A model generated the notes under the pieces. It saw only the letters and a list, made by a program, of their open reading frames with translations. It was not told where the DNA came from and did not search any database. Both the position numbers and the translations under genes were made by a program. Positions 1-64,000 of a stretch of 64,000 nt of DNA are shown piece by piece. The stretch's first letter is position 1; every line of letters begins with the position of its first letter. Location: positions 35,448,372 to 35,512,371 of the forward strand of contig CM040089.1 of NCBI GenBank assembly GCA_022496805.1. Direction: 5' to 3'. This stretch comes from Pohlia nutans (Eukaryota > Streptophyta > Bryopsida > Bryales > Mniaceae).

Positions 1-954
1 CTGATTCTTCTTATACGCTCTAGCAAGATACTCACAGTCTTTGTTGTCGCAACGCAAGTGGCCAACGCACGTCGACCTCCTGAACTTCAAATCGAAGGGG
101 TTGTGGATGTTGGACGTTGTCGTGCGGCACCACGTGTGGCCGTCATATCGCTTGTCCATTCCCTCCATGCTCCGGGCTCCAGAAGAGTGCACACGTCCAC
201 AAATCGGTGGCAACTCAAAGACCACATCCCCGTCAAACTGCGAGGGAAGGAACTGCACCTTGTGATATTCTATTCACTCAAAGTCTATGTGAGCAAGTTC
301 ATTCCGAGAGCCAGGAACACTGGACAGCTTCCGCAGACATTGCATAACACTAGGACAATCTTGTGAACTACTAGGATACAGAGGAGGGAGGGAGAATGAG
401 GAGGAAGATGGACTATTAGCGGGGGTGCGGACAATAGGTTGAGTCGCAACAAAAGGAGCTGGTTCATTCAAGTTTGGAAGTTGGGAAGGCAGTGATGGGG
501 TTTCCCCTTCAGATTCACTGGACAACTCAATGATGGGGTCTAAAGTCTCGCGCTTCACATTACGGAGATTGACCATGATATCTGCAACGGAACGAGTTGG
601 ATATGCAAATTGGCTCCTATCACGACGTGCGTGAGGCAACTCTACAGTGGAAGTATCTGAGGCAGGGGCAATAATTTCAGTAGATGCAGCCAGTTGCTGC
701 GGGGTAAGACCATATGCTTTGTACTGACCAGGATGCAGGAGCCAGTAGTAACCCTCGTCCTCAGTACATCTAGACTGTAAAATGCCCTCTTTGACTAGTC
801 TATATTTCTCAAGGACCTCTTCTTCGACCATGATGGAGCTCTCTGCTAGTCCGAACCGAATGTAGAGAAGGTTAGAGGTGACTTTGACGAAGCCAATTTC
901 ACCTACTGGTAGAACTAGTGGGACCTCGTCACCTCTAACCGAAATGCTAGCCAT
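1..954 (-). CDS. Unrecognised gene with in-frame TGA, runs off the left edge
   Basis: The minus-strand frame opens at an ATG (954-952) and reads 226 codons to a TGA at 276-274. The same frame then continues open to the window edge, so the protein is probably longer and the TGA a premature stop. The first part ends in a Ser/Pro-rich, disordered stretch. The part after the TGA (residues about 228-318) looks like a folded domain with a run of Cys and His: DGHTWCR, then STCVGHLRCDNKDCEYL, a spacing resembling the zinc-binding folds near Mutator-like transposase and WRKY/GCM1 domains. That resemblance is weak and by eye only. The gene may be a transposon gene or a decayed family member. I do not recognise the family. 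Confidence 0.55.
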
Positions 955-1609
955 AGGAAATATTGGGCGAGAGCGATACTAGTTGATGAAGAAAGAAAAA
1001 CAAATTGGTAAAGAAGACAGTAGAAGATGGATTGTGATGCACAATGAAATAAGTTTGAGTATATAACATGGTGTCGTTTCCTGGGGAGTAACTATATTCA
1101 GTGTCATGGTCAAAATTAAAAAGTAGACAGTGAGATAGGTCTAAGATTGGAGCCGCCTTGCAACTGACATCAATTTCACTTTAAGTAGATGGCTAAAGTA
1201 AACAATGTCAGAATGTTATACGGCGCAGGCTAATTAAAATAGAAATAGATTGTATTGTGTCACATGCATCAGCTCGCAGTTCAAAGTTCATGTGTGGATG
1301 TAATGACAGTGGAAAGAATCTAATTCAGAGTTGCCTTGGTCACACAACATAAAGTGATATAATATTCAAGTGGAGAAGTTGTCGTTGAGTTTTATTTATA
1401 CTATGAAGACACAGTCTTTTCGAAAGTGCAGCTTTTTGTAGGACTAATCTATATGAACTATAGAGAAAGCTTCTATGACGCGCATTATCATAATGATAAT
1501 TGAATAAAGAATAAAGAACGTATGCTATTGTAAATTAATTGCTACTTAAAAAACTTCATGCTAGGTACAAGAATGTCTACTTTAATCAGAATACTCTAAC
1601 CTGCAGCTT
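955..1609. other. Intergenic, AT-rich
   Basis: No convincing reading frame is seen on either strand. The stretch lies between two minus-strand genes and would contain the promoter of the one ending at the left edge. I see no repeat or structured element. Confidence 0.5.
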
Positions 1610-1649
1610 CTAGTGACTTAGCTCCAGAATATTCTCAATGACCCGTGGA

Positions 1650-2123
1650 TTAGATGGGCAGGGTGTTTGGAACGGAACCCCAAAACGGAGGCTTGGGTTC
1701 ATCGTCAAAGAATTCTTGGACGGCAGTTGCAATCTCTTCTGGCACGATTGGAACACCCTCGCTTTTGAGGTTGCAAGGATCGGGGAGTCCCAACAATTGG
1801 CAGACATAATGAGACCACATGAGCCTCCAGACAAGAGGAGGTCGAGGGAGGGAGTCCCAAATTCCACACGGGACTCGGTAGAATTGAAGTCGATCTTTGT
1901 CTAGCAAGATGATTGCGAGGTCGATGTCGATGTCTTGACAGTTTGGGAATTCGTCCATCCACAATTCCAGTGCACCTTCCAAGCTGTTGATGGGATTCGA
2001 CATCTGCACCAATCGTCCATTCCTGGACACAACGAAATAGTCTTCTTTGCTTCGTGTCCCCAGTCTCACATTGGTTTCCAAGTTGAGCACCTCTTCAGCG
2101 CAGCGAGGCCCCGAAGCATCCAT
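1650..2123 (-). CDS. Hypothetical protein, 157 aa
   Basis: An ATG at 2123-2121 opens 157 codons ending at 1652-1650. The composition is that of a folded, acidic protein: a run of alternating acidic and hydrophobic residues (CQDIDIDLAIILLDKDRLQFYRV), several Trp residues in the second half (WDSLP, WRLMW) and a Pro-rich end. No signal peptide, membrane segment or known motif is visible. It lies on the same strand as the gene at the left edge, about 0.7 kb upstream of it. It could be a single-exon gene or one exon of a longer one. The function is unknown. Confidence 0.45.
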   Translation of the reverse strand: MDASGPRCAEEVLNLETNVRLGTRSKEDYFVVSRNGRLVQMSNPINSLEGALELWMDEFPNCQDIDIDLAIILLDKDRLQFYRVPCGIWDSLPRPPLVWRLMWSHYVCQLLGLPDPCNLKSEGVPIVPEEIATAVQEFFDDEPKPPFWGSVPNTLPI

Positions 2124-2654
2124 CGCTAAGATATAGTCAAAGATGGAGTTAGATCAGAATGTGATGTTCTAGTTCTCTAGCTCTTCGTATAAATTCTAGC
2201 ATTTTAGTCAATTTTAGACGTCAACTTGCACAATAATTCACATGGGTTGTGCTGCTCACGACTGACTGATGAAAAGTATGTCTAGTAAAAAAATACTGGA
2301 ATATAGTGTAGTTAGCGATATATATAGTAAGGACTTAGACATCGAAGTCAGATATTGGTAAACCATAATAGATATTGTCATGTTGGCAAGAAGGTCACTC
2401 TAAAGCAAGCATCCGTAATTGCAAGAGATGGACACGGCTTTTCCATGATTTGACAGAGCATGGCGTAGTGGGCACGAGTAATTATAAATAGCATCGTTGG
2501 GCGAGATACACAGAAATACTACTCATAAAGCTGTGGATTGTCAATGGGAACATTATTTGGGTTTTTGTTCGGCTCTGCGTGTGCTCAACTTGCCAAGAAA
2601 TTTAGATAATGCATCCAAAGAAAGCTCTACTATGCTAGACTAACGACTGAGCAG
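2124..2654. other. Intergenic between divergent genes
   Basis: AT-rich DNA between a minus-strand gene and a plus-strand gene, probably holding both promoters. No coding potential or repeat is evident. Confidence 0.4.
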
Positions 2655-4126
2655 ATGCTGGATGGAAGTTCACGTCACTCGGAGATTGCGAGTGTGCAGA
2701 AGCGGAGAAGGAGACGGGGTCTACGGTTCTCGAGCAGAAAGGAATTAGAGCGTTCAAGGATGAGATCGACCAAGCATATCTCACGATTGACTGGAATTGA
2801 GAATAGCGCTGGACTGAGGATTGATTTCGGGGAGGAGGAAGTTACGAACTTGGCGAGTCTGCAAGAAGCTGTTGTTGCACAAGCAAGGGACCAGTCCTCT
2901 AGTGAAGAAGTGTATGAGGGCAGGGCTGCACGACCGACTGTAAGAGTAATATTTTTCTTTATTAGTGTTGAATTCGTCATACTAAACATTAGAAGTATTA
3001 TATAGAGTGGAAGATGTGTATTGTTGTTGGGATGAGGGTGTTGGAAAGAGTCAAAATTAGAGGGCGTTGAGAGAGGGGACCACAATGGGGGAGGGACCCA
3101 CTGATCCCGATGGCTCTGGCATCAGCTGCAGCATCGGGGAGATCATTCTCTTCACTGCTCCGCTGCTCCGCCTTCTCACAGCTCCGTTGCTCCGCCTTTC
3201 TCTCGCGCACACTCCGCCACAGCCTAGATGCCACCCAATGCTGCCATTGTGATTGAAAGCTTGCATCGTCCAAATTCTATGTCGTGTGCTCTCCCATGTT
3301 ATGACGATGCTTTCCAACGTGCTAAACAAGATCGCCACGTCTTGGGAATGCTAGTGAACGAGTGTGTGAAACCCTAGGGTTGTGCTAGTGATCTGTCTTA
3401 GTGAGTGCGCGTGATTGGGGTTGTGTACACCGTCAGCTTGATACTCTTGTTGAACAAGACTGAACAAACATTGTATCGTATTTCATAGTGCCACTGTCGT
3501 AAGAAATTTAGGGTAGATCTGGGTGACACCGGGTTTTCTTGACAGCGGGCTGCAGAGTTGGGAAAGAACGCAAGCGTGGCGAGCTCCGAGAGTGAGTAGA
3601 ATACGGAGCTCGATAATGGAAAATGGCACACCATTCAAGTTCATGCTGTTCAAGTTCAAGTTCAAGTTCAAGTTCAAGTTCAAGTTGATGCTGCATAGAT
3701 TTACACAAAGTAGTTGGCATTAATTCATAAAATGCGGTTTATGTGCAGGTATCCATGACGGGAAGAAGAGGGAAGCTGGCCGCCAAAATGCCAGATCCAC
3801 CTCAAGACAGTGTCGAGTCAGAGGTGAATCCTCATTCCATTTTCAGGGCGTGTAGTTGTAGAAATGTTGCTCCTGAATTCAAGTAAGCCTTGTCCCAAAA
3901 TTTGCATGACCTAAATTCAATTTCTACAGGTACCTATCGCAAGATGCGAAGTTCTAGTAGCGAGAGTGCAACCTGAACCAGCGAGCGTGCAACATGATCC
4001 ACCCGATCTGCAGCCGTCAACAAACGTAAGTCCAACATTTCTTGTAATGTATTTGGGTCGAGTGCTTGGGTGCAGTTGGAGCTAGTTCAAGAGTTCCTTG
4101 CAAAACGACCGATGTCACGCCTATAA
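2655..4126 (+). CDS. Small four-exon gene of unknown function, 168 aa
   Basis: Four exons join in a single frame, each a multiple of three and each bounded by GT-AG: 2655-2939 (95 codons), 3749-3823 (25), 3930-4025 (32) and 4076-4126 (16 plus TAA). The consistent phase-0 junctions are the main support. The product is basic in the first exon (a KRRRRR run near residue 17, then many Arg and Lys), which suggests a nuclear or nucleic-acid-binding role, and is Pro/Gln/Val-rich later. No known domain is recognised. Exon 1 begins directly after a CAG, so it may be an internal exon and the true start may lie upstream. The gene ends 118 bp before the giant hAT element begins. Confidence 0.5.
3637..3690. 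repeat. Hexanucleotide microsatellite (TTCAAG)n
   Basis: A short array of TTCAAG units, about seven copies, inside the first intron of the small four-exon gene. Read on the minus strand it gives a Leu-Glu-Leu-Glu frame that is only a by-product of the repeat. Confidence 0.9.
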
Positions 4127-4236
4127 CAAGCCAAGTCAATGCGAGTTCCTCTATCTGAGTTGGTAGCGTTGTGATTCACGTTATTTTGTCCCTGGTTTGA
4201 CCACTCGGAACCATGTCGATGGTGGGGCATTATGGA

Positions 4237-4244
4237 GTGTTCAT
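4237..4244. other. Left target-site duplication of giant hAT element
   Basis: GTGTTCAT immediately precedes the CAGGGTTGT terminus and is repeated exactly after the right terminus. Confidence 0.9.
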
Positions 4245-4702
4245 CAGGGTTGTTCGGACGCTGGGATGCGGACGTCCGTCGGACGCGGACGTGCCCGTCC
4301 CAGCGTCCGATGACTTTGAAAAAATGATGTTTTTTACCCCAGCGGACGGGTTTTACCACATCGGACGGTAGTCGGTGATCGGACAGGCGGACGGCCCGAC
4401 CGGCAGGCGGACGGCGCGATCGGACGGACGAATAGGTCGGATGGTCTTGTTGCACGGACAGGTCGGACGGCCACGTCGCACGGCCAGGGCGGACGGCCAC
4501 GTCGGACGGCCATGTCGCACGTAAGTTGACATCTACGATAACGGGTGTCCCATCTTCGTTCCGGTTTGATTTGAATGAACTGAAATCAGTGAAATCTACC
4601 AATTTGGTGGTTCTATCTACGGGGTACTAGCACGTTTTTCTAGGTCACACTGGTTTAGTGTGAGTCGGACGGGCGAGCGAGTGCCCGATCGGATGGTCCA
4701 GT
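4245..4702 (+). repeat. Left subterminal CGGACGG array
   Basis: GC-rich DNA with many CGGACGG, TCGGACGG and CGGACG units in the same direction, strongly unlike the AT-rich surroundings. It lies directly inside the left terminus. The matching array at the right end reads GCCGTCCG, so both read CGGACGGC going inward. Subterminal hexamer clusters bind transposase in the maize Ac element; the same role here is inference. Confidence 0.7.
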
Positions 4703-4773
4703 GGTTTAGGGTTGGGTTAGAGTTCTAAATTGTATTGTGATTTTAATAGGACTAATTCAATAAGTTTAACCCT

Positions 4774-5551
4774 TTAACCCCTAACTGCCTAATCGACCAT
4801 ATATGGTCGATTCATAATTGCAGAGTTTAAAAAAAGTTCAGCCCACTAAAAACGTTCATAACTTTTGCAAAAATAACAATTTTTGAATGTCATTTTTTTT
4901 CCCTTGTAGATATTGAAACTGAGCAACTTTTTCAAAAAGAAATTCTGAAAAAACGTCTACCAATTTTCCTCTAAAGCCTTCAAAGTGACAGCATCTCAAA
5001 TTGTCACAATTTTGAAAATCTGCCCGGACTGGAATCTTTAAGTTTTCTACCAAATAAGATTAGTTCTAACATGAACAAGGTAACCACCATATAAAACCAA
5101 TGTTTCTGACCTATCATACTTGATTCCAAGTCAAAATGACTAAACATGTATTTTTTATGAATTTTCAAAGAAAATTCTTTTAAATTCATTATTAAATAAT
5201 TCGTAGCATTTTTCCAAAATTTAACCGTATGGATGTTGTCTTACTGTTGTGCTCTACATATGTTTAATAATTGAAGCTCAGAAAAGTTGAGTAAAATGGA
5301 CATTATGACACATCTAGCATTTCAAGAAAACCCTTGGGCACTTAGAGGTGAAGGTGCGGATTTAACACTGTTTTCAAAGATTCGTTATAAAATGGTTGAT
5401 AAAAAACATGAATGGGGTGGATGTACAAAGCAAAGTTGTAAACGTCAATGTGAAGATAACAACTGTATAGTTCGATTCATCGTATTTTTTATTTTTATTT
5501 TTTAATTAATTTTGCAAGATTTTCTCTTGCAATCCAATTTAAAATCCAAAA
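4774..5551. mobile_element. TTAA-flanked element end and AT-rich remnant
   Basis: TTAACCCCTAACTGCC at 4774 matches, in reverse, the right end of the MITE at 16,149-16,717. The matching second end was not found nearby, so this is a truncated or rearranged copy. Downstream is AT-rich DNA with one short plus-strand frame (ATG near 5296 to 5505) containing five Cys in a short span (GGCTKQSCKRQCEDNNC). It could be a transposase relic but is not identified. Confidence 0.35.
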
Positions 5552-5950
5552 TCAGCACAAAAATTTTAAATCCGTTGCAGGAATTGGTGATTTCCCACGG
5601 TAACCTTGCTTCCTAGAGCTATGTTTTGAAAAAGCTCTTGCAATCCAGCTTGCCTCAACATCGATGCCAAATGCCAATTTGACGTTGTAAACCGCCAGGC
5701 GCTCGATATCACGGAAGGCCTCGCCCTTGGGAGGGCCTCCGCTACCTTGGTTTAGGTACGGCCTATATAATGGGGACGGCCCATTCCATTTCTCACTCTT
5801 GATCTCCTTGCGAACACACCATGTGGCCTGGGGTCTCCCGGTGGAGTCCCCTTGCATTGGTTGTGGTGAAGATCGGGAGTCCAAATTCATACCGAGGTGC
5901 ATCATTTTGTTTTCGTGATTTCGCACGAATTGTTGATTTCTGCAGTGCAA
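5552..5950 (-). pseudogene. Coding-like remnant, unidentified
   Basis: About 130 codons stay open on the minus strand in a patch of clearly higher GC than its flanks. The peptide has protein-like composition (for example LAVYNVKLAFGIDVEASW) but no start or domain I can name. It is most likely the relic of a transposon protein or a captured gene piece inside the giant element. Confidence 0.3.
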
Positions 5951-6297
5951 TTATAAAAACAATTGACCGTGATTTATGAGCATATTTTGCATCACGGACT
6001 GTCAAATTCTAGTCATACAAACTTTATGTCAAAAGCTTATCATTTTGTATAAATTTTAAGTCCATTTACTCCATATCCGCATATAGCATATGAGCAAAAA
6101 ATCAACCAAGTCAACAAAACTCAAGATCATAAGACAATTGTATAATATATTAATATGTACACGATGACATGTGTTAATATGTTTAACCCATACACTCAAC
6201 ACAAGTTCACGTGTCGTATACATTGCTCCGTACCAAAAGTCATAGAAGAATACAGTACTATTACTACTATTCTAAACCAAAAAATCCTATATTTCGC
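5951..6297. other. AT-rich spacer
   Basis: Probable 3' flank of the kinase-like gene. No frame or repeat worth naming is seen. Confidence 0.4.
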
Positions 6298-7789
6298 CTA
6301 GTACGAAGATCTAAAATGCTCGTATGGTACTGGCCAGTTGTATGTGCCTCTGAAACGCGTCACTATGTGAGATAAACCTCTAGCTCCGTCTCGATCACTA
6401 GTGCACAATCGATTCAAGTAGCCCTGGAACACGTCTCCCAGTTCTTGCAGTTGATAAGAACTCTGTCCAGGCTTTTGCAACTTCCAGTAATCCTCCGACA
6501 TGTTGCGTTTGTTTATGCGCATAGCAATTTTTGCAACAGTATATGCTTCAGATGTCTTCGTCAATTGTGGGATTATGTCCACATCCGCATCACGCTTGTA
6601 TAAATAAGCAACCGTAGGGTCCACCCACCACCGTTGTGCAAGAGTATTGTTCATTTCCGCTGCACTAGTGAACGTGTAAAGTGACTTCATTGGCTCATGT
6701 GCGAAGGTTAACATGCCCCAATCACATACTCCAATGTATATATGCGACTCGTCCAAAGGAAAATGTAAAAGGATGTTATCGGGAGATATATCATTGTGGA
6801 GGTTGTTGGTCATGTGTACCTCAGACATGATAATCACAAATGCCCATGCCAACTCCGTTCTTTTCTTACGGAACCGGTGAAGACAGTCTGCTTTGATCAC
6901 ATCGTCCGGTGCTAAAGGTGCATGCAACGTACGGGCATAGATATCGTCTCCATACGCACTGTCCAAATTAAGCATTTGTCGCAATGTCCCACCATTCCAC
7001 CAATAGGAATAACCCTCGTATTTTTGGGGATGAATAGCCGTGTATCGTATAACACCTGGATGTTGAATCCTCACCGCCATTGATTCATTTTGATGCTCCA
7101 ATTTCGCTAGATCCGGTCTTGTCCATTGCTGATTGGATAGTTTGGCAGCAAACTCCCAATGGAGTTCAAGCCCTGGAGCTCCTTCTATCCGAACCCTCTT
7201 GATGGTTGCATATCCACCCTTGAGTGCTCGGCGCTCCAATTCAATGACCGTAGCCGTCTCTGGCAATGCTACCAAGTGTTGCCTCATTAACTTCTCTTCG
7301 AATTTTCCGGCACATGAATTCCACCAATCGATGGACTCTTTGCTCTTTGCGCTGTTTGCTCTTGGCGAATGGTTTCATCAACCCAACAAATAACTCAGCT
7401 TTCAAGATCACTTGCTCAACAAATGTATCGTCGTCAAGTAGTCCGTGATCCTTCCCGTATTTAGTTAATACGTCTTTGGAATTCCACAAACAATCATGCA
7501 CCCTTTGGTCCAAAAACTTCATGAATCCACGGTTCTCGGTCTCCCGAATCCATCTTGGATTATGAAGAGCGTGCAACATATCGTTCGACATCTCTCGTTG
7601 AAATTTTTCGACGCTTGCTTCTTTGTATCGAACGTATTTACTCTCCAACGCCATAATCGTGTTTTCTTCGTAAAATCTCACCATAAACTGCACCAAGAAC
7701 TTCTTACAGTCCTCTGATGGCGTGTCATTCAGACCAAATGGAGATTGATCTTGCCCCTTACCTATCTTGTGTTTATTTCCTTTCGGCAT
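6298..7789 (-). pseudogene. Cargo gene A: protein-kinase-like, frameshifted
   Basis: The frame opens at ATG 7789-7787 (Lys-rich MPKGNKHK start). After a novel N-terminal region of about 150 residues it would join a kinase-like domain, but a frameshift near 7340 separates the two. At that point CTCTTTG is present twice in tandem; losing one 7-bp copy would align the frames, so a slippage duplication is the likely lesion. The kinase part shows a glycine-rich LKGGYATIK segment, a candidate ATP-binding Lys in FAAKL, the catalytic loop HNDISPDNILL (HRD altered to HND but with the Asp and Asn kept) and DWG in place of DFG. It could have been an active kinase or a divergent pseudokinase. The gene points away from the CGTCCG array at 7957-8155, which sits just upstream. 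The second frame (6298-7287) has its own ATG and could still be translated separately. Confidence 0.6.
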
Positions 7790-7837
7790 GGTGACGAAAC
7801 TCTCAGTTTTTTTCGTAAAAAAAAAACCAAGAGATCC

Positions 7838-7852
7838 CCCCCCCCCCCCCCC
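7838..7852. repeat. Poly-C tract
   Basis: A run of about 15-18 C bases lies 50 bp upstream of the start of cargo gene A. Such tracts are unstable and may also be an assembly weak point. Confidence 0.85.
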
Positions 7853-7956
7853 AACGCTGACTTTTAATCTCCCCGAGTGAGGAGCCAGAAGATGGTATTC
7901 ACTAGCCACAGCCACTCCTAACTACTCTTACACGAATGCAAGTGGGGAGAAAAAAA

Positions 7957-8155
7957 GTGAGCCGTCCGAACTGGTCGGACGGCTTTATAAGCGGACCTGC
8001 TATCCGATTAGGTCGGCCGCCGGATCGGACGGCATCCGGTTTTCGACGCTCGATCGAACGGCTGTCCGCTGTCCGCCCGTTCGCCCGTCCTCTGTCCGCC
8101 CGATCGAACGATCGTCCATCGCCCGTCCGCTGTCCGCCCGTCCGCCCGTCCGAAA
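7957..8155 (-). promoter_or_regulatory. CGTCCG array upstream of cargo gene A
   Basis: A dense cluster of CCGTCCG, TCGGACGG and GTCCGCCCG units starts about 170 bp upstream of the gene A start codon. The same core motif lies at both ends of the giant element and upstream of genes B and C. A promoter or protein-binding role is inferred from position alone. Confidence 0.5.
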
Positions 8156-8164
8156 TGAAACTGT

Positions 8165-8668
8165 AGATTATTTTGGAATAGATTAAAAATGAAAGTTCTA
8201 GATTTTGAATTTCAGATTCTATCCATACAGTTCGAATCACTAATACTATCACCAATATTTCATTATAAAATTTGAAAGCTAAAATTTGAAATTTCTTTTA
8301 AGATCGATTACAAACAAAATATTAATATTCTTTGAGTAAAGTTTGTTGGAATGAATTTGAAATGAGATACTTTTGTACATGGTGATTTTTAAAATTTTTT
8401 GTGTTTCTTAAATCCATAACCTCATTTTTGCAAGGCCACTTTTGAACTACAGTCAATGCAATTTTGGCTTGGTCAACGACTTCAACTACTTCTACATTTG
8501 TAATTTTAGAAAACTATCTAATCAACTATGACTAAATCCAACCGTTAGATAGGACAACAACTTGATGAAGAATCTCCAAAAAAATGGATGACTTTCATCC
8601 AAGAATTGATGAGAACGTGCGAAGGGTTTGAATCTGTTAGTCGTCCACTTTCTGGACGCTCTGACGTT
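8165..8668 (+). mobile_element. TTAA MITE copy, left end missing
   Basis: The interior is similar to the MITE at 16,149-16,717 (shared blocks such as AGATTCTATCCATA and ACTATCACCAATA). It ends GACGTTCAGGGG followed by TTAA near 8664. The left end is not recognisable where the GC array stops, so the copy is truncated. Confidence 0.5.
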
Positions 8669-9080
8669 CAGGGGTTAAACTTGATGTATAGATAAAAGCT
8701 GTACGTTGCGAATTTTAGATTCTACCCTTATGGTTCAGGTCTATGATTGCTATTATCGGTGATTTTGTATAAATTTTGAAACGTAAAAATCAAAATTATT
8801 TTGTTTTTAAATTACTAATAAGATATTGGCATTCTATGGATGAAATCTATAGTGATTGGTTGAAATGTAATACTCTAAGTGTAGTGATTTTTGGAGATTT
8901 TGGGTCGCTTAATTTTATGACTTCACTTTTTCTAGAGCTCCTTTACATAGAAATCTTCATAGTTCTAGGTGAATCACTACAACATGAAATTAGGCCTACA
9001 GATTTCGCAAATCATCCCTTTTCATCACATGAATAAAAGTTGTACATCGGGTCCCCTTTCATCACATGCACTCTTTTTTG
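8669..9080 (+). mobile_element. Second truncated TTAA MITE copy in tandem
   Basis: Directly after the TTAA of the previous copy, the MITE interior starts again (ACTTGATGTATAGATAAAAG) and runs through blocks shared with the copies at 16.1 and 48.3 kb (GTGATTTTTGGAGATTTT). No terminal repeat is visible on either side. Confidence 0.45.
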
Positions 9081-9399
9081 GGTAAAGAGTATCCGTTATT
9101 CACTATTTTGCTTACATTGTTTTTAGAACTTCACGTTTAAAGCAATACAGTTTCACTTCTTGGACTTATGAAGAATATTAACTTACATCAATTTTTGTTG
9201 TTTTTTTCTAAAAATCACAATATCTTATTATGCATGATTCATACTGTGCAATAACTTGAACTTTACGTTAATAAAAACGGGCTACGATAAAAATTCAAAA
9301 ATTTGGCAAAAATTGAATAATCCGGCTCACAAATTCTAAACTTCAACGAGTACATAACCGAGCGTAATTTCCAATATAAATTGTTGCAGTTCGTGCCTC

Positions 9400-10990
9400 A
9401 TTAAAAGATATATCGATTTCATCGATCTTCTCTACATTCTTCTGGCAAACATTCTATACTTGGTTGACAACGAAACGAGCTTCATCCAAATGCAATTGTG
9501 AAGGTTTAGGCTTATTTTAGAACTTGGTTGTGCATAGCACAAAGGCCTTTCCGAAAAGGACTCCCATCGCATTCTCATTTCATACCCTTTTATAACTGCC
9601 TTCCGCAATGAAAACGTCCATCACGTATAGGATTATTTCTAAAAAAACATTTTGTTTCGCTATAGTAGGAAGTTCAAAAGGACAAATGAACCGCCAAAAG
9701 TGCACTTTCTTCAACCTCTCTTTATTTTAGGACCTTACTACATACTCTCTACTTGAATCATGTGGCTTCTCGTATCTACTCTTGGCCGAGCTCTTTTTTC
9801 AAACCATCTTCATCATCAAACAACCTCATGAGCTTTTATGCTCAAAGTGCAGTTCGGCAAAACCAGTTCTCACAAAAACACAATTGTAAAGATCGTAACG
9901 AATACCTTTGACGTACATACTCACGTAGCTTGAGAACGACCTTGCCACCTAACCAGTAACCACTTTAGTTCCCCCATTGAAAGGCTTGAAAAGGTATTGC
10001 TTCTCGTATGCTTTTAGATCTCGGTATAATATATAGGTAAGATAAATATCAACATCGCATTCCCCCCATCCAAATCAAAGTAATGCCACGAACAACATTG
10101 TTTCCAAACTCACTTCGGGATCAAACCGACCATTCATGCTACAAGTGTTGAAGTGTAAGGAATAGAGACATTGCTATGACCTACAACAACTGCACCATCC
10201 AAGCTACACTCAAAAAGAATTTTCTCCTTTCAAACACTTTGATTGTATCTCCCCACCTACCTAGTCTTCTTGCCTCCACTAAACCACATTGCAAAACTCT
10301 ATAGGTAATGACAATCTCTAAACTCAAAACAAACTTACACAGCAAGAAACTGTTTTGAACTTAAAGAACAAGCATGCGTCGGCAAAGCAAGGGACAATAC
10401 CCAGAAATGCGTTTCAATGGGGGACTAAGGTTATTAGGTGGCAAGGTCGGTCTCAAGCTACAAGAGTATGTACTTCAAAGGTGTTCGTCCCGATTTTCAC
10501 GATTATGTTTTTCAGAGCTCTCGTGTTGCCGAACTGCACTTTGAGCACACCAGCTCATGAGGTTGCTCGATGATGAAGAGGGTTTGAAGAAAGAGCTCGA
10601 CCAAGAGTATATACGAGAAGTCACATGGTTCAAGTGGGGAGTATGTGGACATATGGTCTTAAAATAAACAGGGTTTGAGGAAAGTGCGCCTTCGGTGGTT
10701 CATTCGCTATTTTGAACTTCCCAATATAGCAAGACAAGAAGTTTTTCATGAATAACCTTATTCGTGAAGAACATTCTCATTGCGCAAGGTAATTATAAAA
10801 GGAGTAGGAAATGACAATGTGATGGAAGTCCTTCTCGGAAAGGCAACTGTGTTGTGCACAACCAAGTTCTAAGATAAGCTTATAGCCTCTCAATTGTATG
10901 TGGACTGAACTCATTTCGTTTTCAACCGAGTATGTAAAATCTGCGATAAGAAACTAGGCAACATCGATACAATTGATAGATCTCTCGGCG
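9400..10990. repeat. Large diverged inverted repeat (foldback)
   Basis: Two arms, roughly 9400-9990 and 10,410-10,990, are inverted copies of each other with perhaps 75-85% identity by eye. Examples are TTAGAACTTGGTTGTGCA at 9520 against TGCACAACCAAGTTCTAA at 10,855, and GTGCAGTTCGGCAAAAC against GTTGCCGAACTGCAC. It could be a foldback transposon or a decayed palindrome. No protein is encoded. Confidence 0.65.
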
Positions 10991-11070
10991 AGCTAGGAAC
11001 TCCAACTCTTATTGTTAGAAATAACGATCGATTATGTACTCATTGTAGTTTACTCTTTGTGAATGGATTA

Positions 11071-11204
<134 letters not shown>

Positions 11205-11409
11205 CCGGTAATGTTCACACACAAGAACGTACATGCTTTATAAGCATACAACTAGGAGCCTGTGATATATCCAAAGTTTGTAGCATCCAAACAAAATTCA
11301 AACTAAGGACATGCTTTCATCTATACAAATCAAAATGGAAGACAGTGAATTCTACTCTGAAGCTCTGTTTCAAATTCCACTAGAACATGATGAGTCTAGT
11401 TAAACCAGC

Positions 11410-12538
11410 CTAATATGGACAACCTCCTCGAAATGTCCCGCGTTCGGAGTCCCACTGTTGGTCAAAAAAACGTTGTTCTATTTGCCGCCTTTCATTATCC
11501 TCCTCTTGGCTCCGTCTAATGGCTTCTTGGAGATCTCTTTCATATTCATTGTCCTCATTGTTGTGACTGGATGGCCCAGCGGAAAATGTAACAGGGGGTC
11601 CGTCTGCAGCACTATACATATCTCTACCAAAACTGACGGGTGCATTGCTTGATGAGCTATACATATCTCTACCAAAACTGACGGGTGCATTGCTTGATGA
11701 GCCTTGACCGGGTCCAGAATAAATGGGAGTATAGCTTTGAACCCCGTGAGTTCCAAAATCACTCTTGGCCGATCGGGGAAAAGAAGCTCGTGGGGTACTA
11801 TATCTGTCCGGATACGAAGACCGCTCATCATTGTTTGCTGCATATGCATTATCATCGTAGCCATGGCTAGATCTCCCTTGTTCACTCCTGCCTATTGGAT
11901 TTGGAGTTCCGTGATAAGTTTCATAGCCATAGCTATGAGGAGTTCCAAACGTCATTGGATAGTCCTCAACGTCGCGTTGCCGAGAACTATTGCGCGGTCG
12001 TACTTCCCACTGCGAAGTGTTATCATCAGCAACAGCAACGTTTCCCACATTGGCTCCACGATTGGACCATTGTGGCACACAATCACTTGGTCCGATCCAT
12101 GTGGTGGGAATCATGTGATGTGACCGATCCAAATTACTGACGTTGCGCCCGTATACCGTACGCCAATCCACATCCTTGTGCAATACAATCTCAGCCCAAA
12201 CCATTGCCATTAAGGAATAATTCATCATGGTTGGTTTTGAGTTGGGTAACCCAACTGCATCATGCACCTCCCAATACCGTCGCAAGAAATGGTTGCTTTG
12301 ACAATTCGAAGTCGGGCCTTCCCAACGAGGGGCAGATATTTCCATTTGAGATCGTGGCCAAAGTTTTGCCAAGTGCGTCATCTTCACATATTTCTTGCAT
12401 GTTGTACAAGTCCACGTTCTCTGAAGGCTCGGTGTCCCATCCCGACTCGGCAACACAATCGGGGTCAAGGACTTGATCCCAGTTGAATTCTTGGGGAGTC
12501 CCTTGTGAAGATCTCCTGCTCTTGCTTCTTTTTAACAT
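11410..12538 (-). pseudogene. Cargo gene B: N-domain plus UIM protein, frameshifted
   Basis: The start is taken at ATG 12538-12536 (MLKRSKSRRSS). The first ~40 residues contain LDPDCVAESGW, closely matching the start of gene C (DDPDVVANSGW). Near 12,420 the frame shifts by one base; the next frame carries on the same domain: KKYVKMTHLAKLWPR, then SNHFLRRYWEVH, then NYSLMAMVW and VDW, all aligned with gene C. The second half is low-complexity, rich in Ser, Asn and Gly, with a tandem 15-residue duplication (SSNAPVSFGRDMYS, from a 45-bp repeat at 11,615-11,704). The C-terminus holds EYERDLQEAIRRSQEED, which fits the ubiquitin-interacting motif (Ala-x3-Ser within acidic and hydrophobic positions). 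An array of GATCGGACG units lies about 160 bp upstream. Probably a recently disabled ubiquitin-binding cargo protein. Confidence 0.6.
11615..11704. repeat. 45-bp tandem duplication in gene B
   Basis: Two near-perfect 45-bp copies in frame, coding a repeated 15-residue Ser/Asn/Arg segment. Confidence 0.9.
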
Positions 12539-12699
12539 CGTGTTAACAGTGCCACGTAAACCACGTGCAAATGCAAAGCGCCACGTGCTGCAAAAGGCCC
12601 GGAAATGAGTCAGTACTGTGTAAAAGCTTACGCAGAAACCCATTGCAATGAGGAGGTGCAAGTGATGTCAGACCGACAGCACTAGCCCACCGCCTCATT

Positions 12700-13180
12700 T
12701 GAGCGGACGAAGAAAGCGGTCCGCTATTTATACTGTCCGCCCAACGCGGACGAAGCGTACGACGGACGCCAGCCCGATCGGACGGACCAGATCGGATCGG
12801 ACGGACGGACGGACGGACCAGATTGCATCGGACGGACTGACGGACTCGATCGGACGGACCAGATCGGATCAGACGGATCAACAGAGTCGATCGGACGGTG
12901 CAGTCGGACGACGAAGATCGGACGGCGCTGATCGGACCGGACGAGATCGGACGGGGTAATCGGACGCTGAGATCGGACGATGAGATCGGACGACGAGATC
13001 GGACGCTGAGATCGGACGATGAGATCAGACGGACCCGATGTAACGGAGCCAGATCGGACAGCCAGATCGGACGGACCAGATTACTCGCCCGCGATCGTCG
13101 GGTCGGACGGCAGATCGGACGGGCGGAGCGGACGGCCGAGCGGACGGCACGATCGGACGGGCCGCCCGGGGACGGCAGAG
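12700..13180 (+). promoter_or_regulatory. GATCGGACG array upstream of cargo gene B
   Basis: Nearly 500 bp of GATCGGACGG-type units, partly with a clear 14-bp period (GATCGGACGNTGA between about 12,960 and 13,020). It lies just upstream of gene B and has the same core as the element ends. Reading frames across it (Arg/Asp/Gly/Thr repeats) come from the repeat. Confidence 0.6.
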
Positions 13181-14230
13181 CATGGGGTGTTTGCTCAAAG
13201 TATTGAGTTTTGTGTTGTATTGCTTACTCTTGCTCTTGCTCCAGTCAACGCCTTGGGGGTCAACATCGATTTAGAGAATCTTCACGTATGTCGAGGACCT
13301 TTAAGTACGGATAGAGAATGTTCCTACATTAAATGTGCTCCCCATTAAATTCTTGGAGTGCTTTACTTCTTGGAGAGCGTACCGGCCTACCTTGTCTCTT
13401 ATTTCTACTCCCTCCGCCTACCTTACCCTTCTCCCTTCCCTCCTTTCTTCATTCTCCCTCTAACTTATGCCCAATTCCATGAATTCACTCCATTGTTTGT
13501 ACTTACTTACCAATTGATTACATAGGCAAAATAATCAAGGAATGGATTCCAATTTGAATTCCATAAGAGATAGCAATTTTTTATGCACACATTAAAGCTT
13601 TAAGATAGAGGTAGAAAGATTGTAACCTCTACAAATTCATTTTCTATCTATCCAAGTCATGAACAATTCTACTTTTAAGTGATAACAATTTAATTCGACA
13701 TAAAATATTGAATAAAGTATTTTCTGTGGATATTCAAACTATTTCTTTCAAAATTAATTTATAAAAAATCCAAATGGTGTTGATGATATTCAACCATGTA
13801 GACGAGGTTTAGATATTACACATCACAACTTCCATATTTTATGCAAGTTTTAATGTTGTATCGACATGATTCGAAGTTTTTGGCATGTTTTGATATTGTA
13901 TCATATTCATAAGATAATTATATTGTGGTTCACAAAACTAATATTCACCATGGTTCCTTTCAATGATATTTTTTTGGGGTATTTCAACAAATTTGGAAAT
14001 AATTTCTTTCAAACACGTTTATGGTATTCATTTTCTATCTTTCTTGACCCTTTAACGTCCCATTCCTTTTGAGAACACTGAACGGAATCGTGGCCCAACC
14101 GCCCAAATTTACAAAGGAAAGACCACTTCATATCCGTAAAGCAAATTATCATGAAATATATGTTACAATTATTTAAAACCTAAGTTTAGGGGAAAACTTG
14201 AAATTAAATTAAAGTTGAAACTATTCAATG
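13181..14230. other. AT-rich spacer inside giant element
   Basis: No coding signal of more than about 70 codons and nothing recognisable, apart from pyrimidine-rich DNA near 13,380-13,460. Confidence 0.45.
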
Positions 14231-14234
14231 CATG

Positions 14235-14690
14235 CTCAAATGAATAGTATATATACATGCATGGACATATATGTGTGTATGTATATACATGTACTTACAT
14301 GTATATACTTTCATGTATATATACATATATATGTATGTAGGTATATATACACGAATTTATACATATGTATGTATATATACTTATGTTAATGTTTATGTAT
14401 GTATATAGACTATATGTTTGAATGTACATACGTATACATTTGCATAACTTTGCATATGTATGTGTGTATATATTTACATACATATACATAAATGTATATG
14501 TATACATATGTGCATGCATGTATATGAATATATATATACATACATACATACATCCACATATTCACATACACATACATGGACAAATACATACATATATATA
14601 TGTATGTACGTATATGTATATATGTATGCACATGTATTTCTATGTATATAAAAATTTATATGTTCACAATATAAATATATTGTGTACACA
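14235..14690. repeat. TATG/CATA low-complexity tract
   Basis: About 450 bp of degenerate TATG, CATA and TATA repeats. The Tyr/Ile/His-rich frames on both strands are artefacts of the repeat. Confidence 0.95.
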
Positions 14691-15800
14691 TGTGAGGATG
14701 GATGGCAAGATGGATAATGTTCTTTGAACAAAATAGGCTCCTATTTGTTATCAGCAATATTGAACTAGTTTCTTAGAAGGGACAATCTTGGTAGTCATAG
14801 CCCTTATAATATGTTAGGATGTCGTAGCCCTCGGTGTTGTAATACATAATTGGTTTTATAATATAGGGAGATATTTTTAACATTTCAGAATTATATCATA
14901 CTCAATAGATCAAGATGTTTCTGTTGACAATACTTTTAAGCAATGGGGTTATATTTTTGGAGTTCCCCCATTGACGTTAAAAATTGCTAAATTGTATTAA
15001 TCTCAAGTATACAATGACACTTTGAAATAATCATAATATTTAAATCATGTAACCACTAAGGGGTTTGAAATACTCTCAACTCAAAAAAATTGTAGAAAAA
15101 CATCTGTATGGGATAACGATAGCAAGGCACGTTTCCTTTTATCAGATCTCTTTATATAGTCATGCATATTATATTGTTGTGTGGCAATATCTTTAAAAAT
15201 CACTTCATTTACAATATATCATTTCAACCAATCACAATGCATTCCATCCGTTGATCAATGATATCTTATTCCTAATTGAATTACAAAATAATTTTGAATT
15301 TCAAGTCATGTAATATTTATACAAAATTATTGGTATTTGGAACCGTTGATCTAAACGTAATGGGCTATAGGCATTTACAAATTACATATGTAATGCAAAT
15401 GTGAATTTCAATGATGGTTTCAGGAAATCAAACTTTTTAACGTTTCGCAAAATTGGCAATTTCATCAAATCATTATATGGTTAATTAGTCCTTTCGGGGT
15501 AAGAAACAATTGAGTTGTTAATGCTTCGGTATTCATTTATGAGTTTTGACCAAAGACATGGATTTCACCATACTAACCGCTATTTTTTGTTTAGGGTGCC
15601 TTGCTTGTATCCAATTATAGAAAAAATTAAATCTTTATATAACTAAGCCACGTGAACTTATTAAATACAACATCATATTATAAATCCATACATTATTTAA
15701 GACGTAGTAGTCCCAAATGTATAAAGGGTAAATGAAGAATGTAAGATGGAATATAAAAATTTTGAATTGTGATTGTTTTATTAAGTAATATAGATCATCA
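14691..15800. other. AT-rich spacer inside giant element
   Basis: No gene or repeat family is recognised on either strand. Confidence 0.4.
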
Positions 15801-15807
15801 CCTACGA

Positions 15808-15848
15808 ATTAGGGATTAGGGTTTAGGGTTTAGGGTTTAGGGTTTAGG
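15808..15848 (+). repeat. Interstitial plant telomere-type repeat
   Basis: Four consecutive TTTAGGG units with a degenerate one on each side. TTTAGGG is the common plant telomere unit. At this length it is an interstitial site, or a telo-box-like promoter motif, not a telomere. Confidence 0.9.
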
Positions 15849-15999
15849 ATGCATAACAATATTTGTTGGAGATTTTATAGGATGTACATTTGGATACATT
15901 TTAATATGATTCTTTGGCTGCGTTAATTACCTTCATCGGATTCTTTGTGGCATTTATTTCGTTTTGGGAGGTTGTTGAGTTCGAGAATTTTTTGTGATC

Positions 16000-16130
16000 T
16001 GACGGTGGAGGGTCCGAACGGATATATCGGACGGCTGAATCGGACGGCGGACAGCCGGCAGATTGCAGGATTGGACACCGTGAATCGGACGGCAAATCGG
16101 ACACCCAAAATCGGACGGCAGATCGGGGTG
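16000..16130 (+). repeat. Short CGGACGG array without an adjacent gene
   Basis: Several ATCGGACGG and GGACGGC units, like the arrays before the cargo genes, but no gene now follows. It may mark the promoter of a lost cargo gene. A MITE begins 18 bp downstream. Confidence 0.6.
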
Positions 16131-16148
16131 AAATAAAACCTTGCTTAA

Positions 16149-16717
16149 CCCCTAAACGTCCTCACCTATGTCCAGTTTAGGCAGTTTTGCAAAGATGCAT
16201 TATAAAATGCAATTAATATGAATATTTAGAACTTGATGTATGAATAAAAGTTATACATTTTTTATTTTAGATTCTATCTATATAGTTAGATCTATGACTA
16301 CTATCACTAATCTTTTTTAATAAATTTTCAAACATAAAATTAAAAATTACTTTGTAATTCAATTACGAATAAGATATTGACAATATGTGGATGAAATTTG
16401 TTGTGATGGGTTATAATGTAGTACTTTAGGTGTAGTGATTTTTGGAGATTTTTTGGATGCTTGATTTTAATAGTTTTTTTTTTCATGAACACTTTTAGAC
16501 CAAAATCTTCAAGATTTTCGGTGAAACACTACAACACAAAATGAGGCATAATTTTTTTTTAAATTATTTCCTTTTCGATCGGATCACACATACATGAAGT
16601 TAACTTCCCATAAAAAATTCAGTAAAAAAATCACACCACAAAAAGTGCATGACGGATGAGAAAATACGGATGAAATCTGTACATCAGGCCAAAAACGCCT
16701 GCTTGGGCAGTTAGGGG
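16149..16717 (+). mobile_element. TTAA-flanked MITE, 569 bp
   Basis: The body starts CCCCTAAACGTCC and ends GGGCAGTTAGGGG, flanked by TTAA at 16,145-16,148 and 16,718-16,721. TTAA duplications with CCC-starting ends are characteristic of piggyBac-type elements. Only the outermost CCCCTAA is clearly inverted here. The interior is AT-rich and non-coding, and related copies occur at 8.2, 8.7 and 48.3 kb. Confidence 0.65.
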
Positions 16718-17051
16718 TTAAAGAGCAAATCAACTTCCTTCACCAGCTTTTGGACCAGGTACTTTGACCAGATAAACTTCTATATGCCTAGAGTGCTCTC
16801 TGATGTTGTTTTTAAAATTATTACATGAAACACAATAAATTGTATTTATGGGAGCTTCTGAAATTGGAATGGGTTGTAAATATGTAATGCAAATTGTCAA
16901 TTATTATGATTTCCTAAAAACAGTAAAAATATAAACAGATTAGTGAAAGAAAGCTGAGTGTGGAAAATATACTCTACATTGAAGTCAACAATAATGGAAA
17001 TGACAATAGAAGATTATATATTAATATAAAAGCCAAATGGCTGAAAAACAA

Positions 17052-17629
17052 TCATGCGTTATCAATATTCATCGAACGAGTACGTCTACGCTGACTATCA
17101 TGAGTAATTCTACCGCCTGCCTCAACCTCTGAATCTATCGCGAGCTTCTTTTCAACGTGGTCTTGAGATGGTTCCCAATTGTCATCATCGTCGGCCTTTC
17201 GTTTCCCCTTGCGAGAACGATCCATATCCACCTCTTTTGCCTTAAAAACCTCCATGTACTTCTCCACACGACCGACCACGTCCGCTACAACTTCCTCATT
17301 TTTTAGAAATGCCGTGGACGTTGATGCGTTATTAGCTAGCATATGACGTCGCCAAGTTTCGATGACGTCATTGATCCTTCTATCAAATGCACCAGCAACA
17401 TCCGCATAGGAATTTTCCTCATCAACAAACATGTCCTCAATCGTTGTAGCACGAAGCTTAGCCGCCTCCTCCAACTTTGAAAGGACCAGAGCTCTACCAA
17501 TCAATGTACGGTCATACCTTGAGTATTGTTTTCCTAAGACCGCACTGTTTGCCTCGTACCAAGTGTTATCATTTCTCTTTTTTACTTCCTTCTTTGGGAA
17601 CCGAAAGAACCTTTTATGTTGCACGCTCC
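17052..17629 (-). pseudogene. Cargo gene C, 3' part (after the CACTA insertion)
   Basis: About 190 codons of the C-terminal part of gene C, cut off from the rest by the CACTA element that starts at 17,633. Removing the element and one copy of its AAT duplication puts this frame exactly in register with the 5' part. The segment is rich in charged residues, with Trp/Phe-rich starts (WSVQHKRFFRFPKKE), a likely helical middle, and a basic, nuclear-signal-like stretch (SRKGKRKADDDD). No domain is recognised. It ends at a stop codon at 17,054-17,052. Confidence 0.65.
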
Positions 17630-18013
17630 AATCACTATAACAAAACATGGTAAAAAAAGACCGTAGTGAATTTGTCATTACGGTTCTTTTGGTCATGGTT
17701 TTGTGACAATGGAATTCATTGTAAAAAAAATTGAAATCATCGGTAGTGGCTTCATTTCGTAGTTTTCAATCGCAACTACATGCATAGTCTTGCGCATTGA
17801 AGGACGTTTGCAATTCATAGTCATACTTTAGTATTCTTCATACCGATGTCAATATTGCAAGCACGTACGTATCGAATTTGGGTGCAAGTGCATGTAACTG
17901 TGTACAGTAACTGCGAATACACGAAGTCAAGTGCAAGTTCATGAAGTTTACTACTTTAGTGCTAGTTCAAAAGTGAGTGTGTAATTAATTAACTACGTAA
18001 TACGAAATTCCAA

Positions 18014-18017
<4 letters not shown>

Positions 18018-18053
<36 letters not shown>
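18018..18053. repeat. (AT)n microsatellite
   Basis: About 36 bp of AT dinucleotides in the left subterminal region of the CACTA element. Confidence 0.95.
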
Positions 18054-18057
<4 letters not shown>

Positions 18058-18179
18058 TGTACGCACATCGACTGCGTGTAATTGGTCGCACATAGTCAAT
18101 TGCCAATGCAAGCGCGAGTGCATGCACTTGCATGCGTGCACGTAGTCAATTGTCAGTGCCAATGCAAGTGCCGGCAGTG

Positions 18180-18835
18180 GACTTCAGTTTATTGTTCGAT
18201 TCCACGCACTGACTACGAGTGCGAGTGCTATTGTACGTAGTACTAGTAGCAAACATGGTAAAAACAAACCGCAGCCAAAATCGACTGCGGTTCTTTTGAC
18301 TAGCTTGTTTTGCAGTCGCTTAGCGAATGCGAGTGCAAGTGCAAGTGCGAGTACACGTAGTGAAATGTGTGTGCAACTGGAAATGCACATGGTTGATTAT
18401 ATTGTCATTGCAGGTGCAACCGTGGAAGTAATGTGCGTAGTGGAGTGAGAGAGCACATAGTCGATTGCGTAGTGGAGTGAGTGTGTGCAGTCGATTGCAT
18501 ACGTAGTGGAGTGCAAGTGCATGTACGTTGTTGACTGCGTAGTGGAGTGTGAGTGCGAGTGCGAGTGCACGTAGTCAATTGCAAGTGCAAGCTAGCGCAC
18601 GTACTCGACTACGAATGCAAATGCGAGTGCCAAAGCACGTATTCAGTTGCGATCGCGAGTTCTAGTGCGCGTAGTGGAGTGCGAGTGCACGTAGTGGAGT
18701 GCGAGTGCACGTAGTGGAGTGCGAGTGCACGTAGTGGAGTGCGAGTGCACGTAGTTGAGTGCGAGTGCACGTAGTGGAGTGCGAGTGCACGTACTCGAAT
18801 GTGAGTGCATGTTGTCAAATATATCAAAATGCAGG
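18180..18835 (+). repeat. Left subterminal repeat array of CACTA element
   Basis: Repeats of GTGCGAGTGCACGTA and variants. Between about 18,665 and 18,795 they form a regular 20-bp tandem (GTGGAGTGCGAGTGCACGTA, about seven copies). CACTA elements bind their transposase at subterminal repeats, so these are the likely binding sites. The reverse-orientation counterpart is at 27,770-27,960. Confidence 0.8.
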
Positions 18836-19899
18836 CATTTGAGGACTTTCTGTCAAGTGGGAGTGACAAAAATCCGACTTCACTGCACGAAACCTTGCTG
18901 CTCATTACTGAACAACTGCTGCATCACATACATGATTACAAACAAGTTCTGTCGACTGTGCAAATGCTACGTGAAGATTGAACATAGTCCATCGTTCTAC
19001 AAGAAACCGCTCCATGAAGGCAGCAACCGCATGATAATAGTTTGACAAAAGAAAACGCTGTAAAAATTCAAATAATGCAACAAATTGTAATAATGCAAAA
19101 ATGTAAAAATTCAACAATTGGCCCGCACTACAGAAGCCAACCCACACAACAAGGCGACGATCGGAAGACCCCCATCATCACTGGAACCTAATTCACTAAA
19201 AAAAAGGCCAATAGTATTGCGATCCATTCTATCAAAAGCTAAAAGTAATTACCGGCTCTAAGCAGAGCAGCACCCACCATCGCTGATCGTCCTCCCTCCC
19301 CTGTCTCTAAACACCGAACAAACACACAATCTAGGGTTTTGCCTTGCAAAGGGTTTTAGGTCGCCAGACTAACTGACATGTTCCCCTACAAAAGCATCCC
19401 CACCGGTCAACACAAAACCACTACATTCCTAAACATAATTTTGCTAAAACAAAGTGACACATGTCATCCTGTGGTTGGCTGTAACCTGTAGAAATCTGAC
19501 GTTATTAAAGACTTTATCATTCATTACTGTTTGTTTGTAAGGATACTGAATATGAGGTATCAATATAAAATTGGTTCACAAAAATAAGCGGACATGGAAA
19601 CATAGTCGGTAGTTCTGTGACAACTCGTTAACACACAGTGCCTAAGGAGCCCCTCACCTGGCTAAGTCGAAGTACCCTCGTGCGAAAGAACTGTTTGTCC
19701 AGACATTGTCCCGTCCAAATCTATCACTGTCTCACTCTGCCCCAGGCAGAGTTTCTCTGCTATTGCTGGTGTAACTTGAGACTTCACTGACTTTATTGAC
19801 CTGGTCCACAATTTTTTCTTGGATCAGTGCTTCATCCATACAATGAAAGAACATTACCGTCAATACGTCAAGTCAACGTTAGCTCTGAGAGTCGCCATA

Positions 19900-20400
19900 C
19901 TTACTTGTCAAGTTCAGTCAAGTATCTATCATAAAGTTGATATGGGAGCCGTGCTCCAGTGGTAGCTGTGAGAGCTTCCAACTGAGGGTGTACCGTGACA
20001 ATGTCTGCAACGGCAGGAATTGCTGGAGCCAACCTTGCAAATGCCTCCAACCCAACTGTTTCTTCCACTTCGGCCTGCAAAATGGTTAGTAAAATGGTCA
20101 TCAAAAGCTTGCTCACTGACAGTATCTAACCTCCGGACTAGGTAGATCAAAAGAGATGAAATAGCCGACCTTTTAATATATCCAAGAAGCACAAACACAT
20201 TAAATTGACCAACTGACCAACACATTTACATGAAACGCGCATCACATACTAACCATCATAGGTATGAAGTCATTGTAAAAGAGTGCCGACTCATCCTCAT
20301 CCTCCTCAGCGCCCAAAGCTGCTGCAACTTTTTCTGCTACTTTGAGCTTAACATCCTTTTCCTCTATCTGAAATGTGGACAAGAATCGAATCCTCCCCTT
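19900..20400 (-). pseudogene. Captured conserved plant gene, 3' exons
   Basis: Two minus-strand exon-like pieces bounded by splice-like sites. One near 20,262-20,378 encodes an acidic stretch ending ESALFYNDFIPMM. The next near 19,907-20,076 encodes AEVEETVGLEAFARLAPAIP and ends LPYQLYDRYLTELDK. They look like the C-terminal part of a widespread plant protein that I cannot name with certainty. They continue the piece at 20,620-20,930. The fragment belongs to the gene cargo of the CACTA element. Confidence 0.5.
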
Positions 20401-20619
20401 TTCAGTTATCACATGCAATTATCACCTCCGCATTTGAATGCATGATTGGGAATAGAACCCTTGAAATGCTAACAAGCTTGTTTAAAACAACAACCTAATC
20501 ACGTAAACTGTCTTTCTCCACAATGTAATTAGCCTCAAACAGATAAAGCGACATATCATAATACATGGTGGATTAATTTATACCTTAGGGACATTCTTGT
20601 TTGTTGACCCAGGAGCTTC

Positions 20620-20935
20620 CTAAGCAAGCATTATGTCATAAGACAAGCGTCGAAAGTCTCTGTCATTCAAATGATCTTCAACTTGAGCAAAAACAGACAG
20701 TGCCCTGAAACAGCAATATTTTAGAAGACTACGGGCATATTTGTCTGTTCCCTTTGCCGATGCAGGTGTTTCTTCATCGAATTGCTCTTGTAAATCTTCA
20801 AGCCGTACCAACAGTATTCTGCCCAATCCAAGGCATACCATTTTTTTAGTCTTCCATAACCAAACTTTAATCCCCAAGTGTCCAAATGGCCAAAAGTAGC
20901 CAATTCCATATCTGTGGGAGTTGAAAAACCAATTA
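20620..20935 (-). pseudogene. Captured conserved plant gene, middle exon with stop
   Basis: The minus-strand frame reads a protein-like segment: LEDLQEQFDEETPASAKGTD, then KYARSLLKYCCFRALSVFAQ, then NDRDFRRLSYDIMLA, followed by TAG at 20,622-20,620 and then EAPGST in the same frame. A Trp codon (TGG) changed to TAG is the simplest explanation. The gene is therefore a fragment and broken. Its family appears conserved in plants but is not named here. Confidence 0.5.
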
Positions 20936-21185
20936 GGAAGCTTCAAGGAAGGTGAAAAAAATGTAGCAATCAAAAGAAGAAATCGTATCCTAACGATAGA
21001 AATGTATTTTGAAAGTGATTAGATTTGACTATTAGCTTCCAAAGTGAACTTGTTATTTTTAGCTTGGGCACTTGGAGGTAATCACCTTCCTCTATGCCAT
21101 CCTTCACAATAAAACATGGAACGTCATTACAAAATATCATTGATTGCATTGAGAAAAATGTGAGAAAGATTAGCACCTTGCACAC

Positions 21186-21765
21186 CGCCCAACCACATAG
21201 TTGCCTAGAGGAGACAGTTCCTTCACCCACTTCATCGTGATGGAGTTCTTTCAATTGCCATGGGCTTTTCCTGGTTCACTGGCTTGGCTCCAAAATAGCC
21301 TATTATGGAGTCCATTGCTTCTTCCTTTCAAAATGCAAGCTGAAAGGACCACAACTGTGCAATCGGAGATCGTGTCGAGATTAGCCTGGAACTACCATAA
21401 AATTAAGACTTGAAAGGAATGCAATATTTGAGTAACACATCAACAGGAATAGTTTTTCAATCCTCATATGTGTAATTACAGCTTCAGAACAGAGTCTTTC
21501 AAAAAAAACCCCGCCATTCAAAAATGGAATGTTTTCTAGTTACCATGTCCTCAAGCTTCCACACAAGCTCCACCAGAATTGAATTCAAAACAAACTTAAA
21601 AGAAAACCACGTATATTTCAGCAACAAAAGACATGAAAAAAATACCTCTTCGAATTTTCTCTCATTTCTCCGAGAATCCTCCGCTTCCTCTCGACCCTCA
21701 TCAGAAAGCAAGCGAAAATTTAAATTTCCATGCATGAAAGAAAGACTACACTGCCATTTCTAAAC
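21186..21765 (+). repeat. Left arm of 0.58-kb inverted duplication
   Basis: This segment is almost identical, in reverse, to 25,730-26,311. The match starts at CGCCCAACCAC and ends at CCATTTCTAAAC. Frames in it, on both strands, recur in both arms and are not independent genes. The arms bracket the LSM3-AK6 fragments. Confidence 0.9.
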
Positions 21766-22279
21766 TGCAGTACGAAAGCCCAAACAAAACCCGGGAATCC
21801 TTACCCTAGAACCAGAACCTCACAGTGTTATCTTACACCACTTAAGTATTCCATAAGGACGTTAGGCAAATTGAATGAGCACCGCCACATGTCTTCCATG
21901 ATATCTACGATGAAATTGCAATAATCTTCACACTTTGTGCACCAATTACAGTGGAAAACAAAAGCATGTAGACAGAACAACAACATACACAAATAAAGCC
22001 TCGAATACTCAAGAAAAGAAGGAAATAACCACTGACATAGTTTTACAATTCTATGTTTCCAAGTATCCTCATTATTATTACTACCGGAACATTGGAGATG
22101 CTCCACTCATTAGACTCGCAAGTAAGTATGAATAAAAATGCACCAAACCTGAAAAGTGCTAATAAAACCTGAAAATCTCCTAATAAAAGCTGAAACTATA
22201 CTACATCAAACCTGACTGACTATGAACACAAGAATTGGCCAGTTTTGAAATTGTGCTCACCAAGGATGAAGTCCTTGGA

Positions 22280-22795
22280 ATCTTCTTTCATAGGAGCAAA
22301 ATTTGAACCTGACAATGTTGGTCCAAAGCACGAGAAGAGGACTCGCACTTGAATTTTAGGTTTTGCCTTATGTCCATTTTCGTCACTGCCATTAGACAAG
22401 GGAGTTCGGGCCTTGGCATCAACTGGCACTTGAGCTCGTAGCCAGTCAGGAGAAGTGGTTGCCTGATAAACAAAAACTTACGACAGATTAGATATAAAAT
22501 CGAAGGACACAATCATGGTAAAACTTCCGACATCCTCCTGAATCACGGCTTGATTATTAACACGTTGTGGTGAACAGTAAAATTAGACTACTCGATTGGA
22601 CTAGAAAACATTAATTTAATAATAACCTACAAAATCCTCGCAACTTAAAGAGACAAATGAAAATAATGCCAACTTCATGGAGGAACTTCAATAACATCTT
22701 GGATACTAAAATGGATTCACAATTTGTGTACCTCAATGCTTGGAATTAGCCACCGCACCTCCTTGCCAGTTCGATCAAGTGCAGCTCTGCAGCAT
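22280..22795 (-). pseudogene. Captured exon-like pieces, unidentified
   Basis: Two minus-strand pieces look like exons. One near 22,738-22,788 encodes RAALDRTGKEVRWLIPSIE and is flanked by splice-like bases. The other near 22,280-22,462 starts ATTSPDWLRAQVPVDAK and continues with Lys-rich, protein-like sequence. They probably come from one host gene, but I cannot name it. Confidence 0.4.
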
Positions 22796-23069
22796 ATATA
22801 TATATATAGAATTTTGTAAGCACGTCTCAGAGAGAGCCCTAGGGACAGCATAATCGTTTTTAAAAACAAGAAAAGAATGAGAGAAATGCATGTCTTTCAG
22901 ATCTAATTACAATGACATAAAAATCAAACTTCCAACGACATGCAAGGACCGAGGCAGGAACATACTTAGGAAAAGCTCTTGAGTGTTATTGGTGCAAAGG
23001 ACTAGTGCACAATGAAAGTTACATCTTTCAAAGCACCTTGCAAGTGAGGGTTGACGACATACTGCAAGA

Positions 23070-23490
23070 CACTTCAATATTTTCCAACATGGCGAGAATG
23101 ACTCTCAACACGAAGAAATCATCAACTATTCACAACTAATCAATGCAATATGCGCAAAACCCCGATAAGACTCCCATTACACAGTCAAAAAATTATAGAA
23201 CCCTAGCACTCATAAGAAACACCAGAACAGCGATTGGCAGCAGAAATAATAACCTTGGAAGCACCATCACAAAAATTTCGAAAAATATAAGATAGCGGAA
23301 ATTGCAATGATCTTCACACCAATTAATCACACTTTCAAAATTTTCCAACATGGCGTGAATGACTTTAACATGAAGAAATATCAAATATTCACAGCTCATT
23401 AATTCTCCACAAAACAATACATGCGCAAAATCCGGGGAACACTAATGAAAAAATTCCGAAACCCTAGCAGTACGAACAGCACTAAAGACA
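23070..23490. repeat. Diverged direct duplication, about 250-bp period
   Basis: Blocks near 23,080-23,220 recur near 23,335-23,470 in the same direction (for example TTTTCCAACATGGCG and ATGCGCAAAA followed by GAACCCTAGCA-like sequence). It lies in what would be LSM3 intron or flank. Confidence 0.7.
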
Positions 23491-23533
23491 CGGAGAAAAA
23501 AAGAAAAGAAACCAGAGGAGCGATTAGACATAC

Positions 23534-23650
23534 ATGCAGCTTTCCGCGGAGCTCCTGGTCCGAGCAAAGCTTGACGTAGATGTGCTTGTCCAAGCTGAGC
23601 TGGATCAAGTCCAGAGGCTCCTTCACCGTGCTGTCCTCCTCCGTCGCCAT
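23534..23650 (-). pseudogene. LSM3: Captured LSM3 exon 1
   Basis: An ATG at 23,650-23,648 opens 39 codons ending at a GT splice donor. The peptide matches the start of plant LSM3, the Sm-like subunit of the LSM1-7 and LSM2-8 rings that act in mRNA decay and on U6 snRNA ([16 protein letters not shown] at the start, then ELRGKLH at the exon end). The next exon, with the rest of the Sm fold (normally starting AYDQHLNM), is not found in the following 700 bp. This is therefore a captured 5' exon, not a working gene. It lies head-to-head with the AK6 fragment, about 390 bp apart. Confidence 0.85.
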
Positions 23651-24038
23651 GATTCTCCAAAATGAAAAAGAAAAATCAGCAACCAAGCGGGATAACTCGA
23701 AAGGGTTTGCTTCCACGAATGCAAACTAGTTAGGCAACAACGGGAAGAAACTCTGCGGGGGTCGAGGACGTCAAAGCCCGGCACCCTAACTCAGGAGAAC
23801 GCGTTGGTGAAGACGACAACTGCCAATTGGATGAATGAATAATATGTGGTACACTCAGTTGGTAGGTATGACGGACGACATTCATCGATTTCCAAACAGA
23901 TGGGTTCAGAGATCCTACGACCGTAGAATTAGGGTCAGGGTTGCGAGTTTGGATTCTCGTGGAGACTATGGCGCATTCATGCATTTGAAATGTGCAAGAA
24001 TGATCGAGGTTGTAGAAGAGGAATTTTCCGGCGTAGAG

Positions 24039-24635
24039 ATGGCACAGAGAGAGCGGCGATTGAAGCCCAACATTTTGATCACGGGCACACCAGGAATGGG
24101 GAAGACCTCGACCTACTTGTTGCTGGCGGACGCGACGGGGATCAAGCACATCAACGTCGGGGATTTGGTGAAGTCAAAGTTGCTTCACGACAGTTGGGAC
24201 GATGAGCTCGAGTGCTTCATCCTGAACGATAATTTGGTGAGAATCTTGGCCTTCCCGTATAGTTTTTTTTTTCTTTTTTGAAGCAAATGAAACAGGATTT
24301 CGTCACAAAGGAATTAAAAACAAAAACCGCTTTTACCACAAGTGGCATCCTTCGTGTATTATTCGGAGCTTTTTTTGTTTCGATGATTTGGTGATAATCT
24401 CGGGCTCGGTGTAATATTGTTCGGAGTATTTTGTGTTTCTTTTTTTGAGGATTTTGATGTAACTTTTAAATTGAACGATTGACAAGCAGCTTATCGATGA
24501 GATGGAGGAAATGGTGAAAGAAGGTGGCAATCTTGTAGACTACCCTAGCTGCGATATTTTCCCGGAACGTTGGTTTGACGCTGTTGTGGTCTTGCAAACT
24601 GACAACGGTGTGCTATACGAACGCCTCACTAACAG
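24039..24635 (+). pseudogene. AK6: Captured adenylate kinase 6 exons 1-2
   Basis: Exon 1 (24,039-24,236) starts MAQRERRLKPNILITGTPGM and carries the P-loop GTPGMGKTST and the following HINVGDLVK segment. Exon 2 (24,490-24,635) carries [20 protein letters not shown] and [13 protein letters not shown]. Both match nuclear adenylate kinase 6 (AK6/Fap7), which acts in 18S rRNA maturation. The intron has GT-AG ends. The last part of the protein (normally starting GYS.KL) is not found downstream before unrelated sequence begins, so the copy is 3' truncated. The P-loop GMGKTST differs from the usual GTGKST. An upstream in-frame extension to 23,835 exists but the family start fits 24,039. Confidence 0.85.
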
Positions 24636-25206
24636 GTCAGTGTGTTTATTTGACCTAATTTAGAAGGGACTTTCATAGATTTCGGAGATGTTTTGCTGCG
24701 CTATCTTTCATTTCGGTTTTTGTTGGCTCTGACCGTAGGGAAGAGGCATTGCGGGAACACTCATTTTTTGGGACTAAATTCCACTGTAGCAAATATATTC
24801 CGTCCATGATTCCACTTAAATGCATTCACGTCCTTCATTCCGGTCAGAGCTCCTCGTAGCGTAGCTACTTGTTTAATTTTGGCCGGGTACGGTAGTCTCT
24901 GTAGAAAGAGACATACCCAATAATTGGCTGTACGTCGGTATTTCCTGTGACCTAACTTTGCAGATCAATTACAAAGAAAGCTTCGTGGCCCAATTCGAGG
25001 GGGCTTTGGCTATGACGTGATCCGGAGCTGCATTCGTTTCTAGGGTTTCAAGTAGCCAACAATTGGTAGTCAGTGCGTAATCTTCCTTCGCGGCTAGATG
25101 TACTGATTGTGCTTTTTCTAATTAGACTGAGTTGAACATGCCTAAATGCTGCAAGTTCTCAAAGGACATTTTCAATTGAACAACTTAAGCTAGGGAAAGG
25201 TGTTAT

Positions 25207-25476
25207 ATGGTGTGTCCGATTGAATTGTGGTGCTACATTGATGAACTTGAGTTACCTATTTCTAGGGTTTGGACAATTGCTAAGGAGTGCATTACGAATC
25301 AGGGGACAATTTATGAAACTTCTCAAGTAGCCCTAGATGAGCTGATTCTGATTTCTCTGATTAGATCGAAGGTGCCGCAAGTTTTCAAACAACGATTTGG
25401 AAATTTGATCGATTCAGTTTGAGGAGTCATGGCGGACGTTTCAGACGACGATGCGCTGGAGATCACTTTGAACAAG
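25207..25476 (+). pseudogene. Exon-like pieces of unknown origin
   Basis: A 71-codon frame (25,207-25,422; ATG start) is followed seven bases later by ATG GCG GAC, which opens MADVSDDDALEITLNK and ends at a GT donor (25,477). The second looks like a first exon of some gene; it cannot be identified from 16 residues. Confidence 0.3.
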
Positions 25477-25516
25477 GTAAAAATCGGGTGCTGGTGTGGG
25501 AAAAAACTAGGGTTTA

Positions 25517-25729
25517 CCTGTTTTTGGTGATGGAATACATTTCTTCTTCTCATGGGAAGCTCGGAGGTGATGTGGTGTAAGAAAATCAGAGTATCCTTTC
25601 TTGGTGATGGAATACACTTCTTCTGCTCATAGAAAGCTCGGAGGTGATAAGATTATGTTGGTATGGTGAAGTTAAGGTTTCTCTTTTTCGGCTTGGGAAG
25701 CTTGGAGGTGAAACGATTGTGCTGGTGTG
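25517..25729 (+). repeat. Short diverged tandem repeats, about 90 bp
   Basis: Three imperfect copies of a unit containing GGTGATGGAATACA and AAGCTCGGAGGTGA. The array lies just before the right arm of the inverted duplication. Confidence 0.6.
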
Positions 25730-26311
25730 GTTTAGAAATGGCAGTGTAGTCTTTCTTTCATGCATAGAAATTTAAATTTTCGCTTGCTTTCTGATTAGGG
25801 TCGAGAGGAAGCGGAGGATTCTCGGAGAAATGAGAAAGAAAATTCGAAGAGGTATTTTTTTCATGTCTTTTGTTGCTGAAATATACGTGGTTTTCTTTTA
25901 AGTTTGTTTTGAATTCAATTCTGGTGGAGCTTGTGTGGAAGCTTGAGGACATGGTAACTAGAAAACATTCCATTTTTGAATGGCGGGGTTTTTTTTGAAA
26001 GACTCTGTTCTGAAGCTGTAATTACACATATGAGGATTGAAAAACTATTCCTGTTGATGTGTTACTCAAATATTGCATTCCTTTCAAGTCTTAATTTTAT
26101 GGTAGTTCCAGGCTAATCTCGACACGATCTCCGATTGCACAGTTGTGGTCCTTTCAGCTTGCATTTTGAAAGGAAGAAGCAATGGACTCCATAATAGGCT
26201 ATTTTGGAGCCAAGCCAGTGAACCAGGAAAAGCCCATGGCAATTGAAAGAACTCCATCACGATGAAGTGGGTGAAGGAACTGTCTCCTCTAGGCAACTAT
26301 GTGGTTGGGCG
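25730..26311 (-). repeat. Right arm of 0.58-kb inverted duplication
   Basis: Inverted, nearly identical copy of 21,186-21,765. It ends exactly where the ribose-5-phosphate isomerase exon begins, so that junction was formed by the rearrangement. Confidence 0.9.
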
Positions 26312-26313
26312 CT

Positions 26314-26664
<351 letters not shown>

Positions 26665-26719
26665 TAACTAGAAGCTCAAGTCATGTGGATTTCCTTTTGT
26701 TCAAATTTATTTGTTCTTA

Positions 26720-27043
26720 GTCAACACATGCACTGTTCTTCACTGATTCCAGTGATATAAAATTTGGTTCCATCTGAATTACATTTTTCACAATATTTAT
26801 GATTGTTTGAATCTGCCATTTTAAAACCCTGAGTCCTTGGTCCTTTAGGGCTACTGTTTAGCCTAGCCAACAACGTTACTTGGAAGCAATGTTTTCCATT
26901 TCAAGCAGTGCTGCACGATATACAGGACTAAGGATTCATGGTTTTAAAATGACAAATTCCATCAATCATATTGTGAAAAATGTAATTCAGATGGAACCAA
27001 ATTTTATATCACCGGAATTAGTGAGAAACATTGCATGTGGTGA
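26720..27043. mobile_element. Foldback MITE, about 320 bp
   Basis: Two inverted arms of roughly 130 bp each, with about 90% match in the best part. TATAAAATTTGGTTCCATCT near 26,756 pairs with its reverse complement near 26,990. There is no coding content. It sits downstream of the RPI exon and may have been present before capture. Confidence 0.75.
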
Positions 27044-27769
27044 GTAAAAAACAAACAAAAAAAAGTCCACAAAAGACCTACTCAGAACTGTTTTAAAAAA
27101 CATGTACTTTTTGGTCCTTTAGGGGTTAAGGAGTAAGGATACTCTTTGCAGCACTTTAACATATGTAACAGTGTGATTTTTGGGAGATCACTATAGAGCT
27201 TTTGAGAGACGTTTGGGTACAAGAGCCAAATCTGTTGAGATCTGTTTAGTTCTATTACACCTTTCAACAAAAATTCTTGAATTGAGGATGCGGAAACACA
27301 TAGATAGTCGAAACTTGTCCAATAATTTGTAGAGATCCTTTCTTGAAGGTTGTGTGTAGGTTTCTAATTATTGCTAATTGTACTGCAGATGACAGGATGA
27401 AATGCTTTTCAAGATTCTATATATATGGCAGTGGACGTCGTGGCGTGCTTGACGTAATATGGCAGGAGTTACAAATCCTTAACAACAAAGGCCGTGAAGG
27501 GGCCCTATATTAATATATATTTTCCATCACAAGTTAATAATGGATATTTCTTTTTGGGCTCTTACTATATGTACATGTTCATGCATGGGTACGTACGTAG
27601 CTATGTGTAGCTGAATTGTTCGATCTTCACGTAGCATTTGCACAGCCGATAGAACTTGTTGTTTGTAATCATATATGATATGCAGCGGTTGTTTAGTAAT
27701 GAGCAGCAAGGTTTCATGCACTGAAGTTGGATTTTGCCACTCCTACTTGACAAAAGGTCCTCAAATGCA

Positions 27770-27965
27770 TGCACTTACATACATTTGACAACATGCACTC
27801 ACATTCGAGTGCACACACTCGCACTCAACTACGTGCACTAGAACTCGCAATCACAGCTGAATACGTGCTCTGGCACTTGCATTTGCATTCGCAGTTGAGT
27901 ATGTGCACTAGCTTGCACTCGCAGTTGACTACTTGCACTCGCGTGCGCAAGCACGCGCGCACAAC
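27770..27965 (-). repeat. Right subterminal repeat array of CACTA element
   Basis: CACTCGCACTCAACTACGTG-like units, the reverse of the array at 18,180-18,835. The mirrored arrangement supports one element spanning 17,633-29,330. Confidence 0.8.
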
Positions 27966-28784
27966 ATAAGTAATGTAAATCAAGTTTGCAGTTAAGAAAT
28001 GAGAATTACATATTTATGTACAAGTGTGCACTCGCATGCAAACTTAGAAATGCATTTGAGTAAATATGCAGTGCACATGCATCTTGTAATGAAAACAATT
28101 TGTCATTGTGTATATATTTGACAGAGTGTGCGTGTGATGACCGAAGCTAATTAAAGTAGTGTGCATGTGAATTATCTTGAACTGTACGTATAAAGCTAGC
28201 TACGGATATATGTAGATGCATGCTTGCATTGGTAGTTGTCATTAATATGAATGAATGCACGTATATATATGTTTGCCACTACAATTGTTGATGACATATG
28301 TATGTATATGCATGTTTGCGTATGCATGTTAGCAGTTGCAGATGCACTAGTGGCCGACTCGTAACGAGGAAGCATATATACGTATGTAATTAGATAGTAA
28401 CAATGAACTGAACGTTGTAGCTAGGAAATGGCTCTATAATTAATCTAGTGTAATGTATAGGAGGAAAAAGATGCACAAAGAAATGGACCGCGGTTCTGAA
28501 TTATTAATTGTGAGAACGGTTTTTCATGCATTTACGTGCACGCTCATCCTGCATGCGTGTAGCGAACATGTACATGAATTGAATTAAATCAGCTGCAATT
28601 TATTATTTGAGTTGTGTATGTTCGTTTTACAAGATTGATTGAGTTATGTATATACGTGTACGTACAACCCAACTAGCTTGTTCAAACCTACGCAAATAAT
28701 GCAAGATGTGTGCATGCAATGTACTTTGACAACGTTTTGTGTAGGCCCATTACGAACGTAGCCAATGTTTTTTGCAATTTCCGA

Positions 28785-28897
28785 CTGCAATTTTTAGAAT
28801 TTTAGGGCGTGTAATATACTCTTGGAAAGGTATTGAATATACCTTGTCAACAATATATTACACGCCCTAAAATTCTATAAATTGCAGCCAAAAACTG
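28785..28897. mobile_element. Small foldback, about 110 bp
   Basis: AGAATTTTAGGGCGTGTAAT near 28,797 pairs with ATTACACGCCCTAAAATTCT near 28,857, with a loop of about 40 bp. It is probably a tiny MITE in the right part of the CACTA element. Confidence 0.75.
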
Positions 28898-29330
28898 CAA
28901 AAGAAGTTAACAGCCCACTACGCACGCATGTACAAAAACGTAGTGATGTAAGTATGCTCGTACAATTAAATGTCTAAAAGAACGCACATATTTATGTACA
29001 ATTAGTTGATTGATTAATTAGTGCATGCATGTGGAAGTGCATGTGCGTGGGAAGCTTTAATGAAATTGAAGTAATTAAAAAGCGCGTGTACATAATTAAA
29101 CAAGTAATTGTAGATAGCCGGCAAAATAAATTCAATTTGTATGGAAATTTCCATATGTTCAATCTGAAAACCTTAAAATGATTGAACGAGTGAAAATATC
29201 GTTCTGTAGTCGCTCAGTCCATTCCAAATCAAGTGTACACTGTAGTGAAAAATATGCGCACAAAAACGTGGCAAAAAAAACCGCACTCAAATTTGAGTGC
29301 GGTTTTTTTTTACCATGTTTTGTTATAGTG

Positions 29331-32300
29331 AATGTCCTCCAAAGTTGCGACAAAACACCTCCCGGTCCGCCTCGTTATCAATTGCACGTGCTCACACTTT
29401 GACTTCGTAACCTCGGGTCATCCAAAAAAGAGGATCAACATCCATAACAATGTGTTCCTCACTATTTAGTACTTCCACATGGTACAAGCCGTGGCAGTTG
29501 AAGTCAACATCCCATACCAATGGTTGACCCCAGTTCTTGTAATTCAGAAATTTCTTTGGTAGTTGATCCAGAGGAAGGTTCCACTGGTTGTACTCATGAC
29601 CAGATGGCATAACGGCGCGAAGTCCCATCATTTCGTAGAATCTGACATGTATAGGAGATCGGCACTGGGGACAATAGGAGCGCCGTAAGCAATGTTCCGC
29701 AATGCACTTAACGTGAAACGTATGGGAACATTGTCCTAGTTGGATTGCTCCTTCTGGACCAAAACCATATTGACACAAGCAACATGTTTCTTTCAGAAAG
29801 GCGGGAGCTGGATCACACGTATGAACCACCGTCTTCTCTTTCTCCAATAAATGCGAGGAAAACACGTTATATGGCATCCACCCTTCCTCAATCGCCGAAG
29901 CCCAGTCAATGTTGTCGAACATAGAACCCTGGAACCCATGTGTCCGTCCCATCATCAAGTCAACATCACCCCACGCGGTGAACTCTGTGAGTGCACGCGC
30001 TCCGGGCACCGCGGCTTGTCGCTCAAATAAGTCTCTCAGCCTCCTCAACGCCCTTAGGTGAGTATAGAGATTCCCACTTTTCTCGTTCCCATATTTGAAC
30101 AGAAAACCCAATTGCCTCTCGACCAATTCATCCACATCCATTAATTGGTGGACATAACTCAACCAAGGCAGGCTATGCTCTTTCCGTATCAGTATCTTTA
30201 TATCACTGGTAGTTTTCCAGAAGTCTAGTTCAGTCACAGCTATATCCCTGTCAATCTCTGCTTGGAGCAATTGTTTTCTCAACGTCTCGATCTCTTGGTT
30301 GCTGGCTTCACCCTCCTCGGTTGGTGGTCTGGTCCAGGGTTGACTATCCAGCATTTTTTGTACAACTACTACCTCGGCTACACGTGGACGATATACCATA
30401 GTATCCGCCGATTGTTCATGGTTGTCACCGTCCGAAGTCTTCGCATCAAAGGGAAGAAAGAACTGATCCGATGGGGCGAGAGTTTCTTCAACTATTGCTT
30501 CGTCCAAAGTGTTGGCAACAAATAGAAGAGACAACTGGTCCGATGGGGCAAGAGTTTCTTCAAGCATTGCTTCGTCCGAAGTCTTGGCATCAAAGGGAAG
30601 AGACAACTGATCCGATGGGACGAGAGTATCTTCGACTATTGCTTCGTCCGAGGTCTCGGCAACAAATGGAAGAGACAACTTGTCCGATGGGGCATGAGTT
30701 TCTTCAAGTACTGCTTCGTCCAAAGTCTTGGCATCAAAGGGAAGAGACAACTGCTCCGATGGGGCAGGAGTTTCTTCAAGTATTGCTGTAGTTGATGATT
30801 CTTTGTGTTTCATCAACTCTTCAATCATAGTGGTGAGATGCAACTCCTTGAAATAGTTGAGTACATGGGTTGCACGCAATTCGTCCTGGAAATCCCACGC
30901 CATCTGCTCAAATTTATTTGCACGTTCCTCTGCATCTGCTACTTGTTTCTTGGTGATCTCTTGAACACGCTGAACGCCCGTGTAAATGGCCATTTGTTTT
31001 TCAATCGATTGGATGGAGCATATAAGCTGTGGTGCCAACTTATGGAGGAAATGTGTTACGTCCATGGATCGTACCAAGTTTTGATACAATCCCTTCGAAA
31101 GATTTCTCAACGTACCAAGATCACGTGCAAGGTCCGGTGGAACCTGTTCGGCCCGACTCCATTGCTCTTTTTCTGCATTTGGGCCCGGCATTGGAACTTC
31201 CTTCACGAACGCATCGAATGCATTCGCTATATTGCCTATAGTCGTTATCTTTGTCTTAGACAGCCTATATGTTCCCCATACACCATCTACTAGAATTTCA
31301 GGATCCGAGTCACCTAATGCATCTTTCTCGTTGGGAGCCTGAGGAGAGACTACAGTTGCACTACTTGGACCAACATGGTCCAATGCAACCGTCATGGTCC
31401 AATTTGGTCCGATGGCATACTTTTCTTCGCGGACTTCTTCGGAAATGTTATCCGGCTCCAACTTCTGTTTCCCTTTTGAACCTGCAGTTGCGTCAATTGG
31501 TGTGGATGGATTTTGCGGCAATTGTTCCACCTCCTTCTTACACGGAATCGATGGAATTGTGCTAGTTGCAGTTGACTGAAGAGTTGTAGTTTTGACTTTG
31601 TTTTCCTCTGGTTCAACTTTGACTTCGACTTTGTTTTCCACCCGTTCAGCATGGACCGAGTTTTCCTCCTGTTCAACTTTGACTTGGTTTTCGACCCGTT
31701 CAACTTTCACTTTGTTTTCCACCCCTTCATTCAACTTTTCCAAAACGGCCTTAGGTTGTCTCCGTAATTTGGTTCTCTTTGGTTTTACTTCCACCCGACC
31801 TAAGCTGCTTGCAGACTTCTTATACGGTTTCTTCAAAGAGACCAACATCTGTCTTGTGCTTGTGCTTGATGGATCATACAAATCAGGAATGTCCCGCTGC
31901 CCATCTTCTAACTGAAGTGGATGTGTGATAATTGTAGGGTAAGTACTCCAATCCACCTTGCGCTTCAATTTGAGTTCCACGTAGACCATTGCCAGTAAGT
32001 TATAGTTGAATACCCCCTTGGACCTGAGACGGGCCCCAAACATTGCCCTTCATACCTTTTCTGCTCGGTGAAGGAAATGATCGTCATTGCACAGCCATGG
32101 CTTGCACGTAAAGGACCTTGTAATTACCGGGAATTCATTCCTCGGCCAAAATTTAGCAATGTGGTACAATTTGACGTATTGCTTGACAGTCTTGGAAGAC
32201 CAATATTCTTCATCATGTACTTCCCATCCTGAATTAGCGACAACATCTGGGTCGTCCAATGCCTCGAAATCGAGCGCATGAGGAGCCCCCTTGCGCTTGT

Positions 32301-32367
32301 TCTTCCTAAGTTCAGCATCAGTATTCGGAGACTGTGGCTGTTCGGGAACTTCACCTTCACTTGCCAT
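29331..32367 (-). pseudogene. Cargo gene C, 5' part: N-domain plus RING-H2 protein
   Basis: The frame opens at ATG 32,367-32,365 (MASEGEVPEQ) and runs in one frame to the CACTA insertion at 29,330, with TGA codons at 32,052-32,050 and 29,394-29,392. With the 3' part at 17,052-17,629 it would be about 1,204 codons. Residues 20-150 hold the domain shared with gene B (DDPDVVANSGW, KQYVKLYHIAKFWPR, NYNLLAMVY, KVDW). Then follow Lys/Glu/Val-rich repeats, five 24-residue repeats (about residues 525-650, LEETLAPSDQLSLPFDAKTS type) and a RING-H2 finger at about residues 858-905 (CCLC, CSHTFHVKC, YCPQC; all eight ligands present). RING-H2 proteins are typically E3 ubiquitin ligases. The gene faces away from the transposase across a shared GC array. 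Likely a recently disabled E3-like cargo protein. Confidence 0.7.
30425..30790 (-). repeat. 72-bp in-frame tandem repeat in gene C
   Basis: Five copies at 72-bp spacing (for example GCTTCGTCC at 30,569 and 30,641) coding a 24-residue unit with EET, APSDQLSLPF and KTSDEA. Copies differ at several positions, so the array is not brand new. Confidence 0.9.
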
Positions 32368-32685
32368 TACTCTGCGATAAGCGAATCAACCGTGTGGAAA
32401 TACTGTGACGAAATCCCGCGAAAAGGTGAATCAACAGCGTAGAAAATCCGTGACGAAATGCCGCGAAAACGTGAATAAACCGTCCGTGTGAAAATGCCGC
32501 AAAAATGTGAATCAAATGGTAGTAGATGCTTATTGTGACCAACCAATGATTGGTGACAATAAGCATATGACCTCTCACGTCCGAGTAAAATAAGGCCAAG
32601 AAGTCCTCAAAAGGAATTACTTGCCGCCTGATTTTGGGGTGAGAAGTGAGAGCAAATGAGCCTAAACGTCCCTTCTATAGTGGCG

Positions 32686-33272
32686 TCCGCCCCTCCATCC
32701 GCCCGCCCAAATCTGATCGGACGGCCGATCCGGCCCGTCCGCTCGCGACGACCGTCCGATCTGTGTTGTCCGCCCGATCTGTGCCGTCCGATCTGGGGCG
32801 TCCGATCGGGCTACGGTGGCCGGCCCTAAAACTGTCCGAACCCTAACCCGTTCGCTCCTATCCGGTCTGTCCGATGCAGCCCGTGCGATCCGGCCATCTG
32901 ATCTAGCCCGTCCGATCCAACGCGTACCCTAAACCCGTCCGATCCAACGCGTCCGATCGAACGCGTCCGATCTAGCCCGTCCGATCCAACGCGTACCCTA
33001 AACCCGTCCGATCCAACGCGTACCCTAAACCTGTCCGATCCAACGCGTCCGATGCAGCCCGTCCGATCCAGCGCGCCCGATCCAGCCCGTCCGATCCAGC
33101 GCGTCCGATCCAGCCCGTCCGATCCAGCGCGCCCAATCCAGCCCGTCCGATCCAGCGCGTCCGATCCAGTCCGTCCGATCCAGCGCGCTCGATCCAGCCC
33201 GTCCGATCCAGCGCGTCCGATCCAGCCCGTCCGATCCAGCGCGTCCGATCCAGCCCGCCCGATCTATTGTTC
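32686..33272. promoter_or_regulatory. CGTCCGATC array between gene C and the transposase
   Basis: Almost 600 bp of CGTCCGATC units. From about 33,050 they alternate as 14-bp units ending AGCC and AGCG (28-bp pairs). The array lies between the start of gene C (minus, 32,367) and that of the transposase (plus, 33,558), so it is positioned as a two-way promoter or binding array. The core motif is shared with the element ends. Confidence 0.6.
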
Positions 33273-33557
33273 CTAAATGGCTAGTTCAACGGCTATTTCA
33301 CCAAATGGTAGTATAAATCATGAAGGTTTTCATTTGGTGAGTTCATTCAAACTCACCAATTGTCAAGGGCTAGGGCAACATTTTGTATCCCTTGCTTGAC
33401 CATTAACGAGTTTGAATGTGCGGTTGTCAAATTCTTATTGGAATTTGATAACTCTTGTATTCAGACAAACCTTTTTCCGTCACACGACTATGTGGTATTG
33501 CATGCTGTCATTTACAACTGCTGGGTAGCTGAACGTCAACCTTCTCAACCTTTCAAG

Positions 33558-36500
33558 ATGCCTAGCGATTGGGAAGACTGGTACGTGGATATAGTCCCTG
33601 GAAAAGTGAAGTGTTTATCATGTGGATCATTTTTTGCAAAGAAGGCGGCGAGGATGTTGAGTCATCTTGGATACCGGAACGAATCCGGAAATCGTGACAC
33701 GGGCGTATCTCTATGCAAGAGATTGACATCTCAAATCAGAGGGGTTTTTCTGAATTGTAAAGGAAATCCTCCAAAGCGTCCAAATCGAGATCATTCTGAT
33801 GAATGTCGCACTCCGAGAACGGGAAATACGGATATCATGGAAGTGATGGAAATTTTCACACCACAATCAACAGATTGAGAATCACGCGAAGGACCACTAG
33901 AGATTCCAATTCACAGGTCTGCTTCTAATACAACTGAAACTACTGCGAGCAGACCACCATCAACGGAACGTGACAGTGCAATTGGTAGGGTTGGCCGTCC
34001 ATTGCGACAAGCGGGCATATTAGAGGGTTTCCAAGAAGAGAAACGAAGGGAGTTAGACAAGATATGGGCAAAGTTTTTTTACGAAGCTAATATACCTTTC
34101 TCGATTGCACGAAATTCAACTTTCAAGGAGGCGATACGGAGAACTTCTGATTTTCGTGCACCGTACGCACCACCCTCTTACAATGATTTACGGAAGAAAC
34201 TCTTGGTGCAAGCCAAGAATGAACTCGGGGAGGTGTTGGAAGGTAAAATGGCTAATAGCGTTCGCAAGTTTGGAGCCACTTTGACATTTGATGGATAGAG
34301 CTCGTGCACAAACCAACCCTTATTCAATGCAATGATAGTGTCTCCAGTAGGAGAGCATTTTCTTGGATCAGTAGACACTTCGGGACATACAAAGACTGCA
34401 GCGTACCAAGCGTCAATTATAGAAAAGTTCATCGAGGACGTTGACTCGCAGAACGTGGTGCAAATTGCAACGGACAACGCATCTGTCATGAAGGCAGCAG
34501 CGAAGATCATAACCAACAAATATGATCACATCTATTTCCAAGGGTGTGCTGTGCATGCAATGAACCTCTTATTGGGGGACATCGCAAAGGCAAAGTGGAT
34601 AACTGAGGTGTTGAAGAAGGCTCGCACGATCGTGATGTTCATAAAGAAGAGACACATGCCTCTTGCAGTATTTCGAAAGCACGAGAAGAAGTACAGCCTA
34701 GTATTGGCAGGGAAAACTAGATTTGGATCCAATTTTATGATGGTGGATCGATTAATCGAAGTCAGACAAGCCTTAGAGCAGTCTGTGGTGGACGAACAGT
34801 GGACGTCTTATGTCACCACTCTCAGAGACGACAAAAAGAAAAAAACGCGCACTATGTCTCGAGACGTGAAAAAGAACATTTTGGACGATCACTTCTGGCA
34901 ACGGTGTACTAACTTTCAAGAGGTGGTTGCACCGTTGATGTATGCTTTGCGAGACTTTGACAGTGGGGAACCTGGTATGGGCAAAATCCGACACATCTTT
35001 CGTAATGTGGAGAAACACATTGAAAGGGTGCGAGATGAGTTCTTTACCTTTGACGGTGAAGAAAGCATTGACGTGGAGAAGCACTTCCGCGAGCGATGGG
35101 CATTGGTCAGAACGGATTTACACGATGCGGGTGCACTTTTGAATCCTTATTTGTTACACGATAAGGAACTGGCGGATGATTTGGATGCCATTACAGCATG
35201 CAAGCGTGTGCTTGGGAAATTATGTTCTCCAGAAACATATCCGGATGTGGTGCTAGAGTTTTTGGCATTCCGTCACAAGGAACCCCCCTTCCACAATATG
35301 TTGGATCCGAAACAACAGAAGTGCTCGCCTCATGCATGGTGGGATTTTGAAGGGGCATGTGGAAAGCTCATTGCACCAATAGCACGGAGGATCCTAGCCC
35401 AAACCGTGTCATCGTCATCATGCGAACGCAATTGGAGTAGTTATTCTTTCGTGCACAACAGGTCTTGGAATCGCCTCCAAAAAAAGAGGGCTGAAGATTT
35501 AGTGTACGTGTACACAAATTCGAAGCTCCTCGCGAAGGCAAAGCGAAAGGATGAGAAGAAGTGGTACAACGAAAATGTATCATCAGAAGATTCTGATTCC
35601 GCTTCAGAGGGAGAGGATGGAGATGATGGACTCGATTGGATGGTAAATCATGCATCTGACGATGATTGGTGGGCTGATGTGCCTCGTGATGATCCGATGG
35701 ACGATTGGAGTGACCAACTCTCTCCAGAAAGGCCTGAACCCTCTCAACCAAGATATGGTAATTCAAGCAACAATGTATACGATTTTGCTGAGGATGGAGA
35801 GGAGGGCAATCACGTGCAAGTATTAAATGCCAACAATACTGGTGTACATGTTAGGGAGGAGAAGAATTCTACGTCGGAACGGGGTGAAGAAGAAGGGCAC
35901 AAACGTGGTGAAGATAGTGGTACGAAGATTGACACAGTGCAAGAAGGTATTTCGAAGGACCCCAAAGATTCTGAGTTGGAGCTCTCAAATGGGCGAAAGT
36001 CCACAATGGTGAACAATGGTCATCCTAAATGGAAAGCCATAGAGGAACAATTTGGTCCAATTAGTAAGAGTCCATTGAAGTTTGTAGACAGAGATTCTTC
36101 TCGTCTTGAAGACCAAATTCAGAGCACCACTCTTGCCTCTAGATCCTTATTTGATAATTCAAAAACACCAACAAACAGAGTTCCACTGACCTCTTCAACG
36201 GGATTGGTATCCCTTTCCAAAACACTGCATGGACGTATCAGAGAATCGGACGTAGATTCGGAAAGTGACGGAAATTTGCCTTTAGCAGTGGCAATACTAA
36301 GAAACCATTCAGGTGTGCCCCCAAGGCACAATCACCGCCCAATGGAGAAAAGAACGGACAAGGAGACACTTGGGGGCCAAAAACATCTAGCATCAAGTGC
36401 AGAGAAATTTGGCCCAACTGCAAATGGCAACCTTAAACGAAAAAGGCCCATGCAACCATTTGCTGTTTCTCCGCCAAAGCCGGGAGTACGTGCCAAAAAC

Positions 36501-36662
36501 TCCCTTGACGCGAGTGGATCCACGCAGAAAATGAAGAGTATCCAACGAGCATTCAAGGAGACCAAGGGAAATGAGTATTATTCTAGTGAAGACGAGTCAT
36601 GTGATCCAGATGACAGTAGCGGAGCAGAGGTGAAAGGAGATTCTGATTACAAAGAAGATTGA
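33558..36662 (+). pseudogene. hAT transposase (BED, DUF659, hATC) with two in-frame stops
   Basis: One uninterrupted frame of 1,035 codons from ATG 33,558, broken only by TGA (codon 107, 33,876) and TAG (codon 247, 34,296). It has a BED-type zinc finger (WYVDIVPGKVKCLSCG then an H in SHLGY) and DUF659 with catalytic Asp in TLTFDG and IATDNAS and the conserved CAVHAMNLLL. The hATC dimerisation region carries the third acidic residue in SSCERNWSS. The TAG stands exactly where the family has Trp (DGWS), so TGG to TAG is the likely change. After hATC there is an unusual tail of about 370 residues: strongly acidic first (SEDSDSASEGEDGDD), then Ser/Lys-rich. It is the only transposase in the window that fits the giant element's ends. 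As it stands only fragments would be made. Confidence 0.85.
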
Positions 36663-37040
36663 AAACTCAATAGCATTTGTGTATTTTCTTAGAGTATATT
36701 TTATAAGATATTCTGATATTCAGTAATTGTAGTTGAGTGGATAGTAGATGGATTTTATAAATATATATTTATATGGTGAATGAATGGCAATATTCTACTC
36801 ACGTTTCCTTTTAGGAATGTTTTTGAGTTACGAAATATAAAATATACAAGTGTTCGTTCCAAATCTTAATGATTGTCATGTGAATGGTATAATACATTTC
36901 ATTTGTTTTTATGTTTTATGTTATTGGAACAAGTGGAGCTTTATCCCGCTGAACAAATTCGCTATATTTTTTATACAAAGAGGGTCACAGTGGCTTATTG
37001 AGAATCTAATATGTTTTCTCCGCCACTTCAATTTGTTTGT
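36663..37040. other. AT-rich 3' flank of the transposase
   Basis: AT-rich DNA that would hold the transposase polyadenylation site. No gene is seen. Confidence 0.4.
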
Positions 37041-37099
37041 TGTTTGAAACGGCTTGCATAGTTCAAGGTTTAGGGGTTTACATGCCTGCCTTGCCCTAG

Positions 37100-37451
37100 A
37101 ACGGCCTGGCCGTCCTCTAGTTCTCTACGGGCCGTCCGGCCGACCGGCCGTCCGCTCGCGCCGTCCGCCACGCCGTCCGCCAGACCCATCGCTGGCCGTC
37201 CGCCGTCCGCAAGGCCGTCCGCCTCGCCGTCCGCTACGCCGTCCGCCACGCCGTCCGCCAAGCGCAGCGCAGCCGTCCGCCCGTCCGCCCGTCCGCCTAT
37301 GCCGTCCGCCAGGGTAAAAAACGGCAGCGGTAAAGTAAATCGGGATTTACCCAGCGGACGCTACGTCCGGCCGTTCGGACGCTGCCGTCCGGACGTCCAG
37401 ACGTCAAATCGGACGCTTTTTGGTCCAAGGACGTCCAAAATGACAACCCTG
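37100..37451 (-). repeat. Right subterminal GCCGTCCG array
   Basis: Dense GCCGTCCGCC units, about 12 bp apart, ending at the ACAACCCTG terminus. They are in mirror orientation to the left array. Confidence 0.75.
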
Positions 37452-37459
37452 GTGTTCAT
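37452..37459. other. Right target-site duplication of giant hAT element
   Basis: GTGTTCAT follows the ACAACCCTG terminus and exactly matches the left copy. Eight bases is the length expected for hAT transposases. Confidence 0.9.
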
Positions 37460-37790
37460 TGTACACATTATTTGGCTTTAGGGCCATCGACTGCTCGTGA
37501 ATCAACGACTCGTGAGGACTAATGTTGCGTGTCATATTGTTTGGCTGAGTAACTGGACCCAATGGGACCCTGATCCTAGTGTTACGAAGGCCGCATGCCT
37601 CAATATTTGGATCATGGTGTTGTCGATGCTTGTGACCTCATCCTTGTGGCCTTGGAAATTTTTAATATGTATTGTGGAGCTGAGGTTGTGGTCTCGGGGC
37701 CGACGGCATAATCCAGGAGTCCGGGACTTGCTTTTAAATTACTTTGGTTGAGAGGCAATGACGGGTATGCGGTTCTCGAATTTGGCTTGG
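37460..37790. other. Unassigned sequence right of the giant element
   Basis: This is the original DNA that the element entered, continuing from 4236. An 84-codon frame (37,497-37,751) has no recognisable features. Confidence 0.35.
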
Positions 37791-39339
37791 TGACGAGCGC
37801 GTGCGAGTGCCGCGCGTGGGGGTCGTGTCCACCCTGGGATCCATTTGCACAGGGGCTCGATTTAGAGTGTTTACACGGTTGGGATTTTCTTCGTCATCCA
37901 TGCTCGTTCTATGCGTGTTCTTGCTTGGGAATTGGGGAACTCTTTGTTGGGAATCTCTGGGTCAGAGGAGCATGACGTGCCATGTCGATCTGACCTCGTC
38001 ATTGCACCCATCGAGTCTTGGATCATGAGTTATTGAGCCTGGATTGTGGTGGCGGGCTCGAGTTGTGAGACCGCGTGCAACGCGTGCGTGACGCGTCGTG
38101 ATATTGTCGTGGCGCGGGCTCGAGTTGTGAGGCCGCGTGCAAAGCGTGCGTGGTGAGTCGTGATTTTGTCCTGGCAAGAAGTGGGGAGTCGTGAGTGCGC
38201 GTGCAATGCGTGTCGTGGCGATTCGAGATTTGGACGTGGCCAGGGGTGACGAGTCGTGAGTTGGCGTGACACTCGCGTCGTGGCGAGTCATGTTCTTGGC
38301 GAGGCCAGGGGTGGCGTCGGGGCCGACGCCTCACTTCGGGGCTCCAAAAACATAGTTTGATAAAGCCCGCCCATGACGAGCCAGTAGCGCGCGCATGGCG
38401 GTCACGCTCGTGGCGCGAGCTCGAGTCGTGCAATGGCGTGCCACTCGTGTCGTGGCGAGTCCTGGTTTTGGTGTGGCAGGGGTGGCGAGTGGTGAGTTGG
38501 CGTGCCACTCGTGTCGTGGCGAGTCATGTTTTTGGCGAGGCCAGGGGTGGCGTCGGGGCTGACGCCTCACTTCGGGGCTCCAAAAACATAGTGTGATAAG
38601 GCCCGCCCACGACGAGCCAGTGGCGCGCGCGTGGCGGTCACGCTCGTGGCGCGGGCTCGAGTCGTGCAATGGCGTGCCACTCGTGTCGTGGCGAGTCCTG
38701 GTTTTGGTGTGGCAGGGGTGGCGAGTCGTGCAATGGCGTGCCACTCGTGTCGTGGCGAGTCTTGGTTTTGTTGTGGCAGGGGTGGCGAGTCGTGAGTTGG
38801 CGTGCCACTTGTGCGTGGCGAGTCCTGGTTTTGTTGTGAAGAGGGGTTGCGAGTCGTGAGTTGGCGTGACACTCGCGTCGTGGCGAGTCATGTTCTTGGC
38901 GAGGCCAGGCACTAGTACAAACCATGGCATTTTGGTACCAATCAAATTTTGCAAAAAACACCAAACTCATATGTTGGTGCTATGTAGCACCAATGTTGGT
39001 GACAAAAATAAATTCTCACCTCCATTCATGTTTGTACGTGAAATTTACATGGATTTGATAGTTTTAATAATTCGATGTCTATTATTCGTATATTGTTGGA
39101 TTTTAAAGCCAATTGAAGCACTTGTTGAAATAATAAACTTTTATCATGTATTCGAGACTACGTTATTCATGTATGTATTAAATTTATGTTTAGGATATGT
39201 TGCATATTTTTATCACAACATTCTTATTTACAAGAACATACATAATAAAGATTCAACAAAGTATGATAATTTATATTCACGTCATCTTTCAGTTAGTGAA
39301 AAATATCACATAACACAAGAAATAGATGAATTATGTCCT

Positions 39340-39910
39340 ACGTAAATTTCAAGAAATTCATGAATTATGACTTAAGTAAATTTGAGAAATACGCAAATTA
39401 TATTCTGCGTGAATTTGAAAAATACGTGAATTATGTTTTACGTGAATTTCAAGAAAACATCCTCTTATTATTAAAATACAAGAGCTCCTCATCAATCACT
39501 TTACAACATCTACCCATGAAAAAAAAAAACGATCAAAAATGTATTGTATTGCAAAAGTTATAAAGGTTTAAAATTACTACATGTTTTTCTAACTCTGCTG
39601 TCACTTTAAATTGAATAGAGAAAAACTCCTAAATGTTTTACTAATTTTTTTTATTGGAGTACATTCCTCATTACAATACCTACCCATGAAAAAAAAAATG
39701 ATCAAAAATGTATTGTATTGCAAAAGTTATAAAGGTTTAAACATTATTACATGTTTTTCTAACACTGCTGTCACTTTAAATTGAATAGAGAAAAACTCTT
39801 AAAGTTTTTGCAATTTTTTTTTATTGGAGTAGATTCCTCATTACAACACCTACCCATGAAAAAAAAAAACGATAAAAAATGTATTGTATTGCAAAAGTTA
39901 TGACCGTTTG
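39340..39910 (+). repeat. 170-bp direct repeats inside CACTA element
   Basis: TACCCATGAAAAAAAA recurs at 39,511, 39,681 and 39,851, a 170-bp period; the copies share TGTATTGTATTGCAAAAGTT. They are preceded by a degenerate series of about 35 bp (GTAAATTT or GTGAATTT starts). Confidence 0.85.
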
Positions 39911-39994
39911 AAAAGTTTACCAAACAATGTAAATTGCTGAATTTTATTTTGGTAATTGTATATTATCGATTTTTGAAGCATTTTGTACATGAGA

Positions 39995-40075
39995 AAAGGG
40001 TTGGGAGAGTGGTGATAGTCGATCCACCCATAACCATGAGGTCTTGAGTTCGAATCTCATGGTGACATGTGGTGA
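39995..40075 (+). repeat. tRNA-like (SINE-type) block
   Basis: GAGTTCGAATCTC resembles a tRNA T-arm or RNA polymerase III B box, and GAGTGGTGATAGTCGATCC about 40 bp before it resembles an A box. This may be a SINE head or a tRNA pseudogene. No cloverleaf of tRNA quality is evident, so it is not called a tRNA gene. Confidence 0.4.
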
Positions 40076-41351
40076 CGTGGAGTTGTGAGTTGACCGTGAT
40101 GACGAGGCGTTGACTAGGACAGGGTCAAAGGTGTAATGGTAGCTTCGGGCAGCCAGAATTTTCCGGGCAGTCAAAATCTTTTCGGGCAGCGCTGATTTTT
40201 TTTCACAGCATTCAAATTTCACAACATTCAAATTTCACAGCATTCAAATTTCACAAAAAAATGATATTTAAAAATTTGTAAATTGAAGAGGATTACGTGA
40301 TTTGTAATATCAACGTAATGAAGTGGATTATTTTTCTGTTTCACGACAGAGTGTTCAAAAACACCAATTAATTACAATTCAAAAGTTGGTGCATCATTTA
40401 AAATGCACCAATTTATTGGTGCAAAACTTGGTTGCAAAACACTATGTTTTGTACTAGTGAGGGGTGGCGTCGGGGCCGACGCCTCACTTCGGGGCTCCAA
40501 AAACATAGTTTGATAAAGCCCGCCCACGACGAGCCAGTGGCGCGCACGTGGCGGTCACGCTCGTGGCGCGGGCTCGAGTCGTGCAATGGCGTGCCACTCG
40601 TGTCGTGGCGAGTCCTGGTTTTGTTGTGGCAGGGGTGGCGAGTCGTGCAATGGCGTGCCACTCGTGTCGTGGCGAGTCCTGGTTTTGTTGTGGCAGGGGT
40701 GGCGAGTCGTGAGTTGGCGTGCCACTCGTGCGTGGCGAGTCCTGGTTTTGTTGTGGCAAGGGGTGGGGGGTCGTGAGGCCGCGTGCAACTTGTGCGTGGC
40801 GAGTCCTGATTTGGACGTGGCCTGGGGTGGCGAGTCGTGAGTGCGCGCGCAACGCGTGCGTGACGAGTCGTGGCGAGTCGTGCAAAATTATTGTAGAGCT
40901 TGGATTGTGGGCTTCGTGTCGATGGCACTGTCAAGGGGTTCGGCTGAGGGCTTTGTTGTGCTACGTGACGAGCGAGAACGCATGTGCAATACGCGTGAAA
41001 TCGCGTTTCGAGTGTGGCCGCGGCTTCCATCCTGGGGTCTTCGGTGTTCTGATTCTATTCCTCCTCTCATTTGGTATAGTGGCATGTGGAGAGAAGGGGT
41101 CCGCGTGTGGCCAGTCTAGTGCTGCGTGACGAGAGCGAATGCGTGACGAGAGCAAATGCGTGACGAGCGCGAAAACGTGACGTGCGCCAGTGCATGACGA
41201 GCGGAATCGTGTGATGAGCGTGATGAGCGTGAACGCCGTGTCCTCAATGTTGTCGTCACGAGTATTTCTTGAGCACATATTTTTCGTGGTCTCGGGTTAT
41301 AGTTGCTTGTCAGGTGCTTGGTGAGCATCTTGTTGTGCATCGTTGAGCTAC

Positions 41352-44300
41352 ATGTCATATCTTTCTAACGTACGTTTCTCTCTATTTGGAAATTCAATTA
41401 TGCAGGTACCAAACACTCCGTTAAGTATCTCAGAAGATTCTGATGAGGAGGATGATACACCTCAGCCTGTGATTGGAGGTGATGGCGATGATGAGGATGA
41501 GGACACTCCTGTTATACAAACTGTGGGCGGATTGAGTGAAGATGATATACGACTGTCCCAGAAGATTAACACAGTGGCAACACTTGCTGCACTTCGTCTG
41601 CAGCCGGCTCACATTTCACGTCACAACATCCCATTATGCCGCCTTGTTGTCATGCCCATGGTGAGACCCACATTGCAGTGTGATCTTGTGAAACTTGAAC
41701 AGGAATTCGTTCATGGCTATTGTGAAGGCGCTTGTGTATTCTACGTTTCCCTTACAAACGAACAAGGTGTTGGAGAGCACGTTTCTTCAAAGGATCGCAG
41801 TGATTGGGGACCGATATGGCAATCCGAAAGCGACAAATTCGATGAGTATCTTGACTCCCAAGATTTGACACGGTTTATGAAGGGTAAGATGTTCTTTATT
41901 TGCGATGGGAACCACCGTCGAATTGCTTGGATGAATCATATTACCAGGCTTTACAACAATGTTCCATCATGGCATTATTCGGTGAATACTATCATTTTGG
42001 AGACCAAAGGGCGAGTTGGAATGCTTTTGAACGTCATGAATGACATTAATAAGTGAGTGATAATATTTCTTCCATGTTTGATGTATCTGATTTTGATTAT
42101 ATATTCTAATATGCTTATTTTCTTATGCTAATAATCTTTGATCTTGTCTATTGTCTTTTAGGCAGACTGAGTTCTCTCATGTCAAGACCAATCTTGTTCA
42201 TCAACTTTACCAAGTTCGCAAGTTTGGCACAATGCCATTGGATCACTTCTCCGAGCTTTTGAGTCGTGAGGAAATGGATAGGTGCCAGAATTCAGTGAAG
42301 AGGGGATGGTCCAGTTTGCAATCAGATGTCTTCACATCTCTTATGTTTTGGGTAATATTTGCACCCTCACTCTACTATTCAGTGATTACTCAATGTTTGA
42401 TTCATTGAAGTCCAGGAAATCAGTAAGTACTCATATTATCTCTCTAATTGTTGATGTGCATGTAGCAAGAGATTGCCGCTGCAGGTGATACAGCTGTACT
42501 AGTATATCGAGAGGAGACTAGTCCTGAAGATGTCACAAAAGAAGGAATAGCAGCTGCAATGAAGCAAGGCATCAAAGACAAGACTACCAAGTTGATGGTT
42601 AAGCTGGGCAAGATGATTGCCATGGCAAATCCGGCACATGGCCCCGAATTTCTGGAGGAGGTATGTTCCCTTTTATTATTTCTCTTGCCTCTTTTGATGA
42701 ATTCATATTCACTTCAAAATGCACTAAATTTTGTTATGTTGGCAGATTGAAAGGCATTGGAGTATGAATGCTTCGCAATTGGAGCTAACTCTGGAAAAAC
42801 TTCAGCTTATTGCCACGACTTCTGTTCCTCCACATCATAAACATCGATGGATAAAGTGGTGGAATTCTTCTGTTCACACGAGGGAGGCGGTGCGATTTCC
42901 ATTGAAACCAATGAATGAGGACCGCCTCAACTACTTTCTTGTAAGGGCGGCATGGTGGGCAGGGGTGAGTGAATGCACTTGTTATAATTGCATTCGTTAT
43001 GATTGAGTTCCAGCTTAATTTTAGTTTATTTCTGTACTATTGATTGACAGAGTTTTCATGCATTAACTGTTGTGTTGTAGATTGAGGATTTGGCGGTGGA
43101 GTTGTACGATATCATCATTCATAAAGACAACATTACAGTGAAAATGAATGTTGCAACAGAGCCAAGGACTATTTCGGAGTTCGTCGAGTCATGGCGAATC
43201 AAGCTTTGGGACAAGGCATTCTTAAATAACTTCAAGGGGACCGATCACTTCAAGAAATCAGATTCTTTCAAGGACTTCAAGGGTAGCGATCTTGTGGTCA
43301 AACGCATGGTCTATAGGTATATTTCGTTCGGTATAGCTTTGAACTCTTTTTAACTATTCTTCTTTACATGTATTTGAAAATTATTGAAAGAGTATTGAAT
43401 TATGTTGTATGTCTGCAGGTATTTCAAGCATGAGCTTTTAGTGAAGAAGGCTATCGCAAAGGCTGACCTCCCTGTGTTTCTTGAAAGTTGGATGGATCGT
43501 AATTCCGAGTTGTGCATGTTTTCTTTGCCACAACTGAAGAATTGGACAAGCACCCATATCAAGGGTGTTGGGTGGTATTTGGACTGTGTCTTGGGGTATG
43601 CTCATGCAAATGAAAAGGATCTCAGATCCTCGGCTAAGACTGCTGATAAACCTGCCTTGCTGGATGGTGAGTTGGAGAACCTTGACGAAGAAGCACGGCT
43701 TAAACTCATTGCCAAAGTTGAAGCTGAAGACAAGAAGAAGGCAATGAAGATTACTCAACAACAAGAGAAGGTAGCCGCTCGTGTGCAAGCAAAGATCGAC
43801 AAGGCAGCTGAGAAGATTGCCAAGAAGGAAGAGAATAAGAAGAATCCAAAGGCACAAGAGGTCCCAAAGCCATCAGCTTCCAGTGTTGTTGATGCAGAAT
43901 CTCAGCATCACAGTCAGGAGCAGCGAGGTACTAAGAGGGATTCTGGGTATTTGGAGCTATCGCAAGACAAGGCATTTTGTGGCCAAAATCGTGATGTGGT
44001 TGATTTAGGAGAGGACCACGAGATTGATGAGTTGGTCCTGAACACCTCACTCGCAGCTGCTCTTCCACAAAATGAAGATGACCCTCTTCCAAAGATGTTT
44101 GAGGAGATTCAGAAGTTTTTGGATGGGGTATGATGCTTGCATACTTCTTAGACTCTTCATACTTCAATTTATTTTGTTTGGTTTTAGGTGGGTTTTTTAG
44201 TTCACTCACTTTTGTAAGTTTTATATTTCGTAGCACAAAGCGGACCGCCCAAGAGTATTCAAAGGAGAGTCTTGCAAGGATCCGTGCATGGATTTGATTT

Positions 44301-46468
44301 TTGTGGACATGCCAGAGAACCTACCCGTTCCCACCATTTCGGATCCGCCAGGACAGATTCCACTATGGAATGCAGTTGAAGACGATTGGCTTGATCCAAT
44401 TTTTGATTTTGCGGACAACCACTTGGTTGATGATGGCGCTATTAGGGTGATTGCAAGCTACGGTCTACCAAGTGGGGAGTGCAGCTTGTGCAGCTAAAGG
44501 CCATGCAGCTCGTGCACTAGCGTAGTAATGCGCACCTCTCAACTTTCAATTAGATCAAAAATTTCACCATCCCAAATAGGGTTTATGCTAATACTGTCAC
44601 TTTAGCAATTGTTAAGTTAATTTCAAGTCTTTGGGCATTACTCAATAGCCTTTTCTGTTTTTTACCAAGTAGGGGTAATTAGAGCCTTTTTTACATAACA
44701 TCCTTAGCGAGGTTTTATGAAAAATGCATTTCATATCCCACCTCTGAAATTGAACCATTATTTCATTTCCAAAAAAAAAAATCCAAAAAAAGTTTTAACT
44801 GCACGAAAATCTTAAAAAACAAAAACATCACCAAACAATTAATTAAAAAATAAGTAAGCGTAGTACCCAAAAAAATAAAATATGGTACCTTTGTACACAC
44901 TTGTGGTATGTTGCTATAAATTTTTGAAGTTCAATTTTGACCCCCTTCTAGCATTTCCCATAAAATAGGTGCACTTTTGACAAGCGACACGCTACCAAAT
45001 CTAAGTAGAAATGCTTAATTTGGATAGAAAGATTGAAAATTTGCAAACTTTATTGTGGTAGACATCTTAACTTTAGAATTCTAGAAACAATGCAATTTGT
45101 TTTGTCACAAAATTTCATTCCAATATTTATTGATGATTTTCCAAAGATTGGGTAAGTGCACAAATTTGCATGCCGCGACAAAAAGTTTGGGTGACCGTAG
45201 CTTGCAACCACCCATTATCATTGTCCACCCGTATAGGCAGTCAACTAAGGCTAACATCCTTGGTTACGGTAAAGCAACAGGCTTTACGTTGTTTAAGGAT
45301 TGGACTTGCATGAATAGGCTCCATTTGGCATCACCAGTCAACCATCTCAAGATGGTAAATCATCATTCACTAACTAGTTCGTAAATATTCATTATTGTTT
45401 TGCTGTTACTATTAACTAACTCTTTTGGTTCCATATGTTGCAGACTCAGCGTTTTGGTGTTTATCTATTGGTTCGTCAGTTACCTCAGGGTGCTCCTGCA
45501 CGGTTTGCATTTCGATCTATTCCATCTCTCGAGGCTCTTGGATTAGATGTGGGTTTTGATGACATGTTACAGAATTTCACCACCAAGGCCTCTCAAAAAA
45601 TGAATGGAATAAAGCCTTGGCGAGGCCCTCGTGAGAAGGATAGTCAGTTCATTCAGATGTTGATTGAGGCTTCATCTCGCCCCAGTGATGTTGTCTTGGA
45701 TTGCACCGCTATGACAGGTGTATATTTCATATATTTCTCTCTCTATATTACTTGGATTTTATTTCTTCCATTTCATTGTATTCTTTCTATTTGTTTTAAT
45801 TTCTCCTTTACTTTCTCGTGCTAATTGTTCTATGATTTTTTGTTGTATGCATTTGTTTAGGTGCGTCATTGTTGGCATGCCGCCGCGTGCAACGCCACAT
45901 TGTGGCACTCGAAGAGGACCAAGAGCTATTCGATGGACTGCTCTTGTCTATGCGACGTGTCCGTAAACCCGAACCCGCGGCCGTCGTGGCATCATCATCT
46001 GCATCAGAGGATCCAGACGCAGTTCCATCAACGGTCGTTCGAGTGTTGAAGAAATCTCGATTCAGTAAGTAAGTTAGAATTTAATCATTCCAATTGATAC
46101 TTTGTATGATGAATTATTGATCACTTTGGTCTCATGTGTATATTGTTCTGTTGTGCAGAAAAATGAAGACCACGATTTCTACCGTGCAGAGGCCTTTTTT
46201 TGCAAGGCCGGAGTTTCTAGAGAGCCCACCGAAACCTTTTCATTTGCCTTCCTACATTGAGCCTATAGCTCAAGCTCTTGCAAGTCAGGGTGTTAGGGAT
46301 GACATTCCAAACCCAAAGCTGTTGAATTCTGACGCACTTGTATACTTTGATGTTGAGGCAGAGGAGTCTGATTGTGATTGTATTAGTTCGCCGAACGGCT
46401 CTACATCTAGCTCTTGCTCAAGGTCCATTGATACCAGGGATTCTAGTGATGATTTAGAGGAACATTGA
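41352..46468 (+). CDS. ParB-like domain fused to DNA methyltransferase-like domain
   Basis: About eleven exons: 41,352-42,052; 42,162-42,351; 42,466-42,660; 42,746-42,964; 43,081-43,316; 43,419-44,127; 44,234 to about 44,497; about 45,100-45,354; 45,444-45,717; 45,861-46,068; 46,159-46,468. Most junctions are GT-AG and keep frame. An acidic N-terminus leads to a ParB/sulfiredoxin-like domain ending in DGNHRRIAW, the ParB G-x-H-R signature. A Lys/Glu-rich coiled coil follows, then a beta-class (N4/N6) methyltransferase fold: motif IV region DLIFVDMPEN, then later LIEASSRPSDVVLDCTAMTG and RHIVALEEDQELFD (motif X/I region). In active enzymes these read (D/S)PPY and DPFxGSG; here DMPE and DCTAMTG, so catalysis is doubtful. 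An in-frame stop at 44,495 is bypassed only if an intron starts just before it; that junction is not resolved. The start is uncertain: ATG 41,352 or 41,400, or an upstream exon joined at 41,406. Confidence 0.7.
44498..45095. other. Probable long intron of the ParB-methyltransferase gene
   Basis: AT-rich DNA without coding signal between two exon groups of the gene. At about 600 bp it is several times longer than the gene's other introns (about 80-150 bp), so it could contain an insertion. Confidence 0.45.
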
Positions 46469-46574
46469 TGTTCTCTCCACATATTTGTACTACTTTCTAT
46501 ATGGTATTTGTAGTGAGACTAAAAGGGCCACTACTTTGGATTTTTTACATGTGTGTAGTACTTCAGATCGCCAA

Positions 46575-46895
46575 ACTTTTCTATTCTCCAACCTCACTGA
46601 ACCCTTAACACTTTCCTTCATGTTTAAATTGAATTATGTTCAATCTGTAAACCCTTGACACCAAGACCCTAAAATTTCCCTAATTAATTTGCATTGATGT
46701 AGTTTGTGACATAAACACATCTTACATTACATTTTAAAAACTCTCCAAATTCCATCCGTGTTGTACTTCACATCGGTAAACCCTTCTATTCTCCAAGGTC
46801 ATTGAATTGTTAACTCTTTTGTTCATGTTTAACTTTTCTATGTTCAATCTCAGAGCCCTTGACACTAAACCCCTGAAATTTTCAACTCAAGAGTT
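46575..46895 (+). repeat. Diverged direct repeats, about 210-bp period
   Basis: Blocks near 46,580-46,680 and 46,785-46,890 share TTCTATTCTCCAA, CATGTTTAA and CCCTTGACAC. They follow the 3' end of the methyltransferase-like gene. Confidence 0.7.
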
Positions 46896-47149
46896 CAAGT
46901 CAACTCCAAATCCCATTAATACTGATTCCACGGTTATAGGTCCCTTACAGAAAAATTGAAAAAAAATTTGAAAATTTTCTAGGCTCTCAGGCTCTTGGGC
47001 TCTCAGGCTCACGCTCCTAGGCTCACATGCTAGCATTCCCGGCTAGGGTATGATCATAGTTCTCAACAAAAAAAGTTCTTAATGTTGTAAAGCATTTGCA
47101 TTAATGACATAATATAATAAATAGGGAAATAAAAAAAATTAAAATGGAA

Positions 47150-47860
47150 TCTTTTGGAATCTTTTGAAATATTTTATATTATTTTGGAATCTTTTGGAAT
47201 ATTCCTATTGATGTCATTTAATTTGTTTGCAAACCACGTCGTATGCATATTCTAACTACACCACATGCTCCATTTTAATTAGCCAACCAAGCTCACAAGA
47301 TTTTTTTGGAGATTTTGTCATTTTAAGATGCATTTAATGTAAAGAAACAAAAATTGTTGCCATAAACCTCTAATATCCACAAAATCTTTTGGAATCTTTT
47401 TTGAATACGAATATACAATACCTTTATGTTATAGGAATTGAGGAAAATTATTGCCATCACTATATCTTCAATGAAACGTACCAATTAAGGCAATAAAGTA
47501 TTTATACTACAATGTCATTGAATGCAATGTATTAGAGTTTGGTCCAAATTCTATTTTGTACTATTTATTAAATTATTGATATACATACAATCCTAGAATA
47601 TCTTTACATTGTGGCTAACTTTATGTCAAAAATCTTTTGAAATATTTTGAAATCTTTTGAAATCTTTTGGAATATTTTATATTATTTTGAAATCTTTTGG
47701 AATATTCTCGTTGATGTCATTTAATCTGCTTGCAAACCACGTTGAATGCATGTTCTAACCACACCACATGCTCCGTTTTAATTCGCCAACCAAGCTCACA
47801 AGAATTTTTTGGAGATTGTCATTTTAAGATGCATTTTTTGTAGACATGAATAAGATTCCA
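47150..47860 (+). repeat. Direct repeat, about 190 bp, two copies
   Basis: 47,155-47,345 and 47,685-47,850 share long blocks (TTGATGTCATTTAATNTG, CACCACATGCTCC, GCCAACCAAGCTCACAAGA). This could be the two ends of a decayed LTR-like element or a local duplication; the 340 bp between them has no coding signal. Confidence 0.7.
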
Positions 47861-48270
47861 AAACATTTTGTGGATATTAGAGGTTTTGTGGACATGAAAG
47901 ACATTACGTTTGATGTTATTCTTAATATGAAAACATCTTGACGTCACTTGAAATGCGTCATACAAATCATGAGCTTTTTTATAGTGATCGAAACGCCAAG
48001 CCTCTATGTGCCCACGATCCGAATCACGGACGTGCACAACATGCAGCATGTTGCGTGCTCAAAGTGTTCACAGCTGATTTAGGAGAGAGAATGATAGCAT
48101 CGATATGTTGAAGGCCCGTAATATAGATCTAGCTGCACACCCCTCAACTGAATTAATTAATACATACCTCACCCCGACAATCTCATTACAATCTCATCAC
48201 TATCTCATCACTATCTATAACTATACTGTCTTACTACTTCAGTCCGCCAGTAAATGGTAGAGACATTTAA

Positions 48271-48852
48271 CCCCTAAAGGACCAGATACCTCTCCAGATT
48301 CTTTTTCGAGAAATGCAATGATGCATCATAAAATGCAACTACAAGGGATATTTTGAACTTGATGTATGAATAAGGTTCTACATTATGAATTTTAGATTCC
48401 ATTCATATAGATGAATTTATGATTGCTATCAGCAACAATCTTGTATAAAATTTGAATCTTAAAACTTAAAATTCTTTTGTAATTTGATTATGAATAAGAT
48501 ATTGACAATCTATAGAAGAAATTTGTTAATTGTTATAATAGGTTAAAATGTAATACTATGATTGTGATGATTTTGAACATTTTTTTGTTGCTTAATTTCA
48601 CGAGCTAATTTTTTCAACATCACTTTTGAACTAAGATCTTAAATTTTTTTGATGAATCACTTCAACATAAATGAGGCATAAAAATCTCACAAATCATCCC
48701 ATTAGTTTTCACAAAGTTCACACATGCATGAAGCAATCTTACCATAGAATTATGTAGTGTTTTTTTGGTTAGCAAAAAGTGGCTTGATGAACAAAATCTT
48801 GCTTACGTTTATCATTTATCATCCAAAATATCGATGCTTGGTCCTCTAGGGG
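48271..48852 (+). mobile_element. TTAA-flanked MITE, 582 bp
   Basis: The body starts CCCCTAAAGGACCA and ends TGGTCCTCTAGGGG, a 14-bp inverted repeat with one mismatch, flanked by TTAA on both sides (48,267-48,270 and 48,853-48,856). The interior resembles the copies at 16.1 and 8.2 kb. The combination TTAA plus CCC ends is piggyBac-like. No transposase is present. Confidence 0.8.
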
Positions 48853-48856
48853 TTAA

Positions 48857-49950
48857 ACTGTCATGCTTTATTCTTTTAAGTCATTAAACTCTATTTCATT
48901 GAATACTGAAGCAGGGATTTTAATACATCAATACCAGCTTAAGTTTGCAAGTATAGTTTTGTGACTTGCTTTGTGATAGAAATTACTTTGTCCCAATCTT
49001 GTATTGCAAATCAATTGCCATTTTGTTGCAAAAGTATTTGAGAAGCACCATCACACAATTTTTTCTTAAGTGTTGCAAAACCGTAAAAGAAACTTTTATA
49101 AAAACATTTTCTAAATCATTGAATACTTAGTTGAAATTATATCAAATTTTCAAGTATTTTTTTCATAAAGAATTATCAGAAATAGGAATTACCAAAATAA
49201 AAAAACAAAGAATTTCAACACTTTAGGTTGACCGGCAGTAGTTGTTGTGACAATGATACCTTCAGGTATGTACATATGTTTTACAAATCAATCCATGATC
49301 CAAGATTCATCTGCTTAATATAAACAGTGCTAGTCATGTGGTTATATGCGATGACACAATTATGGTACATCAACTAATCAGTCATGCCATGCAATGTTAA
49401 AGCAAAAAGGCACAAACTTGAGATACCTCTCAATACCAGTAGTACGTTACTGAGAGTTCGCTTTTCAAATTTCAACAGCATCCATTTCAATAGTTTCAAT
49501 AACACTGAAAAAGAAAAAGAAATCTCCTTAAGTACATAGTAGCATACACGGCCACTGAATCAGAACTTTTAAACAATGAGTCATGCCATCTAGAGATGGC
49601 ACAGAATTGAACATCACTCAGCCAATCCATTATTGCAGTGTTTGTAAATGCAAAATCAACTCATTTCTCACTCACAGAATATGTTCTTAAAACATCATAC
49701 GCACCTACCTACGAATGTGTAGGCAGTGTAGCACCTGAGGACTAATCTAATAAATTATCAGTCACCTGCTGAGAAGATTTCTACTCCATTATTCAAGCAA
49801 TACTTGCCAATTCAAAGATAAGAATCACCAAGAATAGCTGGTCTGTGATTAATTCATGCTACTTGTCACACTCCACTCTCACGTACCACCCTAGTACTAT
49901 ATATGTAAGGTTCCACATTAATTATCTTTAGTAAGACCCCATCGGAATTC
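48857..49950. other. AT-rich spacer before the X/Y gene cluster
   Basis: No coding signal, repeat family or RNA is recognised. Confidence 0.45.
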
Positions 49951-50033
49951 AAGCTTCCAAAATCAGAGAGCATGATCAGGACCTCCGATCCAAAGTTCGA
50001 TCAGTAAAGAGACTGAGAATGTATGATCGATCA

Positions 50034-50243
50034 CTAGCCGTTGCACACAGAGCAGGTCCACTTTTTGCAGCCACAAGTTGGCTCTCCGAAGCACGCAAAC
50101 CGTGCTCCATCTCCGTCGTGAGCAGAACTCGCAGCTTCTGTTGATGGAGCATCATCAACAAAGTTGGTGGACTCCTTCGAGTCATTTCCCGTGCAGCGCT
50201 TGAGCTGCTGCACATAAGGGCCCATGGCGCTGGTGCTCACCAT
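50034..50243 (-). CDS. Family X small Cys-motif protein, copy X1 (69 aa)
   Basis: ATG 50,243-50,241 opens 69 codons. The start is chosen because the same ATG is kept in copies X2 and X3, while the longer start at 50,366 is CTG in them. It also suits a TATA box at 50,389-50,384, which lies only 18 bp before the longer start. The C-terminus is CFGEPTCGCKKWTCSVC, a compact cluster of five Cys able to bind zinc or form disulphides. The middle is acidic and Ser-rich. There is no signal peptide or membrane segment. It stops right after the Cys cluster, unlike X2. It is divergent to Y1, about 3 kb away. The family is not known to me; the function is unknown. Confidence 0.6.
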   Translation of the reverse strand: MVSTSAMGPYVQQLKRCTGNDSKESTNFVDDAPSTEAASSAHDGDGARFACFGEPTCGCKKWTCSVCNG

Positions 50244-50383
50244 CTTCACTGCTTTCCTGATCGGTCTGAGTACTTCTGATGAATGTGAGGCGCTGTGCAA
50301 AGAATGAAGCTTAGACTGATCGACAATTGCTTTTCGTAAGCTTGCAGAAGTTGAATGTGAATTCATCGATCACCTTGTGTCCA

Positions 50384-50389
50384 TTTATA
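50384..50389 (-). promoter_or_regulatory. TATA box of X1
   Basis: TATAAA on the minus strand inside a block (CAGTATAAATGGACA) that is conserved upstream of X2 and X3. Confidence 0.6.
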
Positions 50390-51239
50390 CTGAATAATTA
50401 TCACAGGAGATCGCTACGCCATCACCTGTCCAGATATGGCAATTTGAAGTCCATGAATCATGGCCTTCCACCTTCCACTCCTCAAACTCGTTGAGAGTTT
50501 GACACAGACTTGAATTCGCAAGCTCAGCAAATTCAGTTTGTTCTTCCGAGGATTGAGCTTGCACATCACCCGGACAGGCGACAGTTGTAACTGTTCGATC
50601 AGCGTGGACCCAGTTCGTTAATTCTTGCAGTGGTGCATGCAGGAGTGAAAATATATGCAGAGTGAAAAGTTTGAAGAAACTAGCACAGCTGGCGTGTCTG
50701 ACCACATTCCTCAGGGCCCCGAAAGACCACAGTCAGGGTAATTCGCAGCTTGTTGACCGAATACATTCTACATAACTAGAGTAGTACTTTTGATATCGAA
50801 TCGTGTTGGAACAGGTGATTGATATGTTGCGCGTTGTCGGTGCACTGTCTGGCGTGGGCACATCCAAATTTATGATCGACAGAAGAGTCAGACGTCATTG
50901 TCTGAGCTGCAGACCACACACGACTCATTCACAGATGTAGCAGCAGAGTTCAAATTGGAGTCATCACAGACAAGACTACGATGAGCACGTCCCCGCAGAC
51001 ACAATGAGGATGTTACAATGCATGTGTCTGAGTAGAAGTACTATTTTGTCTATCTTCCACGAAATTAATTCAACTAATCTGCAGTAGAAGTTGTTATTAT
51101 CCAGCAGCCAGCCAGACAGCCGAGTACGTACGGGTCTTGCTTCAGTGAGTGCAATCAAGAATGATTATCGTGATTGAAGACTTGCTGCATGATCGACATT
51201 CCACATTTCCACATTTCCACATCTCATTTTACTACCGAC

Positions 51240-51890
51240 ACTTTTTTAGTCCGGTGACTCGATGGATAGCCCTGAATTAGGCACCGACTTTAGGGCCCCA
51301 CCATAGCCAACCCTAATCAACAGTCTTGTATCTGGCGCCGGAACGCAGGCCAATTCCTCCGCCAGTTGTTGGTGAGCAGTCACGCATGGTGCCTTCGATC
51401 CAGAGGTCATAATTTCAGGCTGTCGAGTGAATTTCACCACGAATTAACAAAAGAAAAAAGTCAAGTGAAGTGCAGTATGAGTACTTACAGATTGGCTTGA
51501 AATTACGCTATTATGGAGGAGACGGTTATTTAGTCCGTGTTAGCTGTGTCGGTACAAAATTACGTAATTTTCGGCTGTGTCGACGTGTCTCTGTGAGCCG
51601 ACATTCCCCCAACGAGATATCATCCATCACGTGAACTTTTTAAACGACTCCAGTCGATTGCCTCCTCAGACAGACTCTAAAGTCGTCACTGGTGATGGAA
51701 TTGGGCTTCCGGCCGACATTGCGATTGACGGTTGGCAGTTGGAACCCAGTCACCGCCAGAGCGAAGGAATTCAGGGACTCAGGATTTGCTCCAACTGTCG
51801 ATCTATTCGATTCGAATATTCCACGATGAGAGCTCTTTGGTGGTATTTTATTTATTTCTTTGGAAAAGGAACTTCTACTAAATAATTATA
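51240..51890 (+). other. Conserved intergenic block of X1/Y1 cassette
   Basis: This sequence between X1 and Y1 recurs in the other two cassettes (57,350-58,060 and 62,330-62,800). It includes GTCGTCACTGGTG and GAAGGAATTCAGGGACTCAG. A Y-sense frame of about 100 codons here is partly kept in cassette 2 but lost in cassette 3, so the block is probably regulatory or a non-coding transcript, not a protein gene. Confidence 0.45.
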
Positions 51891-51929
51891 ACATGATTCT
51901 TAATGAATGCTGATCAGGCAATTTAAATG

Positions 51930-52830
51930 CCAAGAACATTTCGTTCATATTATTGTGTAATTAAATATTAAATATGATGATAACTTGAAAATTTTCATTT
52001 AATGGTTGTCCTCTTTCAATCTTTAATTCGTGATATTTGAATGTTTAATTTGTTTAATTTGTTTAATTCGTTTAATTCGTTTACGGTAACTCTAGGTTGT
52101 GTAGTTTGAAGGCGGTTTATGGAGTACGAACTGGAAGTAGGAACTTTTTATAAATTTTCATGATTTGGGCTAGTATGTGATAGAATTTCCTAAAAATTTG
52201 GGCATGAGTTTTAGCAATTAATTTTTGCCCAAGGTGCTACACTAAAATCACTATATACTATGGCCCACAGTATTTACGAGAGGCTAAGTTACCAATTCTT
52301 ATTTGTCAAAATTATTGTGACTTAAAATTCTTTAAGGTATCATCACTATTTATGTCTTTTTACATTCTTCAAAGTTCAAATCTACTGTACTTTTGAACAA
52401 GGCCTGCTGTAAATACTATGGCAAAAGAAACTTTAGAAATCATCACTTAACATTTTAAGTGAAACAAAACTTGTGCCAATATCTTGTATCAATATTGCAA
52501 AATTGTATCAATTGATCAAATTCTCAATCAACACTTTGTGACCAAATTACATCAACTTGGATTTTTGTTAGTAGGGCAAATTGGGTCTTCATTACCATAC
52601 TAATTTACACCTGTCCATGTATTGAAAATATTTATTGTAGGCCATGATAATTATTCACCCATACCATTCACCCACCCACACTATAAGGTGATTTTAGCGT
52701 ACCAACCTACGATATTCATTACTACTTGAAGGACTGAGTTCACTGGAATCACTGCAATACATGAATATGGTAAGCTTCATTTTCATCTAGTTGTAAAACT
52801 TAACTAAGTACACAAAGGCGCCAACTTTAT
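51930..52830. other. AT-rich insertion unique to cassette 1
   Basis: Cassettes 1 and 3 match up to about GAATGCTGNTNAGGCAATT and cassettes 1 and 2 match again from about CTAAAATGAATG. The roughly 0.9 kb in between is extra in cassette 1 and explains its longer spacing. No clear terminal repeat was found. Confidence 0.5.
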
Positions 52831-53204
52831 CCAAAGTTAGGCTAAAATGAATGCTCCTTGTACTAGCCTGTCCAGAATCCGAATCAAGAACTGCCTAGTT
52901 TCAAATCATTCTCAATTTGACAATCACTCAGATTTCAATTACCGCCACCCATGAAGGACGCGACTTCCACGTAACCCAGACATTCATAATCAGAGTCAGC
53001 AGACTGGTGGTACCTGATGGATTGTCTGAATGCCGACAAACTGTCTCGTGCTCAACAGGCTCAGATCTTGGATGTTGCGTGCTTGCTCCGGAGCCCGTAA
53101 AAATGTTGGAGAGAAACAAGATCTCCGGAATTAATTCACCACCTAACTTTCTTGGAGCTCTTGATCACCTTCTCCAAATTCCGACGACTCACTAGCTCAA
53201 TTGC

Positions 53205-53210
53205 TATAAA
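53205..53210 (+). promoter_or_regulatory. TATA box of Y1
   Basis: TATAAATC, 132 bp before the Y1 ATG, conserved in position and flanks in Y2 (56,991-56,986) and Y3 (61,742-61,737). Confidence 0.65.
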
Positions 53211-53341
53211 TCCACGATCCAGTAACGGACATAACATTCACAGTTTGCATTCAGCTCATTCTAAACACTAGCTCTCGCTAATTGAGTCCTTTTGCAATTC
53301 TGCTTCTGTTCTCTTCTACACATCAGTCTTCTCGTTGACTA

Positions 53342-53830
53342 ATGGAACACAACACCGTGATGATGAGCCGGTCTCACCAGAAGTTGGCTGACCTGCAGAC
53401 CGAAGTCTCACGCTGCTTGGGATCACCCCAGTGCTCGTGCTCTCAGTGCAATCTGGAAGCTGCTTTTGGCAGCTTCACAATGGCTGACTTCCAGGCCTTG
53501 AAGTGTGAAGCGGCAAAGCGCTTGAGCCAGTCTTCTGCAGAGAATATAGCGTACTTGGGAGATGGACATCGGTGCAAGAGGTTTCCTTGCCCAATTTGCA
53601 ACCCAGGCCGGTCTCAACGTGACGGTCTGTCAAGCGTAACTGTGACAGCATATATGCTGGACTGGTCTGCTCAAGGCGTAGTGCCGCAGCAGCTTCGACG
53701 ACATGGCCGCGAGCAGGCTGCCGCGATCATGCTCGGAGATGGTGGCCACACTTGCAGAAGGTTCCCGTGTCCAATCTGCAACAACGGACGGTCACGTTCT
53801 GCCGTTCTTGAAGTGCACGTTGGGTGCTGA
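53342..53830 (+). CDS. Family Y double Cys-motif protein, copy Y1 (162 aa)
   Basis: ATG 53,342 opens 162 codons with a TATA box 132 bp upstream. It has an N-terminal Cys group (CLGSPQCSCSQC). It then has two copies of one motif, GDGHRCKRFPCPICNPGRS (about residues 77-95) and GDGGHTCRRFPCPICNNGRS (about residues 130-149), each with C-x4-C-x2-C. These are zinc-finger-like spacings; family X has the related CGCKKWTC-x-VC. There is no signal peptide or membrane segment. It is 161/162 identical to Y3. It faces away from X1, forming a two-gene divergent unit. The function is unknown. Confidence 0.65.
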   Translation: MEHNTVMMSRSHQKLADLQTEVSRCLGSPQCSCSQCNLEAAFGSFTMADFQALKCEAAKRLSQSSAENIAYLGDGHRCKRFPCPICNPGRSQRDGLSSVTVTAYMLDWSAQGVVPQQLRRHGREQAAAIMLGDGGHTCRRFPCPICNNGRSRSAVLEVHVGC

Positions 53831-56460
53831 ATCCATCTGATCGATCTTCAAGCTTTCGAAACGAAGATCATTCTCCTTGCTGGCAGACAGTAATTATATA
53901 CTACCGATTCATTTACAGATTTAATAAGGAGTAACGTTGTGAAGGCCTTGGATGGTTTTTCAGTATCGTTCAATTCATTGATTAGTTTCTTTGTAGTTTG
54001 CATCCATAACTATCAGAACTTTGTAATCGCAAATCCTGTAGTTCAGTTAATTAATGTACAGTGCTCTACGTTGTAGTCTTTGTGCTGTACATATAAGTAC
54101 TAGAATATTGAGCAGTGACCTAGTCTCAATTGTACAGATCCTTCATTTATGTATTTTAAATCAAAAGAAGAATTCCTTCAGGAAGCATAATTGTTATTTT
54201 TCTGGCGGCAAGAGTTCTATAGAAAATCATTAACACACCTCACACCTGAGGAGCCCTTCACCCACCGACTGTCTTAGCCTCCCCCCAGTCCCATGACTCC
54301 CATCAAGCTCCTTTTGTTTCCACCCCTCACCCATGGCGATTTTTGACAGGCCCTGGATTGTACGTGCATTTGTCACAATTTATTGCACTGTAATTATCAA
54401 TAAGTTTAAAGTGCATTTTGACTAAATAAATGTCCTCAATACCGAGTTGAGAATGATAGTTGTCTTTTAATCAATTTATCGTGCAATTTTAATTTTAAAT
54501 GATACATATTTCGACTATTTGAGTTATCCGTAAAGTCAAGTGAAGAGAGGGTTTGCGGCCTGGGTTTGACAAAAGAGAGGATCAACTCCTAAATGTGGGA
54601 GAGGTGTTGGAACCTAAAAAAAAACACAGGCAACAAAGTTTCCAAGCATCGACAATGGTGAGAAAATATTTCTCACCCGCCTTTACCAGCGCGCCCCAGA
54701 TCTTCAGTTGCATGAGCATTCTTGCCTGACATTTTCGGCTTTTTACAATAAATGAAATATGAGTTATCAAAACAAAGAAAGGACCCAGCCAGAAAGGAAG
54801 TCACAAATTGAAAGGACCCAGCCAGCTCACTCACTCACAGATAGAATTTACGTGTGAAGAGGTCAGGAGTGGGCCGGCTAACATGCCCATAATGACAAAT
54901 TGAGCTTGCCCATAATAACATGCCCATAATGACTCTGCCCATAAATAACAAATTGAGCTTGTGTCTTTAGCCCCGGAATAAATGGACTGGACTTTGCGTT
55001 TCTCAAAATTTTGGTGAACAGTGCACCCATTTCTCAATAAAGGACAGGCTCACTTTACGGATAACTCCATTATGTTTGTAATTTATGTTTCTTTTGCAGT
55101 TTTGATCATAATTATGGCATCATGGCTATTTGAATGTAAATATTAGAACCTAAAACTTGGTTTTCAGACATACTGTATATGTATAGTATAAAAAAATGGC
55201 TTCATAGAATATGAATGAATACAGTATTCACATAGCTAGTTCATACATGATGCTATGGCAAATAACCAAAAAAATTGAAAGATTTTATTCTTTCAAATGC
55301 CAAATTTTGTAAACAAAAATTCAAGATTTGTTAAAAGAATCAATTGATTCTCCAATTTATTTAAAAACATTTGGAATCAATTTTGTACAAACCTACTATA
55401 TGGCTATGGTTCGAAAAAATAATTTGGCAAGGTTTTGGCTCCAGCTCAAGCTAAACATTTTTACCAGCGGTAAGATAACTAAACCTAAGAGCGTCCAAAT
55501 GAGCATTTGCGTATGGTTCATCAAATCAACTTGACATAGTTTTTGTTGAATCTTGTTGGCAATTGACAAACAATTATACATTTTTTAATTAACTAGCGTG
55601 TCTTTTTTGGACACCATATGAATAAACTATGAATTTCAAAATTGGTGATTATAGGTGTATCAGTGTATCCAAAATCAAACCTAAGCTCTCATGTTTAGAA
55701 GATGTATATATTTTAGGCAAAAAAAACATAGCATGCAATTTTACAACAATGTTGTAATTAGATGTGGTTGCCTTGATCTGACTCATTTGTTTTTAAACTC
55801 GTTCATGGCATCTTTACATCTATTTAGATATGATGTCCAGGAAGTGCTAAAAGTATACCCATTCTAAAAGCATCTTTCAATTATACAGTTCTAAGAGAAT
55901 ATTACGTTCTTCAATGCACTCACAAGTCACAATGAACCTTTCAAAAACGTGCCTATGCCATTCCAACTTCAAATATTATAATTTCCCAAGAAATCAAGAA
56001 TCCAAAAAATAAGAATCGAAATGACCATAACTCCATAAGTGACCAAAATGACCATCTTGCAGACAGAAGAAAATATGCTGAACATAACCTTGTTCTCTTC
56101 TGATATTAAATAAGTAAAAAAGAGTATACAATTGAGACTATGTCTCAGCTCAGTGGTAATTCTTGAACTACATCGTGAACAAGCGTATGTACACTGCTTA
56201 TGAAAAGAATAAAGATTCCAATATCAACACAAACTATTGTCATGAAACCATTAGAACGTAGTCTACATTACTTCAGATAACATTACAAAATAGAGCACAA
56301 ATACTAGAAAATAATCAAAATAGAAAGTAAATTAGCTGCACATCAGAATGAAAATGCTGCAAAGATTTACAATCACAACTAATAGTTATAAATGCAATTA
56401 CTCCAGAAACTATTCAGTGTCTCAGTGAATGATACTGAAAACCATAAAAGGCATTCACAA
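53831..56460. other. Spacer between cassettes 1 and 2
   Basis: The first 200 bp resemble the 3' flank of the other Y genes. The rest is AT-rich without a gene. Frames of 60-70 codons (54,582-54,770 and 54,831-55,037 minus; 55,328-55,534 plus) show no supporting features. Confidence 0.45.
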
Positions 56461-56567
56461 CGTCACTCCTTATTAATTCTGTGTATGAATCGGCAGTGTT
56501 TTCCACCAGCAAGGAGCTAGAATGCATGATCATTCTTCAGTTTCAGCACCCTACTGCTGCATGTGCT

Positions 56568-56858
56568 TCACATTCTGTGACGCTGGGAACGGCCTGGGTT
56601 GCAAATTGGGCAAGGAAACCTCTTGCACCGATGTCCATCTCCCATGTACGCTATATTCTCTGCAGGAGACTGGCTCTGAAAGCGCTTTGCCGGTTCACAC
56701 TTCAAAGCTTCGAAATCAGCCATTGTGAAGCTGCCAAAAGCAGCTTCCAGTTTGCACTGAGAGCACGAGAACTGGGGTGATCTCAAGCAGCATGAGACTT
56801 CGGCCTGGTCAACCAACTTCTGGTGAGACCAGCTCATCATCATGATGTAGTGTTCCAT
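56568..56858 (-). pseudogene. Family Y copy Y2, truncated (96 aa)
   Basis: ATG 56,858-56,856 opens 96 codons. It matches Y1 through the first motif (GDGHRCKRFPCPICNPGRS) with many substitutions, then stops five residues later. The second motif is missing. The N-terminal Cys group and the TATA box are kept. It may be a shortened but expressed form or a decaying copy. It is divergent to X2. Confidence 0.6.
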
Positions 56859-57356
56859 GAGTCAACGAGAACAATGATGTGTAGAAGAGAATAGAAGCAG
56901 AAATGCTAAAGGACGTAATTAGCGAGAGGTAGTGTTTGGAATGAGATGAAAACTGTAAATGTTGTGTCCGTTACTGGATCGTCGATTTATAGCAACTGAT
57001 CGAGCTAGCGAGTCGTCGGAATTTGGAGAATCGGAGGTGATCAAGATTTCTATGAAGATTGGTGAATTAATCCGGGAGAGCTTGTTCCTCCAACATTTTC
57101 ACCGGCTCCGGAGCATACAACAGGTTAGCTGTTGAGCACGAGTTTGCCGGACATACCACAATTTCCATCACAAAGGGATTCATGTATGATACCACCATTC
57201 TCTAATTTGAATGGGTTACGTGGAGGTCACGTCCTTCACGGGTGGAGGTAAGTTGAAATCGAGATGATTGTTGAGTTGAGGAGGATTTAAGACAGACAGT
57301 TCTTGTCAAGTAGTTGATTCGGGACTCTGGACAGGCTAGTGCACGGACCATTCATT

Positions 57357-58060
57357 TTAGCCTAACTTTGGGTGAAGATTTCTCCAAGTTACGTTTTCTC
57401 CGATGTCCACAACTAACGGCTGAAAGGGTAGCTTACCAATGAGCTGTCTTCGTGGAATAGGTCGGCAGTTGAAGCAAATCCTGAGTCCCTGAATCCCTTC
57501 GCTCAGGCGGTGATCGACTGGGTTCCGATTCCACTGCCTACCGTCAATCGCCAGCTGGAGAAGCCCAATTCCACCACCAGTGACGACTTTAGAGTCTGTC
57601 TGAGGAGGCAATCAACTGGATTCATTCCAATTCAGAAGCAATCTAAGTCGTATAAAAAGTCCACAACATGGATGATATCTCGTTGAGGGAATGTCGGCTC
57701 ATGCAGAGACACGCCACAGCCGGTTGTACCGACACAGATAACACGGACTAAATAGTTAACCGTCTCCTCCATAATAGTATAATTTCAAGCCAATCTGTAA
57801 GTACTCACACATACTGCACTTCACATGAATTTTTGCTTCTGTTCGTGGAGGTGAAATTGGCTCCGCAGCCTGAAATTATGACCTCTGGATCGACTCCACG
57901 ATGCATGTGCGCCCACCGACAACTGGCGGAGGAATGGGCCTGCGTCTCCAAATCGACACAAGACGGTTAATTAGGGTTGCCGTTAGATTAGGCTACATGG
58001 TGGGGCCCACAGTCGGTGCCCAATTTAGGGAAATCGATCGGGTCACCGGAATGAAAGGTG
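57357..58060 (-). other. Conserved intergenic block of Y2/X2 cassette
   Basis: Matches the blocks at 51,240-51,890 and 62,330-62,800. The Y-sense frame 57,357-57,611 reads the same peptide start (PPQTDSKVVTG) as in cassette 1, then differs. Confidence 0.45.
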
Positions 58061-58156
58061 TCGGTAATGAATCAAGAGTGTGGATGAATGTCGATGCAGC
58101 AAGACTTCACAATTATCATAACTAGAGCTCTGCTCTCACTTCAGGGACACATGTTT

Positions 58157-58226
58157 CGGGAACCTCACCTCGGCAAATGTCCCCCCTGGCGACATTCTCC
58201 AGGGGGTGCCCCACGGGAGGTTCCCG
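58157..58226. other. Nested GC-rich hairpin
   Basis: CGGGAACCTC (58,157-58,166) pairs perfectly with GAGGTTCCCG (58,217-58,226); inside it CCCCCTGG (58,182-58,189) pairs with CCAGGGGG (58,199-58,206). It is not seen in cassettes 1 and 3. Confidence 0.7.
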
Positions 58227-58979
58227 ATACTACATTCTAGCCCTTACCCTGTTGCCTGACTGCCATATAATCGTGAATTCCGATCGAGATTAGTTTCGTA
58301 GAACCAGGAATATCGATAGGCAGTACTCCTTCCCAAAAGAAGCAAAGGTCCTCGTGCATTGCAACATCCTCACTCTGTCTGCAGGGACATACATATGATC
58401 ATCGTATAGTAGTCCTGTCGGTGATGACTCCAACTCGAACTCTGCTGCTGCGTCTGTAATTGAGTCGTGTGGCGTCTGCTTAGACAATGAAGTCTGACTC
58501 TTCTCTCGATCATACATTTGGTTCTGCCCAAGGCCCCAAGCCAGACAGTGCACCGACAGCACGCAACATCTCATCTGCTCCAACACAATTCGATCTCACA
58601 GGTACTACTGTAGTTATGTAGAATGAATTCGGTCAACATGCTGCGAAATATTCTGAATACATGTGGTCTTTCGGAACCCTGGAGAATGTGGTCAGATACC
58701 AGGCCTGCTAGTTTCTTCAAAAAAATTACTTTGCACTCCTGCACCACTGTAAACGAACTGGGATCCACCCTGATCGAACAGTTACAACTGTCGCCTGTCT
58801 GGGTGGTGTGCAAGCTCAATGCTTTAAAGCCAAAACTGAATTTGCTGAGCTTACGTATTCGACTCTGTGTCGAACTCTCATCCGAGTTTGAGGAGTGGAA
58901 TGTGGGAGGCCATGATTCATGGACTTCAAATTGCCATATCTGGACAAGTGATGGCGTAGCGATCTCCTGTCATGTTCAG

Positions 58980-58985
58980 TATAAA
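58980..58985 (+). promoter_or_regulatory. TATA box of X2
   Basis: TATAAATGGACA, 146 bp before the chosen X2 ATG, inside an upstream block (from about 58,860) nearly identical to that of X3 (TATA at 63,650-63,655). Confidence 0.65.
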
Positions 58986-59125
58986 TGGACAGAAGGTGAA
59001 CGCTGAATTCACATTCAACTCCTGCAAGCTTACGAAAAGCAATTGTCGATCAGTCTAAGCTTCATTCTTTGCACAGCGCCTCACATTCATCCGAAGTCCT
59101 CAGTCCGATCAGGAAAGCAGTGAAG

Positions 59126-59410
59126 ATGGTGAGCACCAGCGCCATGGGCCCTCATGTGCAGCAGCTCAAGCGCTGCAAAGGAAATGACTCGATGGAGTCC
59201 ACCGTCTTTGTTGACGATGCTCCATCAACAGAAGCTGCGAGTTCTGCTGTCGACAGAGGTGGAGCATGGTTTGCGTGCTTCGGAGAGCCAAGTTGTGGCT
59301 GCAGAAAATGGACCTGCCCTGTGTGTGCAGGGGCCAGTGATCGATCATTCTCAGTCTCTGAACTGAACTTTGGATATATCGGAGGTCCTGATCATGCTGT
59401 TCTGATTTAG
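59126..59410 (+). CDS. Family X small Cys-motif protein, copy X2 (94 aa)
   Basis: ATG 59,126 opens 94 codons: an N-terminus MVSTSAMGPHVQQLKRCKGN shared with X1 and X3, an acidic Ser-rich middle, then CFGEPSCGCRKWTCPVC. A tail of about 27 residues follows that X1 lacks because of an earlier stop. A longer upstream frame lacks an ATG (CTG at the place of X1's outer ATG). The promoter block and TATA box are conserved with X3. It is divergent to Y2. The function is unknown. Confidence 0.6.
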   Translation: MVSTSAMGPHVQQLKRCKGNDSMESTVFVDDAPSTEAASSAVDRGGAWFACFGEPSCGCRKWTCPVCAGASDRSFSVSELNFGYIGGPDHAVLI

Positions 59411-61116
59411 AAGCTTGAATTCCGGACGATGAGGTCTTACTAAAGATAATTAGTGTGGTCACATATACAGTACAGGGGCGACTGTTGAGTGTGACAAGTA
59501 GCTAAAGAATAAATTAGCGACCAGCGATTCTTGCTGATTCTTATATTTGAATTAGAAGTGTTCTGTATTTCTTGAATAATGGAGACGAAATCTTTTCAGC
59601 AGCTGAGTGGTATTTAGCTAAGGACTTCCTCAGGTGCTACACAAGTACACATTCATAGATAGGTGCAATTGATGGATATTTTCTGTTGCGTATGAGGTTT
59701 TAATAATATATTCTCTCATTGAGAAATATATAAGTTGATTTTGCGTTTACAAACTCAATGGATTGGCTGAATGATGTTCGATTGTGTTCCTCGCCGGCCA
59801 CCTCTCTGGCATGACTACTGTCTGAGTGTTATGAAATGCATCATTAGCCGAATATTGCATCGGCCATGTAGGAGATGTACTCTTTCCTGTTCAGTGGCAT
59901 TGAAACAATTAAAATGGATCCTGTTGAATTTCGAAAAGACCAAGTCACTCTCAAGTAACGTACTACACGCGGGTATTAATTGAAAAGCATTTCAAGTTTG
60001 TGACTTTGCTTTCAGAACATTGCAGACGTGACTTATTGATGCACTGTGATTATGTCATGGCATATATAAATGGTTCTCAAAATCCTCAGAATCCATTGTC
60101 GTAGTTGTCCTATCTCCCAAAATAGTTGTTTATTTTCACTACTCATTAGAGTTATCTGTAAAGTCACCTTGAGTTTATGAATCTACCATGAATTTTGCTT
60201 TAATATACTCTTATTTGTTCACTCCAAGTAGTTAAAAGGTATGGACACTACAAGAAGAGGTGTCGTTATTCACTCATTAGGATCTTGTTCCTTACCTGTT
60301 TTTATCACGGCATCACGCTTGTCTTACGTGACGAATTGCACTCACCAAGTCCAACCAAAAAATTGGTGAGTGCGAAGTGGCGCGGTTTGACTCACAAAGT
60401 GAGTGAAAAGCGATTCCTTCTTCTTGTAGTCGGAAGAGCTTGGTGATTGATCATTATTAAGTGTGTAAGAGCTTGGTGGTCTTCAAACTCATAGCAAACT
60501 TTTTTGGGCTCCTTTCTTGATGCCCAATAACATGCAAGACTTTAGACACCATTACAATGTACGGCACAAATTATATTACAATATATACAGTACATTAACT
60601 GAACTGCATGATGAAAAGACGAAGAATAACATTCACAAATAATAGTGATGAATGTGCCAATCAACCCAGAAACTAATCAGTAAATTGAACGATAACAAAA
60701 CCATCGAAGGCATTCACTACGTCACTCCTTATTAACTCTGTCTAGATTAATCGTTACAATAGTATTTATTGAAAAATTAGAGCAAACCAGACTTACTCAC
60801 ACGCACTAACAAGAAATTTATACCATTTTAAGTGAGTGCACAGAGGCTAACTACTCTGACACTTCTTTATTGCAAACACACAAGTACACAAAGAACAAGC
60901 AGGAAGCCAGGAACTACTCTGCATGAGAGGGCTTTAAGCGCCGGAGGAGGAAGATGACTGCATGAATGAAGTTCATCCAATAGTGTTCGTGTAACAGTGT
61001 TTGCCTACATTCATCCTAACAATTAACCATCGACGTACATCCAATTATAGTAGTGTCCACTAACAATGAAGGACAATGATCTTCGTTTCGAAAGCTTGAA
61101 GATCGATCAGATGGAT
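59411..61116. other. Spacer between cassettes 2 and 3
   Basis: No gene is supported; a 70-codon frame at 59,771-59,983 has no distinguishing features. A 186-bp CACTA-type MITE lies at 60,246-60,431. From about 60,600 the sequence matches the 3' flank of the other Y genes. Confidence 0.45.
60246..60431. mobile_element. 186-bp CACTA-type MITE
   Basis: It starts CACTACAAGAAGA and ends TTCTTCTTGTAGTC (the last base changed from G), with GGA on both sides (60,243-60,245 and 60,432-60,434). An internal GAATTGCACTCACCAA / TTGGTGAGTGCGAA palindrome follows the pattern of inverted sequences inside CACTA ends. Confidence 0.75.
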
Positions 61117-61605
61117 TCAGCACCCAACGTGCACTTCAAGAACGGCAGAACGTGACCGTCCGTTGTTGCAGATTGGACACGGGAACCTTCTGCAAGTGTG
61201 GCCACCATCTCCGAGCATGATCGCGGCAGCCTGCTCGCGGCCATGTCGTCGAAGCTGCTGCGGCACTACGCCTTGAGCAGACCAGTCCAGCATATATGCT
61301 GTCACAGTTACGCTTGACAGACCGTCACGTTGAGACCGGCCTGGGTTGCAAATTGGGCAAGGAAACCTCTTGCACCGATGTCCATCTCCCAAGTACGCTA
61401 TATTCTCTGCAGAAGACTGGCTCAAGCGCTTTGCCGCTTCACACTTCAAGGCCTGGAAGTCAGCCATTGTGAAGCTGCCAAAAGCAGCTTCCAGATTGCA
61501 CAGAGAGCACGAGCACTGGGGTGATCCCAAGCAGCGTGAGACTTCGGTCTGCAGGTCAGCCAACTTCTGGTGAGACCGGCTCATCATCACGGTGTTGTGT
61601 TCCAT
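61117..61605 (-). CDS. Family Y double Cys-motif protein, copy Y3 (162 aa)
   Basis: ATG 61,605-61,603 opens 162 codons that differ from Y1 at one residue (Q to L in the N-terminal Cys group). Both C-x4-C-x2-C motifs are intact, and the TATA box at 61,742-61,737 is conserved. Such identity across 8 kb means a very recent duplication or gene conversion, or strong constraint. It is divergent to X3. The function is unknown. Confidence 0.65.
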   Translation of the reverse strand: MEHNTVMMSRSHQKLADLQTEVSRCLGSPQCSCSLCNLEAAFGSFTMADFQALKCEAAKRLSQSSAENIAYLGDGHRCKRFPCPICNPGRSQRDGLSSVTVTAYMLDWSAQGVVPQQLRRHGREQAAAIMLGDGGHTCRRFPCPICNNGRSRSAVLEVHVGC

Positions 61606-62329
61606 GAGTCAACGAGAAGACTGATGTTTAAAAGAGAACAGAAGCAGAATTGCAAGAGGACTTGATCAGCGAGAGCTAGTGTTTGGAATGAGCTGGATGT
61701 AAACTGTGAATGTTGTGTCCGTTACTGGATCGTGGATTTATAGCAGCTGAGCTAGTGAGTCGTCGGAATTTGGAGAAGACCGGTGAACACAAGCTCCGTG
61801 AAGGGGTTTGTGAATTAATTCCGGAGAGCTTGTTCTTCTCCGACACTTTTGCGGGTTCGATCCGGAGCATACAACATGCTAGCTGTTGAGCACGTCATTC
61901 AGACATTCCATAACGTACTACCAGTCTAAGCATTTTTAGTGAATTTCTGCTGGGTTACGTGGAAGACACGTGCTACTTGGGCGGCGGTGATTCGAAACCT
62001 GGGTAATCGTAGAGTTCAGGATGACTTAAGACAGAGAGTTCTTGATTCGATTGGATCCTGGACAGACCAGTGCGAGGAGCATTTCTTTTGGTCTCATTAA
62101 ATAGGTTAAAGATGGCTCGGACGAGTAACTTACGTTTTGCATTGTCTGATGTCCACTTACAACTAATTGCTGAAAGGGTTGCTTACTAAAAAAACGGAAT
62201 GTTCAATTCAAGGCGTATGAATTGCCTCAACAGCATTCATTAAGAATCATGTTTGTAGAAGTTCCTTTCCCCAGAAAATAAAATAAATACCACCAGGGAG
62301 CTCTCACCGTGGAATAGATCGACAGGTGG

Positions 62330-62800
62330 AGCAAATCCTGAGTCCCTGAATTCCTTCGCTCAGGCGGTGACTGGGTTCCAACTGCCAACCGTCCGAACTC
62401 GATCGCAATGAGATCGAAGCCCAATTTCACCACCAGTGACGACTTTTGTGTCTGACTGAGGAGGCAATCGATTGGGTTCCTTCAATTTCAGCTCCAATCT
62501 GAGTCGGCTCACAGACACTCGGACACGTCACTGGCTCACTGCCGATAAATGTGTTAATACCGACACAATCAATATACTTAGAGTAAACAATCGTCTCCTC
62601 CACAATATCATAATTTCAAAGCCAATCTGCAAGTACTGATACTGCGTTTCACTTGACTCGTTTTCCCACCGACATCTGGCGGAGGAGAAGGCCTGCGTCG
62701 CCAAACTCAAGACAGTTAATTAGGGTTAACGTCAAGGTTGCCTACGGTGGGGTTACAAAGTCGGTGCCAAATTTAGGGCTATCGATCGAGTCACCGTGCT
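62330..62800 (-). other. Conserved intergenic block of Y3/X3 cassette
   Basis: Third copy of the block seen in cassettes 1 and 2. The Y-sense frame is shifted and interrupted here, although the nucleotide match is good. Confidence 0.45.
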
Positions 62801-63649
62801 GAACAGTGTCGGTAATGAAACTAGTCGTGCAATGCCGATGCAGCAAGTCTTCAACCACGATAATCATGCATGACTGCACTCACTAAAGCTCGACAAGCAC
62901 CCTTCTGTAGTTCTGTGTGGCTGCTGGATAATTATGAAGTCCTTCTACCAGAGAATGATTAAATTTCGTGAAAAATAGTAAATACTACTATATATCCGCA
63001 AGCATGCATTAGCTGTACGTCACATCCTCACTCTGTCTGCAGAGACATGATCATTGTAGTCTTGTCTACATGATTACCCTAATTTGAGCACTTCTGCTGC
63101 ATCTGTGACTGAGTCGCGCTCAGACAATGAAGTTTGACTAGACTTCTCCCGATCAAACATTTGGTTTTGCCCAAGCCAGGCAGTGTACCGGTATCGACAG
63201 CACGCAATATCTCATCTGATCTGTTCCAACACAATTCGATCTCACAAGTACTACTGCTAGTAGTTTTGTACGCTGAATATATTCCGTCAGCAACCAGGAA
63301 TCAAAGTAACTGTGGAGGAATGTGGTCAGACACGCCAGCTGTGCTTGTTTCTTCAAAATTTTAACCCTGCATACAGTATATTTTCACTCCTGCACTACAG
63401 CAAGAATTAACGACGATTTCTGAACGAACTGGGTCCACGCTGATCGAACAGTTACAACTGTCGCCTGTCCGGGTGATGTGCAAGCTCAATCTTCGGAAGA
63501 GCAAACTGAATTTGCTGAGCTTGCGAATTCAACTCTGTGTCGAACTCTCATCCGAGTTTGAGGAGTGGAATGTGGGAGGCCATGATTCATGGACTTCAAA
63601 TTGCCATATCTGGACAAGTGATGGCGTAGCCATCTCCTGTCATATTCAG

Positions 63650-63655
63650 TATAAA
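63650..63655 (+). promoter_or_regulatory. TATA box of X3
   Basis: TATAAA in the same conserved context as X1 and X2, 146 bp before the chosen X3 ATG. Confidence 0.65.
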
Positions 63656-63795
63656 TGGACAGAAGGTGAACGCTGAATTCACATTCAACTCCTGCAAGCT
63701 TACGAAAAGCAATTGTCGATCAGTCTAAGCTTCATTCTTTGCACAGCGCCTCACATTCATCCGAAGTCCTCAGTCCGATCAGGAAAGCAGTGAAG

Positions 63796-64000
63796 ATGGT
63801 GAGCACCAGCGCCATGGGCCCTCATGTGCAGCAGCTCAAGCGCTGCAAAGGAAATGACTCGATGGAGTCCACCGTCTTTGTTGACGATGCTCCATCAACA
63901 GAAGCAACGAGTTCTGCTCACAACGGAGGTGGAGCGCGGTTTGCGTGCTTCGGAGAGCCAAGTTGTGGCTGCAAAAAGTGGACCTGCCCTGTGTGCAGGG
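63796..64000 (+). CDS. Family X small Cys-motif protein, copy X3 (cut by window edge)
   Basis: ATG 63,796 opens at least 68 codons to the window edge, nearly identical to X2 until the Ser-rich middle, and ending CFGEPSCGCKKWTCPVC. The upstream block from about 63,530 is almost identical to that of X2, including the TATA box. It is divergent to Y3. Confidence 0.6.
   Translation, partial: MVSTSAMGPHVQQLKRCKGNDSMESTVFVDDAPSTEATSSAHNGGGARFACFGEPSCGCKKWTCPVCR

Follow-up and report, generated by a model that had tools for sequence, protein, structure and literature searches.

The window analysed here, a 64-kb stretch of moss DNA, contains a full-length transposon with four genes, all of them broken and one split by a nested CACTA element. 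Further copies (C4, C8, C10, C11 and C12) were read on other contigs of the same genome, which totals 697.8 Mb. The features are as follows, with P-numbers denoting relatives of the encoded proteins.

4237–4244, no strand: left target-site duplication GTGTTCAT, read directly; the octamer is repeated at 37452–37459
4245–4253, plus: left tip CAGGGTTGT, read directly; slightly changed versions in C4, C8, C10, C11 and C12
4255–4670, plus: left subterminal CGGAC array; 18 motifs, 16 inward-pointing
6301–7789, minus: accessory gene 1, protein-kinase-like; frameshift near 7343–7365; kinase fold modelled for relative P0121
7964–8152, no strand: CGGAC array upstream of the kinase gene; 11 motifs
9317–11071, no strand: inverted-repeat stretch; recurs in C4 and C12
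11413–12540 (start approximate), minus: accessory gene B, frameshifted; open in C4, C11 and C12
12704–13158, no strand: CGGAC array upstream of gene B; 37 motifs
16012–16116, no strand: additional CGGAC array without an assigned gene; 7 motifs
17055–17632, minus: 3' part of gene C, severed by the CACTA element; the frame continues over the insertion site, and the gene is uninterrupted in C4 and C12
17633–29330, no strand: nested CACTA element, 11,698 bp; matching 26-base termini, AAT duplications at 17630–17632 and 29331–29333
29331–32367, minus: 5' part of gene C with a predicted RING-H2 finger and two in-frame stops (Pfam and frame reading)
32482–33247, no strand: CGGAC array between gene C and the transposase gene; 31 motifs
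33558–36662, plus: hAT transposase with DUF659 and hAT dimerisation region, two in-frame stops (Pfam); open relatives P0001–P0003
37134–37414, minus: right subterminal CGGAC array; 20 motifs, 16 inward-pointing
37443–37451, minus: right tip ACAACCCTG, read directly
37452–37459, no strand: right target-site duplication GTGTTCAT, read directly

Ends, transposase and nested element

The element is bounded by 9-bp terminal inverted repeats, CAGGGTTGT at the left and ACAACCCTG at the right, lying directly inside perfect 8-bp duplications at 4237–4244 and 37452–37459. Both the tips and the duplications had been claimed in an earlier note on this DNA, and both are present as described. The range for hAT terminal inverted repeats is 5–27 bp in an excerpt of PMC12506042. 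The exact CAGGGTTGT occurs twice in the whole 64 kb, at the two element ends and inverted to each other. With one mismatch permitted there are nine matches against 12.9 expected, so the tip nonamer by itself is no proof. The 300-bp zones inside the tips align with a score of 59, whereas random pairs drawn from the element, up to 200 of them, score no higher than 42.

The transposase reported between the ends was recovered in the open reading frame at 34299–36662, which contains DUF659 (5.6e-27) and Dimer_Tnp_hAT (2.9e-09), both exceeding the Pfam cut-off. The N-terminus has C..C and H residues, and the Pfam search of this piece gave no BED match. Motifs FDGW, TDNA and SCERNW are seen in the C11 transposase; by the catalytic positions of the hAT literature they are candidates for the DDE residues. 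A sequence search for solved structures related to the transposase returned none. The 8-bp duplication, the short inverted tips and the DUF659/hAT dimerisation region are all features of the hAT superfamily.

The window transposase frame is interrupted by two in-frame stops, which the earlier note had missed. An alternative genetic code was ruled out, as P0001–P0003 show ordinary residues at both places. With these stops the window copy is dead or, at best, mobilised in trans.

The nested element at 17633–29330, also predicted earlier, has CACTA termini and a 3-bp duplication, the features that define CACTA elements, and is inserted within gene C. No CACTA transposase was found in the two open reading frames tested from it. 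Subtracting this insertion leaves about 21.5 kb, in agreement with the proposed size. The Rfam search gave no matches at gathering scores.

The accessory genes

The kinase-like gene, gene B and the RING gene C all lie on the minus strand, bearing out the claim of three non-transposase genes opposite to the transposase. The kinase-like product of the window scores 17.3 bits, below the Pfam cut-off of 31.7. The model of its relative P0121 (mean pLDDT 84) has kinases as its best structural matches (E 7.6e-08, TM 0.61 by target length), and K210, E229, D327 and N332 (P0121 numbering) are invariant across 27 aligned relatives, two of which are named Ceratodon. Accessory gene 1 is thus predicted to encode a protein kinase, by its fold and conserved lysine and aspartates. 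The gene is broken in 6/6 elements inspected, which makes a present need of the kinase doubtful.

Gene B shares its N-terminal domain with gene C, and the Pfam search of gene B returned no domain. A UIM-like pattern is kept in gene B of the window, C4, C11 and C12. Gene B would nevertheless be a weak candidate for ubiquitin binding, because the pattern also occurs in three other window open reading frames (0.45 expected per shuffle) and Pfam reports no UIM. Gene C is predicted to carry a RING finger and to encode a putative RING-type E3 ligase: zf-RING_2 scores 29.9 bits in the window against a cut-off of 27.3, and 26.8 in C11, slightly under the cut-off. A protein search with a piece of gene C gave no match among the 7,993 scored candidates sharing most words, which is no evidence of absence. 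The structure prediction for the C-terminal part of gene C had a mean pLDDT of 38 and was left unused.

All four window genes are damaged, the transposase by stops, the kinase gene and gene B by frameshifts, and gene C by two stops and the CACTA split. These defects and the inverted-repeat stretch had gone unnoticed in the earlier note.

Copies elsewhere in the genome

Other copies with the same ends, which the earlier note had proposed to search for, exist in full length at other genome places with different 8-bp duplications. Among the five elements with both ends read, the duplications are perfect and mutually different in four (those of C4, C8 and C11 being TCCCGGCC, GTTGGGAC and GCTATCTT) and match at 6/8 positions in the fifth, C10. 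One-base tip changes occur in the left tip of C11 and the right tip of C8. The flanks of different copies share no similarity. C10 and C11 lie in tandem repeats whose neighbouring units represent the empty site with a single octamer, a check that the earlier note had named. The right end of C12 was not found in the 36.5 kb read.

The gene order is constant, with the kinase-like gene, gene B and the RING-H2 gene C followed head-to-head by the hAT transposase. C4, C11 and C12 all read left end, kinase (minus), gene B (minus), gene C (minus) and transposase (plus), then the right end where it was read; C8 and C10 agree in order and orientation as far as their sequence was fetched. Lineages that have diverged to about 60% identity in gene C still share this arrangement. 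Gene C occurs at at least 51 places in the genome. Thirty loci were fetched, counting the window, and in 23 of them the transposase gene starts head-to-head with gene C. The unit has CAGGGTTG-type tips, measures about 21.5–23 kb without later insertions and generates 8-bp duplications when it inserts. It has inserted at many places and split into at least three lineages within one genome.

Some copies are better preserved than that of the window. In one copy of 22,363 bp the transposase, B and C frames are open. The B and C frames are open in both C11 and C12 (gene C of C12 is stop-free), gene B is open in C4 too, and the C8 transposase has one stop. Scans of viral contigs and genome contigs with the transposase and the kinase confirmed no relative. 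Contigs of 6,480 bp occur in both the transposase (P0037) and kinase (P0189) lists, and the lengths 2,919 and 2,127 coincide as well; these agreements may be chance and were left unused.

Selection on the four genes

Between lineages the dN/dS of all four genes is 0.25–0.57, at dS values of 0.37–0.71. For C11 against the window, dN/dS is 0.25 for the transposase, 0.56 for gene C, 0.42 for gene B and 0.34 for the kinase, with every bootstrap limit below 1. All four genes have thus evolved under purifying selection between lineages. The accessory proteins diverge faster than the transposase (dN 0.22–0.25 versus 0.09). C11 and C10 have diverged too little for constraint on the transposase and the kinase to be visible, the upper dN/dS limits being 1.22 and 2.55. 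The comparison of gene B with C10 was left out of the set, because C10 gene B was unfetched and the match was the related domain of gene C.

The accessory genes seem to belong to the element itself and not to be a changing cargo from the host, since the same set is present in every lineage read and selection between lineages is purifying.

The CGGAC arrays

Besides both element ends, GTCCG/CGGAC arrays are located 115–311 bp upstream of each gene. The claim that every accessory gene has its own GC array holds in that an array precedes each of them; the array of gene C is shared with the transposase gene. Arrays this near to each gene start were matched by random points at a rate of 0.2–0.3%, with the limit set at the largest observed distance, which favours the test. 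The distances between arrays and gene starts are kept between C11 and the window although the array sequences differ. The placement of arrays both at the ends and before the genes suggests shared control, perhaps run by the transposase.

The internal arrays might alternatively lack a regulatory role and be leftover ends from older copies that became nested in the unit or fused with it. In favour of this, their core matches that of the true ends and their orientation is mixed. Against it, the element contains no additional exact tip, and the arrays before the genes hold their distance to the gene starts in C11 and the window while differing in sequence. This origin is considered quite unlikely.

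Discussion

Very probably the window element is an old copy from a family of giant hAT transposons that carry several genes and have persisted for a long time. That a single giant hAT unit carries non-transposase genes, the central claim of the earlier note, is supported by the further full copies, their differing 8-bp duplications and the empty sites. It is very unlikely that the ends arose by chance or through an assembly join. Repeats this large are hard to assemble, and ends from different places could in principle be wrongly joined, but the same arrangement recurs on other contigs, at five additional places of which one was read with one end only, and another data source lists a 27,639-bp contig for both a near-identical transposase and a near-identical kinase. 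An artefact of this kind is rejected and hardly credible.

A macrotransposon, in which two hAT copies, or one end of each of two, flank host genes and the block has moved once or a few times, has a precedent in the Ac/Ds ends of maize, which are able to move about 100 kb of DNA between them (PMC3260210, in part). Two separate hAT elements would be expected to leave inner tips, but the window has a single inward pair, the exact tip being found only at the two outer ends. Nor would such a block account for a gene set and order that recur in lineages with gene C about 60% identical and all four genes constrained, or for CGGAC arrays recurring internally before each gene. This origin is rejected as highly improbable. 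A real unit whose accessory genes are passengers without a role, host genes captured once and kept by host selection or because few generations have elapsed, deserves more weight. It would fit the kinase gene being broken in all six elements, the kinase-like relatives found in many other data sets, and the faster change of the accessory proteins. It sits poorly with dN/dS values below 1 at the divergence between lineages, with the open B and C frames of C11 and C12 and the open gene B of C4, and with the same motif arrays before every accessory gene, and is judged somewhat unlikely.

Under the preferred reading, a multi-gene hAT family with accessory genes of its own, the transposase would bind the CGGAC arrays inside both ends and pair the ends, and the whole block would then be moved by ordinary hAT cut-and-paste. 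Through the upstream arrays a common regulator, perhaps the transposase itself, may control the accessory genes and make the element one regulon; we rate this at slightly under an even chance. The accessory proteins may act together in a phosphorylation/ubiquitin pathway, with gene C as the RING-type ligase, gene B as a partner sharing the N-terminal domain of gene C and possibly binding ubiquitin, and the kinase priming or regulating targets. More tentatively, this set could help the element itself to spread, for instance through the removal of a host factor involved in silencing or repair. The combined proposal, with the hAT transposase as both end-pairing enzyme and transcription factor of a fixed accessory regulon that alters host protein turnover, for example against silencing, is doubtful as a whole. 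If the regulon reading were true, a DNA transposon would have turned into a miniature genome under its own regulation, and no hAT before it would have had dedicated accessory functions, here long kept in mosses. Since the arrays share a motif, a regulon run by the transposase is a hypothesis open to direct test. With its kinase and RING proteins, the moss hAT also allows a possible action of a transposon's accessory proteins on the host to be tested.

Comparison with known systems

hAT elements are textbook small cut-and-paste elements. The source excerpts give lengths of 4,565 bp for Ac and about 4.7 kb for Tol2. Maize Ac/Ds and medaka Tol2 have in common with the moss element the 8-bp duplications, short inverted tips, subterminal repeats and hAT dimerisation region, whereas the moss element is about five times as long and has three accessory genes and arrays that are internal as well as terminal. 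The Ac/Ds macrotransposon of maize is likewise a very large block (about 100 kb) moved by hAT ends (PMC3260210, in part), but there two elements flank unrelated DNA, while the moss unit has one end pair and a constant gene set. ToxhAT (ToxTA), a 14-kb element formerly called a gene-carrying hAT, differs in its TA duplication and 74-bp tips, and its authors have reassigned it to Tc1/Mariner (PMC12506042, in part).

The literature search returned no description of a multi-gene giant hAT family. A term search of the main text of a review on giant transposons of eukaryotes, published in 2019 (PMC6431247, in part), gave no whole-word match for hAT. The nearest described design found is an enlarged cut-and-paste element with several extra open reading frames, likened here by description, whose superfamily and termini differ from those of the moss hAT (PMC6431247, in part). 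Pack-MULEs and gene-carrying Helitrons are also plant DNA elements with non-transposase gene sequence (PMC6431247, in part); they hold mostly captured gene fragments, whereas the moss hAT keeps whole genes across lineages.

Starship elements of fungi, with which the earlier note had compared the element, are also giant, gene-carrying and mobile. Their captain, situated at the 5' edge, is a tyrosine recombinase (DUF3435; PMC12506042, in part), their contents vary and their size is larger, in contrast to the hAT transposase at the 3' side and the fixed gene set of the moss element. No DUF3435 captain was present among the Pfam matches of the tested element open reading frames of at least 130 aa and the transposase is a hAT, so Starship membership is rejected. 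The comparison stands as the idea of a large gene-carrying element; it fails for changing cargo, as no lineage read departs from the accessory set, which is under purifying selection between lineages. The constant order, the selection and the many copies therefore describe a stable multi-gene giant hAT family rather than a Starship-like carrier of changing cargo. A hAT lineage with three whole accessory genes in a unit of about 22 kb, with numerous copies that fall into at least three lineages of one genome, runs counter to the view in PMC6431247 (in part) that natural barriers keep such elements lean.

Structure and state of the window element

The perfect 8-bp duplications and inverted tips claimed for this element in an earlier note were borne out when the sequence was read directly. 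The target-site duplication GTGTTCAT lies at 4237-4244 and 37452-37459, adjoined by the tip CAGGGTTGT at 4245-4253 and by its reverse complement at 37443-37451. The exact tip nonamer has no further copy within the 64-kb window beyond both ends; one-mismatch matches in the window number 9 where 12.9 would be expected, so the tip does not by itself exceed chance expectation. The CGGAC motifs behind the tips predominantly point inward (left, 16 of 18; right, 16 of 20), and the 300-bp zones of the two ends align with a score of 59, whereas up to 200 random pairs averaged 18 and reached at most 42. GTCCG/CGGAC is found 6-8 times per kb in the hAT sequence, compared with 0.5-0.9 times per kb in the flanking DNA and the nested CACTA. 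The duplication and left tip combined occur once in the moss's own genome. The matching DUF659 transposase said to lie inside is also present:

34299-36662, plus strand: transposase ORF with DUF659 and the hAT dimerisation region (Pfam)
7789-6301, minus strand: accessory gene 1, kinase-like
17633-29330: nested CACTA with matching CACTATAACAAAACATGGTAAAAAAA termini and AAT on either side

The main hAT features examined were found in the mobile unit, which is a hAT.

The CACTA insertion splits gene C, whose reading frame carries on across the site and is uninterrupted there in C4 and C12, two further copies in the genome; C4 has a small in-frame deletion adjoining the site. Within the CACTA, an ORF at 23835-24281 with a P-loop/adenylate-kinase-like stretch (AAA_18, 5.1e-07) looks like a captured host gene piece. 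Inverted repeats of ~595 bp (21173-21765 and 25730-26324; 98.7% identical, ~4 kb apart) represent a young insertion or inversion inside the CACTA.

Besides this split, window gene C carries two in-frame stops, as does the transposase, and the kinase-like gene and gene B contain frameshifts. Since the transposase, B and C frames are open in other copies, the window copy is old, and either immobile or movable solely in trans. A long imperfect palindrome at 9317-11071 is an old insertion or part of the element, because it is also found in C4 and C12. A dispersed repeat (~69-76% identical) occurs inside the element at 8169-8449, 8675-9021 and 16188-16615 and outside it at 48314-48749. The right flank also holds inverted repeats of 710 bp that are 98% alike (53169-53878 and 61069-61778).

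Further copies and their target sites

The own genome (697,796,988 bases, 332 contigs) was searched with a gene C piece, which gave 69 matching stretches, grouped by hand into at least 51 places including the window; this is a lower bound because scoring covered only 51 of the 788 candidates. The window lineage accounts for 27 of the 51 (other copies 81-96% identical), a second group for 15 (~60% identical) and a third for nine (~70% and 53% in two parts). Gene C and the transposase are arranged head-to-head, and the transposase start was found in this position in 23 of 30 fetched loci. Among the remaining seven, one is the window itself, its fetched stretch ending too early; in L015, L020 and L021 the match begins only later in the gene, and the fetched pieces of L017, L022 and L030 contain no transposase.

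A check for other copies with the same ends, which the earlier note had proposed, was run in this genome, and both ends were read in four of the following.

Copies of the giant hAT outside the window
C4:31462105-31488208, 26,104 bp: TCCCGGCC on both sides
C11:1910853-1933215, 22,363 bp: GCTATCTT on both sides
C8:22699130-22722232, 23,103 bp, third lineage: GTTGGGAC on both sides
C10:23046032-23068370, 22,339 bp: ATCCCGTG / ATCCACTG, 6/8 matching
C12:23.17-23.20 Mb: left end and four genes in the same order

C4 and the window element share 97.3% identity across the 19,884 bases (of 21,509) that align; the C4 kinase gene (L033-L034) carries a separate insertion of ~5.5 kb with 3 CGGAC motifs in all. 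C11 has open frames for the transposase (1019 aa), gene C (1184 aa) and gene B (361 aa), one stop in the kinase and one altered base in the left tip. C8 has one altered base in the right tip, and its transposase frame contains a single stop. The reading of C10 leaves out the gene B interval and that of C8 the middle, the gene C start and gene B end being covered. The 36.5 kb read of C12 contains no right end, and its transposase match stops at residue 733 of 1022; its gene C and gene B pieces are 56% and 66% identical to those of the window. The C12 kinase is 64% identical to P0121, a relative from protein searches that is itself 83% identical to the window kinase.

Segmental or whole-genome duplication as the source of these copies is excluded: where both ends were read, four elements out of five are flanked by perfect duplications, all different, and the adjoining 0.8-1 kb shows no similarity from one copy to another. 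The full copies are thus independent insertions. Tandem repeats surround both C11 and C10; the flanks of each copy, joined with a single octamer, were aligned to neighbouring repeat units as empty sites. All 160 bases aligned for C11 (score 175, ~131 identical; octamer with one change). For C10, 159 of 160 aligned with 6 mismatches and ATCCCGTG once, which suggests that its second octamer was altered after insertion. A tandem repeat also lies at 38052-38889, ~600 bp from the window element.

Independent support for a giant hAT comes from the listings of two protein-search relatives, the transposase P0003 (98% identity across 59% of the query) and the kinase P0133 (96-97% identical in two pieces), each of which gives 27,639 bp as the longest contig.

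The accessory genes

The window product of accessory gene 1 scores under the Pfam kinase cut-off (17.3 of 31.7 bits). Several of the 79 relatives found, 27 of which were aligned, have a precomputed kinase domain, and the structure predicted for P0121 (mean pLDDT 84) resembles those of protein kinases, with a best E of 7.6e-08 and a TM of 0.61 by target length. P0161, a kinase relative whose name refers to the Ceratodon V chromosome, represents 126 member sequences, which fits the expectation for a mobile gene.

Genes B and C, both on the minus strand, have an N-terminal domain in common (scores 72 and 157, where 500 shuffles each reached at most 52 and 56). The RING finger of gene C passes the Pfam cut-off in the window copy and falls just short of it in C11. 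The end of gene B carries a UIM-like motif, kept in the window, C4, C11 and C12. Because its pattern matches three other window ORFs too and Pfam found no UIM, the motif is a lead only.

Nei-Gojobori dN/dS between C11 and the window (bootstrap limits in brackets) was 0.25 (0.21-0.31) for the transposase, 0.56 (0.48-0.68) for gene C, 0.42 (0.31-0.57) for gene B and 0.34 (0.27-0.46) for the kinase. C11 against C4 gave 0.25, 0.57, 0.41 and 0.36, respectively, and C11 against C12 0.28-0.55, every upper limit being below 1. Between C11 and C10 the changes are too few to judge the transposase (upper limit 1.22) or the kinase (2.55); gene C gave 0.37 (0.21-0.80). The accessory genes were thus held under constraint during the separation of the lineages. 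Their proteins evolve faster than the transposase (dN 0.22-0.25 versus 0.09). The kinase is broken in all six elements examined, by a frameshift in the window, the insertion in C4, stops at differing codons in C10, C11 and C12, and two stops in C8. The accessory genes probably serve the element; a ubiquitin or phosphorylation role on host proteins is somewhat less likely than not.

Arrays upstream of the genes

Each non-transposase gene had been said to possess its own array, and this agrees with the distances from start to nearest upstream array: 163 (kinase), 144 (B) and 188 bp (C) in C11, and 175, 164 and 115 bp in the window, with 294 and 311 bp for the respective transposases. Four random points matched or bettered these distances in 0.29% (C11) and 0.22% (window) of 20,000 draws; taking the largest distance seen as the limit makes this test a generous one, and the window gene B start is approximate. 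Binding of hAT transposase to subterminal repeats (AAACGG) is known for Ac (excerpt of PMC3260210). As the same motif precedes each accessory gene, the transposase would jointly control these genes through the CGGAC arrays, a tentative proposal at slightly below even chances.

Comparison with known systems

What had been claimed as a single giant hAT is almost certainly a real family of multi-gene giant hATs with further full elements. hAT ends are able to move loads of this size: those of a maize macrotransposon move ~100 kb (excerpt of PMC3260210) and Tol2 vectors take ~200 kb (excerpt of PMC8151067). No description of a giant multi-gene hAT was found in the open-access literature searched. 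ToxhAT, formerly counted among gene-carrying hATs, shows a TA duplication, and its authors reassigned it to another family (excerpt of PMC12506042). A constant gene set and internal arrays set the moss element apart from the macrotransposon. The cargo-bearing hAT unit of the earlier note stands; its likeness to Starships goes no further than the general concept, as enzyme, fixed contents and size all differ. The nearest described design found is that of the Chondrus CACTA families, 16-20 kb long with 4-5 ORFs (excerpt of PMC6431247).
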